From: Arachidicoccus soli | Lineage (GTDB): Bacteria > Bacteroidota > Bacteroidia > Chitinophagales > Chitinophagaceae | DNA length: 64,000 nucleotides | Assembly: GCF_003600625.1 (NCBI RefSeq) | Contig: NZ_CP032489.1 | Coordinates: forward strand, 2,542,001 to 2,606,000 | Direction: 5' to 3' | Part shown: positions 1 to 64,000 of the stretch, one piece after another | Layout of the letters: each line of letters begins with the position of its first letter | Position numbering within the stretch: the first letter of the stretch is position 1 | Made by a program: the position numbers and the translations under genes | Notes under the pieces: model-generated | Databases searched by the model: none | Told to the model about the DNA's origin: nothing | The model's input: the letters and a program-made list of their open reading frames with translations, nothing else

Positions 1-543
1 CCAATCTACCACCGCATCAACATTACTACTGAAACGATTATTCTGTCCCACACGTCCTTCAATATCTTCTGTTACTTTTCCAACGGAATAATTTTTCACA
101 GCTTCTGAAGTGCCTGCAAGTGCAGCTAAATGACCACCTGAAGAAAAACCAGTAATCCCAATAAAACTTGTATCTAATTGATATTTTGCAGCATTGGCAC
201 GCACAAACCTTATAGCCGCTTTTATATCATTTATTTGTGCAGGGAAAACTGAATCTTTCGATGAACGATGATTGGGGCTAACCACGGCAAAACCAGCAGC
301 CACTAACGGCTTGCCCAATGTTTGCATGGCTGTACCTTTTAAATTATCTCCGAACCAAGCGCTGCCATATATCACCAGGATCACAGGATAATTTGCTTCT
401 GCTTTTTCAGGTAGTTGAATATCTAAGTCATGATATACCATGGTATCGCCAGCATAGTTAAGATCTTTCCAACTTTTCTTATTTTGCTGAGCAAAGCAAT
501 TGGTACAAATAAATAAGAAAAGAAAAATAGAATAGTATTTCAT
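1..543 (-). CDS. Secreted alpha/beta-hydrolase esterase, partial (C-terminus beyond the left edge)
   Basis: The first 181 codons are visible, reading from an ATG at 543 leftwards off the window. The product starts with a signal peptide (MKYYSIFLFLFICTNCFA, then QQ), followed by a typical alpha/beta-hydrolase fold of the acetylesterase/BD-FAE kind. It has a strand YPVILVIYGSAWFG in the place of the oxyanion HGG region, the segment VVSPNHRSS, and the nucleophile elbow GFSSGGH with the serine near residue 136. The family removes acetyl or feruloyl groups from xylan. The catalytic Asp and His would lie outside the window. It is the last visible gene of the GH95-GH8-esterase operon, and its start lies 18 bases after the original stop of the preceding damaged esterase gene. 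The exact substrate cannot be told. Confidence 0.8.
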   Translation of the reverse strand, partial: MKYYSIFLFLFICTNCFAQQNKKSWKDLNYAGDTMVYHDLDIQLPEKAEANYPVILVIYGSAWFGDNLKGTAMQTLGKPLVAAGFAVVSPNHRSSKDSVFPAQINDIKAAIRFVRANAAKYQLDTSFIGITGFSSGGHLAALAGTSEAVKNYSVGKVTEDIEGRVGQNNRFSSNVDAVVDW

Positions 544-561
544 AAAAGCAATTAAAGTAAT

Positions 562-1713
562 TTATTTTTTAAAAAGTAAGGACACAAATTGATCCTGATT
601 CCTTCGTCATGTAAGCCATTCATGTGATGTCACCGATAATTGATAAAGCATATATTGAATACCTTTCTTATCCGATATATTCCTAAAAGCGCCAACAGAT
701 CCTGCAAATGGACTAAGTTCATTGGTGTCCAATCCCAGAAACAACAGGTGGAATTGCTTCTTGATGGTTGCACCATCACTCAGCATTCTTTCAAGGAAGT
801 TAGTGTTATTAATAAAATCTGTGTCGGGATGATTTGACCTACCGCTATAAACATCAAGCGATGAACACTTAAACAAATTATTTTTGATGAAGCGCATGGT
901 TGGACGAGGGCCAATAGAATGTCCGGCAATCACGCTGTGTTCACGATTGGCATACGTACGAAACTTGTCATCAATCATCGGGACAGTCTCGTTGATCACC
1001 ACTAGATTGATAATGGCTCGGGAACTGGATTTGTAATCCGCAATATTTCCATGGTGTTTATAGGCATAGCTATTATCCTTCAGGATATTCATCAAAATAG
1101 ATTTCCTTGCAGCAGAGAGGTTATCAAGAATCAGATTTGCATGCCTCAGGCGCGACCTACCGGTTTCATCTTCCAAACTTCCATGATACAAATACAAAAC
1201 AGGGTAAAGTATTTTGATATTTTTTTGATTACCATGTGTTATGTGAACAAAACAACTCTTCCTGGGATTTGTAAGTTTAGAAAAATAAATATTTTCCCTC
1301 ACAAGATTTTGTGACACCTCTTTTAATGCAAAAAGATCCTGATCCCTTGCAGGGATTTCAATACCAGTTCCCCAACGACAGCTACCATAGAAGAAAAGTT
1401 TTCCCGGGCCCTTAACCGTTACCCCATCTATATTTAGCTGGTAGGAATAAAAGGATTTATCCAATGGAAATGACGACTTTATCCACAGGCCATTATCATT
1501 TTTCACCTTATCACATTGCTCTCTACCCATTTTGAGCTGCAGTTTTTGCGCCTCCGGTACAGCAATGCCGGCACCCAACTGAACTTCTGCATTCTCCTGT
1601 GGGTATTGCTTCCCATGCCGGTTAGCAGCTGCGAGTTCAAAATTATCGGACCGCCCATATGAGACAATGTAACATAAGATAACCATAAAAAAGACAAGGA
1701 AGAATCTCGTCAT
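562..1713 (-). pseudogene. Decaying CE1-type feruloyl/acetyl esterase paralogue with premature stop
   Basis: The open frame (368 aa) ends with TGA at 607..609. It is a paralogue of the next gene upstream (1747..2859), with a signal peptide, an N-terminal Ig-like/CBM48-like domain and a CE1 hydrolase domain. Its end reads HEWLT, stop, then RRNQDQFVSLLFKK and TAA at 562..564, which aligns with [20 protein letters not shown] of the paralogue. A Trp codon TGG has therefore become TGA, cutting off 15 residues. Other damage is visible: the nucleophile elbow GLSMGG is GHSIGP here, about 20 residues are missing before it, and the region between elbow and histidine is unalignable. The Ser and His candidates survive, but the protein is probably inactive. 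Sequencing error could explain the stop alone, not the rest. Confidence 0.75.
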
Positions 1714-1746
1714 AAGGATCCTTTTTAGTTGGATAATAAACGGGTG

Positions 1747-2904
<1,158 letters not shown>

Positions 2905-2932
2905 TTATAATCTTGATTTTCTCAATTTTCTT

Positions 2933-4894
<1,962 letters not shown>

Positions 4895-4912
4895 TTATTG
4901 TTATTTAAAAAA

Positions 4913-6187
4913 TTAGTGGACTAGTGGTTTAATAATGTGGTATCTCCCACTCAAATGCATCAAACTGAATAAGTATAATAAGCCATCATAATAGGGATCG
5001 AAATAACCATCACTATATGGCTTCAATCTGGCATTCCAAAGGGCATGAACAAAATCAAAACTATCCTTATGTATCATTTCTGTCGTAGCAATTGTTGACA
5101 CTAAACCCAGTGAATGTCGAAGTTTTTTGAAACCACCAGCCTGTAAAATCTGTGCAGGTTCCGAGCCATCAATATTATATTGATCTTTAAAACTGTCCAT
5201 ACCCTTCGACTTAAAAAATATTTGAATTCGCTTCGCATAATTCAGCTGCCAGGATTTGTCTTTCCCAAACCAGTTATAATCCATTGCAATATTCATAGGC
5301 ACACGCCATGAATCATAACGAAATGCAGGCTTCATCCCCCTTCCCAATGGCTCTCCCTCAAAATCTGTTATATCTGTATTAAGAGCAGTTGCAGAGCTGC
5401 AAGCTCTATGCAGAAACGCGCGAGCCGTATCTGCACATTCCTTATAAAATTGTGCATGACCATCCTTTGCATACAGTGCCCATACTTCAAAAAACGCAGG
5501 CAGTTGGTAAGAGGGGTCTGTATAATCATAATTGCCCCCTTCGGGTGTAAAACAGATTTGCTTATGTTGTGTATTGAGAAGATTAAAGATGCCGCCATCT
5601 GACCCGTCTTTCTTCCACATATTATCTAAAATAAAACGCGCCTCTTTATAATAATTGATACCTGTATTATTTCCCCAACGGTTAGATGCGAATAACAAGT
5701 CTGTTATAAAATACAATTCGCCATCAGAAGCCGTACCAGGTGAATTTTGTTTCATCGTCGCAGGATTAATGCTCCATGCAAAATAACCTTTGCGAGGGCC
5801 AGATGGATGTTGTAAATATTTTTTAGTCCATCTCCATATTTTGTCAAAAACGTTTTTCTTATTTAATTGAACTGCTATCATCATACCATAAGAAAGACCT
5901 TCCGTCCTTGCATCATGGTTTTTTATATCAGATACATAAGCCATCGAATCACCTACTTCAAAATAAATTTTCTTGGGGCCTTCAAATAAGCTCTGATAAA
6001 CTTTATTCAGTTTTGCATCAATGGCTGCCTGGCTATAGCCTGCTTCACGGAAAAAATCCGGATACTTATTTGTGTAAAAAGCGCCACTTGTCTTTTGCGC
6101 ATGAAGGCTTCCAATGCATAATGCGCATAGACAAATTATTAACAGAAAGCTATTCTTATTCCATAATATTTTTTTTAATAAAAACAT
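4913..6187 (-). CDS. GH8 xylanase, possibly a reducing-end xylose-releasing exo-oligoxylanase
   Basis: 424 aa with an N-terminal hydrophobic signal (LLIICLCALCIGSLHAQ). The whole chain is one GH8 (alpha/alpha)6 barrel: the general-acid segment HDARTEGLSYGMM, the segment GTASDGELYF with the conserved Asp, the WSINPATM strand and late repeats such as FRYDSWRVPMNIAMDYNWF. The length fits the GH8 xylanase/Rex subgroup rather than the shorter cellulase-type members. Rex enzymes take xylose from the reducing end of xylo-oligosaccharides; endo-xylanase activity is the alternative. The gene starts 23 bases after GH95 and precedes the esterases, so it belongs to the operon with the operator at 8766..8779. 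Family assignment is firm; the exo or endo mode is inferred from context only. Confidence 0.88.
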   Translation of the reverse strand: MFLLKKILWNKNSFLLIICLCALCIGSLHAQKTSGAFYTNKYPDFFREAGYSQAAIDAKLNKVYQSLFEGPKKIYFEVGDSMAYVSDIKNHDARTEGLSYGMMIAVQLNKKNVFDKIWRWTKKYLQHPSGPRKGYFAWSINPATMKQNSPGTASDGELYFITDLLFASNRWGNNTGINYYKEARFILDNMWKKDGSDGGIFNLLNTQHKQICFTPEGGNYDYTDPSYQLPAFFEVWALYAKDGHAQFYKECADTARAFLHRACSSATALNTDITDFEGEPLGRGMKPAFRYDSWRVPMNIAMDYNWFGKDKSWQLNYAKRIQIFFKSKGMDSFKDQYNIDGSEPAQILQAGGFKKLRHSLGLVSTIATTEMIHKDSFDFVHALWNARLKPYSDGYFDPYYDGLLYLFSLMHLSGRYHIIKPLVH

Positions 6188-6210
6188 GGCTTGAATTTAA
6201 ATTTCTTGAT

Positions 6211-8685
6211 TCATTTTTTCAATTTCGCTATCAATGTATAAGTCTTCCCAATTTCTGTGGATATATCATAGATAAAAGTTCTCTTCAAAACCGGAAGTAT
6301 TATTTTCGCTTTTTCTGAAATGATCGGTTTAGCTATCTTTTCAGTTTGATAAAACAAATTATGATTCACCCCTTCAGCAGTAGTCAGCTTCCCCCCATCC
6401 ATCTTTTTCATTTCATTAGGAACCCTTAAACGGAGGTTACCACCAATAGTTGATTTGATAACTGCTTTCATAACCTGACCATCTTTCCAAACTATAGTTA
6501 AAACCTCAAAACCACCTCTTGCCCTCAACCCACTTATACTTCCTTTCGATTGCCAGACGGTTGGCAAGGCCGGCAATAAATCAATATCCCCGTCGTCACT
6601 TTGCATCAACATTTCAGTAATACCGGAGGTGCAACCAAAGTTGCCGTCTATTTGAAATGGTGGATGTGCATCAAAAAGATTATTATAAGTTCCGCCACCT
6701 TCCTTGTTTACCCCCACAGGAGAAAGTTGCTTTTTGATTAATTTATAAGCGTGATTACCATCAAGCATTCTGGCCCACCAATTTATTTTCCAAGCCATAC
6801 TCCATCCGGTTGAAACATCACCACGTTGAATTAATGTATTTTTTGCAGCGCTATAAAGCTTTGGCGTTCTGTAAGGGGAGATTTGATTGGACGGGAATAA
6901 TCCATATAACTGGGAAATATGCCGATGATGATCATTAGGATTATCTAAATCTTCCAGCCATTCTTGCAATTGCCCGTATTGACCTATATGCATGGGAGCT
7001 AAACGATTTCTCATTTGTTTTAAAGTATCTATAAATGCATTATCTATCTGAAGAATTTCAGCTGCCCTAATTGTCTTACTGAATAGATCAAATACTATCT
7101 GATTACTCATAGTAGTACCTGCATCTATAGATGCGCCCTGATGAGATTCTGGTGCATTCTCAGGTGACATATCCGGGCATAATACCAACCAATGGTTTTT
7201 AGGATCTTCGACCAAAAAATCAATATAAAAAGTAGCCGCACCTTTAAGAATAGGATATACAGAAGCTAAATAATTTTTATCACCATTATATAAATAATGC
7301 TCCCACAAACTTTGGCTCAGCCATCCTCCCCCATTACTCCAAATCCCCCAGAATGCCCCATCTACGGCACCCGTTGTTCGCCAGATATCAGTATTATGAT
7401 GCGCCATCCAGCCTCTTGCGCCATACATTTGTTTTGCCGTTTGTTTGCCCGTAACAGACAAATCCTTTATCATTTGCAAAAGAGGTTGTTGCATCTCTGA
7501 AAGATTGGTTTTCTCTGCCGGCCAGTAATTCATTTCAGTATTGATGTTGATCGTATACTTGCTATCCCATGGCGGGTATAGCTTATTGTTCCATAACCCT
7601 TGAAGTGTGGCAGGCTGACCGCCGGGTTGGGAACAAGAAATCAATAAATAACGGCCAAATTGATAATAGAGTGCTGCAAATTGTGGGTCGTTATCCATCG
7701 CAAATTCTCTCAACCGTTCGTCAGTAGGAAGCTTGGATGGAGCAGTGGAGCCTAAATCAATTTTTACTCTATTAAAATATTTCTGATAGGCAGCGGCATG
7801 AGCTTTTAAAATACGCGCAAAAGACTTTGGGAAGGCATTATTTAAGTATGCCTCTGCTCTTGTATTCTCATTACCGGTAATATCATGGTAATTATTAAAA
7901 TCCGTAGCGATAGAAACATAAATAGTTACGCTATTGGCATCTTTAACAGTCAAGGAACTATCGCTAGAACTTAAATTTCCCCCGGCTAACTTAAGTCTAA
8001 CAATTCCTTTATATCTTACAGCACCTTTCACACCTTCGTGGTCGATCGTTGTACCAGAAATCGTCAATTCATTATCTCCATTGGTTTTAATTAAAGCATT
8101 TGGTTCTGGCGTCGAAAAAAAAACTTTAAATGAAAGACTGGCGGGTTTACTAGCCGTTAAGTTTATTGCAATAATATTGTCAGGAAACGAAGCTAAAACC
8201 TGCCTTTTATATCTAATACCTCCAACAGTATAGGTAGTCTTTTCTACTGCTTTTTCAATATCTAATTCTCTGTAATAATTAGTAAAACCCCCAGTATTTG
8301 AAAAGCTAAGATGTAAGTCGCCTACGGGTTCAAACATCTGACCTTGAGACTCTTTACTAATAATTGTCTTGTTGGCCAGATCTTCGGCTTCTTTATATTT
8401 ACCCCCAAATATCAATGCTCTTATCTGAGGAAGCGCTTTTAAAGCACCTGGATTATCATTTCGGTTGGGGCTCCCACTCCAAACGGAACTTTCATTTAGC
8501 TGTATCGTTTCTTTAGCAACATCTCCGTAAACCATGGCGCCCAGCCTGCCATTTCCAATAGGCAAAGCATTCTCCCAAATATCTCCTGCGGGCTTATTAT
8601 ACCACAACTTTAAATGATTATTGCTTTGAGAAAAAGCCTGAATCAGTATAAAAAAAGACAGTATTTGAATGACGATGTATTTCAT
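6211..8685 (-). CDS. GH95 alpha-L-fucosidase / alpha-L-galactosidase
   Basis: 824 aa with signal peptide (MKYIVIQILSFFILIQAFSQ). The N-terminal beta-sandwich opens with LWYNKPAGDIWENALPIGNG and LNESSVWSGSPNRND, diagnostic of GH95. The central (alpha/alpha)6 barrel carries the NINTEMNYWP segment (amide residues of the active site), CPDMSPENAP (catalytic Glu region) and DAHPPFQIDGNFG (Asp). In xylan loci of Bacteroides, GH95 members act as alpha-L-galactosidases on complex glucuronoarabinoxylan side chains; in other settings they are alpha-1,2-fucosidases. It is the first gene of the operon GH95-GH8-CE1-CE1-CE1-esterase. The LacI-type operator lies 80 bases upstream of its ATG. Confidence 0.9.
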   Translation of the reverse strand: MKYIVIQILSFFILIQAFSQSNNHLKLWYNKPAGDIWENALPIGNGRLGAMVYGDVAKETIQLNESSVWSGSPNRNDNPGALKALPQIRALIFGGKYKEAEDLANKTIISKESQGQMFEPVGDLHLSFSNTGGFTNYYRELDIEKAVEKTTYTVGGIRYKRQVLASFPDNIIAINLTASKPASLSFKVFFSTPEPNALIKTNGDNELTISGTTIDHEGVKGAVRYKGIVRLKLAGGNLSSSDSSLTVKDANSVTIYVSIATDFNNYHDITGNENTRAEAYLNNAFPKSFARILKAHAAAYQKYFNRVKIDLGSTAPSKLPTDERLREFAMDNDPQFAALYYQFGRYLLISCSQPGGQPATLQGLWNNKLYPPWDSKYTININTEMNYWPAEKTNLSEMQQPLLQMIKDLSVTGKQTAKQMYGARGWMAHHNTDIWRTTGAVDGAFWGIWSNGGGWLSQSLWEHYLYNGDKNYLASVYPILKGAATFYIDFLVEDPKNHWLVLCPDMSPENAPESHQGASIDAGTTMSNQIVFDLFSKTIRAAEILQIDNAFIDTLKQMRNRLAPMHIGQYGQLQEWLEDLDNPNDHHRHISQLYGLFPSNQISPYRTPKLYSAAKNTLIQRGDVSTGWSMAWKINWWARMLDGNHAYKLIKKQLSPVGVNKEGGGTYNNLFDAHPPFQIDGNFGCTSGITEMLMQSDDGDIDLLPALPTVWQSKGSISGLRARGGFEVLTIVWKDGQVMKAVIKSTIGGNLRLRVPNEMKKMDGGKLTTAEGVNHNLFYQTEKIAKPIISEKAKIILPVLKRTFIYDISTEIGKTYTLIAKLKK

Positions 8686-9562
8686 TATTTAATTTATCAG
8701 CTTCACAAAATGTATTTAAGATACCTAATAATTCTTTTAAAATATTCTAATAAAATATTTTAAATTACAATCGATTGCACAAAAAAAAGAAAAAAATAAG
8801 CAAATTTTACCTAACCCGCATGAATACTATATTACGTATTGAAAATATAGTATTAAACCATTTTTCACGTCCCATCATTCAATATTTTAAAATACTACTT
8901 GAAATTCTAAGATTAAAACTAATTAATAATTATCAAATTGACAAATATTAAATCAATCCCAAAGAAATACTCGCTTACCTTCCTTACTTAGACTTGACAT
9001 TTCAGGTCCCAAAACAGTCCTTTAGGTTAAACAATCCGATTCCCTTTCTGAAATATCTTTTCAATTTCAAGAAGTATTGTTATTCAAAACGAACTCTACT
9101 ATCGTTCAGGTATATCTTTTCATCCTAAAATTCGATAAGCGATAATGTTTCGTAGATTGTATAAAAATAGGCCATTGCAAATGGCTTTAAATAATTAACC
9201 CATATCTCTTTTTAGGTGCTCATTTGCTCTTGAAAAGATCTCTAATAAATTAAAATGAGAACGATTCATATGCTCTTTTTATAAAAGGTTGCTAATGGTT
9301 TTGCTTTTACGGTTTCTATTGGAGGTAACGCATTGAATTGTTCCGAGAATCCAATGAGCATCCCCAACTAGGACTCCTGTTGCTTTCAGCTTTATTCCTA
9401 TCCCTAAACACCAAATGACTTATACAATAGTATCGTAAAGAATTACTGACTTTTGAGAAACGACTAAATAAAATATATTGAACCTTTCAAGGAATTATTC
9501 ATTATTTAACGGCTATCTTCATTATTGGATAAATAGATTCATTTAATACTGATTAACTCAGT
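8686..9562. other. 877-base intergenic region with one operator
   Basis: Very AT-rich and without a convincing gene. It holds the operator at 8766..8779 next to GH95. A small hairpin around 9171..9190 (GCCATT/AATGGC, followed on the minus strand by T-rich sequence) could end transcription of the upstream GH3 gene. On the minus strand around 9230..9365 a short open piece ending in ATFYKKSI is visible, but I recognise no family, so it is left uncalled. The rest shows no feature I can name. Confidence 0.5.
8766..8779. promoter_or_regulatory. LacI-type operator upstream of GH95 operon
   Basis: TACAATCGATTGCA, one base off the perfect palindrome TGCAATCGATTGCA found next to the LacI-family gene at 36035. 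It lies 80 bases upstream of the GH95 start. Flanking bases closely match those of the site at 30908..30921. Confidence 0.8.
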
Positions 9563-12364
9563 TTATTTTACAATAATCACCGATGAACCAGCAACACCAT
9601 TCACATTGACCGTAATCGTAACAGCACCTTTTCCAAGTAATTGTACGATACCCTTCGCATTAACTTTGGCAATGGCATTATTACTACTTTGATATTGCAT
9701 GTTTGCCTTTGCCAAATTCACAAAAGAGCCATCATTGTTCACTGCTTCTAAGATGTTATCTGCCTCAGCATGGGGTTCTTCTTTCTCCGTATTGATATCA
9801 CTTTTTATCCATTTGTTTTTCCCTTTTAAGTTAATTGTTTCTCCAATATGGTAGATGAGCTTTTCAGGTTGCACCGTTACATAATTAATCTTCGGGGTAA
9901 CTGTACCGTCTATATGTACATTTTGAGTGGCTGCAATATCACTGGAATTATAGCCAATTTGAAACTGATACTGTCCATTATAAACAATGCTTTTCAGGTC
10001 TTGTTCATTCCAATAGGAGAGATTATCGGCTTTGACCATAAGAGAGATATGTTGCGTCTGGCCCGGTTGAAGTACCTCCGTTTTTTGAAATCCTTCCAGT
10101 CTTTTAATGGGCAAATCTTTCCCCTTTATTTTTGGAGAGCTAACATAAAGCTGGGCTACTGTCGCCCCTGATACATTCCCTGTATTCTTGACATCAAAGC
10201 TGATGGTAACACTGTCATTTGCTGATATATTCTCAGATGAAATAGTCATATTAGAGAACTTAAATTGACTATAACTTAATCCAAAGCCGAAGGGATAACT
10301 GGGTTTACGTGTGAAATACATATATGTACGCCCTAATCCGTTTGTTTTTTGTGGTGTCAGCCAGTAGTTGGACATACTGGGCAGTTGAGTGGCATCTTTG
10401 TACCAGGTAAAGTTGAGATGTCCAGACGGGTTTTTCTTCCCTAACAATACATTCGCCAGGGCCGTACCCTGGCTTTCTCCATTATATCCGCTGAAAACAA
10501 TTGCTGGAAACAGATCCTGGACAAGGTTTATTTTTACAGGACCACAGGACTGGATGACCATTAGCATATTTGGGTTTCCAAGGGTTGTCGCCTGATAGAT
10601 TAGCGATTCGTAATTACCCGGCATGGCTAAATTTTGCCGGTCCTTTCCTTCGTGTGCGATGGATTCATCCGTCCCTACAAATACAATGACCAAATCTGCA
10701 CTTTTGATATCTGACTTTGTCTGCTTGCTAAAATAGGCTGCAGACTCGGCTTGTGTTGAACTATTTGTCTTGTCAAAGATTACCGAAGCACTAGGATTAG
10801 CTGCTTTTATTGCAGTGGTAATACCCTGAACGGCGCTAACTTTTAAGCTGGGGTTACCGGAATAACCACCTAAGGTTACCTTATCTGCCAGATCGCCCAG
10901 TATGACAATCTTTTTCAAGCTGGATGGAACAATGGGTAGCATTGGCTTATTTGTACCGGCAACGGTATCATTTTTTAAAAGTACCAAAGAATTTTCGGCT
11001 ACCTCTTCTGCTAATTTTTGGTGGGCTGGGCTCTGTATGACGGATTTAGTAATCTTAGTATAAGGCACATCCTCTGCGGGATCAAATTCACCGGTTCGCA
11101 TTCTTATTGTAAATACCCTTGTCAGTGCCCGGTCAATGACATCTTTACTGAGTATGCCTGCTTTGATGGCTTCTTCTATATTAGGGAAAGTATATTCTGC
11201 ACCTGTACAGTTAAGCGCAGTACCAGCTCTAACGGCATAAGCCTGGCCGCCTGCCGCACCTGAAACAGTCTGCCCTGTCTGCTTATTCACCCAGGTTGAC
11301 TTTTCAGCTTTTTGGTCAGTTTCCCAACCTGGAGCCGCCCATTTATGTCCTCTAGGGAATAAATTGTAAGTAGTACCAACAGCATCACAGTCAGAGGTAA
11401 TATAACCACTAAAGCCAAAAGTTCGCTGACCTAGTTCATTGACCATATAGGTGCTTGCTACGGCTGGCGTACCATTAATGGCATTATAAGAAGTCATCAA
11501 CCCTGCTACATGTGCTTTTTCTATAAGATACCGAAAAGTAGCCGTATAGTAATCCCGGATGGCTTCGTCATTTACATCGGAAGAAATTCCCTGACGATTA
11601 TTTTCGATATCGTTTAGTGCAAAATGTTTGGCAGTCGCCGCCACTTTCAAGTACTTATTGAAAGGCTGCCCGTCTATGGTTTGTCCCTGATAGCCATTGA
11701 CAAAGGCGGCTGCCATCTGTGAAGCCAGATAGGGATCTTCTCCATAAGCTTCATCGGTTCGTCCCCAGCGTGGGTCTCTGTCCATATTAATGGTGGGAGC
11801 CCAATAGGTCAGGTTGCCATAATCATCTCTGGATTCTCCAAGGTTATTCTGTGCTACACCAAATAATGATTTATCCAAAAAGCCTCTTGCTTCATCTGAT
11901 ATAGCTTCTGTTTCTTTATAGATAAGCCCCGGGTCCCAACTCATCGTGGAGGCAAAATTGGTCGGAAAACTCGTGGCTTGGGGAGAACCGTAGGCATCTT
12001 GTTTGGCAGTATTTCCATGGTGTAAGTTGCCAAACATCGCATTGATGCCATGCTGACCTTCACTCCAATAAATGTACTGATGTACCCCCAATCTGGGTAT
12101 GGCAGGTGAGTTATTGGTATGTAGCTGTAGTACTTCTTCTGCTAAAGTCATACGCGACACCAAATCGGCAGCCCGCTCTCTAAAAGAGTAATTCGTATTC
12201 AGATAAATGGGTTGAAGACTTTTATGTGACACGATAGTAGAAGATGGAGCTTCTTTTTGACCGTAAGTCTTCGCAATAAAGACTGTTAGTAAGAAAATGG
12301 ACATGGTGAGCAATTGAAAGATATGCCCATGGGCTACCAGATCACTCCTTTTATTTTGTTTCAT
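9563..12364 (-). CDS. GH3 beta-xylosidase/glucosidase with C-terminal Big_2 domain
   Basis: 933 aa. A hydrophobic export signal lies at about residues 16-35 (LTMSIFLLTVFIAKTYG). The GH3 N-terminal barrel has YWSEGQHGIN near the start and the nucleophile Asp in ITSDCDAVG. Then come the GH3 C-terminal sandwich (LVLLKND, GTDESIAHEGKDR), the YPFGFGLSY signature and an FnIII-like domain. Unusually, about 110 extra residues end in a bacterial Ig-like (Big_2) domain (AIAKVNAKGIVQLLGKGAVT), perhaps for surface display or carbohydrate contact. The family releases xylose (or glucose, arabinose) from the non-reducing end. The gene stands apart, 296 bases after the GH43 gene, and no LacI-type operator is seen upstream, so it may be read from the GH43 genes or its own promoter. 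Confidence 0.9.
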   Translation of the reverse strand: MKQNKRSDLVAHGHIFQLLTMSIFLLTVFIAKTYGQKEAPSSTIVSHKSLQPIYLNTNYSFRERAADLVSRMTLAEEVLQLHTNNSPAIPRLGVHQYIYWSEGQHGINAMFGNLHHGNTAKQDAYGSPQATSFPTNFASTMSWDPGLIYKETEAISDEARGFLDKSLFGVAQNNLGESRDDYGNLTYWAPTINMDRDPRWGRTDEAYGEDPYLASQMAAAFVNGYQGQTIDGQPFNKYLKVAATAKHFALNDIENNRQGISSDVNDEAIRDYYTATFRYLIEKAHVAGLMTSYNAINGTPAVASTYMVNELGQRTFGFSGYITSDCDAVGTTYNLFPRGHKWAAPGWETDQKAEKSTWVNKQTGQTVSGAAGGQAYAVRAGTALNCTGAEYTFPNIEEAIKAGILSKDVIDRALTRVFTIRMRTGEFDPAEDVPYTKITKSVIQSPAHQKLAEEVAENSLVLLKNDTVAGTNKPMLPIVPSSLKKIVILGDLADKVTLGGYSGNPSLKVSAVQGITTAIKAANPSASVIFDKTNSSTQAESAAYFSKQTKSDIKSADLVIVFVGTDESIAHEGKDRQNLAMPGNYESLIYQATTLGNPNMLMVIQSCGPVKINLVQDLFPAIVFSGYNGESQGTALANVLLGKKNPSGHLNFTWYKDATQLPSMSNYWLTPQKTNGLGRTYMYFTRKPSYPFGFGLSYSQFKFSNMTISSENISANDSVTISFDVKNTGNVSGATVAQLYVSSPKIKGKDLPIKRLEGFQKTEVLQPGQTQHISLMVKADNLSYWNEQDLKSIVYNGQYQFQIGYNSSDIAATQNVHIDGTVTPKINYVTVQPEKLIYHIGETINLKGKNKWIKSDINTEKEEPHAEADNILEAVNNDGSFVNLAKANMQYQSSNNAIAKVNAKGIVQLLGKGAVTITVNVNGVAGSSVIIVK

Positions 12365-12660
12365 TATTTAAACTTTTTTATATTAAATTTTAATTGGTCG
12401 GATGAATTCACCTGATTTAACATGGGGCAAGCAGTTTCCCTCTTATCATACTAATTATCGCTTTTCTTATAAAATAATTATTGATTATTTCTAAAGATAC
12501 GTCAGCGATACCAGACCTAAACTTCGAGGCAAAATCATTTATTCTTTGATTGAATATTATTCTCTATAAATGATAATAAATTATTCAGGATTATTTATCG
12601 CTTAAATAGAGCGGCGCCCCTTCACTCAAGCATAATAAATAGCAATATCCTCCGAGCTCT
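12365..12660. other. 296-base gap between GH43 and GH3 with possible promoter
   Basis: No gene or LacI-type operator is visible. On the minus strand a -7-like element TATCTTTA (12492..12499), with a TTTA 18 bases upstream, resembles the Bacteroidota promoter pattern TTTG / TAnnTTTG. It lies about 130 bases before the GH3 start. Weak evidence. Confidence 0.3.
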
Positions 12661-14016
12661 TTATTTTTTCTTAAATTTCCAATAATCAAAATTGAAAAGT
12701 TTTTCACCATGATCTCCTTTAAAAATAAAATATACATCATGCACACCTTTTGCATTTTTCACCTTACAAGATTTGGTAAACCAATTTTGCCATCCGCCGG
12801 TATTATTAACGAAGCAAGTTCCCAGCAGCACTCCATTAATGCTATCTAAACGTATTGCTATGCTGCCTCCATTTGTAGCGCTAGCTATGTTTGCATAAAA
12901 CCTTTTAATTCCCTTTTCAAAATTTACTCCTTTTACTTTTATAAAATCACCATTGTCAATATTAGTTACATATACTTGATCTCTATTCTTTTGCGTTTTA
13001 ACGCCTTCTTCCCAATTGATAGTCTCCGCTTCTACACGGGAAAAGGGGTTAAGCGTACCGATTTGCTTCACCCCTTTTTCTGACCACCATGGAAGTTCAG
13101 GTATAGTACCATCAGAATTATATTTAAACTCTTCAACGCAAACAGAACGTCTTTCGTGGTGCTTACTTGTCAAATTATAGTTAAGCTGATAATTAAACCC
13201 GAAAACATAGGACCTGTCTTTATAATCTATGATACCCGGGTGATTTCCAGATGATTTTGGGTTAGGCTTCATGATATATCCTTGATATCTCCAAGGGCCT
13301 GTGGGCTTATCGCTCATCGCATAACCGATACCTTCTGGACAACAAGTTGATGCATAAGCCATATAATAGTGTCCGTTATGTTTATAAGCCCATGGGCCTT
13401 CCTGATAATGATAAGGATCAGCCTGTCCCTTTATTTTCGCAAAAGAAGCATCTTCTACTATTTTCCCGGAATAAGATATCATATCCTGGTTCAGTTTCAC
13501 ATACCAAAGATTTGGATTGCCCCAATATAAATATGCCTGCCCATCATCATCTATAAAGACAGTAGGGTCAATATCGTCCCAAACATGGTTTGACTGAATC
13601 AACTTTTTCCCAATTGGATCTTTAAATGGGCCATAGGGGCTATTTGATACTAATACACCTATCCCGCTTCCTTGAATAGGGCAATACAAGTAAAATTTTC
13701 CATTTCGCGCAATACACTGAGGCGCCCATGCGCCATTATCTTGCCTACCCCAGCTAAAATCTTTTAGTGAAGCAACAGCGCCATGATCGGTCCAGTTAAC
13801 CATATCTGTGGAACTGTAACATCTCCAGTCTTTCATTCGAAAACCTCCCGAGCCAGGAGGGGCATTATCCTCGTCATGACTGGTATATAAAAATACCGTA
13901 TCATGATAAACCATTGGAGCAGGATCAGCAGTAAATATTGTTTGAATAATAGGGTTTTGTGCAAAACCATTCACCGTCAGACCTAAACTTATCATCAATA
14001 AAAGAAACTTATTCAT
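12661..14016 (-). CDS. GH43 arabinofuranosidase/xylosidase with C-terminal CBM6
   Basis: 451 aa with signal peptide (MNKFLLLMISLGLTVNGFAQ). The five-bladed GH43 propeller is complete: general-base Asp31 in FTADPAPMVY, Asp150 in DDIDPTVFIDDDG and catalytic-acid Glu206 in YQEGPWAY. From about residue 325 follows a CBM6 beta-sandwich (FSRVEAETINWEEGV ... DGDFIKV-type motif, here IDNGDFIKVKG). CBM6 usually binds xylan chains. The enzyme probably cleaves arabinose or xylose from arabinoxylan. It is a paralogue of the gene just upstream (14064..15824), separated by 47 bases, and lacks that protein's internal duplication. Substrate details need biochemical evidence. Confidence 0.9.
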   Translation of the reverse strand: MNKFLLLMISLGLTVNGFAQNPIIQTIFTADPAPMVYHDTVFLYTSHDEDNAPPGSGGFRMKDWRCYSSTDMVNWTDHGAVASLKDFSWGRQDNGAWAPQCIARNGKFYLYCPIQGSGIGVLVSNSPYGPFKDPIGKKLIQSNHVWDDIDPTVFIDDDGQAYLYWGNPNLWYVKLNQDMISYSGKIVEDASFAKIKGQADPYHYQEGPWAYKHNGHYYMAYASTCCPEGIGYAMSDKPTGPWRYQGYIMKPNPKSSGNHPGIIDYKDRSYVFGFNYQLNYNLTSKHHERRSVCVEEFKYNSDGTIPELPWWSEKGVKQIGTLNPFSRVEAETINWEEGVKTQKNRDQVYVTNIDNGDFIKVKGVNFEKGIKRFYANIASATNGGSIAIRLDSINGVLLGTCFVNNTGGWQNWFTKSCKVKNAKGVHDVYFIFKGDHGEKLFNFDYWKFKKK

Positions 14017-14063
14017 TATATCACTTAAACATTAAAATTATCTATAACCACAGATACTATTAC

Positions 14064-15824
14064 CTAGCCTTTACTGAATTTCCACCAATCAAAATTGAAC
14101 AGATGTCCCCCTGTTCCTTTAAAGACAAAGTAAACATCATGTACTCCCATAGTTTTAGCTACCTTAGATGTTACGGTTGCCCAATTTCCTAAGCCACCTG
14201 TATTTTTAACGGCACAAGATGTCAACAATTTTCCCTCCAAACTGTCTATCCGGATTTCGATTTTGCCATTATTTTTTAAAGAGGAAATTATAGCCTGAAA
14301 TTGCTTGGCGCCTTTTCCAAAGTCAACATCGCGCACTTTGATATAGTCGTTATTATCGATATCCGTAATATATACTCCGGTTTTATTGTCAGATGCAGAT
14401 TCCACTCCATTTTCCCATGCAATGGTTTCGGATTCTTGGCGTATATAGGGATTTAAATAAGCAACACTTTTAATAATACCGGCTTTCGTAGGTTTAATTC
14501 TTGGTATGGTTCCATCAGTATTATATTTAAATTGTTCAACGCATACTGACCTATCAAAACCACTTCCTCCCGGAAGATTTGCATTATGATAAAACAAGTA
14601 AGAATTCCCTTTATAATCTATCACAGCAGGATGATTGGTAAAAGCTCCTCCTTGTCTAATTGTCGGCATAATTGTATCTTGATAAACCCAAGGTCCTGTA
14701 GCGCTCTTACTGGTAGAATAGGCTAAGTGCTCAGGAACACCGCCAGCAGGATATACTAAATAATATTGTCTGTTACGCTTGTAAAACCAGGGCCCTTCTT
14801 CGTAAGTAGTAAACCTCTTTCCTGTGTTTTTTGCAGCTTCTTTAATTTGAGAAATAAACCAATTCTTTTTACTCAATGGGAGTTGCTGAATACCTTTACT
14901 TTCATCATAGGACTGCATATTTTCATTCAACCTTACATAATAAAGAGCTGAATTGCCCCAAGTAAGAAAAGCTTGATTGGAACTATCTATTACTACAGTT
15001 GGGTTTATATTGCCTCCTGCGCAATGCGCTGTAATTAACGGCCTTCCCAACATATCGACAAATGGACCAATTGCTTCCTTTCCTACTGCAACGCCAATAA
15101 CTTCTTTATTGGTTCTTTTATCAATAGCACTGACATACCAATAATATTTGTTATCCGTATTATTTTTAAAGCAGTGAGCGGATAAGCCATGAATACTTTT
15201 TGCCCAGCCAAAGGTATTTTTGGCATTTATGATTCTAAGCTTGAAGCCTTTATCTGTTAAAGGTACTTTTACAATACCCAGTTTTTGGTCATACGAAACC
15301 ATATCCTTATTAAGCTTTATATAATAAAGATTTGGATTGCCCCAATAAAGATAAGCTTGGCCATCATCATCAATAAACACGGTAGGATCAATATCTCCCC
15401 AATGCGTTGTTACCAAAAGCTTCCCCAGGGCATCCACAAACGGCCCGGTGGGTTTATCTGATATGGCAACACCTATCGCCATCCCCTGACCATTTGCTTG
15501 GTTCATCGGTACGTACCAATAAAATTTACCATTACGGTAAATACATTGCCCCGCCCACGCATCTTTGGATGCCCAACTGAAATTCTTAAGCGACAAGTCT
15601 GCACCTCTCTCTGTCCAGTTTACCATGTCTATAGTCGAATATACATGCCAATCTTTCATGCTAAACCAATTAGAGTTATCTTCATCATGGCCTGTATATA
15701 GGAACAAAGTATCCCGATAAACCATAACTGCCGGATCGGCTGTATGAATAGTTTGTATAATTGGATTTTGGCTCATCCCAATTAAGGGCAAAAGAAGAGC
15801 AAGCAAAACTACAAGACTTTTCAT
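14064..15824 (-). CDS. GH43 with duplicated propeller segment and CBM6
   Basis: 586 aa, signal peptide MKSLVVLLALLLPLIGMSQ. It has the same plan as its downstream neighbour (GH43 propeller plus CBM6 from about residue 460) but is 135 residues longer. The extra length is an internal repeat: residues about 91-190 (YRNGKFYWYVPMN, GPFVDALGKLLVTTHWGDIDPTVFI) recur at about 215-317 (NKYYWYVSAI, GPFVDMLGRPLITAHCAGGNINPTVVI). The catalytic set is intact in the primary copy: Asp30, Asp146 and Glu342/343 in TYEEGPWFY. In the second copy the Asp of DIDPT is Asn274 (NINPT). This suggests a tandem duplication followed by loss of the catalytic residue, possibly giving an extra blade or new binding surface. 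Arabinoxylan is the likely substrate. Confidence 0.88.
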   Translation of the reverse strand: MKSLVVLLALLLPLIGMSQNPIIQTIHTADPAVMVYRDTLFLYTGHDEDNSNWFSMKDWHVYSTIDMVNWTERGADLSLKNFSWASKDAWAGQCIYRNGKFYWYVPMNQANGQGMAIGVAISDKPTGPFVDALGKLLVTTHWGDIDPTVFIDDDGQAYLYWGNPNLYYIKLNKDMVSYDQKLGIVKVPLTDKGFKLRIINAKNTFGWAKSIHGLSAHCFKNNTDNKYYWYVSAIDKRTNKEVIGVAVGKEAIGPFVDMLGRPLITAHCAGGNINPTVVIDSSNQAFLTWGNSALYYVRLNENMQSYDESKGIQQLPLSKKNWFISQIKEAAKNTGKRFTTYEEGPWFYKRNRQYYLVYPAGGVPEHLAYSTSKSATGPWVYQDTIMPTIRQGGAFTNHPAVIDYKGNSYLFYHNANLPGGSGFDRSVCVEQFKYNTDGTIPRIKPTKAGIIKSVAYLNPYIRQESETIAWENGVESASDNKTGVYITDIDNNDYIKVRDVDFGKGAKQFQAIISSLKNNGKIEIRIDSLEGKLLTSCAVKNTGGLGNWATVTSKVAKTMGVHDVYFVFKGTGGHLFNFDWWKFSKG

Positions 15825-16029
15825 ATTATGGTTTAATGTAATTAATAATATTTATCTAATAGAAGGGTTTAATCAATTTAAATATTAGCTAATTAATCAA
15901 TAAAAAAGAAATTAAAATTCTTTCATAGAATAATATAAAATTATCTCTTGCCAATGCCTGTCTTATCAGATGCATATAGAAATCTACTGGTAATATTACC
16001 AATGCGTCAAGGGCAATTAAATAATTCCA

Positions 16030-17733
16030 TTATTTTCCCAGATTTTCCTTTATAGCTTCGGCTACATAAGCGTAAGCTAATTTTCTAACATATCCCTCTG
16101 TCCACAAACCGATCGGCTCACCGGCACGCCAACTTGAACTAGCCGGGCTATCAAGCGGACTCCAAATCGTAATGCCATAACGCTGCTTAGCAGGAATATT
16201 TTGAAAATATTGATCTATTACGAACTTGTACATCTTTGCTTGCGCCAAATATTGTGCACTTGTTGCATCAGCAGTTTGTGTATTATTGCCTAAACCAATG
16301 TCCAACTCAGAGATTCTTATAAGTTTCCCAGTAGCAGCTAACAGTTTAAACATTTGAATAATTTTACTTGAATCGGCATTTATATCAATATGCATTTGCG
16401 TGCCTATACCATCAACTTTTGCTCCATTAGTTTCGATATAATTTACAAACTGGATTAATCCCTTGCTCTTATCAAGATTGGACTCTAATCCATAATCATT
16501 TATAAACAGCTTATCGCCAGGATTTCCATACTTTCGTGCTAGGGTAAAAGCCTCAACTGCATAATCCTTTCCTAAATAATCCTGCCAAAAAAATTCGTCA
16601 CTTGTAAGTTTCTTTCCTATACCGCTTTTTAAATTATAAGGATTTCCGTCATCCATTGGTTCATTTACAACATCCCAGGCTTTTACGTAACCTTTACAAT
16701 CTGTAACAATTCCAGAAATCCATTTATCTAAGGCATTAGAAATAATTTGTTTCTTCTGCTCTGGCGTTTTATCAACTGTCGTAACAGCTCCTGTGGCACT
16801 ATACTTCATTAAAGAGATATTATCAATATAATAAGTAGTTGCGCCTTTACCAAGATTAAACGCAATGGCTCCACTGGTTGCCATATCTGATGTAACCGTA
16901 ATTTCTTTAGTATAGGTTGACCATGTACTCGCAGAAGGAACAGCACCAAAGAAATTCCAGTACTTATAAACCCCCGGAGTTATTTGTGCCTGCGTCGCAT
17001 AAGTTTCAGGAGCATCTGAACGCACATCCATCTTAAGCTGATATTTTTCCCCTACTTGTACTGCTGGAGAAAATTTCAAGAAAAACTGTACTTCCCAATC
17101 ATTGGTACGAACAGTTGGATTTGTTATTTTAAGGGCTCTTCCTGTTCCATATCCTCCTTCACCAACTGCTGAGAAAGTTGTAGTCACTCCTGACCCATTC
17201 ACCTGATAGTTTGCATTATTATCTGTTTCAAAATCGTTAGCTGTTACTAAAACCCAACCAGGTCCCGTAGAAGAAGTAGTATCGGGAGCGATTAGATTAT
17301 TCAAATAAGTCGCATTTTGATTGGCATGCCAACACAAGGTGTGGCCATATAAACTAATACCGGCTGATTTAGCAGCTTGCATTAATTCATTTACATTATC
17401 TAAATTTAAACTCCCATCAGCTTGAACGACCGCTCCGTGTTTCATAGCATAGCCTAATACAATTTCTTGAAAATTGCGATTGACCATTCTGTACATAACA
17501 CCTTTCTTAACGTAATCCGCCAAGGATACTGCTGCTCCTAATTTAAAATCAGGATATGCCGTTGAATCAATATATGATTTCAATGCCGGATAAGCATCAA
17601 TATTTTCTTGAGCAGCCACCTCATCTGGCTTATTGATGCTAAAATCAAGTGGTTTATATTTATAACAAGAGGCCAGCATGGTTATTACAAGAAGAACGGC
17701 CAAAATGAATAAGTTTTTATTATTATTTTTCAT
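16030..17733 (-). CDS. GH10 endo-1,4-beta-xylanase lipoprotein with inserted CBM (Xyn10 of the xus core)
   Basis: 567 aa lipoprotein (LLVITMLASC, lipid Cys at residue 23), so probably anchored on the cell surface. The GH10 barrel is interrupted: after GHTLCWHANQ (about residues 130-139) comes a CBM4/22-like beta-sandwich at about 160-312 (WVLVTANDFETDN, YYIDNISL), and the barrel resumes at about 322. Acid/base Glu358 sits in WDVVNEP and nucleophile Glu476 in RISELDIG. Xylanases with a CBM inserted at this point are the hallmark of the xus locus in Prevotella and Bacteroides. It would make the first cuts in xylan at the surface and feed oligosaccharides to XusB/XusD. It lies 32 bases downstream of xusE. 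Confidence 0.93.
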   Translation of the reverse strand: MKNNNKNLFILAVLLVITMLASCYKYKPLDFSINKPDEVAAQENIDAYPALKSYIDSTAYPDFKLGAAVSLADYVKKGVMYRMVNRNFQEIVLGYAMKHGAVVQADGSLNLDNVNELMQAAKSAGISLYGHTLCWHANQNATYLNNLIAPDTTSSTGPGWVLVTANDFETDNNANYQVNGSGVTTTFSAVGEGGYGTGRALKITNPTVRTNDWEVQFFLKFSPAVQVGEKYQLKMDVRSDAPETYATQAQITPGVYKYWNFFGAVPSASTWSTYTKEITVTSDMATSGAIAFNLGKGATTYYIDNISLMKYSATGAVTTVDKTPEQKKQIISNALDKWISGIVTDCKGYVKAWDVVNEPMDDGNPYNLKSGIGKKLTSDEFFWQDYLGKDYAVEAFTLARKYGNPGDKLFINDYGLESNLDKSKGLIQFVNYIETNGAKVDGIGTQMHIDINADSSKIIQMFKLLAATGKLIRISELDIGLGNNTQTADATSAQYLAQAKMYKFVIDQYFQNIPAKQRYGITIWSPLDSPASSSWRAGEPIGLWTEGYVRKLAYAYVAEAIKENLGK

Positions 17734-17765
17734 TGCTATTATAATTTTATGAAATAGGAATATGC

Positions 17766-18719
17766 TTAAAATGTTTCCATTGTTACGCCCCTATTCCTCA
17801 TTACGAGTGTATCTTTAGTTGCAACTTGCATATTGGGGAAATCTATTTGATATTGTAAATACATGGCATCTCTATCAACATCACCCCAACTATTTTTCTC
17901 CCCCTTCTTTACAAACTTGCCACTACCTGTTGCAGTAATGCCGGTAGTTCCGGAACTGACAATACAATTACCATTGTTATCAAAACTCAACAAAAGGTTG
18001 CAATTGATATTATAACCATTTTGATCTTTGAATACTAATGGGAAGTTGACAACATTGAGCGACTTGGTAGTCAACATTTGAATATCATCGTATTCCACAT
18101 ATTGGGCATGTCTAATATTTGTGGTATCTAATGAAGTAATACCATTCTTGCCTTTTATAACATCCACTCCTCTCCTTAAATAATATCCCTGCCAAGGATT
18201 AATATATTTGATGGCATACAGAATATAATTCTTATCTGCTAAAATCGAATCTTTATTATTTACATTCGTCATTTTAATAGGAATTACATAGGTATTTTTA
18301 ATTGAATTTGAATCTGCAAAAAATGCATCCGTTAATTGCACATTTACACCACCTTCAATACTATCTTTCGCAATAGTAATCTGATTTGAGGATAAAGAAT
18401 AGTAGTTGGCCGGCATAGCTATAACAGGGCTACCATCCTTAAAAACCACATTATCTACTAATGAATTATCAACAGAAAAATCAATGATTACATTTTTTGT
18501 ATTGGTGTAGACACCGCCAAGTGTGGCATAAATTTTACATTGGTGAGCATTATCTAAATCGGTATTCACAATATCTTCTCCTAAAGTAATTGTCCTTACC
18601 GGATGTTGGTAGGAAAAATATACAGTTTGATAAGTAAAGTTTGGAAAAACTTGGCTTTTATTTTGACATGCACTCAACAATAGAATAATTCCAATTGTTA
18701 TTAATATTTTATTTTTCAT
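17766..18719 (-). CDS. xusE: XusE-like surface glycan-binding lipoprotein (DUF1735 type)
   Basis: 317 aa with a lipoprotein signal (IIGILLL-type helix, LLSAC lipobox near residue 18). The N-terminal half looks like a DUF1735/BT_3987-type Ig-like domain (FSVDNSLVDNV, YYSLSSNQITIAKDS and NTYVIPIKMTNV are typical). The C-terminal half, following YYLRRGVD, is a beta-rich module of the DUF5627 type. Genes of this kind sit between the second SusD and the CBM-carrying GH10 in xus loci and are thought to bind xylan at the surface. It starts 42 bases after xusD. The domain call rests on pattern recall, not on a search. Confidence 0.75.
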   Translation of the reverse strand: MKNKILITIGIILLLSACQNKSQVFPNFTYQTVYFSYQHPVRTITLGEDIVNTDLDNAHQCKIYATLGGVYTNTKNVIIDFSVDNSLVDNVVFKDGSPVIAMPANYYSLSSNQITIAKDSIEGGVNVQLTDAFFADSNSIKNTYVIPIKMTNVNNKDSILADKNYILYAIKYINPWQGYYLRRGVDVIKGKNGITSLDTTNIRHAQYVEYDDIQMLTTKSLNVVNFPLVFKDQNGYNINCNLLLSFDNNGNCIVSSGTTGITATGSGKFVKKGEKNSWGDVDRDAMYLQYQIDFPNMQVATKDTLVMRNRGVTMETF

Positions 18720-18761
18720 TACTATTTAATTTAACAACACAAACTATTTTTATAAAAACTC

Positions 18762-20534
18762 TTACCAACCTTTATTTTGAATTAATGCATTGAACTTTAA
18801 TGTTTCACTATAAGGAATAGGACCGTACTGCATATAATTTTGGTAGACTCTATTCTCTACATTTATATAAGAATAGTTGTTATTATTTGTAATACTCACA
18901 CCTTTAGCCGTTTCAGTCAATGGAGCCTGCCACCTGCGTAGATCCCAGAACCTAAAACCTTCAAAACATAATTCAAGTCTACGTTCATTCCTAATCAATG
19001 TTCTCATTGCATCTTTATCTCCTTTTATTGACTCTAAATAAGCATCTCCATTATTAAGACCAATCCCAGCCCTCTGCCTAATTGCTTTAATAACATCATA
19101 AGCAGAGTATGAATGGCCACCTGTACCTAATGGGCCCCATGCTTCATTTGCAGCTTCGGCATAGATTAAGTATATCTCTGTATACCTAATAAGAGGCTTA
19201 TAATGTCTCTGCGTTGTAGTAGAAGTGCTACTTAAATTAACATCTTGACGTAACAGCTTGCGCAAATAATAGCCTGTTCTTGTTGAAGTTTCCGTTTTAT
19301 TCAACGCATCATTGGTACTCCCATCGACAGCCGTATTGATTACAGAATTATTTACACCAGCCTCTCCTCCGTTAAAAAGTATAAAAGTAGAAAGACGCGG
19401 ATCACGATTAGCATATGGATCTGATGCAGAATATCCACTTGTTGTATTCGAAATAGGATAACCATTACTCATTGGAAAAGCATCTACTAAATTTTGAGTT
19501 GGGTCTAAACGCCCTTTACCATTCAATGTCGGCGGAAAATTATCTGACTCTAGATTATTGCTTTCACCGTAATTAGTGCGCCACAATATTTCAGGAGGGT
19601 TTTGGCCATCTGCTAAACCAGCTATCTCGGATGCGTTTGTATACCAAGTCAAGCCATTAGCAGCTAAACCATTTACGCCACCATTTAAGTCAATAATTGC
19701 TGCAGCATCATTTGCAGCATCAGCCCATGAAGAGGCACCAGCAGCACTAAAAGCAGGACTTGCTGCGAGCAATGCGGACTTTGCTTTAATAGCCATTGCG
19801 ACCCGGCCCGAAAACAAGCCACTCATGGCCTTTCCTAAGGCACGGTTGTATTCTTCAATAGTAATGGAACCATACTTTGATGGGATTTGTGAATTATCCG
19901 AAATATCTTGATAATCTAGAGGAAGTAGTTGTTCAGCTGAATCAATATCACTGTATATCTGTTTTATACAATCCTTGAAAGATGCTCTTGGCAAATTAAA
20001 ATTATCTCCTACAGCTTGCGAATGCAAAATAATTGGAACACCTAATACATCCCCGTTTTCCCCAACGCCGGCATGAGCCTTCAGAAGATAATAATAAAAT
20101 AAAGCACGTAACCCATAAGCTTCTCCTTTCACCCTCATTGCAAAAAGGTTAGCCACAGCGGAGTCTTGGGTCCAAGTAACTTTATCAACCTGTTCCAACA
20201 TAAGATTCATGTATTGTATGGCTGCAAAACATCCTGTCCAACGATCTAGTGGATTAAAATTGGACGTCCATTGCCCGGTAGCTACTTTTAAATAGGCATT
20301 ACTTTTATCATTGCTAACAGCATCATCTGTAGCAACATCATCAAAGGACCATGAACTAGTGGGTATTCTATCATATCCGTTAAGAATAAGCCCGTATGGG
20401 AACCTAGCGTCATTGGGATTATAGGATTGTTCAAGTTGTCGATTATTTTCGATTTGTGGGGTTATTAAATCCTTGCAACCCATCATCAGGAAGGTAACCG
20501 CCAAGAGTATTATTAATTTCTTATTCATTTTCAA
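18762..20534 (-). CDS. xusD: SusD-like xylan-binding lipoprotein (XusD)
   Basis: 590 aa, lipoprotein signal with lipobox FLMMGC near residue 20. It is an all-helical SusD/RagB protein with tetratricopeptide-like N-terminal region (GEAYGLRALFYYYLLKAHAG) and the family C-terminus: RYTEIYLIYAEAANEA, AIRQRAGIG and RNERRLELCFEGFRFWDLRRW. It would cap the XusC barrel (22 bases upstream) and hold xylo-oligosaccharides for import. Conserved position as the second SusD of the xus core. The final residues QNKGW match the usual SusD ending. Confidence 0.93.
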   Translation of the reverse strand: MKMNKKLIILLAVTFLMMGCKDLITPQIENNRQLEQSYNPNDARFPYGLILNGYDRIPTSSWSFDDVATDDAVSNDKSNAYLKVATGQWTSNFNPLDRWTGCFAAIQYMNLMLEQVDKVTWTQDSAVANLFAMRVKGEAYGLRALFYYYLLKAHAGVGENGDVLGVPIILHSQAVGDNFNLPRASFKDCIKQIYSDIDSAEQLLPLDYQDISDNSQIPSKYGSITIEEYNRALGKAMSGLFSGRVAMAIKAKSALLAASPAFSAAGASSWADAANDAAAIIDLNGGVNGLAANGLTWYTNASEIAGLADGQNPPEILWRTNYGESNNLESDNFPPTLNGKGRLDPTQNLVDAFPMSNGYPISNTTSGYSASDPYANRDPRLSTFILFNGGEAGVNNSVINTAVDGSTNDALNKTETSTRTGYYLRKLLRQDVNLSSTSTTTQRHYKPLIRYTEIYLIYAEAANEAWGPLGTGGHSYSAYDVIKAIRQRAGIGLNNGDAYLESIKGDKDAMRTLIRNERRLELCFEGFRFWDLRRWQAPLTETAKGVSITNNNNYSYINVENRVYQNYMQYGPIPYSETLKFNALIQNKGW

Positions 20535-20556
20535 ATATTTTATATTTTAACCTTCT

Positions 20557-23500
20557 TTAGAATAATGCCTTTATGCCAATGTTATAAAATCTTGTTTGCG
20601 GTGCAGCACCAATATTCATATTTAAAATATCTTTCTCAGGAGAAATAGTTAGCAAATTAGATCCGCTTACATATACATTCAGTTCGCGTATTACCTGTTT
20701 CCTTTTTAGTAGCCCAGTCAAGTCATAGGAAAGTTGCACTTTTGCTATATCAAATCTATCGGTCTTGTACATCCAGAAGTCTGAGGTTTGAAAATTATTA
20801 TCGCTACTATTTGTAGTTAGTCTGGGATAAGTAGCTGTATTTTTGGTTGCCTCTGTCCAGCTGCCTCTAACTACTTCGGAATATTTTGAATCGCCATAAT
20901 TCCAGAAGTAACTGTTATTTTTTACGCCATAGGCACCATATCGTCCAATTCCATATGCAAACAGTGTGAATTTTTTCCATGTTGCTGTCAAATTTATCCC
21001 AAACGTATAGGGAGAACCGTACCAACCACCTTTGCCAAGGTAAACTTCGTCTTGGGTATTAATGACGCCATCTCCGTTTTGATCTTTGTATTTAATATCA
21101 CCAGGATGAACTTGTCCAAAAGATTGTTTAGGAGAATTATTTATATCTTCTTGACTATTAAAGAAACCTAGACTCTGCAGTCCCCATATTCCATCTAATG
21201 GCTTGCCTTGATGATATTGATAATCGTCTGCATATATCTCTGCTCGCTTTATAGCCTTAGTATTATAATAGGTTCCATTAACCCCTAAATTTAAACCCAA
21301 TTTCCCAATCTGTTCTTTCAAATTAAGGCCAAAATCAAACCCAATGCGTTCATCTGTATTATAATTAATATATGGTATAAAAGAGGATACGGGATAAGAA
21401 GTTGTAAAATAATTAGGGAATAATGTAGAAGCTTGAATAATGTTTCCTTGTATTTCATTCACAAAGAAATTTCCTGTAACCTCCAATGCTCTTTTCAAAA
21501 ACTGACCATCGAAACCAATATTTATTTCTTTTCTTTTGGGGAATCTCATATTAGCATTTTCACCTCTTCTTGACTCTGTAGCTTGAAAACCACTTCCATC
21601 TTTCCAACCAAACCATGAACCTGCAACTGTGTAATATCCTTGATATAAATAATAATCCGAAATATCTAAATCAGTATTTACAATACCGGCAGATGCTGTA
21701 ATCTTCAAGTCGTTAATAATATCTGAAGCATTTTTCAAAAAATTCTCGTTACTAATACGCCAAGCCAAAGAAACGGTTGGAGATAATGCTTCTCGATGAT
21801 TTACTGGTAATTTGGCTGAATGTATATAAGCACTATTAAAATCTACATAATATTTATGGTCGTAATTATAGCCGGCATGAAAACCTAAATTTGCATTACT
21901 CACACGATGGTAAACAGCCGATTCCGATTGTTGATAGCCATTGGCCAGGAGCATTCCAGAAAAATTATTTTTCTCGTTGAAAGTTCTATCATAACTAAAC
22001 AATCCATAAAATGCTATTGTTTGTTTATACCAACTATTGCTTACGTTTTGTGTACCGGAGGTAGCATCATTACCATATTTAGTAAGGCTGCTTATAAGAT
22101 CAGTACCTGAATAATCATTCCAAGTGGGTTCATAAGTAGCATAGCTATAATTGTAAGCCAAATTATAAGAAGTGGAATAATCTACCGCAATATTTGATTT
22201 AAATTTCAAACCTTTCAAGACATTTCTCAGATCTGCATTAATCCCACTATTAAACTGAAATTGTCTTGATATATATTGGTTAGTACCTCCTGCATAAATG
22301 GATGCAAAAGGATTTGTCTGATCTAATTGAGTGCCACCTAGAAGATACTTCCCATCAATCACATAATTACTGTTTTGAACATATAACATTGAGGATTCAT
22401 CATTCGGTTCAATCATACTTATAGGAATAAGCGGAGAGAATCTATTAGGACGAACGATTGCAGCATTATTCCAATAATCAGTATTTACGCCTTTGCCATT
22501 ATAAAATGTTGCGGAAGCATCAATTGTGGCCGTAAGATACTCGTTCAATTTAATATCCACATTCGCTCTAAAATTAAAACGATTTGTTCTTTCATTTTTG
22601 GCTTCTCCAAAGTCTAATAAAGACCCAACCGTATAAAAACCAATATTCGTATAATATTTTGCCTTATCATTACCTCCGGATATTTCTGCAGTAGCATCAT
22701 AACGATTGTAAGCGTTTTTTAAATAATTAGAAGAATAGAAATCTACATTTGGATACCTATAAGGATTTTCACCTGAAGCATAATTATAAATTGTATTCTG
22801 ATCATATAAATCAGGTAAACTATCATTTTCTCTGGCCTGATTATAATATTTCATATATTCTGCCGAGCCTAAATACTTTGGGTATGATATCGGCACAAAG
22901 GTTCCCATATTAGTGCGGATATCAATTCTTCGATTATAAGCCTCTCCTCTTTTTGTGGTAATACTGATAACTCCTTTAGCAGCTGTACTTCCATAAAGAG
23001 CTATTGCTCCAACACCCTTTAGAAAAGATATTTGATCTATCTCAGTTGGCAATACATTATTCGCATCGCGAGGAACGTTATCGACTAAAGTTAAATAACT
23101 GCCCATCCCCCAATTACTGTTTCCATTGTATCCAGGCACAAACGCTTCCATTCCATCTAAACTATAAGTGAAATAATTCTTTTTTAAAAGGCTTTTCACA
23201 TTCACTACAGAAACATCACCAAATAAATTTTTCTTGTCTTCCTTTCTAAATGCAATCGAAACTTGAACTGTATCGGCATCAATATTATTGAGCTTTATTT
23301 CTTTCAGCAATGTAGAAGCGGCTAGGTATTTGGTCACATAACCATTTGCACCTATACTTAATTCTTCACTAGGTGAGACTATTATCGAAAAGACTCCATT
23401 TGCATCGGTAATAGATTTCACATCATCATGCTCACGGCTTTGAACAATTGCTCCTTTTATTGGATGCATATTATTATCATATACCTTTGCTTGCAACCTA

Positions 23501-23586
23501 AAGGAAAGCGTAGATTGTGCCCAAAGAGTATTAGAAAAGCTTATTGAAAGCAGACATAAGATAATTCCTATTCTTAAATATCTCAT
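20557..23586 (-). CDS. xusC: SusC-like TonB-dependent transporter (XusC)
   Basis: 1009 aa from the ATG at 23586. A longer open frame starts at 23640, but that would overlap xusB; the shorter start gives a proper signal peptide (MRYLRIGIILCLLSISFSNTLWA). Then follow a carboxypeptidase-regulatory-like domain, a plug and a 22-strand-type barrel ending NIGIKALF. The plug lacks the usual VVVVGYG string and instead reads VQVSIAFRKEDKKNLFGDVS and KNYFTYSLDGMEAF, a form I associate with the second SusC of xus loci. It imports xylo-oligosaccharides into the periplasm with XusD. The gene begins 47 bases after xusB and is followed by xusD after 22 bases. Confidence 0.92.
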   Translation of the reverse strand: MRYLRIGIILCLLSISFSNTLWAQSTLSFRLQAKVYDNNMHPIKGAIVQSREHDDVKSITDANGVFSIIVSPSEELSIGANGYVTKYLAASTLLKEIKLNNIDADTVQVSIAFRKEDKKNLFGDVSVVNVKSLLKKNYFTYSLDGMEAFVPGYNGNSNWGMGSYLTLVDNVPRDANNVLPTEIDQISFLKGVGAIALYGSTAAKGVISITTKRGEAYNRRIDIRTNMGTFVPISYPKYLGSAEYMKYYNQARENDSLPDLYDQNTIYNYASGENPYRYPNVDFYSSNYLKNAYNRYDATAEISGGNDKAKYYTNIGFYTVGSLLDFGEAKNERTNRFNFRANVDIKLNEYLTATIDASATFYNGKGVNTDYWNNAAIVRPNRFSPLIPISMIEPNDESSMLYVQNSNYVIDGKYLLGGTQLDQTNPFASIYAGGTNQYISRQFQFNSGINADLRNVLKGLKFKSNIAVDYSTSYNLAYNYSYATYEPTWNDYSGTDLISSLTKYGNDATSGTQNVSNSWYKQTIAFYGLFSYDRTFNEKNNFSGMLLANGYQQSESAVYHRVSNANLGFHAGYNYDHKYYVDFNSAYIHSAKLPVNHREALSPTVSLAWRISNENFLKNASDIINDLKITASAGIVNTDLDISDYYLYQGYYTVAGSWFGWKDGSGFQATESRRGENANMRFPKRKEINIGFDGQFLKRALEVTGNFFVNEIQGNIIQASTLFPNYFTTSYPVSSFIPYINYNTDERIGFDFGLNLKEQIGKLGLNLGVNGTYYNTKAIKRAEIYADDYQYHQGKPLDGIWGLQSLGFFNSQEDINNSPKQSFGQVHPGDIKYKDQNGDGVINTQDEVYLGKGGWYGSPYTFGINLTATWKKFTLFAYGIGRYGAYGVKNNSYFWNYGDSKYSEVVRGSWTEATKNTATYPRLTTNSSDNNFQTSDFWMYKTDRFDIAKVQLSYDLTGLLKRKQVIRELNVYVSGSNLLTISPEKDILNMNIGAAPQTRFYNIGIKALF

Positions 23587-23633
23587 TAGTACCAGGTTTA
23601 TATTAGAATGAATTAGATTAAAAGTCAAATATA

Positions 23634-25532
23634 TTACCACCCAGGATTTTGCTTGAATCCAGGATAAAGTGTGACATCACTATTTTTTAATGGCAACCAA
23701 TAATGTTTTGTCGTAAAATTTCGTTCAAGAATAATTTGTTCACGTAAGTTTTGCACTCTATTTTGTCTAGGATCAGTAGTATTAAAAGTGCCTGTACGAT
23801 CGAAATATACAGCGGTTTTTAAAGTATAAGGTCTTTTTATAAGGAGCATCCATCTTCTTAAATCGTTAAAACGATGCCCTTCAAACGAAAGCTCAACAGC
23901 TCTTTCTCTGCGCAGCTCGGGCATAAACGCATCCAGAGAACCTTGAAATTCAGCAGCCACATGCCCTACTCCCGCTCTATCTCTGATTACATTCACCGCA
24001 TCAATGGCAGTTTTGCCATAACTTGCTACTGAAGCGGATGGAGATCCATAGCCTTCTGCTACGGCTTCAGCATACATTAAATACACATCTGCTAATCGCA
24101 TATACGGTATATGAATATTCAAGCTTTTAGAATAATCATATCCATTATCATATTTATTACAAGTTATGGGAATAAATTTCTTTAAAAGATATCCGGTACG
24201 ACTTCCCGTACTGGGGTTGCGATAACTACCTTGTCCAGATATTGTACCATCGGAATACAAATTTGCATATCTATTAGCTTCATCAGTGGTAGAACCTTGT
24301 ACCACTTTTACACCATCATAAACAATATCGTTATAAAACCTTGGATCTCTCCCCTTCCATGGATATTCAGGATCATAACCAGACGCAGGATCTGCTTTGG
24401 TAATATCCGGAATAGGTAATCCATTGGCCATACCATAATAGTCAACATAATTTGCTGTAGGAGTAAAGATGAGGGTACCTTCACCTACTATTGCAGGCGT
24501 GTATTGCTTACTTGTTCCCCAATTAGAGCTGTTACCTCCATAATAGGGACCTCTAAAGATAGCTTCAGTGCCCCCAGGCATCAACCAGTTTTGGCCGGTC
24601 GTATAAAAGTTATCGGAATATTTAGAAAAAGGGAGTAAGCTGTAAGGTGCAGCACCGCTCTCACATAATTGTAAGACCTTTGCAAAAGCATCAGCAGCTT
24701 TTTTGCAATAATCGGTATTATAGGTAGCACTTCCAGTGGAAGATTGGTTCATCAAGGGGCTACCTGCCCAAAGATAATTCTTCCCTAAGTAGGATAATGC
24801 CATTATTTTATTGATACGCAATTGATTCTTACCCAAGGTATTTTTGCCGGCAGTCGTATTATCCCAATTAATCGGCAATAAATCTGCAGCTTCTTGGAAA
24901 TCAGCTGCGGCTTTATCTGCACATTCATTGTAACTGAGTCTCGGTAATGTTAATTGTTTATCACTCGGAAGAAGCGTATCGATATATGGAAGGCCGCCAA
25001 AATATTGCATCAACTCGAAATGAAACCAGCCTCTGAAAAATAATAATTGACCTTTTATTAAGTTTCGCTCCTCATCAGTAGCATCAGTAAGTTTATCTAA
25101 ATTTGCAAGTCCCAAATTTGCCTTGTGAATTCCGTACCAAGCAAGTGGCCATAAGGATTTACTAAAACGGTTGTTGTTTGTAGAAGAATTGTTACGATCC
25201 ATCCAACCAGCCTGCCAACCATCAAACTCAGACTGCCAGCCCCAAAAATTACCTAAATCAATTTTATTTACAAAATGAAAATTATTAGAAGTAGAAACAA
25301 TTTCATCTTCCCCCCAATTCCAAGAATTGGTCCAATAGGCATTTGTAAAATCGGGAATACACTGATATAGTTCTTCCGTAAAGCCTTGAAAATTGGTAAA
25401 GTTTTTATATGCGTCATTGCCTTGCACGATTGAATCTGCTGTTTTATTCAGGTATTTCTGACAAGAAACTAAACTAATGGTAAGCGCCAAAACAAGTATA
25501 CAGGATCGAAATATTTTATGTATTAATTTCAT
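23634..25532 (-). CDS. xusB: SusD-like xylan-binding lipoprotein (XusB)
   Basis: 632 aa, signal with lipobox ISLVSC near residue 24. SusD/RagB features are present throughout: KGQLLFFRGWFHFELMQYFGG in the TPR-like part, then YMRLADVYLMYAEAVAEGYG, VIRDRAGVG and RRERAVELSFEGHRFNDLRRW, with the ending GFKQNPGW. It pairs with the SusC-like protein encoded 13 bases upstream. In Prevotella bryantii and Bacteroides the first SusD-like protein of this cluster binds xylan and xylo-oligosaccharides. Aromatic-rich stretches such as NAYWTNSWNWGED could line the glycan site, which is inference. Confidence 0.93.
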   Translation of the reverse strand: MKLIHKIFRSCILVLALTISLVSCQKYLNKTADSIVQGNDAYKNFTNFQGFTEELYQCIPDFTNAYWTNSWNWGEDEIVSTSNNFHFVNKIDLGNFWGWQSEFDGWQAGWMDRNNSSTNNNRFSKSLWPLAWYGIHKANLGLANLDKLTDATDEERNLIKGQLLFFRGWFHFELMQYFGGLPYIDTLLPSDKQLTLPRLSYNECADKAAADFQEAADLLPINWDNTTAGKNTLGKNQLRINKIMALSYLGKNYLWAGSPLMNQSSTGSATYNTDYCKKAADAFAKVLQLCESGAAPYSLLPFSKYSDNFYTTGQNWLMPGGTEAIFRGPYYGGNSSNWGTSKQYTPAIVGEGTLIFTPTANYVDYYGMANGLPIPDITKADPASGYDPEYPWKGRDPRFYNDIVYDGVKVVQGSTTDEANRYANLYSDGTISGQGSYRNPSTGSRTGYLLKKFIPITCNKYDNGYDYSKSLNIHIPYMRLADVYLMYAEAVAEGYGSPSASVASYGKTAIDAVNVIRDRAGVGHVAAEFQGSLDAFMPELRRERAVELSFEGHRFNDLRRWMLLIKRPYTLKTAVYFDRTGTFNTTDPRQNRVQNLREQIILERNFTTKHYWLPLKNSDVTLYPGFKQNPGW

Positions 25533-25545
25533 GACTATCTCTTTT

Positions 25546-28500
25546 TTAAAATGTTATATTGAAGCCTAAATTATATCTCTTGACAGTAGGGTAAGCTCCT
25601 TGGCTGGCTAAACCCGTCCCGGCAAAATTTGATTCACGATCATCTGGCATTTTAGTCCATAACAACAAGTTATCTCCGTTTAAGTAAACCTGTATATTTT
25701 CTAAACGCGCCTTTTGGATGAAGCGCCAGTTCTTCCCAAACGTGTATGTGATACCGGCATTTTTTAACCTTAAATAAGAGCCATCATACATGAATTCGTT
25801 TGCGCGATAATAACTAGGCGGGGTAGAATGCCATCGATACATCGGTATGCCGTTTGTGTTATCTTTTGACCAATACGATCCTTGCTGATAAGCAATATCT
25901 TGCCCACCTAAGCTATTAAATCCAACATACCTGGTAACATTGGTAACTCCATAAAATTGTAAGAAAACATCAAAGCCTTTCCAGTTAAACCCAATCGTTG
26001 TGTTAAAACTATTTTGAGGTGAACCAGAAAACCCATAAGGAATATTGTCATTCTGATCAATTACACCATCACCATTATAGTCAATTAAGTTATAGTTCCC
26101 TGGTAATTTTGAATTATCATTCGTGCTGTACTGGGTGCTTCCATACAACTGATCCCAAGTGTTATAGCTGCCTGAGCTTACATAAGAGTATGCTTGACCC
26201 ACAGATTTACCTTCCTTTTTTTGGTATTGAGGCAATAATTCCGCATCGTCTTCACTAATAACTTTATTTTGCGTATGCGACATATTAAAATCAATATAAA
26301 AACGGAAATCTTTTGAAAGTAATTTATTAAAATGCAACTCAAACTCATAGCCTTTTGCGTTTACACTTCCTAAATTCGCTGCAGGAGCAGCAGCTCCAAA
26401 ATAAGAAGGGACAGCTCTATTAGATCCTGCTATGAATATCTTCGTTCTTTTATCACTAAAAATGTCAAATTTACCTGTAAACATCCCCTGAAGAAGTCCA
26501 AAATCTAGCCCTAAATTGGTCTTAAAGGATTGTTCCCATTGTATATTAGGATTCCCTAAAGAGGTTTCAGTGTACCAAGTATAAGGACTCAATTGTCCAC
26601 CTTCACCAGACATCCCCAAAAGAGAGCTTCCTGAATGCGCCCATTGATCCATGTACAAAAATCGAAGATTACTAATATTATCATTACCTGTTTGACCGGC
26701 AGAAGCGCGAATTTTTAGCATATCGATGAACTTAAGGGAGCGCATAAAATTCTCTTTACTAATAACCCAATTGATACCCCCAGAAGAAAAATACGCGAAT
26801 CTGTTATTAGCAGCGAATTGTTCTGATCCATTGTATGCACCATTATATTCTAAAGTGTATTTGCTTTTGTAATTATAAGTGGTACGAAACACCCAGTCTT
26901 CGCGATAATGCGGCACTTCGCTTCCTGTAGCATATTGATTTCTGTTGACAAGCCCCATTGCAGTAATATGGTGATCTTGCGCTATAGTTGTAGCATAGTT
27001 CAATTGTAATTGATAAAACAACCTTCTATAGTTAGACCCCACTGAACCGGGACTTGTAGTCCAATTGATGCCTTGTTGAAAATCAAATCCGGTAACACCA
27101 TCATATGCCTGTTGATAAGTTACAGCACCTGTTGAAGGATCGATATATTTTTCTTGAACACCATTATACAAATCATTAACCCCTCTGTTGTTTTCCATAA
27201 ATGTATTGTCAAGAGAAATAGTTCCGGAAAACTTTAAACCCTTCAATAACATTTTCAAATCTTGCTTAAGTATAAAATCCGTCGTCATTCTTGCGGTAGT
27301 TGATTGTTGTACACCTCCTATAGCCAGACCTAAAGCGGAATTAGTTAAATTTGGATTTACCAGACTGTAGCCCCAAGAGCCATCAGCATAACGTGGCAAA
27401 AAGGCATCTGGAGGCGTTGCATAGGCTGAGAGCCAGAGCGTCGCGCCTGTGATATAATCACTTTGAGAAAAATTCCAAGGCGTTTTTTGCACTCCATAAG
27501 AGCCACTCAAATTTGTCGTAAATAAAGTTGTAGGAGTAAGCTGAAAATCTAAATTACTACGAACGTTAATTCTATTGAATCCAAATCCAGGTTTATAACC
27601 GCGATCATTATTATAAATTTTAAAAAGATCTCCTTCATTTAAATAAGCAACATCTGCGAAATACTTTACGAATTTCGTTCCTCCGGAAATATTTACGTTC
27701 GCATTATGAGACATCGTAGATTTTTTGAATAATACATTGTCCCAGTTAACATTTGGATAGCGCTCTGCTTCCGCTACATTCGCCGGGTTACGATATTTAT
27801 CCAAAATGGCTTGCGGCAAGTAATTGTTCCAACTCTCAGGATTTGTATTTAATTCATATTCTATTGCTTGATTTCTAATTTTAAGCGTATTATAAGAATC
27901 GTACTCGCCGGGAAGTTTAGAAGGGACTTTCATTGTATTATTTACTGTAGCCTTGATAGAAGCTTTGCCTAATTGTCCTCTCTTTGTTGTAATAAGAATA
28001 ACGCCATTGGCACCCCTAGAGCCAAATACAGCAGTAGCAGAGGCATCTTTAAGTACAGTTACTGTAGCAACAGCACTTATATCCACACTGTTCATTGGCC
28101 GCTCCACGCCATCAACAAGAATAAGCGGCGCCGTATTATTCCAAGAATTAGCACCACGAATAACAATTTGAGGATCTTCGTCTCCAGGTAAGCCGGTACT
28201 AGATATTGTAATCAACCCCGGCACATTTCCTGTAAGCGCTGCACCAATACTAGAAACCCCACCCGCTCGCTCCAAGACTTTACCAGTAGTCTGTGTTATA
28301 GAGGCCACAACACTTTCCTTTTTTTGCTCTCCATAACCCACCACCACCACATCATTTAATACATTCGATTTAGAAGTTAATTTAATTTTAAGATATTCAT
28401 GTTTATTTAAAGTAGAGACTATTACGCTGTCATAACCAACATTTGTAATTAACAGTTTTGTATTTAAATTCAAAATGGGTAAGTCAAATGTCCCGTCACT

Positions 28501-28731
28501 TTTAGTGAATGTTGCATTTTTTTTACCTAATTCCTGAACTGTTGCACCGATGATCGGTTCACCATTCTGGTTAACTACAGTTCCGGTTACAAAAATGTGA
28601 TTTTGCTGCGACATCGCCTTATTAGGAGCAAATAGCAATACCGAGAATATTACAATGGAAGTGACGATTGTCATTAAAGACGAAATCAAAATCCTATGAT
28701 TCCCAATCCGCATAAAGTTTTTATTTTCCAT
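25546..28731 (-). CDS. xusA: SusC-like TonB-dependent transporter (XusA)
   Basis: 1061 aa. After an export signal (about residues 14-42) comes the carboxypeptidase-regulatory-like domain (VTGTVVNQNGEPIIGATV), the canonical SusC string NDVVVVGYGEQKKESVV, the plug with RGANSWNNTAPLILVDGV and GSRGANGVILITTKRG, and a large barrel ending KRYNLGFNITF. It is the outer-membrane channel for xylo-oligosaccharides and opens the xus operon. It has no STN signalling domain in front of the plug domain, so direct signalling to an anti-sigma factor is not expected. A perfect TAnnTTTG element (TATTTTTG, 28767..28774) lies 35 bases upstream of the start, but no good -33 element goes with it. No LacI-type operator is seen in the 390 bases upstream. 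Confidence 0.94.
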   Translation of the reverse strand: MENKNFMRIGNHRILISSLMTIVTSIVIFSVLLFAPNKAMSQQNHIFVTGTVVNQNGEPIIGATVQELGKKNATFTKSDGTFDLPILNLNTKLLITNVGYDSVIVSTLNKHEYLKIKLTSKSNVLNDVVVVGYGEQKKESVVASITQTTGKVLERAGGVSSIGAALTGNVPGLITISSTGLPGDEDPQIVIRGANSWNNTAPLILVDGVERPMNSVDISAVATVTVLKDASATAVFGSRGANGVILITTKRGQLGKASIKATVNNTMKVPSKLPGEYDSYNTLKIRNQAIEYELNTNPESWNNYLPQAILDKYRNPANVAEAERYPNVNWDNVLFKKSTMSHNANVNISGGTKFVKYFADVAYLNEGDLFKIYNNDRGYKPGFGFNRINVRSNLDFQLTPTTLFTTNLSGSYGVQKTPWNFSQSDYITGATLWLSAYATPPDAFLPRYADGSWGYSLVNPNLTNSALGLAIGGVQQSTTARMTTDFILKQDLKMLLKGLKFSGTISLDNTFMENNRGVNDLYNGVQEKYIDPSTGAVTYQQAYDGVTGFDFQQGINWTTSPGSVGSNYRRLFYQLQLNYATTIAQDHHITAMGLVNRNQYATGSEVPHYREDWVFRTTYNYKSKYTLEYNGAYNGSEQFAANNRFAYFSSGGINWVISKENFMRSLKFIDMLKIRASAGQTGNDNISNLRFLYMDQWAHSGSSLLGMSGEGGQLSPYTWYTETSLGNPNIQWEQSFKTNLGLDFGLLQGMFTGKFDIFSDKRTKIFIAGSNRAVPSYFGAAAPAANLGSVNAKGYEFELHFNKLLSKDFRFYIDFNMSHTQNKVISEDDAELLPQYQKKEGKSVGQAYSYVSSGSYNTWDQLYGSTQYSTNDNSKLPGNYNLIDYNGDGVIDQNDNIPYGFSGSPQNSFNTTIGFNWKGFDVFLQFYGVTNVTRYVGFNSLGGQDIAYQQGSYWSKDNTNGIPMYRWHSTPPSYYRANEFMYDGSYLRLKNAGITYTFGKNWRFIQKARLENIQVYLNGDNLLLWTKMPDDRESNFAGTGLASQGAYPTVKRYNLGFNITF

Positions 28732-29121
28732 ATCTTTTTATATATAGAGCAATGAGTATTTATTACCAAAAATATATTAATAGATAGTCTCGCTATAAGA
28801 CTGTTAAACACTGTTTTATCGCTTTCAAATAACCTATTCCTTTGCTTAAAATTATGACCTGCCTAAAGACTATATTCCATGGCTTCTAAATCATATAATT
28901 ACCCCTATCAATGATGCCTCATAAAACCTTTTTTTTAGTTCAGAAACGAAACACATAATTGAAAATCGTAAATTCTACATTTGATAAAATAAGTATATAA
29001 TCAAAATATTTATATACAAATGCAATTATTCGGAATCAGGTGAACAATTAAAAGCTTTATGATTCCCTTAATATATAAGACAATATTTTCTTAATAATGT
29101 ACTAAAGACAATTAAAAAAAA
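28732..29121. other. 390-base region between ECF sigma gene and xusA
   Basis: AT-rich with no gene. The only promoter-like element is TATTTTTG on the minus strand (28767..28774) without a TTTG or TTG at the usual -33 distance. This could mean that the xus operon uses an alternative sigma factor. No copy of the TGCAATCGATTGCA operator is present. Confidence 0.4.
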
Positions 29122-29709
29122 TTAAGATTTGGAAAATGATAGGTCATTAGTCAACATTAAAGCGCAAGAAATTTTTCTTATAGCAATTACCATTTGATTT
29201 CTTACTGTACAAGGGGAAATATTTAAGATTGAGGCGACTTCTTTATATTTCAATCCATCTTCTCTTACCAATTGAAATATCTGTTGGCATTGTGGAGGCA
29301 ATTCCTGAATCACACGCTTGATATTATTCATCAATTCGTTGGTTATATAAATGTCTTCAGGGCTATTATTGGTAACGGATGCTCTTGTGTCAATAATTAT
29401 TTCATCTAATTCAACAACCTGTTTTTTAGAAGTTTTTAAAATATAATTGAGCGAGTAATTTTTGGTGGCAGTATATAAATATTTTCTAAGGTTATTTATT
29501 TCTCTCAATTGCATGCGTACTTTCCAAAGTTTTATAAAAACATCTGAAACTACCTCTTCTGCACATTCGTTGGATTTGGTAAATGAATAAGAATATCTAT
29601 TCAGTTCTATGAACAATAATTTATACAACTCTTCATATGCTCGAACCTCTGAATATAATGTTATTCTGATTTGCAGATCCCTAATTTTGCTATTAATTGC
29701 TTGTAACAT
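29122..29709 (-). CDS. ECF-type RNA polymerase sigma factor (sigma-70 family)
   Basis: 195 aa. Region 2 spans about residues 22-95 (YKLLFIELNRYSYSFTKSNECAEEVVSDVFIKLW in shortened form: the EEVVSDVFIKLW core is diagnostic). Region 4 at about 135-190 has the helix-turn-helix YKEVASILNISPCTVRNQM. Bacteroidota sigma factors of this group usually sit next to a FecR anti-sigma gene and an STN-bearing SusC; neither is present here. The gene begins 35 bases after the GH10 gene 29745..30821, so the two probably share an mRNA whose promoter region carries the LacI-type operator at 30908. It is followed by the xus operon, its likely target. Family assignment is firm; the target is inference. Confidence 0.88.
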   Translation of the reverse strand: MLQAINSKIRDLQIRITLYSEVRAYEELYKLLFIELNRYSYSFTKSNECAEEVVSDVFIKLWKVRMQLREINNLRKYLYTATKNYSLNYILKTSKKQVVELDEIIIDTRASVTNNSPEDIYITNELMNNIKRVIQELPPQCQQIFQLVREDGLKYKEVASILNISPCTVRNQMVIAIRKISCALMLTNDLSFSKS

Positions 29710-29744
29710 TTTAAATTAAATTTAAAAATTCATATAAGTATTAG

Positions 29745-30821
29745 TTACCAGTTTACCACCCCCCAATAAGCAGCCTTTCGATTGAGCAGGGTATCAAAAA
29801 GCAGTGGATAATTTCTCATACCACGCAGAGGGTAATGATTTAGCCAGGTGTATTTATCCGACAGGTTCCAGAATGTAACACCATTGATATATTTTTTGTA
29901 TTTGCGAAATACTTCAAAAACCATTTTATATTTCAATGCTTCTAAGGAATCTGAAATGCGCTTTCTTTCAACCAGAGAACCTTTTTGTTGCGCATTCCAT
30001 CTGTGAGAAGTGGAAATATCCAATTCTGTAATTTGGACTTTTAAACCTAATGATGCAAATAGCTTAATAGTCGTTTCTAACGCTTCTCTTGTAGGTTCCG
30101 TTAATGACCAATGTGCTTGAATTCCTACTCCTGTGATTGGAATCCCCTTATTTAATAAACCTTTTAGCAGTCTGTAAATCTTCGTCCTTTTTTGGGGGTT
30201 GATAATATTATAATCATTATAAAATAATTGCGCATGGGGATCTGCTTCATGAGCATAACAGAATGCGCTATCAATAAAATCCTCTCCGCAAATTTGTAAC
30301 CATTTGGAATTACGTAGAAAACTAGTATCCTTGTCTGAAACTGCTTCATTCACTACGTCCCAGGCATATACACTATTTTTGTATCTATCAACAACTGTTG
30401 CTATATGAGATTTCAAACGACGGAGCAAACTGTCTTTTGAAACGGTATTCCCGTAATGGTCAACAAATATCCAATCAGGAGTCTGCTTATACCAACAAAG
30501 GTTATGACCTCTCAATTTTAAATGATGCTTTTGGGCGAATCTCACAATTGAATCTGCATTTCTCCAATTATACCGATTGGGAGATGGATGAATAGGCCCC
30601 ATCTTCATATCATTTTCCGCAGTTAAGCTATTAAACTCTTTAAGAATAAGCTTAGACTCATTGCCGGTAAGATTGTGGGTATTTACTGCTACTCCAATTG
30701 GGAAATAATTTTTATAATAATCTTTCAATCCCTTCGTGTCAGCGTTTGTTGATTTATTATAAAGTGATTTGCATCCTATGGAAGTTGTAATTGTTATAAT
30801 AACCATCGATAATCTTCTCAT
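29745..30821 (-). CDS. GH10 endo-xylanase lipoprotein, first gene of a GH10-sigma operon
   Basis: 358 aa when started at the ATG at 30821; an in-frame ATG at 30863 would add 14 residues. The shorter start gives a regular lipoprotein signal (MRRLSMVIITITTSIGC), aligns with the paralogue at 39289..40386, and puts the operator 86 bases upstream, similar to the other sites. It is a compact GH10 barrel without CBM: ENDMKMGPIHP, RGHNLCWYKQTP, acid/base Glu159 in WDVVNEA, nucleophile Glu266 in QITELDIS, and the ending YWGVVNW. The enzyme would cut xylan or large oligosaccharides, either at the surface or in the periplasm. The sigma factor gene follows after 35 bases. Confidence 0.92.
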   Translation of the reverse strand: MRRLSMVIITITTSIGCKSLYNKSTNADTKGLKDYYKNYFPIGVAVNTHNLTGNESKLILKEFNSLTAENDMKMGPIHPSPNRYNWRNADSIVRFAQKHHLKLRGHNLCWYKQTPDWIFVDHYGNTVSKDSLLRRLKSHIATVVDRYKNSVYAWDVVNEAVSDKDTSFLRNSKWLQICGEDFIDSAFCYAHEADPHAQLFYNDYNIINPQKRTKIYRLLKGLLNKGIPITGVGIQAHWSLTEPTREALETTIKLFASLGLKVQITELDISTSHRWNAQQKGSLVERKRISDSLEALKYKMVFEVFRKYKKYINGVTFWNLSDKYTWLNHYPLRGMRNYPLLFDTLLNRKAAYWGVVNW

Positions 30822-30907
30822 AAAAAGCCTGACTTCATTCCTACTCCATCTATTATTGCTCATAATTTAATATTTAAAACAGTTTTGGATATATTTTAAT
30901 AAATAAT

Positions 30908-30921
30908 TACAATCGATTGCA
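30908..30921. promoter_or_regulatory. LacI-type operator upstream of the GH10-sigma operon
   Basis: TACAATCGATTGCA, the same variant as at 8766. The flanks of the two sites agree over about 30 bases (AATTACAATCGATTGCACAA on the plus strand, then A-rich). It lies 86 bases upstream of the preferred GH10 start at 30821. Confidence 0.82.
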
Positions 30922-31121
30922 CAAATAAAGAAAAAATATAAAACCGTAATAGTTTTATGCATTTCCTACAAAATCAAATGAATAAAAAAATATTTATCAT
31001 AATAAAGTATAATTAAGAAACCTTATAAGCAATTCATCCATAAGGATTGATGAGGACTACAAGCGAACGTTTGTAATTTAAAAAATAAAGTTAAATATTT
31101 TTTACCAAAATGTCAAATATT

Positions 31122-31138
31122 ATTGTAATAATTACAAT
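31122..31138. repeat. 17-base palindrome of unknown role
   Basis: ATTGTAATAATTACAAT is an inverted repeat of 8 bases around one central A, followed by a run of T on the plus strand. It could be a binding site for a second regulator or part of a weak terminator. Confidence 0.45.
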
Positions 31139-31153
31139 TATTTTTTTTGAATA

Positions 31154-31198
31154 AATAAAAGTAATCCAGAAATACAATATTGCTGAATTACTTTTATT
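31154..31198 (-). terminator. Strong hairpin after xylE, probable terminator
   Basis: Arms 31154..31169 (AATAAAAGTAATCCAG) and 31183..31198 (CTGAATTACTTTTATT) form a 16-base stem with one G-U-type pair and a 13-base loop. It lies 127 bases beyond the xylE stop. The T-rich tract is inside the stem rather than behind it, so it may stabilise mRNA ends instead. Confidence 0.5.
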
Positions 31199-31324
31199 GT
31201 AAAATATTCATCTTAAACATTTATAGGCAGACTCAATAGCTCTTAGCGATTTCCATTACAAGTCTCTTTTAGCCATTGCCTATTAATAATTTTCTAACTA
31301 CAAACAACGAATACGCATTCGCTT

Positions 31325-32983
31325 CTATTTCTTTTTCCAGAACCCTTCTATTTCTTCCAATGTTTTTCCTTTGGTTTCCGGCACCAGTTTCCAGATAAAG
31401 ATGGCTGAAAGCACCGACATTACTGCGTATATCCAGTAAGAAAATCCGTGATGGAATTTTTCTACCAGGCCTACATTGTCATTCATCATCGGGAAAGTAA
31501 AGGATACGACCCAGTTAGCAATCCATTGGATGGCCACAGCGATGGACAAGGCACCCCGAATACTATTGGGGAATATTTCTGCTAATAAGACCCAACATAC
31601 CGGACCCCAGCTCATCGCAAAAGCAGCGGTATAAATCAACATAAAGATCAATGCGCCTATGCCTTGTTGATTAAAATAAAAAGACAAGCCCAGTGCCAGC
31701 ATGCTTACCGCCATGCCTATGGAACCGATGATCATCAGCGGTTTACGACCGAATTTATCTACTGTAAAAATCGCTAATACCGTGAATACTAAATTCACGA
31801 CACCGACAATGATGGTTTGTAACAAGGAAGAGTCTGTAGACGCTCCCATATTCCTGAATATATTTCCGGCATAATAGAGTACGACATTGATGCCTACAAA
31901 TTGCTGAAATACGGAAAGCAATAGTCCGATAATAATGACCAGCCCACCGTAAGATAACCAGGGTCTGTTTGTCTCGTGTAGCGTACCCTGAATGGAAGTT
32001 AAAACGATCGGCGCTTCTTCTTTACCACCAATTTTCTCTAACACTTTAAGCGCCTCTTCATTTCTCCCCTTCATCGCTAAATAACGCGGTGTTTCCGGCA
32101 CGATGAATAAGAGTACAAAAAAGATAAAGGCTGGGATAACGCCGGAGAAAAACATCCAGCGCCAACCTTCTGTCCTTAACCATTCCGCATCACCACGGCC
32201 CGCAATCACATAATTGACAAAGTAAATCACCAACATTCCAAAGATGATGGCGAACTGATTGAAAGAAACCAGTTTTCCTCTGATTTTAGCGGGTGCTATT
32301 TCAGCAATATACATGGGCGATATCATCGAAGCAAGGCCTACACCAATGCCTCCGAGTATTCTATAAATCACAAAAGAATACACATCCATCACACCAAATA
32401 CATTGAACCATTCCGGCCTCCAGGCTCCCACAGCAGAAAGTAAAAAGGCTATTGCCGCAATAAATAATCCATTTTTTCTACCTATTCCTTTTGACACCAT
32501 ACCGGCGGCGGCTCCGCCAATGATGCACCCGATCAATGCACTGGAGATCACAAAGCCCTTGATGGAATCGGCTGTATCTTTAATTGTTGCCGCAACTGTC
32601 GGCAGGGCTTGTGTAAGAAAATAATAGGACCAGATAATAAGTGCCAGTATGATAATCAAGCTCACTGGCAGCCCTTTCTTTTTAGTTAAAAGCTTTACGA
32701 TTAAAGTACAAACAATCAGCACGACAATAAACAGCACGACAACAAAGACGGTCCTATACTGATGAATAATAGGCGCAGTAATACTGTTGTAATTGGCTGG
32801 ATCGAGCATCGGTGTAATATAAAAGTCTACCAATGACTTCTCTGCACCATTGACTACGGCTGTATCATAGCCAAACAACAAGCCTCCTAAAGTTGCCACA
32901 AGTGTTAGCAGGACAATATAAAACTTATTGCCTTTTTGTACGCCGATTGCATTAGCACCGGCGCCGGTATTGATAAGTGCCAT
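31325..32983 (-). CDS. xylE: D-xylose:proton symporter, MFS sugar porter
   Basis: 552 aa inner-membrane transporter of the sugar porter family with twelve predicted membrane helices. Signature stretches are GGLLFGYDTAVVNGAEK in helix 1, an extended and unusually hydrophobic loop between helices 1 and 2, GRKNGLFIAAI, RILGGIGVGLASMISPMYI, PETPRYLAMKGR, QQFVGINVVLYY and the terminal PETKGKTLEEIE. It carries xylose from the periplasm into the cytoplasm, after XusA/XusC import and periplasmic hydrolysis. It is the last gene of xylB-xylA-xylE, 29 bases after xylA, under the operator at 35979. Other pentoses or glucose as substrates cannot be excluded. Confidence 0.9.
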   Translation of the reverse strand: MALINTGAGANAIGVQKGNKFYIVLLTLVATLGGLLFGYDTAVVNGAEKSLVDFYITPMLDPANYNSITAPIIHQYRTVFVVVLFIVVLIVCTLIVKLLTKKKGLPVSLIIILALIIWSYYFLTQALPTVAATIKDTADSIKGFVISSALIGCIIGGAAAGMVSKGIGRKNGLFIAAIAFLLSAVGAWRPEWFNVFGVMDVYSFVIYRILGGIGVGLASMISPMYIAEIAPAKIRGKLVSFNQFAIIFGMLVIYFVNYVIAGRGDAEWLRTEGWRWMFFSGVIPAFIFFVLLFIVPETPRYLAMKGRNEEALKVLEKIGGKEEAPIVLTSIQGTLHETNRPWLSYGGLVIIIGLLLSVFQQFVGINVVLYYAGNIFRNMGASTDSSLLQTIIVGVVNLVFTVLAIFTVDKFGRKPLMIIGSIGMAVSMLALGLSFYFNQQGIGALIFMLIYTAAFAMSWGPVCWVLLAEIFPNSIRGALSIAVAIQWIANWVVSFTFPMMNDNVGLVEKFHHGFSYWIYAVMSVLSAIFIWKLVPETKGKTLEEIEGFWKKK

Positions 32984-33012
32984 AAAGGAATTTTTAGTTT
33001 TTAAAATTTATT

Positions 33013-34341
33013 TTAAATATGCTGATTGATGATATTTTCAAAATATTCCTGCCGGCCACTTCTTACTGCAGGTTCGCCATTCTTAACTGCATAATCTCTT
33101 AAGTCTTCTAAACTTAATTTTCCGGATTCAAAATCAGCTCCGGCACCACTGTCAAAAGATGCATATCTTTCGGTTCTTAATTTCTTGTATGCAGATTTCT
33201 GAAGAATATTATCTGCTACAATCAAGGCGCGTGCAAAGGTATCCATGCCCCCGATATGTGCGTGAAATAAGTCCGCAGCATCGGTAGAGTTGCGTCTGAT
33301 TTTTGCATCGAAATTAATACCTCCGCCTTTGAAACCACCGGCTTCTAGAATAATCAACATGGTCTCTGCTAACTCATTTATATTGGTTGGAAACTGGTCG
33401 GTATCCCAGCCATTTTGGTAATCCCCACGATTGGCGTCCATAGAACCCAGTAAGCCTGCATCCACGGCTACCTGCACTTCATGTTGGAATGTATGCCCTG
33501 CTAATGTTGCGTGATTGACTTCTAAATTCAATTTAAAATCTCCAGCTAAATCATATTTATTCAAGAAGCCGATAACGGTGGCAGCATCATAGTCGTATTG
33601 ATGTTTGGTAGGCTCACAAGGTTTTGGCTCGATAAAGAAAGTACCTTTAAATCCATTTCTGCGTGCATAATCTTTTGCCGTATGTAAGAATCTGGCTAAA
33701 TGCTCTTGCTCTCTTTTCATATCGGTATTCAATAAAGTCATATAGCCTTCTCTCCCACCCCAGAAAACATAGTTTTCTCCTGATAGTTTTATGGTTGCAT
33801 CCAAGGCTGCTTTTACCTGTGCGGCTGCATGGGACAATACGTGAAAATCAGGATTGGTTGAAGCGCCGTTCATATAACGGGTATGTGAAAACACATTGGC
33901 CGTACCCCACAAAAGTTGAATACCACTTTCTTTTTGCTTTTGCAAAGCGTAATCGGTAATGGCATTGAGTCTTTTTTCATTATCCGCTACATCGTTGGTA
34001 TAATCCACCAAATCCACATCATGAAAACAATAGAAAGGCAAGGACATCTTGGTCATAAACTCAAAAGCTGCGTCCATTTTATCTTTTGCTCGCTGGTTAG
34101 GGTCTGTACTTAGATCCCAGGGGAAGAAATGTGTTCTTCCGCCAAAAGGATCCGAACCGTCGCCGTTGAAAGAATGCCAATAGGCGCAAGCAAAGCGCAT
34201 CCACTCTTTCATTGTTTTGCCTGCCACTATTTTTGATTCATCATACCAGCGGAAAGCGAAAGGATTATCTGTATCCCTACCTTCATATTTCACCGCTGAA
34301 ATTCCTTTAAAGTATTCTTTTTCTCCGGTAATAACTGTCAT
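33013..34341 (-). CDS. xylA: Xylose isomerase
   Basis: 442 aa, the usual length for class II xylose isomerases. Conserved segments are present in order: [10 protein letters not shown] with the catalytic His, [26 protein letters not shown] with the metal-binding Glu, [17 protein letters not shown], the metal site of [19 protein letters not shown], and [13 protein letters not shown]. It converts D-xylose to D-xylulose in the cytoplasm. The gene lies 47 bases after xylB and 29 before xylE, forming one operon with them. No signal peptide is present, as expected. Confidence 0.97.
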
Positions 34342-34388
34342 TTGTTTAATTTTTGATTGATGATATAAAATTTGAGTTTTATTATTAT

Positions 34389-35876
34389 TTATTTGTTGAG
34401 ATGCATTTCTAATGCTGCTTTCCAGTGTACATAGGCCTGCTCATACTGGGCTTGCATTTCTCCGGGATATATGGTTTCTAATAATTCTAATTTTGCAAAT
34501 GCTTCATGAGTTTCTTTATAAATACCGGCGCCGATACCTGCACCTAAGGCTGCACCTACGCTGCCGTCCGTTTTATATAATTCCAAACTAAGTCCTGTAC
34601 TGTTGACAAAAGCCTGTGTAAAAGTTTTACTTAAAAACATATTGGCCTTTCCTGCTTTCACTTTAGTCGTTTTAATATCATTTTCCCGCATGATATCCAG
34701 TCCATAGCGAAAAGAGAAGGCGATACCTTCTTGTACTGCGCGGTAAATATGCCCTGCAGAATGTTTGTTTAAATCGATATTAGAAAAATGTGCACCGATT
34801 TGTTGATTACACAACATCCGTTCTGCCCCATTACCAAAGGGCAAAAATTGCAATCCATCTGCACCCGGGTTTACTTGCAAAGCCAAATCATTCATTTGTT
34901 GATAAGTCAGTTCGGGATTGGAAATATTTTTAATCCAGCGATTAGAGATCCCTGTTCCATTAATACATAATAAAACGCCCAGACGTTTCTTTTCATCCGT
35001 ATAATTTACATGAGCAAATGTGTTGATGCGGGATTTCTTATCGTATACCAATTTGTCCGTAACGGCATAAATGACGCCACTTGTACCTGCGGTGGTCGCC
35101 ACTTCACCTGGTTCCAAAACGCTTAATGACAATGCATTATTGGGCTGATCTCCTGCTTTATAAGTAACGGGTATACCCTCAGGAATATTTAATTCCCTGG
35201 CAATTGCTTTTGTCACCCTTCCATGTGTAGCGAATAATTCCTTGGTTTCAGGGAACAGGCTTTTGTCAAAATCAAAAAAGCCAAGAATATCTTCGGAGAT
35301 ATTTTCATTTTTAAAATCCCAAAATACACCTTCTGATAACATGGAAACAGTAGAAGTAATTGCTCCCGTCAGTCGCATTGCTATATAATCACCCGGCAAC
35401 ATGATCTTATCTATCTTCCCATAGATTTCCGGTTCGTTTTCTTTTACCCAAGCTAGCTTTGAAGCCGTAAAGTTGCCGGGGAAGTTTAATAATTGTGTCA
35501 GGCATTTCTCCTCCCCGATTGCGTGCAATGCTCTTTCGCCCTGCACAATGGCACGACTATCACACCAGATAATACTATCGCGTAACAGGCGTTGATCCTT
35601 ATCAACCAGGACCAATCCATGCATTTGGTATGTGATGCCGATAGCTTTAATATCTGAGGGATTATATTTGTTTAGGCTATTTGCTTTTTGCAAAGCCGCT
35701 TTCACATCTTGCCACCAAAGTTCCGGGTTCTGTTCTGCCCATCCCGCTTGCAAGCTTTTTATCTCCCGCTCTTTATCCTCCGGATAATTCACAGACAGGA
35801 TGCATCTTTGTGTTTCCGCATCGACAACTGCTATCTTTATGGAAGAAGTTCCAAGATCTATTCCTAATAAAAGCAT
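34389..35876 (-). CDS. xylB: Xylulokinase
   Basis: 495 aa FGGY-family kinase. The N-terminal phosphate motif is [18 protein letters not shown]. Typical downstream segments are [46 protein letters not shown] and the ATP-site region [11 protein letters not shown], with [12 protein letters not shown] near the end. It phosphorylates D-xylulose to xylulose 5-phosphate for the pentose phosphate pathway. It is the first gene of xylBAE. Its promoter region contains the perfect operator palindrome (35979..35992), shared with the divergent xylR gene, so induction by xylose or a metabolite is expected. Confidence 0.96.
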
Positions 35877-35951
35877 ATTTTTGATATTATATTTAGAGGT
35901 TTCAGAACAGCTTTTTCTACAATAAATTACTTGCAGAAAACAACCTGGATG

Positions 35952-35983
35952 CTAAAGTATGCTATTTTTTATATAATTTGCAA
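35952..35983 (-). promoter_or_regulatory. Probable xylB promoter overlapping the operator
   Basis: On the minus strand TTG (35981..35983, inside the right half of the operator), 21 bases, then TACTTTAG (35952..35959), one base off the Bacteroidota -7 pattern TAnnTTTG. A bound repressor would cover the -33 element. Confidence 0.45.
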
Positions 35984-35992
35984 TCGATTGCA
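35979..35992. promoter_or_regulatory. Perfect LacI-type operator between xylR and xylB
   Basis: TGCAATCGATTGCA is a perfect 14-base palindrome with CG at its centre, the form bound by many LacI-family proteins; with one more base on each side (35978..35993) it is still symmetric. It lies 42 bases before the xylR ATG and 102 bases before the xylB ATG, so it can control both divergent units. Confidence 0.88.
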
Positions 35993-36034
35993 ATTTTTTT
36001 TATAGAATTTAAAAAATATTTTTGTAAAACAACT

Positions 36035-37069
36035 ATGCAAAAAGAAACCACCATCTACGACATCGCAGATAAATTAGGCATCTCTGCCACAACAGTAAGC
36101 CGGGGCTTAAACAATAATCCGCGCATCAATAAGAACACAAGAGAGAAGATTCACAAAACAGCTGAGGAAATGGGTTATCAGCATAATACACTTGCCAGCA
36201 ATTTACGGAAGAGGCAAACGAAAACGATCGGTATATTACTCCATGAAGTAAATAGTAATTTTGTTACCTCTGTACTTGCCGGTATTGAAAAGGTGGTCAC
36301 GAAAGAACATTACGATATATTGATTACACACTCTGCTGAATCCGGAGAAAGAGAAATCGCGAATGCCACAAATCTATTGAATAAAAGAGTGGATGGCATC
36401 ATCGTTTCATTAGCCATGTCAACTAAAAACATTGATCATTTTACGCCTTATTTTGAACGAAAAATACCGATTGTATTCTTCGACCGCGTAATGAATGATG
36501 CAGATTGTACTAAAATTATCATTAATAATTTTAGCTGTGGCTACAATGCAACAAAGCATTTAATTGAACAGGGTTGCAAGAAAATTGCGCATATTACGGC
36601 GGACCTAACCCGCAACGTTTATAATGACCGATTTCTCGGCTATAAGAAAGCATTAAAAGATCATCAATTAACCTATAAGAAAGATTTGATAAAAATATGC
36701 AGTCTGGATAAAGCAGCAACGATTGAGGCGACAAGGGAATTACTCATACAGAAGCCGGATGCCTTCTTTGTCACAAACGATTTTGCAGCTGCTGTTTGTA
36801 TAGAAGTTATACATGAACATGGCCTCCGTGTTCCGGAAGACATTGCTGTCATAGGATTTAACAATGATACATTGGGAGACCTTATCACACCCAAACTTTC
36901 TACCGTGGATTATCCCGGTATTCTAATGGGTGAGGTTGCTGCAACAGAATTAATGAAGAAAATAAAACTTAAAAACAGCAATAAGAAATTTGCCGATCAA
37001 ACGATGACGATTCCTTCAGAATTAGTCATTAGAGAATCTTCTTTGAAGAGTCAAAAGAAAAAATCATGA
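36035..37069 (+). CDS. xylR: LacI-family transcriptional regulator of xylan/xylose genes
   Basis: 344 aa. The start is the ATG at 36035 (MQKETTIYDIADKLG), not the TTG at 35978, which lies inside the operator. The N-terminal LacI helix-turn-helix is at about residues 4-28 (IADKLGISATTVSRGLNNN), the hinge helix region follows (LASNLRKRQTKTIG), and the rest is a periplasmic-binding-like sensor domain (GIIVSLAMS, VIGFNNDTLGDLITP, LSTVDYPG). Located divergently from xylBAE and autoregulated through the shared operator. Genes downstream of identical sites encode xylanases and a xylosidase, so xylose or xylo-oligosaccharide is the likely effector. Repression relieved by ligand is usual in the family; activation is possible. 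Confidence 0.9.
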   Translation: MQKETTIYDIADKLGISATTVSRGLNNNPRINKNTREKIHKTAEEMGYQHNTLASNLRKRQTKTIGILLHEVNSNFVTSVLAGIEKVVTKEHYDILITHSAESGEREIANATNLLNKRVDGIIVSLAMSTKNIDHFTPYFERKIPIVFFDRVMNDADCTKIIINNFSCGYNATKHLIEQGCKKIAHITADLTRNVYNDRFLGYKKALKDHQLTYKKDLIKICSLDKAATIEATRELLIQKPDAFFVTNDFAAAVCIEVIHEHGLRVPEDIAVIGFNNDTLGDLITPKLSTVDYPGILMGEVAATELMKKIKLKNSNKKFADQTMTIPSELVIRESSLKSQKKKS

Positions 37070-37305
37070 TTTATAATTCAGGTGCTCCTATTAATGCCAC
37101 GTCCTGAAATATTTATGCACAAAAGATATCCTTATGGAAAAGGAAGAATCAATTTTTGGAATTAACCCAATAAGTTGGAGACATTTATTTTGCTTGCTGT
37201 CTCATTCCGTCATTCTAATAAACAGGATACTATACCCACTACCTACTGGTAGCCTCACTCCATTGGTCCTTGTGAGCCTAAAAATCAAAAGGAAATAAAG
37301 ATGTA

Positions 37306-39246
37306 TCATTGTACACTTCCCTCAAAGGGTGAAGCAGGTAACCCATCTTTGTTGCACAGATTTGCGCCTTCGGGGTTGTCGGCCCAGGCATATCTTACAT
37401 ATACGGGTTTTTCAATGGTATTGTTCCAAACAATCACTTGATTACCTTCTATTTTTGCCGCAGCCCAAATATATTTTTTATCTTTTCCAGCAATGGAAAA
37501 ATAAGCCAAAGGCTCTTTGTCATGGGTTGATAAACCGGCACCTACATGTGTAAAAGAAAGGACCAGTTTATCTCCTTTTCTTTCTATCGATTGAATCAAG
37601 GGCCCGGAATAGTTCAGAGAAGAGGCTCCATATACAAAATGTCGTGCCCATAAAGAAAGACGATAACCCACTTCTTGTTTCTTTACCGGATGGATATCGT
37701 TCCATTCACCCAAACCAATCGTTACTGCCATGCCTGTATGGGGAACAGATAATGTTTTTAACTGCTCTTGCCTTAAATTCGCCCAATCACTTTCAGATGG
37801 TTTTGAATTTGCCGGATTAAAGTTTGGCAATTGAACATAATAGAAGGGAAAATCTCCTATTTGCCAATGAGTACGCCAATCCTGAATAAGTGTACGCATT
37901 AAGGTATCGTAATTGGCCGGATAGCCTGTATTGGATTCTCCCTGATACCAGATCGCTCCTTTAATTTTATATTGGAGCAAGGGCGCAATCATCGCATTGT
38001 ATAAGCCGGAAGGCTTCCAGCGAATAAAAGTTTGGGATGGTAACTCAGGCATTATTGCGCCGATTTTATACTTCCATAAACCGGCTACACTCAGGGTATC
38101 CTTTCCGGCAATGATCTCATAGGGTTTATCGGGGACGAACCCGCCCTTGCCCGCGTTGCTTACAACACGAATAACAATTTCATTTGGCCCTTCTTTTAGT
38201 ATTCCGGCAGGAAAAGCATAACGTCTTCTCGGATATAGATAGGTGGTTGTGCCGACGAATTTTCCATTGATAAATACAGAATCAGCATCGACAATTCTAC
38301 CTAACCAAATCATGGCCGGTTTATTCATCATTTTTTGGGGAATATTGATTGTCTTTCTAAACCATACCACCCCATTAAAAGAGCTTTGTCCTTCATTTGC
38401 CCAATAACCGGGAATATCCATTTGATCCCAGTACTGATCATCCAAATTATTATTAATCCAATGCTCTTGCAATCCTTTGTCTTTTTTATTTAATGTGGTA
38501 TACCAATGACCACTAACACTATCGTCATGCTTTTGAATATGGGCTATCAGCGCATCACTTTTAAATTTTTCTGCTTCCTGATAATATTGCGGAAACTTTA
38601 CCAATGCCTTTTCACTTATCCAGGACTCAGCAGGCGAACCACCCAAAGAGGCATTGATAATCCCAATAGGAATTTTATATCTTTTATAAATTTCTTTCGC
38701 AAAGAAATAAGCCACGGCAGAGAAATCTAAGACATTTTCCGGATTAGCAGATTTCCATTCGCCTCCGGGCAGATCATCTAAAGGCTGCTTAAAATTATAA
38801 GTTTCCGGCACTTTAAATTGTCTGATAGCCTCATTTGTACTTTGCGCTATAATATCGCTATACACATATTTAAAGCTGCCGATGGTATGCTCCATATTGG
38901 ATTGCCCGCTACATAACCAAACATCTCCGAATAATAGATTTTTTACAGCAATAGATTCTTTTCCGCTAGTAAACAACATTTGATAAGGCCCGCCGGCTTT
39001 CTGAGCAGGAAGCATCATCTGCCAATCGCCTTCAGCATTTGTTTTAGCTTGGAATAGCTGATGATTAAAATGCAGCGTTACGGTCCTTTCCGGTGTAGCC
39101 CATCCCCAGATTTTAAGCTCCGTATTACGTTGTAAAACCATACCGTTGCTGATAAGCTTGGGTAGCTTTAACTGACCATAACCACTAATAGTTATTGAAA
39201 GTATTAACAACAAAGTAATTACATAAGGATGTTTTGAAAAGTTCAT
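37306..39246 (-). CDS. Sialate O-acetylesterase-type (SASA, CE20-like) acetylesterase
   Basis: 646 aa with signal peptide (LLLILSITISGYG, then QLKLPKLISNGMVLQR, the usual opening of the family). The SGNH hydrolase is split: block I GDVWLCSGQSNMEH carries the nucleophile Ser, block III-like WYQGESNTGYP follows later, and the Asp/His pair is in LGEWNDIHPVKKQEVG. Between them about 180 residues form a GH2-like jelly roll (GVVWFRKTINIP, DADSVFINGKFVG). This split plan is that of CE20 xylan acetylesterases known from Xanthomonas; classical members act on sialic acid. The context of xylanase and xylosidase favours removal of acetyl groups from xylo-oligosaccharides. It ends the GH3-GH10-esterase operon. 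Confidence 0.85.
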   Translation of the reverse strand: MNFSKHPYVITLLLILSITISGYGQLKLPKLISNGMVLQRNTELKIWGWATPERTVTLHFNHQLFQAKTNAEGDWQMMLPAQKAGGPYQMLFTSGKESIAVKNLLFGDVWLCSGQSNMEHTIGSFKYVYSDIIAQSTNEAIRQFKVPETYNFKQPLDDLPGGEWKSANPENVLDFSAVAYFFAKEIYKRYKIPIGIINASLGGSPAESWISEKALVKFPQYYQEAEKFKSDALIAHIQKHDDSVSGHWYTTLNKKDKGLQEHWINNNLDDQYWDQMDIPGYWANEGQSSFNGVVWFRKTINIPQKMMNKPAMIWLGRIVDADSVFINGKFVGTTTYLYPRRRYAFPAGILKEGPNEIVIRVVSNAGKGGFVPDKPYEIIAGKDTLSVAGLWKYKIGAIMPELPSQTFIRWKPSGLYNAMIAPLLQYKIKGAIWYQGESNTGYPANYDTLMRTLIQDWRTHWQIGDFPFYYVQLPNFNPANSKPSESDWANLRQEQLKTLSVPHTGMAVTIGLGEWNDIHPVKKQEVGYRLSLWARHFVYGASSLNYSGPLIQSIERKGDKLVLSFTHVGAGLSTHDKEPLAYFSIAGKDKKYIWAAAKIEGNQVIVWNNTIEKPVYVRYAWADNPEGANLCNKDGLPASPFEGSVQ

Positions 39247-39288
39247 TTTAAACTAAATTAAAATCTAAATAATATAAACGGAGGCCCC

Positions 39289-40386
39289 TTAAAATTTAAC
39301 CACATCCCAATAAGCCGGCTTACGTTGCAAAGCGGTATCAAATAATAAAGGATAATTCTTCCTACCCTCTACAGGGTAGTGATCCAGCCAGGTGTCCCTA
39401 TCAGACAGATTCCAGAAAGTGACACCATTGATATACTTCCTGTATTTTCTAAAAACACCAAAAACCATTTTATATGCATTTTCTTGTTTAGTCTTTAATG
39501 CATCCGTATAGGTATCTTGTTCACCTGTTCTTTTCGCTCGCTGATTTTTTTCCCATGGAAAAATGGAAATATCCAATTCCGTAAATTGAATTTTCAAGCC
39601 TAGAGAAGCAAAGAGCTGAATGGTTGACTCCAACTCTTCCTCTGAAGGTTCATAAACAGACCAATGCGCCTGAATGCCTATACCTGTAACGGGAATACCG
39701 CGAGCCAATAATCCTTTCAAAAGCCTATAGATTCTTTCTCTTTTTTCTGGCCGGATAACATTGTAATCATTATAAAATAATTGGGCCTTGGGGTCTGCTT
39801 CATGCGCATAACAAAAGGCACTGTCAATAAAGTCCTCACCACATATCTGGTACCATTTTGAATGGCGCAAAAATTGCGTACTATCGTCTGCAATCGCCTC
39901 ATTCACGACATCCCATGCATAGACTGCATGTTTATATCGATTAACCACCGTATAAATATGACTTTTCAATCTTTGGAGCAGGGTATCTTTAGTAACCGTC
40001 TTACCTTCCTTATCAACAAATAACCAATGGGGAGCTTGTTGATGCCAACAAAGATTATGTCCCCGAATCTTGAGATGATTGCTTACCGCAAAATTGACAA
40101 TAGAATCCGCATTTCGCCAATTATAGAAGTCTTGCAGCGGGTGAATGGGTTGCATCTTCATATCATTCTCAGGCGTGATACTATTAAACTCTTTTAAAAT
40201 AAGCGCGCCTTGTGCTCCGTTAATATTGTGAATATTCACTGCTACACCGATAGGGAAATAATTTTTATAATAATCTTTCAAACCCTTCTCATCACCTACC
40301 TTAGTGCTATGATGAAGGTTATTGCAACCTATAAAAAAAACTAGTCCGGATGCAATTAAGATGATTCTTTTAGGTAAATATTTCAT
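39289..40386 (-). CDS. GH10 endo-xylanase lipoprotein, second copy
   Basis: 365 aa, lipoprotein signal IASGLVFFIGC with lipid Cys21. It is a single GH10 barrel without CBM: ENDMKMQPIHP, RGHNLCWHQQAP, acid/base Glu163 in WDVVNEA, nucleophile Glu270 in QFTELDIS, and the ending YWDVVKF. It is a close paralogue of the protein at 29745..30821, with colinear motifs throughout and only a short insertion near residue 280. It starts 3 bases after the GH3 stop, so translation of the two is probably coupled. Both paralogues are under LacI-type operators, but in different operons. Confidence 0.92.
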   Translation of the reverse strand: MKYLPKRIILIASGLVFFIGCNNLHHSTKVGDEKGLKDYYKNYFPIGVAVNIHNINGAQGALILKEFNSITPENDMKMQPIHPLQDFYNWRNADSIVNFAVSNHLKIRGHNLCWHQQAPHWLFVDKEGKTVTKDTLLQRLKSHIYTVVNRYKHAVYAWDVVNEAIADDSTQFLRHSKWYQICGEDFIDSAFCYAHEADPKAQLFYNDYNVIRPEKRERIYRLLKGLLARGIPVTGIGIQAHWSVYEPSEEELESTIQLFASLGLKIQFTELDISIFPWEKNQRAKRTGEQDTYTDALKTKQENAYKMVFGVFRKYRKYINGVTFWNLSDRDTWLDHYPVEGRKNYPLLFDTALQRKPAYWDVVKF

Positions 40387-40389
40387 GGA

Positions 40390-42573
40390 CTAATTTTTTA
40401 TAAGCACACTTGTCATTACCATTTTTGAAGCGCCCAATTCCTGGCTTCTTTCTACCGGAGAGCTTCCGCCTATATATATTTTCAGATCACCTTTTGGGAT
40501 GACTGGCTCTCCAGCTGTATTATAAATCTGCATTTCTTCCGGTGTTACTGTAAAGTGTACCACCTTCGACTCATTAGGCTGTAGAGAGATTCGTTTAAAT
40601 CCTTTTAAGGAGTATAAAGGTGTTAAATAATCCTGCTGCGGAACTGATACATACATTTGTACCACTTCATCAGCAGCCATTTTTCCGGCATTACTTACAG
40701 TTGCTGACACTTCAAAAGATTGATTATTCTCTATAGATTTTTTATCCGCTTTAATATTTTTATAAACAAAATGAGTGTAAGAAAGTCCAAAGCCAAAAGG
40801 ATACATCGGTTTGTCTTCCATAAAACGATAAGTACGGCCTTTCATAGAATAGTCCGTAAAAGCAGGTAATTGATCCAAGGACATAGGGAAGGTAACCGGA
40901 AGTTTACCTGAAGGAGAGGCTTTTCCAAAGATTACATTAGCAACGGCGTTACCTCCCTCCTCTCCGGGATACCATACCAGCAATACCGCATCAGATAGTG
41001 TATGTACTTCTTTCAGATTCATAGGGCTTCCCCCGGTAATGATGGTAACAATTTTTCCTTTGTAACCATCTCTCAGTTTCTTTAAAAAATTAATTTGATT
41101 TTTGGGTAGATTATAATCCAATCTATCACCGTATGTTGAAGAAGCCAATGCATCACCTTCTTCACCTTCGATGGTCCCATCGATGCCTAAAACTGCAAAA
41201 ATCACATCACATTCTTTAGCATCTCCTGTGGTCCAATCTTCTGGATTACTATTGGCTGCATTCAACATTATACCTTGTTTAAACTGCAACTGACTTCCTT
41301 TGGATATTTGTCCTGCAATGCCTTCGAGAATAGTTACCATTTTATTATTTACACCATAATAGTTCCCTATTAATGAATTGATGGTAGCGGCATTAGGTCC
41401 TGTTATAAAATATTTTGGCAAGTCATTTTTCAAGGGCAATACGCCATCATTCTTTAATAAAACGATCGACTCTTCGGCTGCTTTAAGCGCCAGTTGCCGA
41501 TGTGCTTCGCTGTTGATTACATCTGGGCCAATTTTATCATAAGGATCTGTCCCAATTGGGTTAAATAAACCCAATTTAATTCTCGTACGTGTAAGACTCG
41601 CCAAAGCACTATCTATTTTGGCTTCTGTCGTCAATCCTTGTTTTACGGCATTATCCAACGCCGTAAAAGTATTACCGCAATTCAGGTCGAGACCATTATT
41701 GATGGCCAATGCAGCCGCCGCTTCCGGTGTTTCTACCGTTTTATGAAACTGAAAGATATCGGCGACGGCATCGCAGTCAGAAACTATATGCCCTTTAAAG
41801 CCCCAGTCCTGCCTTAACACAGTGTCTAACAAATAGCCATTACCACTACAGGGAATTCCGTTTAGGGCGTTATAGGCAGCCATTACAGATTCTACGCCTG
41901 CTTTCACTAAGGCCTTGAATGCCGGGAAATAAGTTTCATGGAGATCCAAATTGGTAGCAATGGCATTAAAGGCATGCCTATCCCCTTCGGGTCCACTATA
42001 AACAGCAAAGTGCTTGGCACATGCAGCTGCTTTTAAATAATCAGGACGGTCACCTTGAAGCCCATGCACAAATGCTACTCCCATCTGGGAAGTCAGAAAA
42101 GGGTCTTCTCCATAGGTTTCCTGACCACGCCCCCAACGGGGATCTCTAAATATATTAATATTCGGCGTCCAGAATGATAAGCCGCCATAATGCAATTCAT
42201 AACCGCGTTTACGATCTATATTAAAATTAGCCCTTGCCTCATCTGAAATAGCAGAAGCAACTTGTTTAAGCAGCGCAGGGTCAAAAGTCGCTGCCTCGCC
42301 GATTGCCTGTGGAAATACTGTTACCACACCGGATCGTCCTACACCATGCAATGCTTCATTCCACCAATTATAGGCGGGCACACCCAGTCTTGGAATAGCT
42401 GGCGCAGCATTCATTAATTGATTGATCTTTTCGTCTAAAGTCAATTTAGAGATAAAATCATTGACTCTTGCATTCAATGATTTTGTAGGATCTTTAAAAA
42501 CTTGTGCCTTTCCTCGAGGAGCGATCGTAAGCAACAAACAGATAGAAAGAAAATAGCTGAAATATTTTTTCAT
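40390..42573 (-). CDS. GH3 beta-xylosidase
   Basis: 727 aa from the ATG at 42573, which begins a signal peptide (MKKYFSYFLSICLLLTIAPRGKAQ). A frame start at 42621 would lie only about 20 bases behind the predicted -7 element and add an unlikely 16 residues. GH3 landmarks are YNWWNEALHGVG, KHFAVYSGPE, nucleophile Asp in IVSDCDAVADIF, SIVLLKNDGVLPL, GIDGTIEGEEGD and YPFGFGLSYTHF, then an FnIII-like C-terminus. The WNEALHGVG form is typical of bacterial xylosidase-type GH3 enzymes. It releases xylose from short oligosaccharides, probably in the periplasm. It heads the GH3-GH10-esterase operon, with the operator 94 bases upstream. Confidence 0.92.
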   Translation of the reverse strand: MKKYFSYFLSICLLLTIAPRGKAQVFKDPTKSLNARVNDFISKLTLDEKINQLMNAAPAIPRLGVPAYNWWNEALHGVGRSGVVTVFPQAIGEAATFDPALLKQVASAISDEARANFNIDRKRGYELHYGGLSFWTPNINIFRDPRWGRGQETYGEDPFLTSQMGVAFVHGLQGDRPDYLKAAACAKHFAVYSGPEGDRHAFNAIATNLDLHETYFPAFKALVKAGVESVMAAYNALNGIPCSGNGYLLDTVLRQDWGFKGHIVSDCDAVADIFQFHKTVETPEAAAALAINNGLDLNCGNTFTALDNAVKQGLTTEAKIDSALASLTRTRIKLGLFNPIGTDPYDKIGPDVINSEAHRQLALKAAEESIVLLKNDGVLPLKNDLPKYFITGPNAATINSLIGNYYGVNNKMVTILEGIAGQISKGSQLQFKQGIMLNAANSNPEDWTTGDAKECDVIFAVLGIDGTIEGEEGDALASSTYGDRLDYNLPKNQINFLKKLRDGYKGKIVTIITGGSPMNLKEVHTLSDAVLLVWYPGEEGGNAVANVIFGKASPSGKLPVTFPMSLDQLPAFTDYSMKGRTYRFMEDKPMYPFGFGLSYTHFVYKNIKADKKSIENNQSFEVSATVSNAGKMAADEVVQMYVSVPQQDYLTPLYSLKGFKRISLQPNESKVVHFTVTPEEMQIYNTAGEPVIPKGDLKIYIGGSSPVERSQELGASKMVMTSVLIKN

Positions 42574-42642
42574 CCTGGATGATTTATTGTTTAGAGATAA
42601 TATAAATAAATTGAAGAACACCTAACAAACAGTAATTCTTCC

Positions 42643-42672
42643 GCAATATAGGACATTTTTATAAATTTGCAA
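42643..42672 (-). promoter_or_regulatory. Probable promoter of the GH3-GH10-esterase operon
   Basis: On the minus strand TTG (42670..42672, inside the operator), 19 bases, then TATATTGC (42643..42650), one base off TAnnTTTG. The layout equals that of the xylB promoter. Confidence 0.5.
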
Positions 42673-42681
42673 TCGATTGCA
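42668..42681. promoter_or_regulatory. Perfect LacI-type operator upstream of GH3 operon
   Basis: TGCAATCGATTGCA, identical to the site next to xylR and also symmetric when extended by one base on each side (42667..42682). It overlaps the -33 part of the predicted promoter. Confidence 0.87.
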
Positions 42682-42729
42682 AAAATAAAATCAAATATCT
42701 TGTTTAGATAAACAGTCATTTTCCTTCTA

Positions 42730-42870
42730 TCTATAATTAGGTCTTCTGCTTCCCTTTTTAATAAGAAAGGTAATCTCTGCAGAATCTGAAAAACTACCCA
42801 CAGGTTGACGCAACACATATTTGCCAAAGGATTTATTTCATCTCCTAGAAATGAACCATGCCGGGCGCAC
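42730..42870 (-). mobile_element. Possible 5' relic of a group II intron
   Basis: On the minus strand, three bases after the T-run of the DUF2723 terminator, the sequence begins GTGCGCCCGGCATGG (42870..42856). This matches the 5' end that I recall for bacterial group II introns, especially class C, which insert directly behind terminators. A following AGGA ... TCCT stem is also where domain I would place one. No reverse transcriptase, domain V or 3' end is found, and the left limit given is a guess. Confidence 0.45.
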
Positions 42871-42873
42871 CAC

Positions 42874-42915
42874 AAAAAAAGAGGTAGTCATATTTTTCTT
42901 ATGGCTACCTCTTTT
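42874..42915 (-). terminator. Rho-independent terminator of the DUF2723 gene
   Basis: On the minus strand AAAGAGGTAGCCAT and ATGACTACCTCTTT form a stem with one mismatch around a short A-rich loop, followed by a run of seven T. It lies about 20 bases after the stop codon. Confidence 0.8.
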
Positions 42916-42935
42916 AAATTTATACTCTTTTGATA

Positions 42936-45900
42936 TTACTTCTTGCCTGAATCCATTGTATGCAGGCTGCTATCTGCTTTCTCCAAATTAGGTGGCAAGG
43001 TTTTAACTGCCTGCTCTTGTTCCATTTGGTTCATCACCATCAAGAATTGCTGTGCAGATTGTGTTTCATAACTATAATTGCTGGCATCTACAGGTGGTAA
43101 AGAATTATAGTAATTTACTTCCTGTACAAGGTCGGTTTTCAAAGATTTGGTTACTTTATCAATCAATGGTTGGTCCTTCGCCAGATAGGCTGCAATCAAA
43201 AATTTAAAGGATGTCTGATTATGCATACCATATTTAGAAGGCATTCCGTATGGGAAGTTTTCCTGCAGCATCATATGGTCACATTTTTCCAAAACTTTCT
43301 TCGCATCCTCAATTCTACCTACCCTTGCCAATTCAATTCCTTCATCAGCAAAAGCTTCACGTATAGTAATCAGATGACGGCGGTTTTCTTCATCAAAATA
43401 GACACCCGGAATATTTGCATTTCCAAATACAAAGTCATTCATCAATTTATTGTACATCCAATCAGTGTTGACATTCTCTTTCATTAAGGCACCAAATCTT
43501 GCTTTGTATTCATTGTATTGAGCGTTACTACTGGTATCACTACTGGCCACCGGAACCAAACGATAACTCAAACCATCCTTGCGCAAATAAGATTCAAAAC
43601 TGGAACCTAAGCCGGTTTGATGATTCATCGTAAAATAGATGGGTCGCTTCCATTTATTTGCCGCTATAATTGCTAATTCGGCCAGATCATTTTTAAACAA
43701 ATTATCCTTATCAATAGTGAACCTTAATGCATCCTGTACACTGTCGGTAGCATTGACCGTACCATTCTTCAGTACTTCAGCCTTGTCCACCGGCACATAT
43801 ACATTTCTTACAGGGAAGGTATTGATGGAAGCTCCATTGCGCAATTCCTGCATCTTTGAAGGGTCATTACTGCCTACATAATTCTTCAGCATGTCATATA
43901 AATCATAATATCTGCTCTGCGGATAGTTTTTAGGTACATACATGACCTGATTTCTGGTATCTCCTTCTATCTGCTTTTTCGTAAAGATGACGTCGATGGA
44001 ATCACTTTGGTTGACCTTAGTTCGCAAGTCATTGATATACCAATCAATACCCAGTAAACTGGTATTAATTACACGGATATCCGGTCGTACGCCCTCTACT
44101 TCCTGCGCATACCAAAGCGGATACGTATCATTATCTCCGAAGGTAAAGAGTATGGCATTGGGTGCACAACTTTTTAAATAGTCTATCGCCATATCCGGCG
44201 CCAATCTTTTCTTACTACGATCATGGTCATTCCATTCTTGCTGGGCCATTAATAGCGGTACTGCCAGCAAGCAAATGGCTGAAGTGGCGATCGTTGCGAC
44301 TCTGGGTTTCGTTATCTTTTGCAGCCAGTACTTCACCTGGAAGACCCCAATTCCAATCCAGATGGCAAAAGCATAGGTCGATCCCGCATAGGCATAGTCT
44401 CGCTCACGTGGCTCATTACCTGCCTGATTTAAGTACATTACAATGGCAAAGCCTGTCATGAAGAACAATAAGAAAGCAATCAACCCATCATCTCCTTTTT
44501 TCTTAAAATGATAAAACATCCCTATCAAGCCTAAGATGAGCGGCAAGGCAAACATAACATTATGCCCCTTGTTTATCTGTAATTCATGCGGCATCATGCT
44601 TTGATCGCCTAACATTAAATTATCTATAAATGGTATACCTGTAATCCAATTGCCATCACGTACATCTGTAACAGAGTTACCTTGTAAATCGTTTTGACGG
44701 CCACTATAATTCCATAAGAAATAACGTAGATACATGTAATAAACCTGGTATCCTAAGAAGAATTTGATATTATCTACAAAATTAGGTGCGCGTTCATACT
44801 GTCCGGTCTGCGGATCTTTTCCAATACCCAACCAGGAAGCATAGAAATCCGTTTGGTTTCTATCGGTGCCTGTATTCCATACACGTGGGAAGATCATTTC
44901 ATCATCCGGGGAATAGATATAGCTGAAGGTTTTACCTGTCGGAATATATTTGGTTTCTCCTTTACTGTTTACCCCTTTTTGGTAATTCTCTTCGCCATAA
45001 TAAGCGGCAATTGGATTGGCCGTAAATTTCTGCCCATATAATAAGGGGAAGGAACCATATTGAGAACGATTTAAGTAGCCTACCAGGCTCATGGGGTTAT
45101 CTACATTAAACATGTCGATAGAGGGATTGGCTGTACTGCGTATCATGGTCGTCAGATAAGAGCTGAACCCGATAAACATAAAAGTTAAACACCACAATCC
45201 TAAGCGTATATAATGCCAGTTTTTCTTTTTAGCATAACGAAAGGCAAACCACATAAGGATCGCGACCAAAACAAAAAATGTAATAAACCCGGAAAACAAA
45301 GGCATATTTAAGGTGTTTACAAAAAATATGTCCATATTACCGGCTTGTTGAATAGACTCCTGGATCACACCTATTTGTACAAAACCTAAAATGACTATAC
45401 TCAAAATAAAGAAGATATAAGTACCTCCATATAACTCACGTTTTTCTTTATTACCTCTTTCCACCAGGTATAGAATCCCCACAGCGATAAATGATCCGAA
45501 AAGAACCGCCATCGCTACCGTCGCATCCATTGAAACACCGGCTTGTGAAGCAACACTATTGGCTTGTATAAGTGCCACAATAAAGCCTAATACCCCTCCT
45601 ATTAATACAATTCTTACAAAATATTTCTTTATTAATTTATAATTGAATAAATGTCTTTTTCTGAAAAAGAAAATCAATACCATGGCTGGAATTGTCAACA
45701 GATTCAATAGGTGTACACCCACTGCCAATCCCATCATAAAGCAGATAAATACAATCCACTTATCGGCTCCGGGTTCATCTGCCTTATGCTCCCATTTAAG
45801 CATTGCCCAGAAAACTAATGCTGTGAAGAAGGCTGAAAGCGCGTATACCTCTCCCTCTACCGCACTATACCAATAGGAATCAGAAAAAGTAAAAGCTAAA

Positions 45901-46289
45901 GCACCTACAGTACCGGCTAACATAATCATGAAAATTTCATTCTTATTTAAATCCTCTATTTTACGCGCTCCCTGTACTATCCGGCGGGCAAAATGTGTGA
46001 TGGTCCAAAACAAGAACAAAATAGCAAAACCACTTGACAAAGCACTCATGACATTCACTGCTTTGGCTGCCTCCAAAGGATTATTGCCGAATAGAATAAT
46101 AAAGAAACGGCCTATTAATACAAAAAATGGCGCGCCCGGTGGATGCGGAATTTGCACTTTAAAGCAGCTGCTGACAAATTCTCCGCAGTCCCAATAACTA
46201 CCACTTAATTCGGCAGTTAAAATATAGGTAGTACAGGCAATAAGACAAACCACCCACCCAACAATGTTATTTGCTTTCTTAAAATTCAT
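42936..46289 (-). CDS. DUF2723-family membrane protein (predicted glycosyltransferase, GT117-like)
   Basis: 1117 aa. The N-terminal two thirds hold about a dozen hydrophobic helices (VGWVVCLIACTTYILTAE first). The opening has the DUF2723 signature LSGSYWDCGEFVSSCFKVQIPHPPGAPFF shortened to its core WDCGEF / HPPGAP, with the acidic residue of protein O-mannosyltransferase-like enzymes. After about residue 690 a soluble C-terminal part begins, with CAPNAILFTFGDNDTYPLWYAQEVEGVRPDI in part (FGDNDTYPLWY core). Members are related to eukaryotic TMEM260 and are thought to glycosylate exported proteins. It is a single-gene unit, reading towards the xylan locus, with its own terminator. Confidence 0.88.
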   Translation of the reverse strand: MNFKKANNIVGWVVCLIACTTYILTAELSGSYWDCGEFVSSCFKVQIPHPPGAPFFVLIGRFFIILFGNNPLEAAKAVNVMSALSSGFAILFLFWTITHFARRIVQGARKIEDLNKNEIFMIMLAGTVGALAFTFSDSYWYSAVEGEVYALSAFFTALVFWAMLKWEHKADEPGADKWIVFICFMMGLAVGVHLLNLLTIPAMVLIFFFRKRHLFNYKLIKKYFVRIVLIGGVLGFIVALIQANSVASQAGVSMDATVAMAVLFGSFIAVGILYLVERGNKEKRELYGGTYIFFILSIVILGFVQIGVIQESIQQAGNMDIFFVNTLNMPLFSGFITFFVLVAILMWFAFRYAKKKNWHYIRLGLWCLTFMFIGFSSYLTTMIRSTANPSIDMFNVDNPMSLVGYLNRSQYGSFPLLYGQKFTANPIAAYYGEENYQKGVNSKGETKYIPTGKTFSYIYSPDDEMIFPRVWNTGTDRNQTDFYASWLGIGKDPQTGQYERAPNFVDNIKFFLGYQVYYMYLRYFLWNYSGRQNDLQGNSVTDVRDGNWITGIPFIDNLMLGDQSMMPHELQINKGHNVMFALPLILGLIGMFYHFKKKGDDGLIAFLLFFMTGFAIVMYLNQAGNEPRERDYAYAGSTYAFAIWIGIGVFQVKYWLQKITKPRVATIATSAICLLAVPLLMAQQEWNDHDRSKKRLAPDMAIDYLKSCAPNAILFTFGDNDTYPLWYAQEVEGVRPDIRVINTSLLGIDWYINDLRTKVNQSDSIDVIFTKKQIEGDTRNQVMYVPKNYPQSRYYDLYDMLKNYVGSNDPSKMQELRNGASINTFPVRNVYVPVDKAEVLKNGTVNATDSVQDALRFTIDKDNLFKNDLAELAIIAANKWKRPIYFTMNHQTGLGSSFESYLRKDGLSYRLVPVASSDTSSNAQYNEYKARFGALMKENVNTDWMYNKLMNDFVFGNANIPGVYFDEENRRHLITIREAFADEGIELARVGRIEDAKKVLEKCDHMMLQENFPYGMPSKYGMHNQTSFKFLIAAYLAKDQPLIDKVTKSLKTDLVQEVNYYNSLPPVDASNYSYETQSAQQFLMVMNQMEQEQAVKTLPPNLEKADSSLHTMDSGKK

Positions 46290-46648
46290 TTGGAAATAAG
46301 TTTTGCTTTAGAAAAGAATTTCTAAAAATCTGATTCTTTTTTTTGATTGAAGGCAAACCTAAGTTAAAGTATTGATATTGCAACTATACAAAATAAATAT
46401 TTTTTATAATAAAATTCTAATATTTGTAAGAAAAAATACCTGTTGGAAGGTCCATTTTATTTAAGTTCTGCCTGGCTTTTATATTTTATTTTAACCGCTG
46501 AGCGGAGTCAGTAAATAATTATAGTGACTCATTAAACTCTTTTTTAATTTACAAGTCGAAAGTCTCGGTTTTTTCCTGCAGCCAGCTCTGCTCCGGCATT
46601 ATTGGGATTTTGTATATAGATATTTATAGAATCTTTAAAATTAAAAAG
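46290..46648. other. Divergent intergenic region, DUF2723 / DUF1800
   Basis: About 360 bases between the divergent starts. It must hold both promoters, but I see no element good enough to mark, and no operator or RNA gene. Confidence 0.4.
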
Positions 46649-48097
46649 ATGGGTATCTCCAACGAAAAGCTGCAGCATTTAAGCTGGCGCGCCGGTTTCG
46701 GGCAATTGACTAGTGCAAAGGAACCGGATTTACAAAAACTTGTCCGCAATCTGATTCGTCACAACCACACCAAACCGGATGCTATTTCTACCCAGGAATC
46801 AGTTGAATTAGTTCAGAACAATTATACGTATAGTCAAATAAAAGCGGATGCCAGTTTAAGGAAATTGATAGCCCAGAAAAATAGAGATGGCATTAAAAAC
46901 CTGAATATTCTATGGCTAAAAGAAATGTTTACCACCAACCGGCCTTTACGCGAAAAAATGTCTTTATTCTGGCATGGGCATTTTGCCTGCCGTGTACAAA
47001 ATGTATCCCATCAGGAGAAATTGTTACAGATCATCCGGGAAAATGCCTTAGGGAATTTTGGCGACTTACTGACAGCCGTTTCCAAAAGCGCTTCTATGCT
47101 GGCATTTCTCAACAACCAACAGAATAAAAAGCAACACGCCAACGAGAACTTTGGCAGGGAGGTCATGGAGCTTTTTACCATGGGTCGCGGAAATTATACC
47201 GAGAAAGATGTAAAAGAAGGTTCTCGCGCTTTTACTGGCTGGGCCTTCAACAAAGAGGGCGACTTTGTCTTTCGGCAAAATGTACACGATGATGGCCAAA
47301 AAACATTCCTTGGAAAAACGGGGAATTTTGATGGTGATGATATCTTAAAAATTTTATTGGAGCATAAAGCTACTGCCCATCATATTACAGAAAAGATTTA
47401 CAGATTTGTTGTAAATGATACCCCTGATGAGCAGCTTATCGCTGACCTGGCCGAGAAGTTTTATCATTCAAATTACCATATCGGTAATTTATTGGAAACA
47501 ATATTTACCGCTGATTGGTTTTATGATAAAAAGAATATTGGTGCGCGTATCAAATCACCGGTTGAGTTAATTGTAGGGATGGAGCGAAAGGTTCCCGCAA
47601 CTTTTGCCAATGATAATGCCCTGCTTTTGTTCCAACGTACTTTAGGCCAGGTGTTATTTTATCCGCCTAATGTGGCCGGCTGGCCGGGTGGTAAAGATTG
47701 GATTGATAGTTCTACATTATTGTATCGCATGCGTTTACCACAGATCGTCTATGCTTCAGAAGAATTTAATATCCGCCCCAAACCTATGCCTGAAGAGATG
47801 GATAACAGCTATACTTCCAGCAATATTCATGATGATTTGCAGAAAAAAGAATTTATGAACAGAGCTTATAAGAATAAAGTAAAAGTCACCGCTAACTGGG
47901 ATGCTTTTTTGGATAAATTCACCGCTATCTCCAGTGAGGCTTTACCAAAAGCCGTTGCGGATGATTTATTGGTCAACCTGCCTCAAATCGTCAATACATC
48001 TTTATTAGAAAAATATGCAGTCGCCTATAACCACCCAACTGAGATAAAGAAAATGGCTGTCAACTTGATGAGCACTCCTGAATATCAACTTTGTTAA
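46649..48097 (+). CDS. DUF1800 domain-containing protein
   Basis: 482 aa from the ATG at 46649 (MGISNEKLQHLSWRAGFG); an upstream in-frame start at 46610 would add 13 unlikely residues. The DUF1800 signs are the opening HLSWRAGFG, REKMSLFWHGHFACR, NENFGREVMELFTMGRGNYTEKDV in its core (REVMELFTMG), EGSRAFTGWAF and the late FYPPNVAGWPGG. The biochemical function of the family is unknown. It is nearly always encoded next to a DUF1501 protein, as here with a gap of 16 bases. No clear signal peptide is seen with this start. Confidence 0.88.
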   Translation: MGISNEKLQHLSWRAGFGQLTSAKEPDLQKLVRNLIRHNHTKPDAISTQESVELVQNNYTYSQIKADASLRKLIAQKNRDGIKNLNILWLKEMFTTNRPLREKMSLFWHGHFACRVQNVSHQEKLLQIIRENALGNFGDLLTAVSKSASMLAFLNNQQNKKQHANENFGREVMELFTMGRGNYTEKDVKEGSRAFTGWAFNKEGDFVFRQNVHDDGQKTFLGKTGNFDGDDILKILLEHKATAHHITEKIYRFVVNDTPDEQLIADLAEKFYHSNYHIGNLLETIFTADWFYDKKNIGARIKSPVELIVGMERKVPATFANDNALLLFQRTLGQVLFYPPNVAGWPGGKDWIDSSTLLYRMRLPQIVYASEEFNIRPKPMPEEMDNSYTSSNIHDDLQKKEFMNRAYKNKVKVTANWDAFLDKFTAISSEALPKAVADDLLVNLPQIVNTSLLEKYAVAYNHPTEIKKMAVNLMSTPEYQLC

Positions 48098-48113
48098 TCT
48101 TAAAAGATCTACC

Positions 48114-49310
48114 ATGTCCACATATAGCCGTCGTCGTTTTGTACAAATGGGTTCTTTAGCATCTGCTTCATTCTTCGTGCCTAAATTCTTAAAAGCATTT
48201 GAAAGAAAAGCCATCGCCGAAAACAAAATATTGGTTGTATTGCAACTATCCGGTGGGAATGATGGGTTGAATACCGTCATCCCTTACAACAACGATATTT
48301 ATTATGCATCGCGTCCTGTTCTTGGCATCAAAAAAAATGATGTTTTACAAATGGATGATGAACAAGGGCTGCATCCGGCTCTTAAAGGCCTGAAGGCTTT
48401 ATATGACAATGGGGAGATGGCCCTGCTCAATGGGGTAGGCTATCCCAACCCCAACCGTTCACATTTCCGTTCGATGGATATTTGGCAGAGTGCCAGCGAT
48501 AGTGAAACCGTTATCAATACCGGCTGGATTGGCCGTTACCTGGATGCACAATGTCTGCATGCTGACAAGCCTACTTTGACTATGGAAATAGATGACACCC
48601 TAAGCCTGGCCTTAAAAGGGAAGAATAATACAGGCATTGCCGTCAATAAACCTAAACAATTTTACGGGGATAGTCATGATAGTTATTTCAAAGCTATTTT
48701 ACAAAAACATCCGGTAAATGATGAACATTTAAATGTTGATTATTTATACAAAACCCTAGCTGAATCCATGTCTTCTGCAGACTACATTTATCAGCAATCC
48801 AAAATTTACAAGTCCAATGTCAGCTACCCCAATACCAATATTGGTAAGGATTTGAAGACGATTGCGGAATTAATCAATTCGCATATTGACACCAAAATTT
48901 ATTATGTCTCCTTGAGTGGCTTTGATACACACGTAAACCAGCATCCGCAGCAACAAAGGCTTTTTACAGACATGAGCGACTCGATCAATGCTTTTGTAAA
49001 AGATTTAAAAAGCAGCAACCGCTTTAAGGATGTTATGTTGATGACCTTCTCGGAATTTGGTAGGCGTGTTGGTCAAAATGCCAGTGGCGGTACCGATCAT
49101 GGGACGGCTAATTGTATGTTTCTCGTTTCTGGAGTCTTAAAAAAACAAGGCATTTTAAATGCCGCTCCTGACTTGACAGACTTAGATCAGGGTGATCTAA
49201 AATATCAGGTTGACTTTAAGGATGTCTATGCGACCATGCTCCACAATTGGCTAAAAACAGATGATGCCAATATCTTAAATAGAAAGAATAATTATTTGAA
49301 TTTTATTTAG
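48114..49310 (+). CDS. DUF1501 domain-containing protein with Tat signal
   Basis: 398 aa. The N-terminus SRRRFVQMGSLASASFF looks like a twin-arginine signal, so it would be exported folded. The rest is a sulfatase/alkaline-phosphatase-like fold typical of DUF1501: VLQLSGGNDGLNTVIPY, NGVGYPNPNRSHFRSMDIW, YYVSLSGFDTHVNQHPQQQ, MTFSEFGRRVGQNASGGTDHG and the ending NNYLNFI. No catalytic function is proven for the family. Cotranscribed with the DUF1800 gene; the pair probably forms an envelope complex, which is inference from constant co-occurrence. Confidence 0.88.
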   Translation: MSTYSRRRFVQMGSLASASFFVPKFLKAFERKAIAENKILVVLQLSGGNDGLNTVIPYNNDIYYASRPVLGIKKNDVLQMDDEQGLHPALKGLKALYDNGEMALLNGVGYPNPNRSHFRSMDIWQSASDSETVINTGWIGRYLDAQCLHADKPTLTMEIDDTLSLALKGKNNTGIAVNKPKQFYGDSHDSYFKAILQKHPVNDEHLNVDYLYKTLAESMSSADYIYQQSKIYKSNVSYPNTNIGKDLKTIAELINSHIDTKIYYVSLSGFDTHVNQHPQQQRLFTDMSDSINAFVKDLKSSNRFKDVMLMTFSEFGRRVGQNASGGTDHGTANCMFLVSGVLKKQGILNAAPDLTDLDQGDLKYQVDFKDVYATMLHNWLKTDDANILNRKNNYLNFI

Positions 49311-49546
49311 GAGAAGCTTGAATTATCAAAATTAATAGGGCGTTTTTCTGCGACTTCGTCGGATTCAAGATCCTATCAGTTAAAAGCAAAAGCGTCATGC
49401 CCTACGGAGGGAAAAACATTTTAATGGTTTTCTACACTTAAGATTCCGTTTTTGAAAGGAATAAGCTCTGTTTCTTTTACCATTCTCCATAAAGGAAAAG
49501 TTTACTTTATCTCATTGATGTACATTCGTAGAGTCAAATTTAATAC

Positions 49547-52030
49547 ATGAAGAAAATATTTTTATTAACCTTAGCTCTATGTCCAATATTAGCGTGTTTT
49601 GCTCAAAACCCAAGTTCTGCAGACGCTTCTGAGATTTTATTGCAGTTGAAAAAATTAAATGTCTTGGGGTCTGTGCTATACATTGCAGCACATCCTGATG
49701 ATGAAAACAATGCATTACTTCCTTATCTGGCTAAAGAAAAACTATACCGTACTGCCTATCTAAGCCTGACAAGGGGCGATGGGGGACAAAATCTTTTAGG
49801 CAATGAACAAGGAGTAGCGCTCGGGTTAATGAGAACGCAGGAGCTGTTAGCAGCCAGAAGAATAGATGGCGCAGAACAATATTTTAGTCGTGCTTACGAC
49901 TTTGGTTTTAGTAAAACTGCAGCGGAATCTCTTCGAATTTGGGGCAAAGAAAAAATATTAAGTGATGTCGTGTGGGAAATCAGAAAATTTCAACCCGATA
50001 TAATTATCAAACGGTTTCCTCCAGATAAGAGAGCAGGACACGGGCATCATGCGGCATCGTCCATTTTAGCCGAAGAAGCTTTTAAGGCGGCTGCAGATCC
50101 TAAGCGTTTTCCCGAACAATTCAAATATGGCGTAAAACCTTGGCAGGCAAAAAGAATCTTATGGAACACTTATAATTTTGGCGGTAATAATACTACCAGC
50201 GATGACCAATTGAAAATAGATATCGGCGGCTATAATCCACTGATAGGAAAAAGCTATGGCGAGATAGGCGCAGAAGCACGTACCATGCACAAAAGCCAAG
50301 GTGAAGGCAGACCCGGAAGAAGAGGCTTGTCTTATGAATATTTTTTGACTACAGCCGGTTCGCCTGCAAAAGTATCTTTAATGGATGGTATTAATACGAG
50401 CTGGCAAAGGCTTGAAGGCGGTACTGCCCTATCTTCTATGATTGAGGATGTAATCAATAATTTCAAATCACAACATCCTGAAGCATCGGTGCCCGCTTTA
50501 ATCAAAATATATCAGTCCATCAAAAGATTGCCTGAAAGCAACTGGAAAGAAAAAAAATTAGCTGACACGCAACGGCTAATCGAAGAATGCAGTGCTTTAT
50601 TTGTAGATGCAACCTCTAGTCAACAAGAGGTCGTTCAGGGAGGAAAACTGCATATCAATTTCAATTGTATCAAAAGAGCCGATGTTGATGCAGAACTCCT
50701 GGGCATCGATATCCTTCCTTTTGATACGGCTTGCCATATCAATTTGGCGACTAATCAAAATTATTACCTGACAAAAAATTTGCCTGTTCCCAATGACAAG
50801 GAGATATCTCAACCTTACTGGCTTAAATACCCATTAACAGGCGGTACTTTTGATGTACGGAATCAGTTGTTGATTGGCAAAGCTGAAAACAACCCTCCAT
50901 TTGAAGTTAATTTTACAATTAAAATTGATGACCAAATTTTTATGGTAAAACGTGCGGTTCAATACCGGGTAACGGATCCGGTGAGAGGCGATTTATACGA
51001 GCCTATTGTAGTCTTGCCAAAAGTAGCACTCAATTTTGCAAAGGATAATTTTATTTCCCTCAATGGGCAACCGGTTGAGATAGCGTATCATGTACAATCA
51101 AATGAACCAGATGGAAATACAGATGGGCCCATTGTTTTAGGCATTTCAAATGATTGGAAAGAAGTAAATAAAAAATCTAATCTGGTTGATCAAAATAGAA
51201 AGGGAGATTATGATGTAGTGGAAGAATTGAAACCCATTTCTGCTAAAACAAATACAACAGAAGAGATTACTTTAAAAACTGCGGATGGGAAATATGATGG
51301 TTATTGCAAAACAATTGTATATAACCATATCCCCACTATTACCTATTTCCCCAGAGCAAAAGCGAACCTGGTAAACCTTACTATTAAGATCATCGGTAAA
51401 AAAATTGGTTACATTGAAGGTGCCGATGATAAAGTGCCGGCATCATTGATGGCAATGGGATATAATGTAGATATCTTATCAGATGCCGATTTAACGGACG
51501 ATAAATTGGCCCATTATGATGCCATCATTACAGGTATTAGAGCCTATAACTTACACCAATACCTGAGCGATAAAAACGATGTGCTAATGCGGTATGTAAA
51601 AAATGGCGGTAATCTGATTGTACAATATTTAAAGGGCAATCAAGTAGGGCAGAAAAATATTGTTGTAGGGCCTTATCCGTTTTTAATAAATTCGGGTGCA
51701 AGGGTTACAGAAGAAGATGCCAAAGTAAATTTTCTTTTGCCCAATAGTCCGGCATTAAACTATCCGAATAAAATCACAGAGAGCGATTTTAATGGATGGG
51801 TACAGGAAAGAAGTACTTATCAAGCTATAAAATTAGATAGTCATTATGCAATGCCATTGGGCATGCATGATACCGGCGAGCAGGAGAGCAACGGCAGCTT
51901 GGCTATTGCAAAATACGGAAAAGGAAATTTTGTATATGCCAGTCTGGTATTTTTTAGGGAGCTACCGGCAGGCGTTCCCGGAGCATACAGACTTATGGCG
52001 AATTTGATTGCTTTGCCGAAGAACGAATAA
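49547..52030 (+). CDS. PIG-L family deacetylase, large secreted form
   Basis: 827 aa with signal peptide (MKKIFLLTLALCPILACFA). The PIG-L/LmbE domain is at about residues 35-290: zinc motif AAHPDDE (His49, Asp51, Asp52), TRGDGGQNLLG, RTQELLAARRIDG and KRAGHGHHAAS. The family removes acetyl groups from N-acetylglucosamine-like substrates. The remaining about 500 residues form beta-rich domains and a C-terminal Rossmann-like, glutamine-amidotransferase-shaped region (VPASLMAMGYNVDILSDADL, YDAIITGIRAYN), much longer than the minimal enzyme. The SSS transporter gene follows after 39 bases, so the pair may release and import a sugar or amino-sugar product. The real substrate is unknown. Confidence 0.85.
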   Translation: MKKIFLLTLALCPILACFAQNPSSADASEILLQLKKLNVLGSVLYIAAHPDDENNALLPYLAKEKLYRTAYLSLTRGDGGQNLLGNEQGVALGLMRTQELLAARRIDGAEQYFSRAYDFGFSKTAAESLRIWGKEKILSDVVWEIRKFQPDIIIKRFPPDKRAGHGHHAASSILAEEAFKAAADPKRFPEQFKYGVKPWQAKRILWNTYNFGGNNTTSDDQLKIDIGGYNPLIGKSYGEIGAEARTMHKSQGEGRPGRRGLSYEYFLTTAGSPAKVSLMDGINTSWQRLEGGTALSSMIEDVINNFKSQHPEASVPALIKIYQSIKRLPESNWKEKKLADTQRLIEECSALFVDATSSQQEVVQGGKLHINFNCIKRADVDAELLGIDILPFDTACHINLATNQNYYLTKNLPVPNDKEISQPYWLKYPLTGGTFDVRNQLLIGKAENNPPFEVNFTIKIDDQIFMVKRAVQYRVTDPVRGDLYEPIVVLPKVALNFAKDNFISLNGQPVEIAYHVQSNEPDGNTDGPIVLGISNDWKEVNKKSNLVDQNRKGDYDVVEELKPISAKTNTTEEITLKTADGKYDGYCKTIVYNHIPTITYFPRAKANLVNLTIKIIGKKIGYIEGADDKVPASLMAMGYNVDILSDADLTDDKLAHYDAIITGIRAYNLHQYLSDKNDVLMRYVKNGGNLIVQYLKGNQVGQKNIVVGPYPFLINSGARVTEEDAKVNFLLPNSPALNYPNKITESDFNGWVQERSTYQAIKLDSHYAMPLGMHDTGEQESNGSLAIAKYGKGNFVYASLVFFRELPAGVPGAYRLMANLIALPKNE

Positions 52031-52069
52031 AGTGTTTATAATCTACTTTTCTTCATCAACATTCGCTGA

Positions 52070-53719
52070 ATGAGTTTAATTGATTGGTTGATATTGATCA
52101 TTGCTTTGTTGGGCATCATTGTGTATGGAATATACAAAAGTCGTACAAGCAAAAACCTGGATGGCTATTTTCTTAGCAATAGAAGTATGCCATGGTATCT
52201 TGTGCTGCTGAGTATCATGGGCACACAAGCCAGCGCCATCACCTATCTTACCGGTCCCGGTCAGGCTTATACAGATGGGATGCGTTTTGTACAATATTAT
52301 TTCGGACTTCCGTTTGCAATGATTTTCATCAGCATATTTTTTGTTCCCGTTTACAGCAAATTGAAAGTGTATACCGCTTATGAATTTCTAGAAAAACGAT
52401 TTGATATAAAAACCAGGACATTTACGGCTTTTCTTTTTTTATTATCTCGTGGTCTTAGTACGGGCATCAGCATTTTCGCACCCTCTATTATTTTGAGTTC
52501 TCTCATGGGCTGGAATATTTATTATACCAATATAGTAATGGGCGGCTTATTGATTATTTACACGATGAGTGGTGGTGCTAAGGCAGTGGCTTATACACAG
52601 AAATTACAAATGATTATTGTATTCATTTCTCTTTTTTTAATCGGGTACATTGCTGTAAGTCTTTTGCCGATAGGTGTGGGCTTTAAGGAAGCGATTAAAG
52701 AAGCAGGTAGCTATGGCAAAATGAATGTTATTACCACCGGATTTACTAAACAGGGATTCGATTGGAAGGATAAATATAATTTGTGGAGTGGTACCATTGG
52801 CGGATTCTTTTTAGCATTAAGTTATTTTGGAACGGATCATAGCCAGGTAGGAAGGTATCTTACAGCAAAAACTGTCAATGAAAGCAGGAAAGGGTTGTTG
52901 ATGAATGGATTGGTGAAAGTGCCGATGCAATTTGGCATACTGTTGATTGGTGTACTTATTTTTACCTTTTATATATATCATAAAGCACCAGTTTATTTCG
53001 ACAGCACAAAAATGATGGAGGCGCAGAAGACACCTTATGCTGCGACTTTAAATAGTATCGAAAGTAAATACAATGCAGCCTTTAAAGCGAATGATAAAGG
53101 CAGTTCGGATGCTTATAGAAAAGAATATAAAGAAGTGCTTCAAAAGGCTTTTCCGCATGAAGATAATAATGATGCTAATTTCATTTTTTTACGATTTGTA
53201 AAAGATAATCTGCCTATTGGTTTGATCGGGTTGTTGTTTGCCGTGATATTCTTATCGGCATGGGGAAGCATTGCGGCTGCATTAAATGCGCTCGCAGCTT
53301 GCAGCGTAGTAGACTTTCATAAGAAATTCTTTGCAAAAAATGAATCCGCTTTAGATGACTATAAAGTATCGCAATGGTACACATTTGGCTGGGGTATATT
53401 TTGTATAATCATTGCCATGTTTGCACATAATATTGGCAATAGCCTTATAGAAGCAGTCAATATTCTGGGATCGATTTTTTATGGCGTAATATTAGGCGTT
53501 TTCTTAACTGCTTTTTGGATAAAAGGAATAAAAGGAAATGCTGTTTTTTATTCCGCTATCATTTCTGAAATTGGGGTGATTTTTATTTATCGCGCTAATA
53601 TCATCTCCTTTTTATGGTTGAATGTTATTGGTGTAATACTTGTAATTTTCATAGGTGCAATTTTTCAGCTTCTGCTAAATAAAAGAAGGGACATGCTGCA
53701 AGGAATACGGAAAGAATAA
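52070..53719 (+). CDS. Sodium:solute symporter (SSS family)
   Basis: 549 aa inner-membrane protein with about 13-14 hydrophobic helices. SSS family features are SLIDWLILIIALLGIIVYGIY at the start, KNLDGYFLSNRSMPWYLVLLSI in its core (DGYFLSNRSMPW), GTQASAITYLTGPGQAY, TAYEFLEKRFD, YTMSGGAKAVAYTQKLQ and SYFGTDHSQVGRYLTAK. The closest characterised type is the SGLT/myo-inositol branch. It probably takes up the product of the preceding PIG-L enzyme, with which it forms an operon, but the substrate is not visible. An unusual hydrophilic loop of about 60 residues (YAATLNSIESKYNAAFKAND) sits between helices in the second half. Confidence 0.9.
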   Translation: MSLIDWLILIIALLGIIVYGIYKSRTSKNLDGYFLSNRSMPWYLVLLSIMGTQASAITYLTGPGQAYTDGMRFVQYYFGLPFAMIFISIFFVPVYSKLKVYTAYEFLEKRFDIKTRTFTAFLFLLSRGLSTGISIFAPSIILSSLMGWNIYYTNIVMGGLLIIYTMSGGAKAVAYTQKLQMIIVFISLFLIGYIAVSLLPIGVGFKEAIKEAGSYGKMNVITTGFTKQGFDWKDKYNLWSGTIGGFFLALSYFGTDHSQVGRYLTAKTVNESRKGLLMNGLVKVPMQFGILLIGVLIFTFYIYHKAPVYFDSTKMMEAQKTPYAATLNSIESKYNAAFKANDKGSSDAYRKEYKEVLQKAFPHEDNNDANFIFLRFVKDNLPIGLIGLLFAVIFLSAWGSIAAALNALAACSVVDFHKKFFAKNESALDDYKVSQWYTFGWGIFCIIIAMFAHNIGNSLIEAVNILGSIFYGVILGVFLTAFWIKGIKGNAVFYSAIISEIGVIFIYRANIISFLWLNVIGVILVIFIGAIFQLLLNKRRDMLQGIRKE

Positions 53720-54549
53720 ATCAAGCTTGCTGAAGAGGCTGGGAGTTGTAATTATAAATCATCCGCGCAATAGGCAGCCTGGGAAAATGAGCCTTACTGT
53801 ATCTGTGCTTACATTGTTTTTAATGGCCCCTCTAACATTTTCAGTTAGAACGCCCTTACCATGCATACAATAATAAACGAATCAATCTTCTGTTTTCATC
53901 ACAAAACCAGTCTCAGCAGGCGTTAGAAAATATAATGCGCTTTCCTGTTCGAAAAGTAATGCCTAAAGACTTGATGATATTATAAGTCTGAGCCTTTTGT
54001 AATCAATGTCGGAATGCTTTCCCAGCCATTCAATAAGCACCGGACCTGTCCAGGCTGCGCTATTCTAACCATGTTTTTCAGGAGCTTCACTTAAAACCAC
54101 AACTATTGGGATGCGCCGTTTCTCATCAAGCTGGCATGGCGGTCATGACCTTGTTTATCTCCTAAACCATCCATTCCCGCTCGCTCAAAACTATGAACCC
54201 AATTGGTTATTTGTTGGAAGCGTGAATTGTATAGTTTCTCAAGATTTCTATTGGACTGTCACAGTGATACCAGATAATCAGCGTACAGAAGGATACCGAT
54301 TGTATAGCGCTCATCACCAGGGAAGATTCCTTTTATCTGCAGGGGAGCAGCATCTCCTAATTCTAAAATTAAACGGGGCATCATTCTATTTTTCTCCCAG
54401 GTAATTATATTTCGTGTAATTATTAATTAGACTTGATGTCAACAATTACTTCCTTTCATTTGAAGAGATTCCTCTTTTCGTCGCAATGAATGTACGGAGA
54501 TATTTTCCGCCTTTATTAGTGTTTTCACCCATAATAATTAAAAGGAATC
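53720..54549. other. 830-base region between symporter and mutS2, carrying a transposase relic
   Basis: No intact gene. The centre (about 53900..54384) is a decayed IS630-type transposase on the minus strand. The flanks show no terminal inverted repeats that I could pair and no RNA gene. Confidence 0.55.
53900..54384 (-). pseudogene. Decayed IS630-type transposase, N-terminal part
   Basis: Read on the minus strand from an ATG pair at 54382..54384, broken frames give the DNA-binding half of an IS630-type transposase: IGILLYADYLVSL, a TGA near 54260, then RFQQITNWVHSFERAGMDG and LGDKQGHDRHASL (helix-turn-helix and the usual GxxxLxDxxxxGR-like turn). After two further stops (near 54108 and at 54065..54067) comes SAAWTGPVLIEWLGKHSDID, then after a frameshift TYNIIKSLGITFRTGKR, the second winged-helix part. 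The DDE catalytic domain is not recognisable. At least three stops and one frameshift make this a relic. Identification is by pattern only. Confidence 0.6.
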
Positions 54550-56655
54550 CTACCCTTCAATAATTTTTTCTTTTACGACCACTAAATCAGCTATATCCAC
54601 GTTCATCGGTAACACGCCTATCTGCACGATGGCACGCTTTCCACGCAATTCCAAGACTTCGCCCACCTGATGATTTCTTTTGAATTTCACCTTCGCTCCT
54701 ACCGTTATTTCTGTATTTAACTCAAGATATTTCGATTGTAATTTTCTGGCCATTTTACCGGCAACAACTTTCTCGTTTTTAGGAAACAAAATACTGTTGA
54801 TTTGCTTTACGACTTCTTCTTTATTATCTGCTTTTCTCCACTCTAAAACCATTTGGCGCAATTTGCGTTCTGTCTCTTTTAAATAATTGATTCTGTCTTC
54901 TGATATCTTGTTTTGCTGTTTTAGCAATTCTATTTGTTGCAAGTGTCTTTCTTTGTTTAACACCTGTTCCATTTCTTTTTTCAACTTCTCATTATCGCGT
55001 AATAGCTTATGCAATTCACGTTTCTCTTTCTCTAATTTCTGTAATCCTTGCTCGGTATTATTTAATAATTTATCTAAGCGAAAATGATCGTCTTCGACTA
55101 AAGTCCTTGCACGGTTAATTAAGTCTTTCGGCAAACCGATTCGTTCTGCAATGGAGAAAGTATAAGAGCTGCCGGGCTTCCCTACCACCAGCTGATACAT
55201 GGGCTGCAAGCGTTTTTCGTCAAAAGCCATGGCACCATTAAAAATACCTTTGGTCTTATTGGCCATTACCTTTAAATTGAGGTAATGCGTGGTCACAATG
55301 CCTACTGAATGTTTGCGTGCCAATTCTTCTAAAATTACTTCGGCAAAAGCGCCCCCAAGATTCGGGTCGGACCCACCACCTAATTCATCGATAAAAAATA
55401 AAGTTTTGCCATTCGCATTTTCGATAAAAAATTTCATATGCAACAAATGCGAAGAATAAGTACTTAATTCAAATTCGATACTTTGTGTATCACCCATATG
55501 AATAAAGAGTTGCTTAAAAATACCCATTTCCGAATCCGGGTGTACCGGCACCAAAAGTCCGCTCTGCATCATCATTTGATTGAGTCCAATGGTTTTCATC
55601 GATACCGTTTTGCCACCTGCATTGGGGCCGCTAATAATCAATATGCGCTGATGCTCATCAAATTTTAAGGAGACCGGAATCGTGGGTTTATTATTTTTCT
55701 TATTGTATAAAAATAATAGAGGATGATAAGCCTCCTGCAAATTCATCACTGCCTTATCCAGTACATTAGGATAATGTGCATGCATGTCCATGGCCAGTCT
55801 TGCCTTTGCTGCAATAAAATCAAACTCCCCCGAAATTGCAGCGTAAGACTGAAGCAAGGGCGCATATACAGAGAGTTTGGCGGTAAGATCGCGTAATACG
55901 CGCAGGACCTCTTTTCGCTCATCATTCTCTAAAGCATATACATCATTGTTTAATTCAATGGTTTCTTCCGGTTCGATATAAGTCGTTTTTCGGCTGTCAC
56001 TTTCTCCATGCAGGATACCTTTCACCTGTCTTTTGTATTCAGAAAATACAGCCACTACTCTACGGCCATTGCTAAAACTCTCGCTGATATCTGCTGTATA
56101 GCCGGACTTACTTAATTTTGCTACTGCCCTTTCAAAAACGCGTCTCAGCTCGTTTCTTTTCTTCCCTAATTCGTTTCTAATCTTCAATAAAGCTGCAGAG
56201 GCATTATCTTTTACATTCCCATTTTCATCTACTACTTCATCAATCAATTGAATAATTGCTTTCTCGTAATATGTGTTTTCAATAATTTTCTCCAAGGCCG
56301 GAAATGCGAGTCGTTTTTCCTTATCGAACCAACGAAAAATATTTTCAGCAATAGTAGCTAACCGGCGAACGATCATCCATTGTTCCCCTACTAAGGTACT
56401 TCCGGGTATGCTTAATAGTTTTAAGTCTTTGGAGATATCAAGAACGACTTCATGGGGAAAATGAAGTGATTGTTCAGTTAATAATTTAAATTCATGTGTC
56501 TGCTTTAATGCTATTTCAATAAAATCTTTTCTTGTATGAATACGCAGATTTGCAGCTTTCTCCTTCGCATATACTGTTCTGCAATAGGCGTCCAACAATG
56601 TTTTCACCTTGTCGAACTCTAATTGTTCTGCTGCATTATTGGGATATATTTTCAT
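54550..56655 (-). CDS. mutS2: MutS2-family ATPase without Smr domain
   Basis: 701 aa. The middle core with clamp helices precedes the MutS ATPase: Walker A IISGPNAGGKTVSMKT, the ST motif region IEFELSTYSSHLLHM, Walker B TLFFIDELGGGSDPN and the H-loop GIVTTHYLNLK. A coiled coil follows at about residues 515-600 (LEKEKRELHKLLRDNEKLKK), then an SH3-like KOW-type module (VGAKVKFKRNHQVGEVLEL). MutS2 proteins of Bacillus and Thermus continue with a C-terminal Smr nuclease domain, which is absent here: the protein ends soon after the SH3-like part. MutS2 acts on recombination intermediates or collided ribosomes, not classical mismatch repair. It follows the methyltransferase gene by 30 bases. Confidence 0.9.
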   Translation of the reverse strand: MKIYPNNAAEQLEFDKVKTLLDAYCRTVYAKEKAANLRIHTRKDFIEIALKQTHEFKLLTEQSLHFPHEVVLDISKDLKLLSIPGSTLVGEQWMIVRRLATIAENIFRWFDKEKRLAFPALEKIIENTYYEKAIIQLIDEVVDENGNVKDNASAALLKIRNELGKKRNELRRVFERAVAKLSKSGYTADISESFSNGRRVVAVFSEYKRQVKGILHGESDSRKTTYIEPEETIELNNDVYALENDERKEVLRVLRDLTAKLSVYAPLLQSYAAISGEFDFIAAKARLAMDMHAHYPNVLDKAVMNLQEAYHPLLFLYNKKNNKPTIPVSLKFDEHQRILIISGPNAGGKTVSMKTIGLNQMMMQSGLLVPVHPDSEMGIFKQLFIHMGDTQSIEFELSTYSSHLLHMKFFIENANGKTLFFIDELGGGSDPNLGGAFAEVILEELARKHSVGIVTTHYLNLKVMANKTKGIFNGAMAFDEKRLQPMYQLVVGKPGSSYTFSIAERIGLPKDLINRARTLVEDDHFRLDKLLNNTEQGLQKLEKEKRELHKLLRDNEKLKKEMEQVLNKERHLQQIELLKQQNKISEDRINYLKETERKLRQMVLEWRKADNKEEVVKQINSILFPKNEKVVAGKMARKLQSKYLELNTEITVGAKVKFKRNHQVGEVLELRGKRAIVQIGVLPMNVDIADLVVVKEKIIEG

Positions 56656-56685
56656 GTATATTCTATCAGTCTCTTTTTACAAGGT

Positions 56686-57495
56686 TTAAAACCTAATGCA
56701 AAAATCTTGTTTTACTTTATTTTCTTTTCTGAAAAAAACCAAGCCCACAAAAAACAAATCGATACTCATGGTGACCCTTTCGTGTGCGATTATTCTTTGC
56801 CAGGCAGCTTCCATTTCTTCGCTCCAATGAATATCATCAAAAACCAAAATCGAATATTCATTTAGTACAGGCAATAACTGTTCAAAGTATCGTACGGTAG
56901 GTTCTTCCCGATGGTTACCATCTATGAAAACAAAATCGAGTATTTCCTTTTCTGCTTGCAACCGCTTTATCAATGCAGGCAAAGTATGGTCCATATTGCC
57001 CAATATCAACTCGATATTTTTTAGCCTTAAAGCCTCAAAATCCTGGTTTGCTACTTCTGCAATTTGCCTAGCGCCTTCCATCGTAAAAACTTTCGCAGCT
57101 TTGTTGCCGTTTGCAAGATAAGCTGTGGTAATACCAAAGCAAGTCCCCAATTCCAACACATTTTCAGGCCGGTAAAACTGTACTAGTCTAAATAAAAGGC
57201 GGCTATACTTTTTAGGCTTCAAAGCGGATTTGGCCACTGCAGCAACTTTTCGTTTGTTGGTTGCATTCACCCTTGAACCCGCCCCGAAGTCTTCTATTTC
57301 TAATACACGATCATCATGTTTTAATTGCCGGCGCAATAATTCTATTTCTTCATAAAAAAGATATTGCTTTTTATCATTCAATATTTTTGTAATGAATTCA
57401 AATACAAAAGGAGAGTGCATTCCATGGCCTTTACCATTGGATGCGGTCATTAAATAATGCAGGTATTTTTTTGCTAATTGATATTTCGAATACAT
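56686..57495 (-). CDS. Class I SAM-dependent methyltransferase (O-methyltransferase-like)
   Basis: 269 aa, no signal peptide. A Rossmann-type methyltransferase core lies in the second half: motif I NVLELGTCFGITTAYLA, acidic motif KVFTMEGARQIAE, LILGNMDHTLPALI, and motif DFVFIDGNHREEPTVRYFEQLLP with the metal/acid residues of COMT-like enzymes, followed by ILVFDDIHWSEEM. The N-terminal part (HGMHSPFVFEFITKI) is conserved in a Bacteroidota-specific group of unknown substrate. It is transcribed with mutS2, 30 bases downstream; a functional link is not evident. Confidence 0.82.
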   Translation of the reverse strand: MYSKYQLAKKYLHYLMTASNGKGHGMHSPFVFEFITKILNDKKQYLFYEEIELLRRQLKHDDRVLEIEDFGAGSRVNATNKRKVAAVAKSALKPKKYSRLLFRLVQFYRPENVLELGTCFGITTAYLANGNKAAKVFTMEGARQIAEVANQDFEALRLKNIELILGNMDHTLPALIKRLQAEKEILDFVFIDGNHREEPTVRYFEQLLPVLNEYSILVFDDIHWSEEMEAAWQRIIAHERVTMSIDLFFVGLVFFRKENKVKQDFCIRF

Positions 57496-57545
57496 GCCGC
57501 GAAGATACGTTTGATAAAGAGAAATTTAAATACATCCGCAAAAAG

Positions 57546-57577
57546 ATAAAGACAAAGTATGGCTACTTTGTCTTTAT
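57546..57577 (-). terminator. Terminator after the TonB-dependent receptor gene
   Basis: A perfect 14-base inverted repeat (arms 57546..57559 and 57564..57577, ATAAAGACAAAGTA and its complement) with a 4-base loop, followed on the minus strand by CTTTTT. It lies about 20 bases after the stop codon. Confidence 0.78.
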
Positions 57578-57596
57578 AAAAATTAGCGGACATCAG

Positions 57597-60203
57597 TTAC
57601 ATTCCACCGCTCATATCTCCGCTATTATCATTATTGGAAGGTTGTACTTTACGTTTGAAAAGTGACTTATCAATCTGACCAAAGCGATAGCTTAGGGTAA
57701 AACGCACCACTTGCGGATTGCGCAAACGAGAGGTATTCTGAATCATATACGGTGTAACGGAATAACTCTTATTATAATTGCTTGCAAAAATATCATTTAT
57801 AGCAGCAGTAAAAGAAAGTGTATTGCCCCCTTTAAATTTCCAATCTTTCTTCACAGCTGCATCTATATCCGTATTTGGTAAGATATAACCCTGCGCACTT
57901 CCAATTGGCTGGAAGCCAAAACCTCCGTGATGTCCACCACCACTGTTGTTTGGCAATACTGTTTTTGCATGGTACTCTCCAGAAAGCTGAATGGAATATC
58001 CGTGTGGCAATGTAAAATTATTATTCAATTTCCCGAACCAGCTAAATCTTTCGTTTTTTGCCGTACCTGTTAAATTAGAGCCATTAATAATAGAATTAAA
58101 GAAATTTACGTTTGCTGTTAAATCCCAGAAATGTAATAGGGTAATTTTATTGGTCAACTCTAACCCATAGGTGCTGCTACTGGTTGCATTGGCATAAGTG
58201 TTGACCACCGTATTATTGCCCGGATTCAGCGTAGAATCTATATATTGGTAATTGGTAATTAAATCGGTGGTATGACGCATATATAAACTTACCAGGAAGT
58301 TACCGCCGGAATTATAACTGTTATCGTAGGATAATTCATACTGGTTAGTAAACTCCGGTTTTAAACCAGCATTACCTACAGATACATTATATGGATCGGA
58401 GAAATTGTAAACCGGCAGCAGTTGAAAGAAACTTGGACGGTTTATTTTCCTTGAATAGTTTAACTGAATATCCTGTCCCTGTGCAATAGTATAGGTTAAA
58501 TAAGCACTTGGGAATAGACTGATTGGGTACTTAACATTAAAAGGTGTTGCGGTGGTACCGGCAATATTGTAATTCGTACCATTATAATTAGAGCTTTCTG
58601 CCCTTAATCCTAACTGATAGGAAAAGTTTTCACCAATTTTTGAAGAGAAAGTACCATAAGCCGCAAATACTTCATCTTTATATTTATATCTGCTTGAGGC
58701 CTTTTCGTTTAATGTCATCTCACTGATATTCTGAGCAGTTCCTGTAGAATCCGAATACTGAAAACTATTATTGGTAAAATTCCGGATGGCGGCTCTTACC
58801 CCTGCCTCGATTTTACTGTTTTTTGTTATAGGATTGGTATAATCGGATTGAAGGGTCAAATATTTTGTTACACCATTTCCTAAAGTATTGGCCAAGATAT
58901 TCGGTCTGGTTGGGTTCGTATAATCCGGATCGCTGAATGTACTGGTAATTAAATTCGTACTTGTAGAGGTAGTAGCACGGCTATAATTTCCATCAAAAGA
59001 TATATTATGCTTACCATCTTCAGAGAAATTATGTTTGTAGGACAACTCTCCATTCAGATGCTTAAACTGAAAACTTGATTTGGAGTTCAGTTTATTATAA
59101 GAGAATGGATTTTCTCCGGCTAAAGAATCGATCGTTTGTGGTTGATCTTGATTAAATACACCTTGCACATAAGTCCCTGCAACGGAAATGGTATTACGTG
59201 AATCTAGCAAATAATCCGTTCCTAAATTAAAAAATTTAAAGGACCCTTTACTTAAAGTATTTCCTTTTTGAATAATAGAAGTATCATTCAGATTATTTCT
59301 ATCTGAAGTATTGGTTGAATAATCATTTCTACCATGGTACATCCCTCTGGCGAAAATATTAAACTTCCCCTGACGCAGATTAAAATCTCCTCCTACTCTA
59401 GTAGAGCCTCTAGTATCCATCCCTACAGTAACACCTCCATTATATCCTGAGCTGCGGTTTTTCTTTAAAACGATATTAATAATACCGCCACCGCCACCGG
59501 ATGCATCGTATTTTGCGGAAGGGTTGGTAATTAATTCAACTTTATCAATAATATCGGAAGGTATCTGATCGAGTTCCAAGGTGGTGGGTCTACCGTCAAT
59601 AAAAATTTGAGGTGTAGCACCGCGCAGGCTAACATTGCCATCAATATCTACATCCACAGAAGGTATCTGTGCCATCACTTCTTGTGCTGTTTGACCCGTA
59701 CTTACCAGGCTTTTGCTCACATCAAATATTTTGCGATCCACCCCCATTTTAAAATATTGTGCGGCCGTGGTGTTTACTGTTACCGTAGCGAGTTTACTAT
59801 TTGTCGGCACCATTGCTGCCTGTCCGATATCTAAAGTATTGTTTTCCCGAGTCAGGGAGAATATTTTCTCAAAATCATCATGCCCAACCACCATCACTTT
59901 CACTTTTAACTTTGCAGATATAGGCAGGCCTGCTGCGCTAAAGCTGCCGTTCTTCTTAGAAATGATACTGCTCAGCAACATTTCTTTTACATTTTTTGTC
60001 GCACTATCTACTTCTTCTTTAAAGATAAAGACGGAAGCGCTTGCAATGGGGCTTTTGGTATTTGCGTCAATTACAGTACCTGTCACTGTCCCTTCTTTCT
60101 GTGGATTGGCCGACATTTGCATTGCCGGATTAGGTGAGTTTTGTGCGAATGTGGAGAACGATAAAAATAAACTTGTGAGAACTATAAAAAACTTAGGTTT
60201 CAT
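57597..60203 (-). CDS. TonB-dependent receptor-like outer-membrane beta-barrel protein
   Basis: 868 aa with signal peptide (MKPKFFIVLTSLFLSFSTFAQ). Residues about 35-125 are a carboxypeptidase-regulatory-like domain (VTGTVIDANTKSPIASASVFI). A plug with QEVMAQIPSVDVDIDGNVSL in its core (IPSVDVD) and RGATPQIFIDGRPTTLELDQIP follows, and then a long barrel of the OMP_b-brl_3 type, ending VRFTLSYRFGQIDKSLFKRK plus a Gly/Met-rich tail. There is no SusD partner and no SusC-type extended N-terminus, so this is the outer-membrane beta-barrel group common in Bacteroidota, with unknown ligand. It is a single-gene unit with a clear terminator. Confidence 0.87.
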   Translation of the reverse strand: MKPKFFIVLTSLFLSFSTFAQNSPNPAMQMSANPQKEGTVTGTVIDANTKSPIASASVFIFKEEVDSATKNVKEMLLSSIISKKNGSFSAAGLPISAKLKVKVMVVGHDDFEKIFSLTRENNTLDIGQAAMVPTNSKLATVTVNTTAAQYFKMGVDRKIFDVSKSLVSTGQTAQEVMAQIPSVDVDIDGNVSLRGATPQIFIDGRPTTLELDQIPSDIIDKVELITNPSAKYDASGGGGGIINIVLKKNRSSGYNGGVTVGMDTRGSTRVGGDFNLRQGKFNIFARGMYHGRNDYSTNTSDRNNLNDTSIIQKGNTLSKGSFKFFNLGTDYLLDSRNTISVAGTYVQGVFNQDQPQTIDSLAGENPFSYNKLNSKSSFQFKHLNGELSYKHNFSEDGKHNISFDGNYSRATTSTSTNLITSTFSDPDYTNPTRPNILANTLGNGVTKYLTLQSDYTNPITKNSKIEAGVRAAIRNFTNNSFQYSDSTGTAQNISEMTLNEKASSRYKYKDEVFAAYGTFSSKIGENFSYQLGLRAESSNYNGTNYNIAGTTATPFNVKYPISLFPSAYLTYTIAQGQDIQLNYSRKINRPSFFQLLPVYNFSDPYNVSVGNAGLKPEFTNQYELSYDNSYNSGGNFLVSLYMRHTTDLITNYQYIDSTLNPGNNTVVNTYANATSSSTYGLELTNKITLLHFWDLTANVNFFNSIINGSNLTGTAKNERFSWFGKLNNNFTLPHGYSIQLSGEYHAKTVLPNNSGGGHHGGFGFQPIGSAQGYILPNTDIDAAVKKDWKFKGGNTLSFTAAINDIFASNYNKSYSVTPYMIQNTSRLRNPQVVRFTLSYRFGQIDKSLFKRKVQPSNNDNSGDMSGGM

Positions 60204-60402
60204 AAAATTTTAATCTGAATCTGAATAAATGATGGATATAATGGGTTAATAAAATACAATTGTACTTTGATTTTCGGGGCAAAGGTCTTATTTAAAAACG
60301 GAATATTGCCGGAACGAAAGGACAAACGGTATCGGCATAAGACTATCATTCATCTGAAAAGTTCACTAATCAAATGTGTTATTCGGTGAACAAGATGAAA
60401 GT

Positions 60403-61038
60403 TTAGGTGAATAAGAAAATAACAAATGATAGCAAGCTCCCGGCAATTAATCCGAAAACAGAAGCCAGGATTTTTATTTTTGTAAAAGAAGAAGTATTTC
60501 TCTTTTTAAAGCCAGTGATAATAGTACTTACAGAAGAATTTGAGATTTTCTCTTTTAGCAGTTTCTGTATATTCCCGGGCTTTAACATTTTATCAAGATA
60601 TGTAGAAAGAATCTTCGGAAAGAGCACTCTTAATTCTTTCATAAAAACCTCTTTTATTTGATGAATGGTTTTTTCACCTATAAACATGGAAAGCATGGGA
60701 ATATCCTGCGGCAACTTTACTGTGAGAAATTCATCAATATGTTTTTCCATTTCCGGCATGATCTTCTCCAGATTTTCTTGGGAGATAATATTTTCTTTTA
60801 TTTGTTCTTTCTGTTGTAATAATAATAGTTCAATCTTTTCAGAAACTGATTGTACAAAAAAATCTTGTTTGGCAGGCAAATATCCTTGGATGCTAATACC
60901 CAATATTTTTACCGGCTGCAGAGGAGAGAAAAAATAATAGATCAGTAGACAAGCAAATAACCAGCATACTAAAGCGCATGCAATAGGTAAAATAAAAAAA
61001 CCATTATACATGTTTTGTACCATATCTAGCACTGCCAT
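60403..61038 (-). CDS. DUF445-family membrane protein
   Basis: 211 aa with hydrophobic segments at both ends (about residues 14-36 and 190-210). The DUF445 sign is the stretch FFSPLQPVKILGISIQGYLPAKQDF, of which the core G-QG-LP-KQ is diagnostic. The part between (residues about 60-180) is helical and amphipathic. The family, which includes Bacillus YheB-type proteins, has no established function. It lies just downstream of tRNA-His on the same strand, separated by a terminator. Confidence 0.75.
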   Translation of the reverse strand: MAVLDMVQNMYNGFFILPIACALVCWLFACLLIYYFFSPLQPVKILGISIQGYLPAKQDFFVQSVSEKIELLLLQQKEQIKENIISQENLEKIMPEMEKHIDEFLTVKLPQDIPMLSMFIGEKTIHQIKEVFMKELRVLFPKILSTYLDKMLKPGNIQKLLKEKISNSSVSTIITGFKKRNTSSFTKIKILASVFGLIAGSLLSFVIFLFT

Positions 61039-61060
61039 GTGAGAAAATGTAGTTTAATAT

Positions 61061-61094
61061 AAAAAAGCCTCGAAAGAAATACTTACGAGGCTTT
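61061..61094 (-). terminator. Rho-independent terminator after tRNA-His
   Basis: On the minus strand AAAGCCTCG and CGAGGCTTT flank a 13-base loop, followed by further T residues (TTTTTT in total). It starts 4 bases after the tRNA 3' end. Confidence 0.85.
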
Positions 61095-61097
61095 CCG

Positions 61098-61172
61098 GGA
61101 GAACAATGGGGCTCGAACCCACGACCCTCGGCTCCACAAACCGATGCTCTAACCGACTGAGCTATGCTCTCC
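61098..61172 (-). tRNA. tRNA-His (anticodon GTG)
   Basis: The minus strand folds into a full cloverleaf: acceptor stem GAGAGCA/TGTTCTC, D-stem GCTC/GAGC, anticodon stem TCGGT/GCCGA with loop TTGTGGA, and T-stem GTGGG/CCCAT with loop TTCGAGC. The anticodon is GTG. A G at position -1 opposite C73, the special histidine identity pair, is encoded. CCA is not encoded. Confidence 0.96.
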
Positions 61173-61183
61173 ATTTCGGGCTG

Positions 61184-61216
61184 CAAAGATAAAGATTAAA
61201 ACAATTTATATCCAAA
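61184..61216 (-). promoter_or_regulatory. Bacteroidota-type promoter of tRNA-His
   Basis: TTTG (61213..61216 complement), 21 bases, then TATCTTTG (61184..61191 complement), a full match to the TTTG / TAnnTTTG pattern. The -7 element ends 11 bases before the tRNA 5' end. Confidence 0.7.
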
Positions 61217-61377
61217 AAAAAGCGCTTTCTTTTTCAAAACTTTATTTCTTTTTTAAAAAGGAGAAAAACAGCAATAAAGACCAAAACTTTACTTCGCGTT
61301 AAAAATACTTCGAACTTATTTGTCTTTGCATTTTATAATTCATTATGTTTATCTTCGTTTCATTTTTAAAAATAGAA

Positions 61378-63567
61378 ATGGTACAAAAAATATTTAGTTT
61401 TATGACAAGTAGAAAAGCCTTGCCCGTATATGCGATGTTGATTATTGGTGGCATATTTTGCCTCAGTGCGTCATGTAAAGGCAGTAACAACAACAACAAC
61501 GATACCCTCACAAAACAGCAGCAATTGCTGGTAGGTATAGGCTATATTATTGAACAACAGCACTATGCACCTAAACCTATAGACGATGCATTTTCTCAAA
61601 AAATATTTGACAGTTTTCTATCACAGTTAGATGGTGAAAAAGATATTTTTTTACAATCGGATATAAAAGAACTCTCTCAGTATCGCAATTCAATTGACGA
61701 TGAAATTCATGGACAAACGGCCATGAAATTTTATCCGGCAGCAGTCGATATTTTCAAAAAGAGAATAGCTGTCTTGAAACCACTTTACACCAAGATCTTA
61801 TCCCAGCCTTTTAATTTTTCAAAACCCGATATGTACCAACCTATCGGTGATAGTCTTGACTATCCTGCCGATGCGGCAGCAGATACGGTTGCCTGGCAAC
61901 AAAGGCTAAAATATAGAACACTCGTTGCATACAACGATTTAATCGCACAAAAAGCCAAGGCGAAGGCGGGTGACAGTCTAAGCAAGAAATCAAATGCTGC
62001 CTTAGAAAAGGAAGCACGCAATAGTGTAGAATCATACTATAACAGATATTTTGAAAGCAAATTCAACGCGACTACCTTTAGCAGAACGGCACAATTTAGC
62101 ATGTTCGTCAATACCATTACCCATGAGATGGATCCTCATTCCGATTATTTTGCTCCGGTAGATCAGCGTGCCTTTAATGAAGATATGAGTAATAGCTTCT
62201 ATGGTATCGGCGCACAGCTGCAGGAAAAAGACGGGCAAATAAAGATTGAAAGTGTCATTGTGGGCGGTGCGGCATGGAAGAGTAAGAAAATAGCTGCGGG
62301 TGACATTATTTTAAAAGTAGGTGACGGCAAATCTCCTCAAATCGATTTGAGCGGTTATGCGATTACAGATGCGATAAAATTGATAAGGGGGGCTAAAGAT
62401 TCTAAAGTCGTACTTACCATGAAAAAAGCCTCTGATGGTTCTATCGAAGATGTAAGTATGATAAGAGAGAAGGTAAACCTTGATCAGGCAGCCGCTAAAA
62501 GTGTGATAATTAATGACGGTAAAAATAAAATCGGCTACCTAAACCTTCCGGAATTTTATGCCAATTTCCAAGATCCAAAAGGTGCAAGATGCGCAGCAGA
62601 TGTTGCCAAAGAGCTTCAGAAATTAAAAGCAGAAAATATCAATGGTCTTATTATCGACCTTCGCTTTAATCCCGGCGGCTCCTTGTCTGACGTGAATAAA
62701 ATGATTGGCTATTTTGTCAATGCAGGCCCTGCAGTGCAGGTAAGGAACCGTAACAATCAACAGCAAGAGTTGATGGACAATGATGATGCCGATTACAAAG
62801 GTGTTTTGTACACAGGTCCGCTAGTGGTGATGGTGAATGAATTTAGTGCCTCTGCTTCTGAAATCTTTGCTGCAGCTATGCAGGATTACAACCGTGCCAT
62901 TATTGTGGGAAGCACCAGCACTTATGGTAAAGGAACCGTTCAAACACAGTTGCCATTGGGTAAGCCCAATGAAAACGGCGAGCCTGAATATGGTGGGTTG
63001 AAGTTGACAGTAGAAAAATTCTATCGTATCAATGGTGGCTCTACACAAATGAAAGGTGTGTCATCAGATATAGTGATGCCTGATTTATTAGAGTCATTTA
63101 ATAATCGTGAAAAAGATAACCCTTCGGCCTTGCCTTGGGATAAAATTGCCGCTGCAAAATATACAGCCTGGAACCCTACCTATAATAAAGAGACCATCAT
63201 CAAAGATGCCGTAACTAGAATAAATGAAAACCCGGTATTTAAGTCTATAGCTAAGACAAATGCTTGGATGTCTAAAAATGAAAACAAGCCGATTGACTTA
63301 TCTATTGATAAATACAGGGCCAATCAGGATTCTATTCAGAAAATGTTTAATAAGGATGATAATGGAGCCGTGCTCAAAACACCTTTGTCTGTAAATGTTT
63401 TAAAAGTAGATTATGACAAATATTATAAAAACCCGGATAAAACCAAACAGGGTTGGTATCAGGACTTTCTAAAAAGTGTTTCCAAAGATGTCTATATCGA
63501 AGAAAGCACAAAGATTGTATCGGATATGATTGATAGCGGTAAGCAACAAACGGCTGCTGCTAAATAA
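61378..63567 (+). CDS. Carboxy-terminal processing peptidase (S41, Tsp/Prc-like)
   Basis: 729 aa from the ATG at 61378; starts at 61345 or 61402 are possible. An N-terminal hydrophobic segment ends in CLSASC, so it may be a lipoprotein or a periplasmic protein. The N-terminal helical domain (DGEKDIFLQSDIKEL) is that of the Prc/Tsp type. A PDZ domain lies at about 235-320 (SFYGIGAQLQEKDGQIKIESV in its core GIGAQL), and the S41 protease domain holds LIIDLRFNPGGSL, catalytic Ser in NEFSASASEIFAAAMQDY and catalytic Lys in STYGKGTVQ. It trims C-termini of or degrades periplasmic proteins. The C-terminal DUF3340-like region is present. A terminator follows 5 bases after the stop. Confidence 0.93.
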   Translation: MVQKIFSFMTSRKALPVYAMLIIGGIFCLSASCKGSNNNNNDTLTKQQQLLVGIGYIIEQQHYAPKPIDDAFSQKIFDSFLSQLDGEKDIFLQSDIKELSQYRNSIDDEIHGQTAMKFYPAAVDIFKKRIAVLKPLYTKILSQPFNFSKPDMYQPIGDSLDYPADAAADTVAWQQRLKYRTLVAYNDLIAQKAKAKAGDSLSKKSNAALEKEARNSVESYYNRYFESKFNATTFSRTAQFSMFVNTITHEMDPHSDYFAPVDQRAFNEDMSNSFYGIGAQLQEKDGQIKIESVIVGGAAWKSKKIAAGDIILKVGDGKSPQIDLSGYAITDAIKLIRGAKDSKVVLTMKKASDGSIEDVSMIREKVNLDQAAAKSVIINDGKNKIGYLNLPEFYANFQDPKGARCAADVAKELQKLKAENINGLIIDLRFNPGGSLSDVNKMIGYFVNAGPAVQVRNRNNQQQELMDNDDADYKGVLYTGPLVVMVNEFSASASEIFAAAMQDYNRAIIVGSTSTYGKGTVQTQLPLGKPNENGEPEYGGLKLTVEKFYRINGGSTQMKGVSSDIVMPDLLESFNNREKDNPSALPWDKIAAAKYTAWNPTYNKETIIKDAVTRINENPVFKSIAKTNAWMSKNENKPIDLSIDKYRANQDSIQKMFNKDDNGAVLKTPLSVNVLKVDYDKYYKNPDKTKQGWYQDFLKSVSKDVYIEESTKIVSDMIDSGKQQTAAAK

Positions 63568-63572
63568 AATTG

Positions 63573-63602
63573 AAAGAGTTGCGAAAATGCAACTCTTTTT
63601 TT
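63573..63602 (+). terminator. Rho-independent terminator after the S41 peptidase
   Basis: AGAGTTGC (63575..63582) and GCAACTCT (63589..63596) with a 6-base loop, followed by a run of T to 63602. Confidence 0.9.
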
Positions 63603-63707
63603 AGGCAAAATAGGTCCGGCCCGGAAAAGTAGGTATTGTCCGGCTACTATTATTTGTCCATTTCATTATTAACTTATAGGTTTGCTATCAATAAAATTCA
63701 TTGAGGA

Positions 63708-64000
63708 ATGCTAAAGAAAATTTCGTGGAACAAAGTATGGCCACACCTTCTGGCAATAGGCGTATTCTTGGTAATCGCCATTGTATACTGTAGCCCTGCA
63801 CTTTCTGGTCAGGTATTGCAACAAGGGGATATCATGCACTGGAAAGGCATGTCACAGGATGCTTTTAATTACAAAGCCATCCATGGTCATTTCCCTTTAT
63901 GGAATACACATTTATTTAGTGGGATGCCGAATTATCAAGTGGCCATGAGCGGGCATTCATTCCTTCCGAATTTCGGTAATATTCTTACGCTCTGGCTTCC
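63708..64000 (+). CDS. YfhO-family membrane protein, partial (N-terminus only)
   Basis: The first 97 codons are visible from the ATG at 63708, and the frame runs off the right edge. The product begins with a membrane helix (LLAIGVFLVIAIVYCSPAL) followed by QVLQQGDIMHWKGMSQDAF and FPLWNTHLFSGMPNYQVA. This matches the start of Bacteroidota YfhO-type proteins, large polytopic membrane proteins related to glycosyltransferases of the GT-C fold. Their substrate is unknown. It is preceded by a 140-base gap after the peptidase gene and its terminator, so it is probably transcribed separately. Confidence 0.75.
   Translation, partial: MLKKISWNKVWPHLLAIGVFLVIAIVYCSPALSGQVLQQGDIMHWKGMSQDAFNYKAIHGHFPLWNTHLFSGMPNYQVAMSGHSFLPNFGNILTLWL

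What the first reader, a model, noticed from the sequence alone, without database searches (positions are those of the whole stretch)
8766..42681. A four-site LacI-type regulon spanning the xylan locus
Seen directly: TGCAATCGATTGCA (perfect at 35979..35992 and 42668..42681) and TACAATCGATTGCA (8766..8779, 30908..30921) occur only in intergenic positions, 80-102 bases upstream of four minus-strand operons and 42 bases before the LacI-family gene itself. Known: LacI-family operators are CG-centred palindromes of this kind. Inference: one local regulator controls xylose catabolism (xylBAE), two xylanase operons and the GH95-GH8-esterase operon. I know of no description of this operator for a Bacteroidota xylan locus, where hybrid two-component systems are usual.
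Basis: partly seen in the sequence, partly recalled or inferred. Interest (0 to 1): 0.8.

Follow-up and report, generated by a model that had tools for sequence, protein, structure and literature searches.

The report
LacI repressor regulon of xylan locus
A soil bacterium appears to control its whole xylan-eating gene cluster with one sugar-sensing repressor that recognises a 14-letter palindrome found six times in the genome, each time in front of genes of that cluster; the kind of switch is familiar, but we found no description of its use across a Bacteroidota xylan locus.

Summary
Confirmed and extended. The four palindromes are at the stated places. A one-mismatch copy precedes a GH127 gene. 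Neither refuting result appeared: the palindrome is in 6 of 6 Arachidicoccus genomes, before xylB in six and xylR in five, and TRCAAYCGATTGYA (up to 1 mismatch) lies within 400 nt of the start codon of 62 of 80 related lacI genes; permuted palindromes do not recur. Geometry fits repression: a Bacteroidota -7 box starts 15-25 nt after the operator in 20 of 35 oriented sites (4.9 in shuffles), and in 36 of the 62 relatives the operator ends 1-13 nt before the lacI start codon. Best reading: an autoregulated LacI/GalR repressor induced by xylose or a xylan-derived sugar. Binding, inducer and sign are untested. New member of a known kind; an ECF sigma gene inside the regulon and tandem lacI pairs are unexplained extras.

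The parts
8766..8779 (.). operator TACAATCGATTGCA before the GH95-GH8-esterase operon
30908..30921 (.). operator TACAATCGATTGCA before the GH10 - ECF sigma genes
35979..35992 (.). operator TGCAATCGATTGCA between divergent xylB and xylR
   Evidence: aligned place conserved in G001, G003, G004 and, as TGTAATCGATTTCA, in four Niabella
42668..42681 (.). operator TGCAATCGATTGCA before the GH3-GH10-esterase operon
36035..37069 (+). xylR, LacI/GalR-family regulator (344 aa)
   Evidence: Pfam LacI HTH 6.5e-14 and Peripla_BP_3 1.4e-31; passes no NCBIfam cut-off
36017..36024 (+). predicted -7 box TATTTTTG of xylR, 24 nt after the operator
35952..35959 (-). predicted -7 box TACTTTAG of xylB, 19 nt after the operator; the operator's ATTG lies 21 nt before it
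34389..35876 (-). xylB, FGGY kinase, xylulokinase-like
   Evidence: TIGR01312 313.8 bits, below its cut-off of 380
33013..34341 (-). xylA, xylose isomerase
   Evidence: TIGR02630 665.6 bits, over cut-off
31325..32983 (-). xylE, D-xylose MFS transporter
   Evidence: NF007484 701.9 bits, over cut-off
29745..30863 (-). GH10 xylanase
29122..29709 (-). ECF sigma factor gene, 35 nt after the GH10 gene
   Evidence: Pfam sigma-70 regions 2 and 4; TIGR02985 over cut-off
9563..28731 (-). two susC-susD pairs, DUF5627, GH10, two GH43-CBM6, GH3; no operator of their own, 390 nt after the sigma gene
607..8685 (-). GH95, GH8, double esterase, esterase and a further ORF downstream of operator 8766
37306..42573 (-). 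GH3, GH10 and SASA-esterase genes downstream of operator 42668

Best explanation
The palindrome is the operator of the LacI/GalR-family protein encoded at 36035-37069 (XylR). A XylR dimer binds it over the -33 region of target promoters, and near the promoter or start codon of its own gene, and blocks transcription. Xylose, or another sugar released from xylan, binds the sugar-binding domain and releases the repressor, turning on xylBAE, two xylanase operons, the GH95-GH8-esterase operon, the glucuronoxylan susCD-GH115 operon and probably GH127 together. Shown: the sites, confinement of exact copies to one locus, conservation beside xylR and xylan genes, the spacing to predicted promoters. Inferred: binding by XylR, repression rather than activation, the inducer.
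For: 6 exact sites in the genome, all in the locus; LacI domains; of 15 LacI HTH genes only this one lies beside an exact site; 6 of 6 Arachidicoccus genomes with the motif, before xylB in 6 and a xylR in 5; 62 of 80 related lacI genes with a site at up to 1 mismatch within 400 nt; 81 hits against at most 5 for 179 other permuted palindromes; Niabella keeps a diverged palindrome at the aligned place; -7 boxes at fixed spacing in 20 of 35 oriented sites, and operators 1-13 nt from the lacI start codon in 36 of 62.
Against: No binding or expression data. 7 of 80 related loci have no site at up to 1 mismatch at all. Not every target keeps it (GH3 in G002, xylR in G005). Another LacI gene has the same palindrome in front. 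At the window's GH10, GH95 and GH3 promoters no -7 box with 5 of 6 letters was found at the expected spacing.
Confidence: 0.8

Rival explanations
1. XylR reads the same operator but acts as an activator, or as a dual regulator, rather than as a simple repressor.
For: Sites upstream of the -7 box could also serve an activator; activation by FruR/Cra is described for the LacI family (PMC4052901, passages). The distal susC sites lie about 200 nt upstream of the gene.
Against: In 36 of 62 relatives the operator ends 1-13 nt before the lacI start codon, and at target promoters it overlaps the -33 place; both fit blocking better.
Confidence: 0.12
2. The sites are read mainly by another LacI protein, such as the 67% paralogue at 1424494-1425510, with the neighbouring xylR playing a minor part.
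For: The paralogue's HTH is close to that of XylR; in G001, G003 and G004 a different LacI gene also carries the palindrome.
Against: No site at up to 1 mismatch in the 16 kb and 8 kb fetched around the paralogue; the site stays beside xylR across genera.
Confidence: 0.06
3. The palindromes are a chance repeat or a structural element without a regulator.
For: Only the weak signal with 2 mismatches allowed.
Against: Genome-wide confinement, permuted-palindrome controls and conservation in other genera.
Confidence: 0.01

Closest known systems
LacI-family sugar regulons reconstructed by comparative genomics (Ravcheev et al. 2014, PMC4052901; passages seen)
   Same: Even, CG-centred palindrome (1251 of 1303 motifs even, 1173 CG-centred in that paper), sites mostly 140-30 bp upstream of genes, local autoregulated sugar regulator.
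   Different: The term XylR does not occur in its text and Bacteroides is its only Bacteroidota group; no regulon for xylan there. Here the sites extend over susCD transport operons.
Bacteroides XylR (BT0791), NrtR family, xylose operon xylRBAE (PMC3878776; passages seen)
   Same: Local regulator of the xylose genes in a Bacteroidota.
   Different: Different protein family (NrtR, not LacI) and a regulon described as xylose utilisation.
Gramella flava xylan PULs with an annotated lacI gene (PMC5306329; section 13 read)
   Same: lacI, xylA, xylB, xylE and susCD together in a Bacteroidota xylan locus.
   Different: Annotation only; the section gives no operator or regulon.
Hybrid two-component regulation of xylan loci (review PMC10766802; passages seen)
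   Same: Same task: switch on xylan genes when xylan sugars are present.
   Different: No Y_Y_Y sensor domain in 2502001-2606000; a cytoplasmic LacI protein would sense the sugar inside the cell (inference).

Membership tests
LacI/GalR-family local sugar regulator | LacI HTH plus periplasmic-binding-protein-like domain | tested here: met
   PF00356 and PF13377 over cut-off
LacI/GalR-family local sugar regulator | even, CG-centred palindromic operator upstream of targets | tested here: met
LacI/GalR-family local sugar regulator | site in front of its own gene, kept in relatives | tested here: met
   5 of 6 Arachidicoccus; 62 of 80 named loci
LacI/GalR-family local sugar regulator | DNA binding released by a sugar | not testable with these tools
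   needs EMSA or footprinting with sugars
CcpA-type global catabolite regulator | meets the CcpA model and has many dispersed sites | tested here: not met
   TIGR01481 186.3 bits against a cut-off of 442; exact sites confined to one locus
NrtR-type XylR of Bacteroides | NrtR (Nudix-type) domain architecture | tested here: not met
   only LacI and sugar-binding families plus a weak HTH_10 match
HTCS-controlled PUL | hybrid sensor with Y_Y_Y domain in the locus | tested here: not met
   7 matches in the genome, none in 2502001-2606000
ECF sigma / anti-sigma (FecI-FecR type) control | anti-sigma gene beside the ECF sigma gene | tested here: not met
   neighbours are GH10 and a SusC gene; SusC Pfam hits show no signalling domain

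The most novel reading that the evidence does not exclude
A LacI-to-sigma cascade: XylR represses an ECF sigma gene that has no anti-sigma gene beside it, so de-repression supplies a sigma factor that transcribes the adjoining two-fold susCD xylan operon, which has no operator of its own. In support, a relative of the sigma gene stands behind the same type of operator in a different setting each time: GH10 (this genome), xylBAE (G001), a susCD-like operon (G003), and directly behind a one-mismatch site (G020). No target promoter of this sigma was found, and plain read-through from the GH10 promoter is not excluded.
Probability: 0.3. Interest if true: 0.6.

Novelty: new member of a known kind. 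Interest (0 to 1): 0.45.

Why it matters
Xylan loci of Bacteroidota are usually discussed in terms of hybrid two-component systems that sense oligosaccharides outside the cytoplasm. A conserved LacI operator that ties xylose catabolism, xylanases and susCD transport together would mean that many Chitinophagaceae set xylan use by the sugar inside the cell, and it gives a 14-base tag by which the regulon can be read from any genome of the group.

Tried and rejected
Chance repeat: rejected by genome-wide counts and permuted palindromes. Sites with 2 mismatches as further members: not diagnostic (115 hits against 20 for the reversed pattern, list cut by the tool). One-mismatch copies outside the locus (4 of 5): one lies 95 nt before a SusC-like ORF (L009), one 309 nt before an ORF that looks like an esterase (L011; from the look of the letters, no family search), one beside a transposase-like ORF (L012; same caveat); the surroundings of L010 were not examined. 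They may be members or sites of paralogues; left open. An operator near the 67% paralogue: none at up to 1 mismatch in L085 and L197. Exact hits in five non-Arachidicoccus relatives, one each: four surroundings were looked at: one is 2.1 kb from a GH115 gene (L101), one inside a long ORF (L104), two (L102, L103) beside ORFs without a match to the xylan reference proteins; the fifth (G047) was not looked at. The reversed pattern had one genome with a hit among the 59 relatives (G038). A sigma target promoter: the 390-nt gap before SusC was read by eye, no motif claimed. Structure prediction was not run, as it would not decide between the explanations.

Full report
What is there. The window is 2542001-2606000 of a single contig of 4,099,663 bases. 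So the host is taken to be an Arachidicoccus (Chitinophagaceae). In the whole genome TRCAATCGATTGYA occurs six times and its reversed control never; Markov-1 expectation is 0.11. All six lie in 2536264-2584681. A one-mismatch copy at 2522339 precedes a GH127 gene.

The regulator. The ORF at 36035-37069 has the LacI HTH and sugar-binding domains. It passes no NCBIfam cut-off, so its sugar cannot be read from a family name. By sequence the best-scoring solved relatives are CcpA proteins. The genome has 15 LacI HTH genes; only this one lies beside one of the six exact sites.

Genus conservation. All 6 Arachidicoccus genomes have the palindrome; of 53 other relatives searched, 5 have it, once each, and one has the reversed control. 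Maps of the fetched stretches show it before xylB in 6 of 6 and before a xylR in 5 of 6 (not G005). It precedes the susC of the GH115 operon in the 5 genomes where that gene was fetched (in G003 only as one-mismatch copies), although gene order differs. It precedes GH3 in G000, G003 and G004, and esterase genes in G001 and G003. Not every target is kept: GH3 of G002 has no site in front.

Family conservation. The named-genome scan with the XylR alignment kept the best 80 of 516 related stretches. TRCAAYCGATTGYA at up to one mismatch lies within 400 nt of the lacI start codon in 62 of 80; counted from the match start, 39 of 80 have an exact one and 60 of 80 one at up to one mismatch. In the 1,487,267 bases there are 79 exact and 56 one-mismatch sites against 0 and 0 in the reversed sequences. 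Of 180 palindromes with permuted half-sites TGCAATCGATTGCA has 81 hits at up to one mismatch and the next has 5. A xylA or xylB gene lies in the held flanks of 45 of 80. Of the 18 without a near site, 4 are Niabella, which group with the Arachidicoccus XylR proteins in the tree (96/100) and have TGTAATCGATTTCA at the aligned place; 6 have sites further upstream, 1 only a distant one-mismatch copy, 7 none. In a family sample 42 of 147 genomes have TGCAAYCGATTGCA and no row shows the reversed control.

Promoters. The Bacteroides housekeeping promoter has TAnnTTTG at -7 and TTTG near -33; in Flavobacterium johnsoniae the -7 was confirmed but the -33 could not be identified (PMC7366714, one passage). 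A box with TA and at least 5 of 6 fixed letters starts 15-25 nt after the operator in 20 of 35 oriented sites (shuffles 4.9, 0 of 500 reach it), a perfect box in 8 (shuffles 0.4); the three other offset bands tested give 6, 1 and 1 of 35. Orthologous promoters and both directions of the xylB-xylR site are counted, so these are not independent events. At xylB and the distal susC site the operator's own ATTG lies 21 nt before the box, at GH127 19 nt, that is about the -33 place; at xylR it does not. The window's GH10, GH95 and GH3 promoters show only 3-4 of 6 letters. In 36 of the 62 relatives with a near site the operator ends 1-13 nt before the lacI start codon. Both placements fit blocking rather than activation.

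Beyond one repressor. (1) An ECF sigma gene (29122-29709) follows the GH10 gene under operator 30908, with no anti-sigma gene beside it. Among 11 genomes searched relatives stand in the xylBAE operon of G001, in a SusC/SusD-like operon of G003 behind TGCAATCGGTTGCA, and 35 nt behind a one-mismatch site in G020. Against: the best matches in G002, G004 and G005 (37-42%) are not near the xylan locus, the 3.5 kb around that of G007 has no site, and those of G009, G013 and G031 were not examined. (2) In 23 of the 80 loci two lacI genes stand in tandem, 35-86 nt apart. (3) In G001, G003 and G004 a second LacI gene (42-43% identical to XylR), beside rhamnosidase and SusC/SusD-like genes, has the same palindrome in front. 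(4) CGAACGTTTGTAA occurs exactly twice in the genome, 18 and 142 nt from two of the operators; similar ACAAACGT elements start 43 nt from the GH3 operator in G003 and G004.

Known or new. Ten paper searches in a library that lacks most subscription journals did not turn up this operator; the 12- and 14-base strings matched two papers on other subjects by their listing. A lacI gene beside xylan and xylose genes is annotated in Gramella flava (PMC5306329, section 13). Bacteroides uses an NrtR-type XylR (PMC3878776, passages). A CG-centred even palindrome is the rule for LacI proteins (PMC4052901, passages). The finding is a well-supported new member of a known kind, with the sigma gene and the tandem lacI genes as the parts worth a specialist's time.

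Noticed in passing
window 29122-29709; L086:10550-11116; L200:6744-7295; L187:1456-2040: ECF sigma gene without a neighbouring anti-sigma gene, behind a XylR-type operator in four genomes but in different operons.
   Followed up: partly
L113, L117, L126 and 20 further loci of L105-L184: Two lacI genes in tandem (35-86 nt apart) next to xylan genes, many with a palindrome before each; they may sense two sugars or form mixed dimers.
   Followed up: partly
L089:6142, L096:6265, L099:6718: A second LacI gene next to a rhamnosidase gene in three Arachidicoccus species has the same palindrome 48-63 nt before it, so two regulators may share one operator.
   Followed up: partly
window 31064-31076; L005:14296-14308: CGAACGTTTGTAA occurs exactly twice in the genome, both times upstream of a regulon operator; possible site of another regulator.
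   Followed up: partly
L085:6485-7510 (G000 1424494-1425510): A 67% identical LacI paralogue in a GH3-GH39-GH5-SusCD locus, sister to XylR in the tree, with no such operator nearby.
   Followed up: partly
L009:1501-1514; L011:1501-1514: One-mismatch copies outside the locus, 95 nt before a SusC-like ORF and 309 nt before an esterase-looking ORF.
   Followed up: partly
L005:18079-19212: IS605 OrfB-type transposase gene between the GH51 gene and the window start, inside the xylan region.
   Followed up: no
L086:11306-12963: The xylE gene of G001 is read as two overlapping ORFs, as by a frameshift.
   Followed up: no
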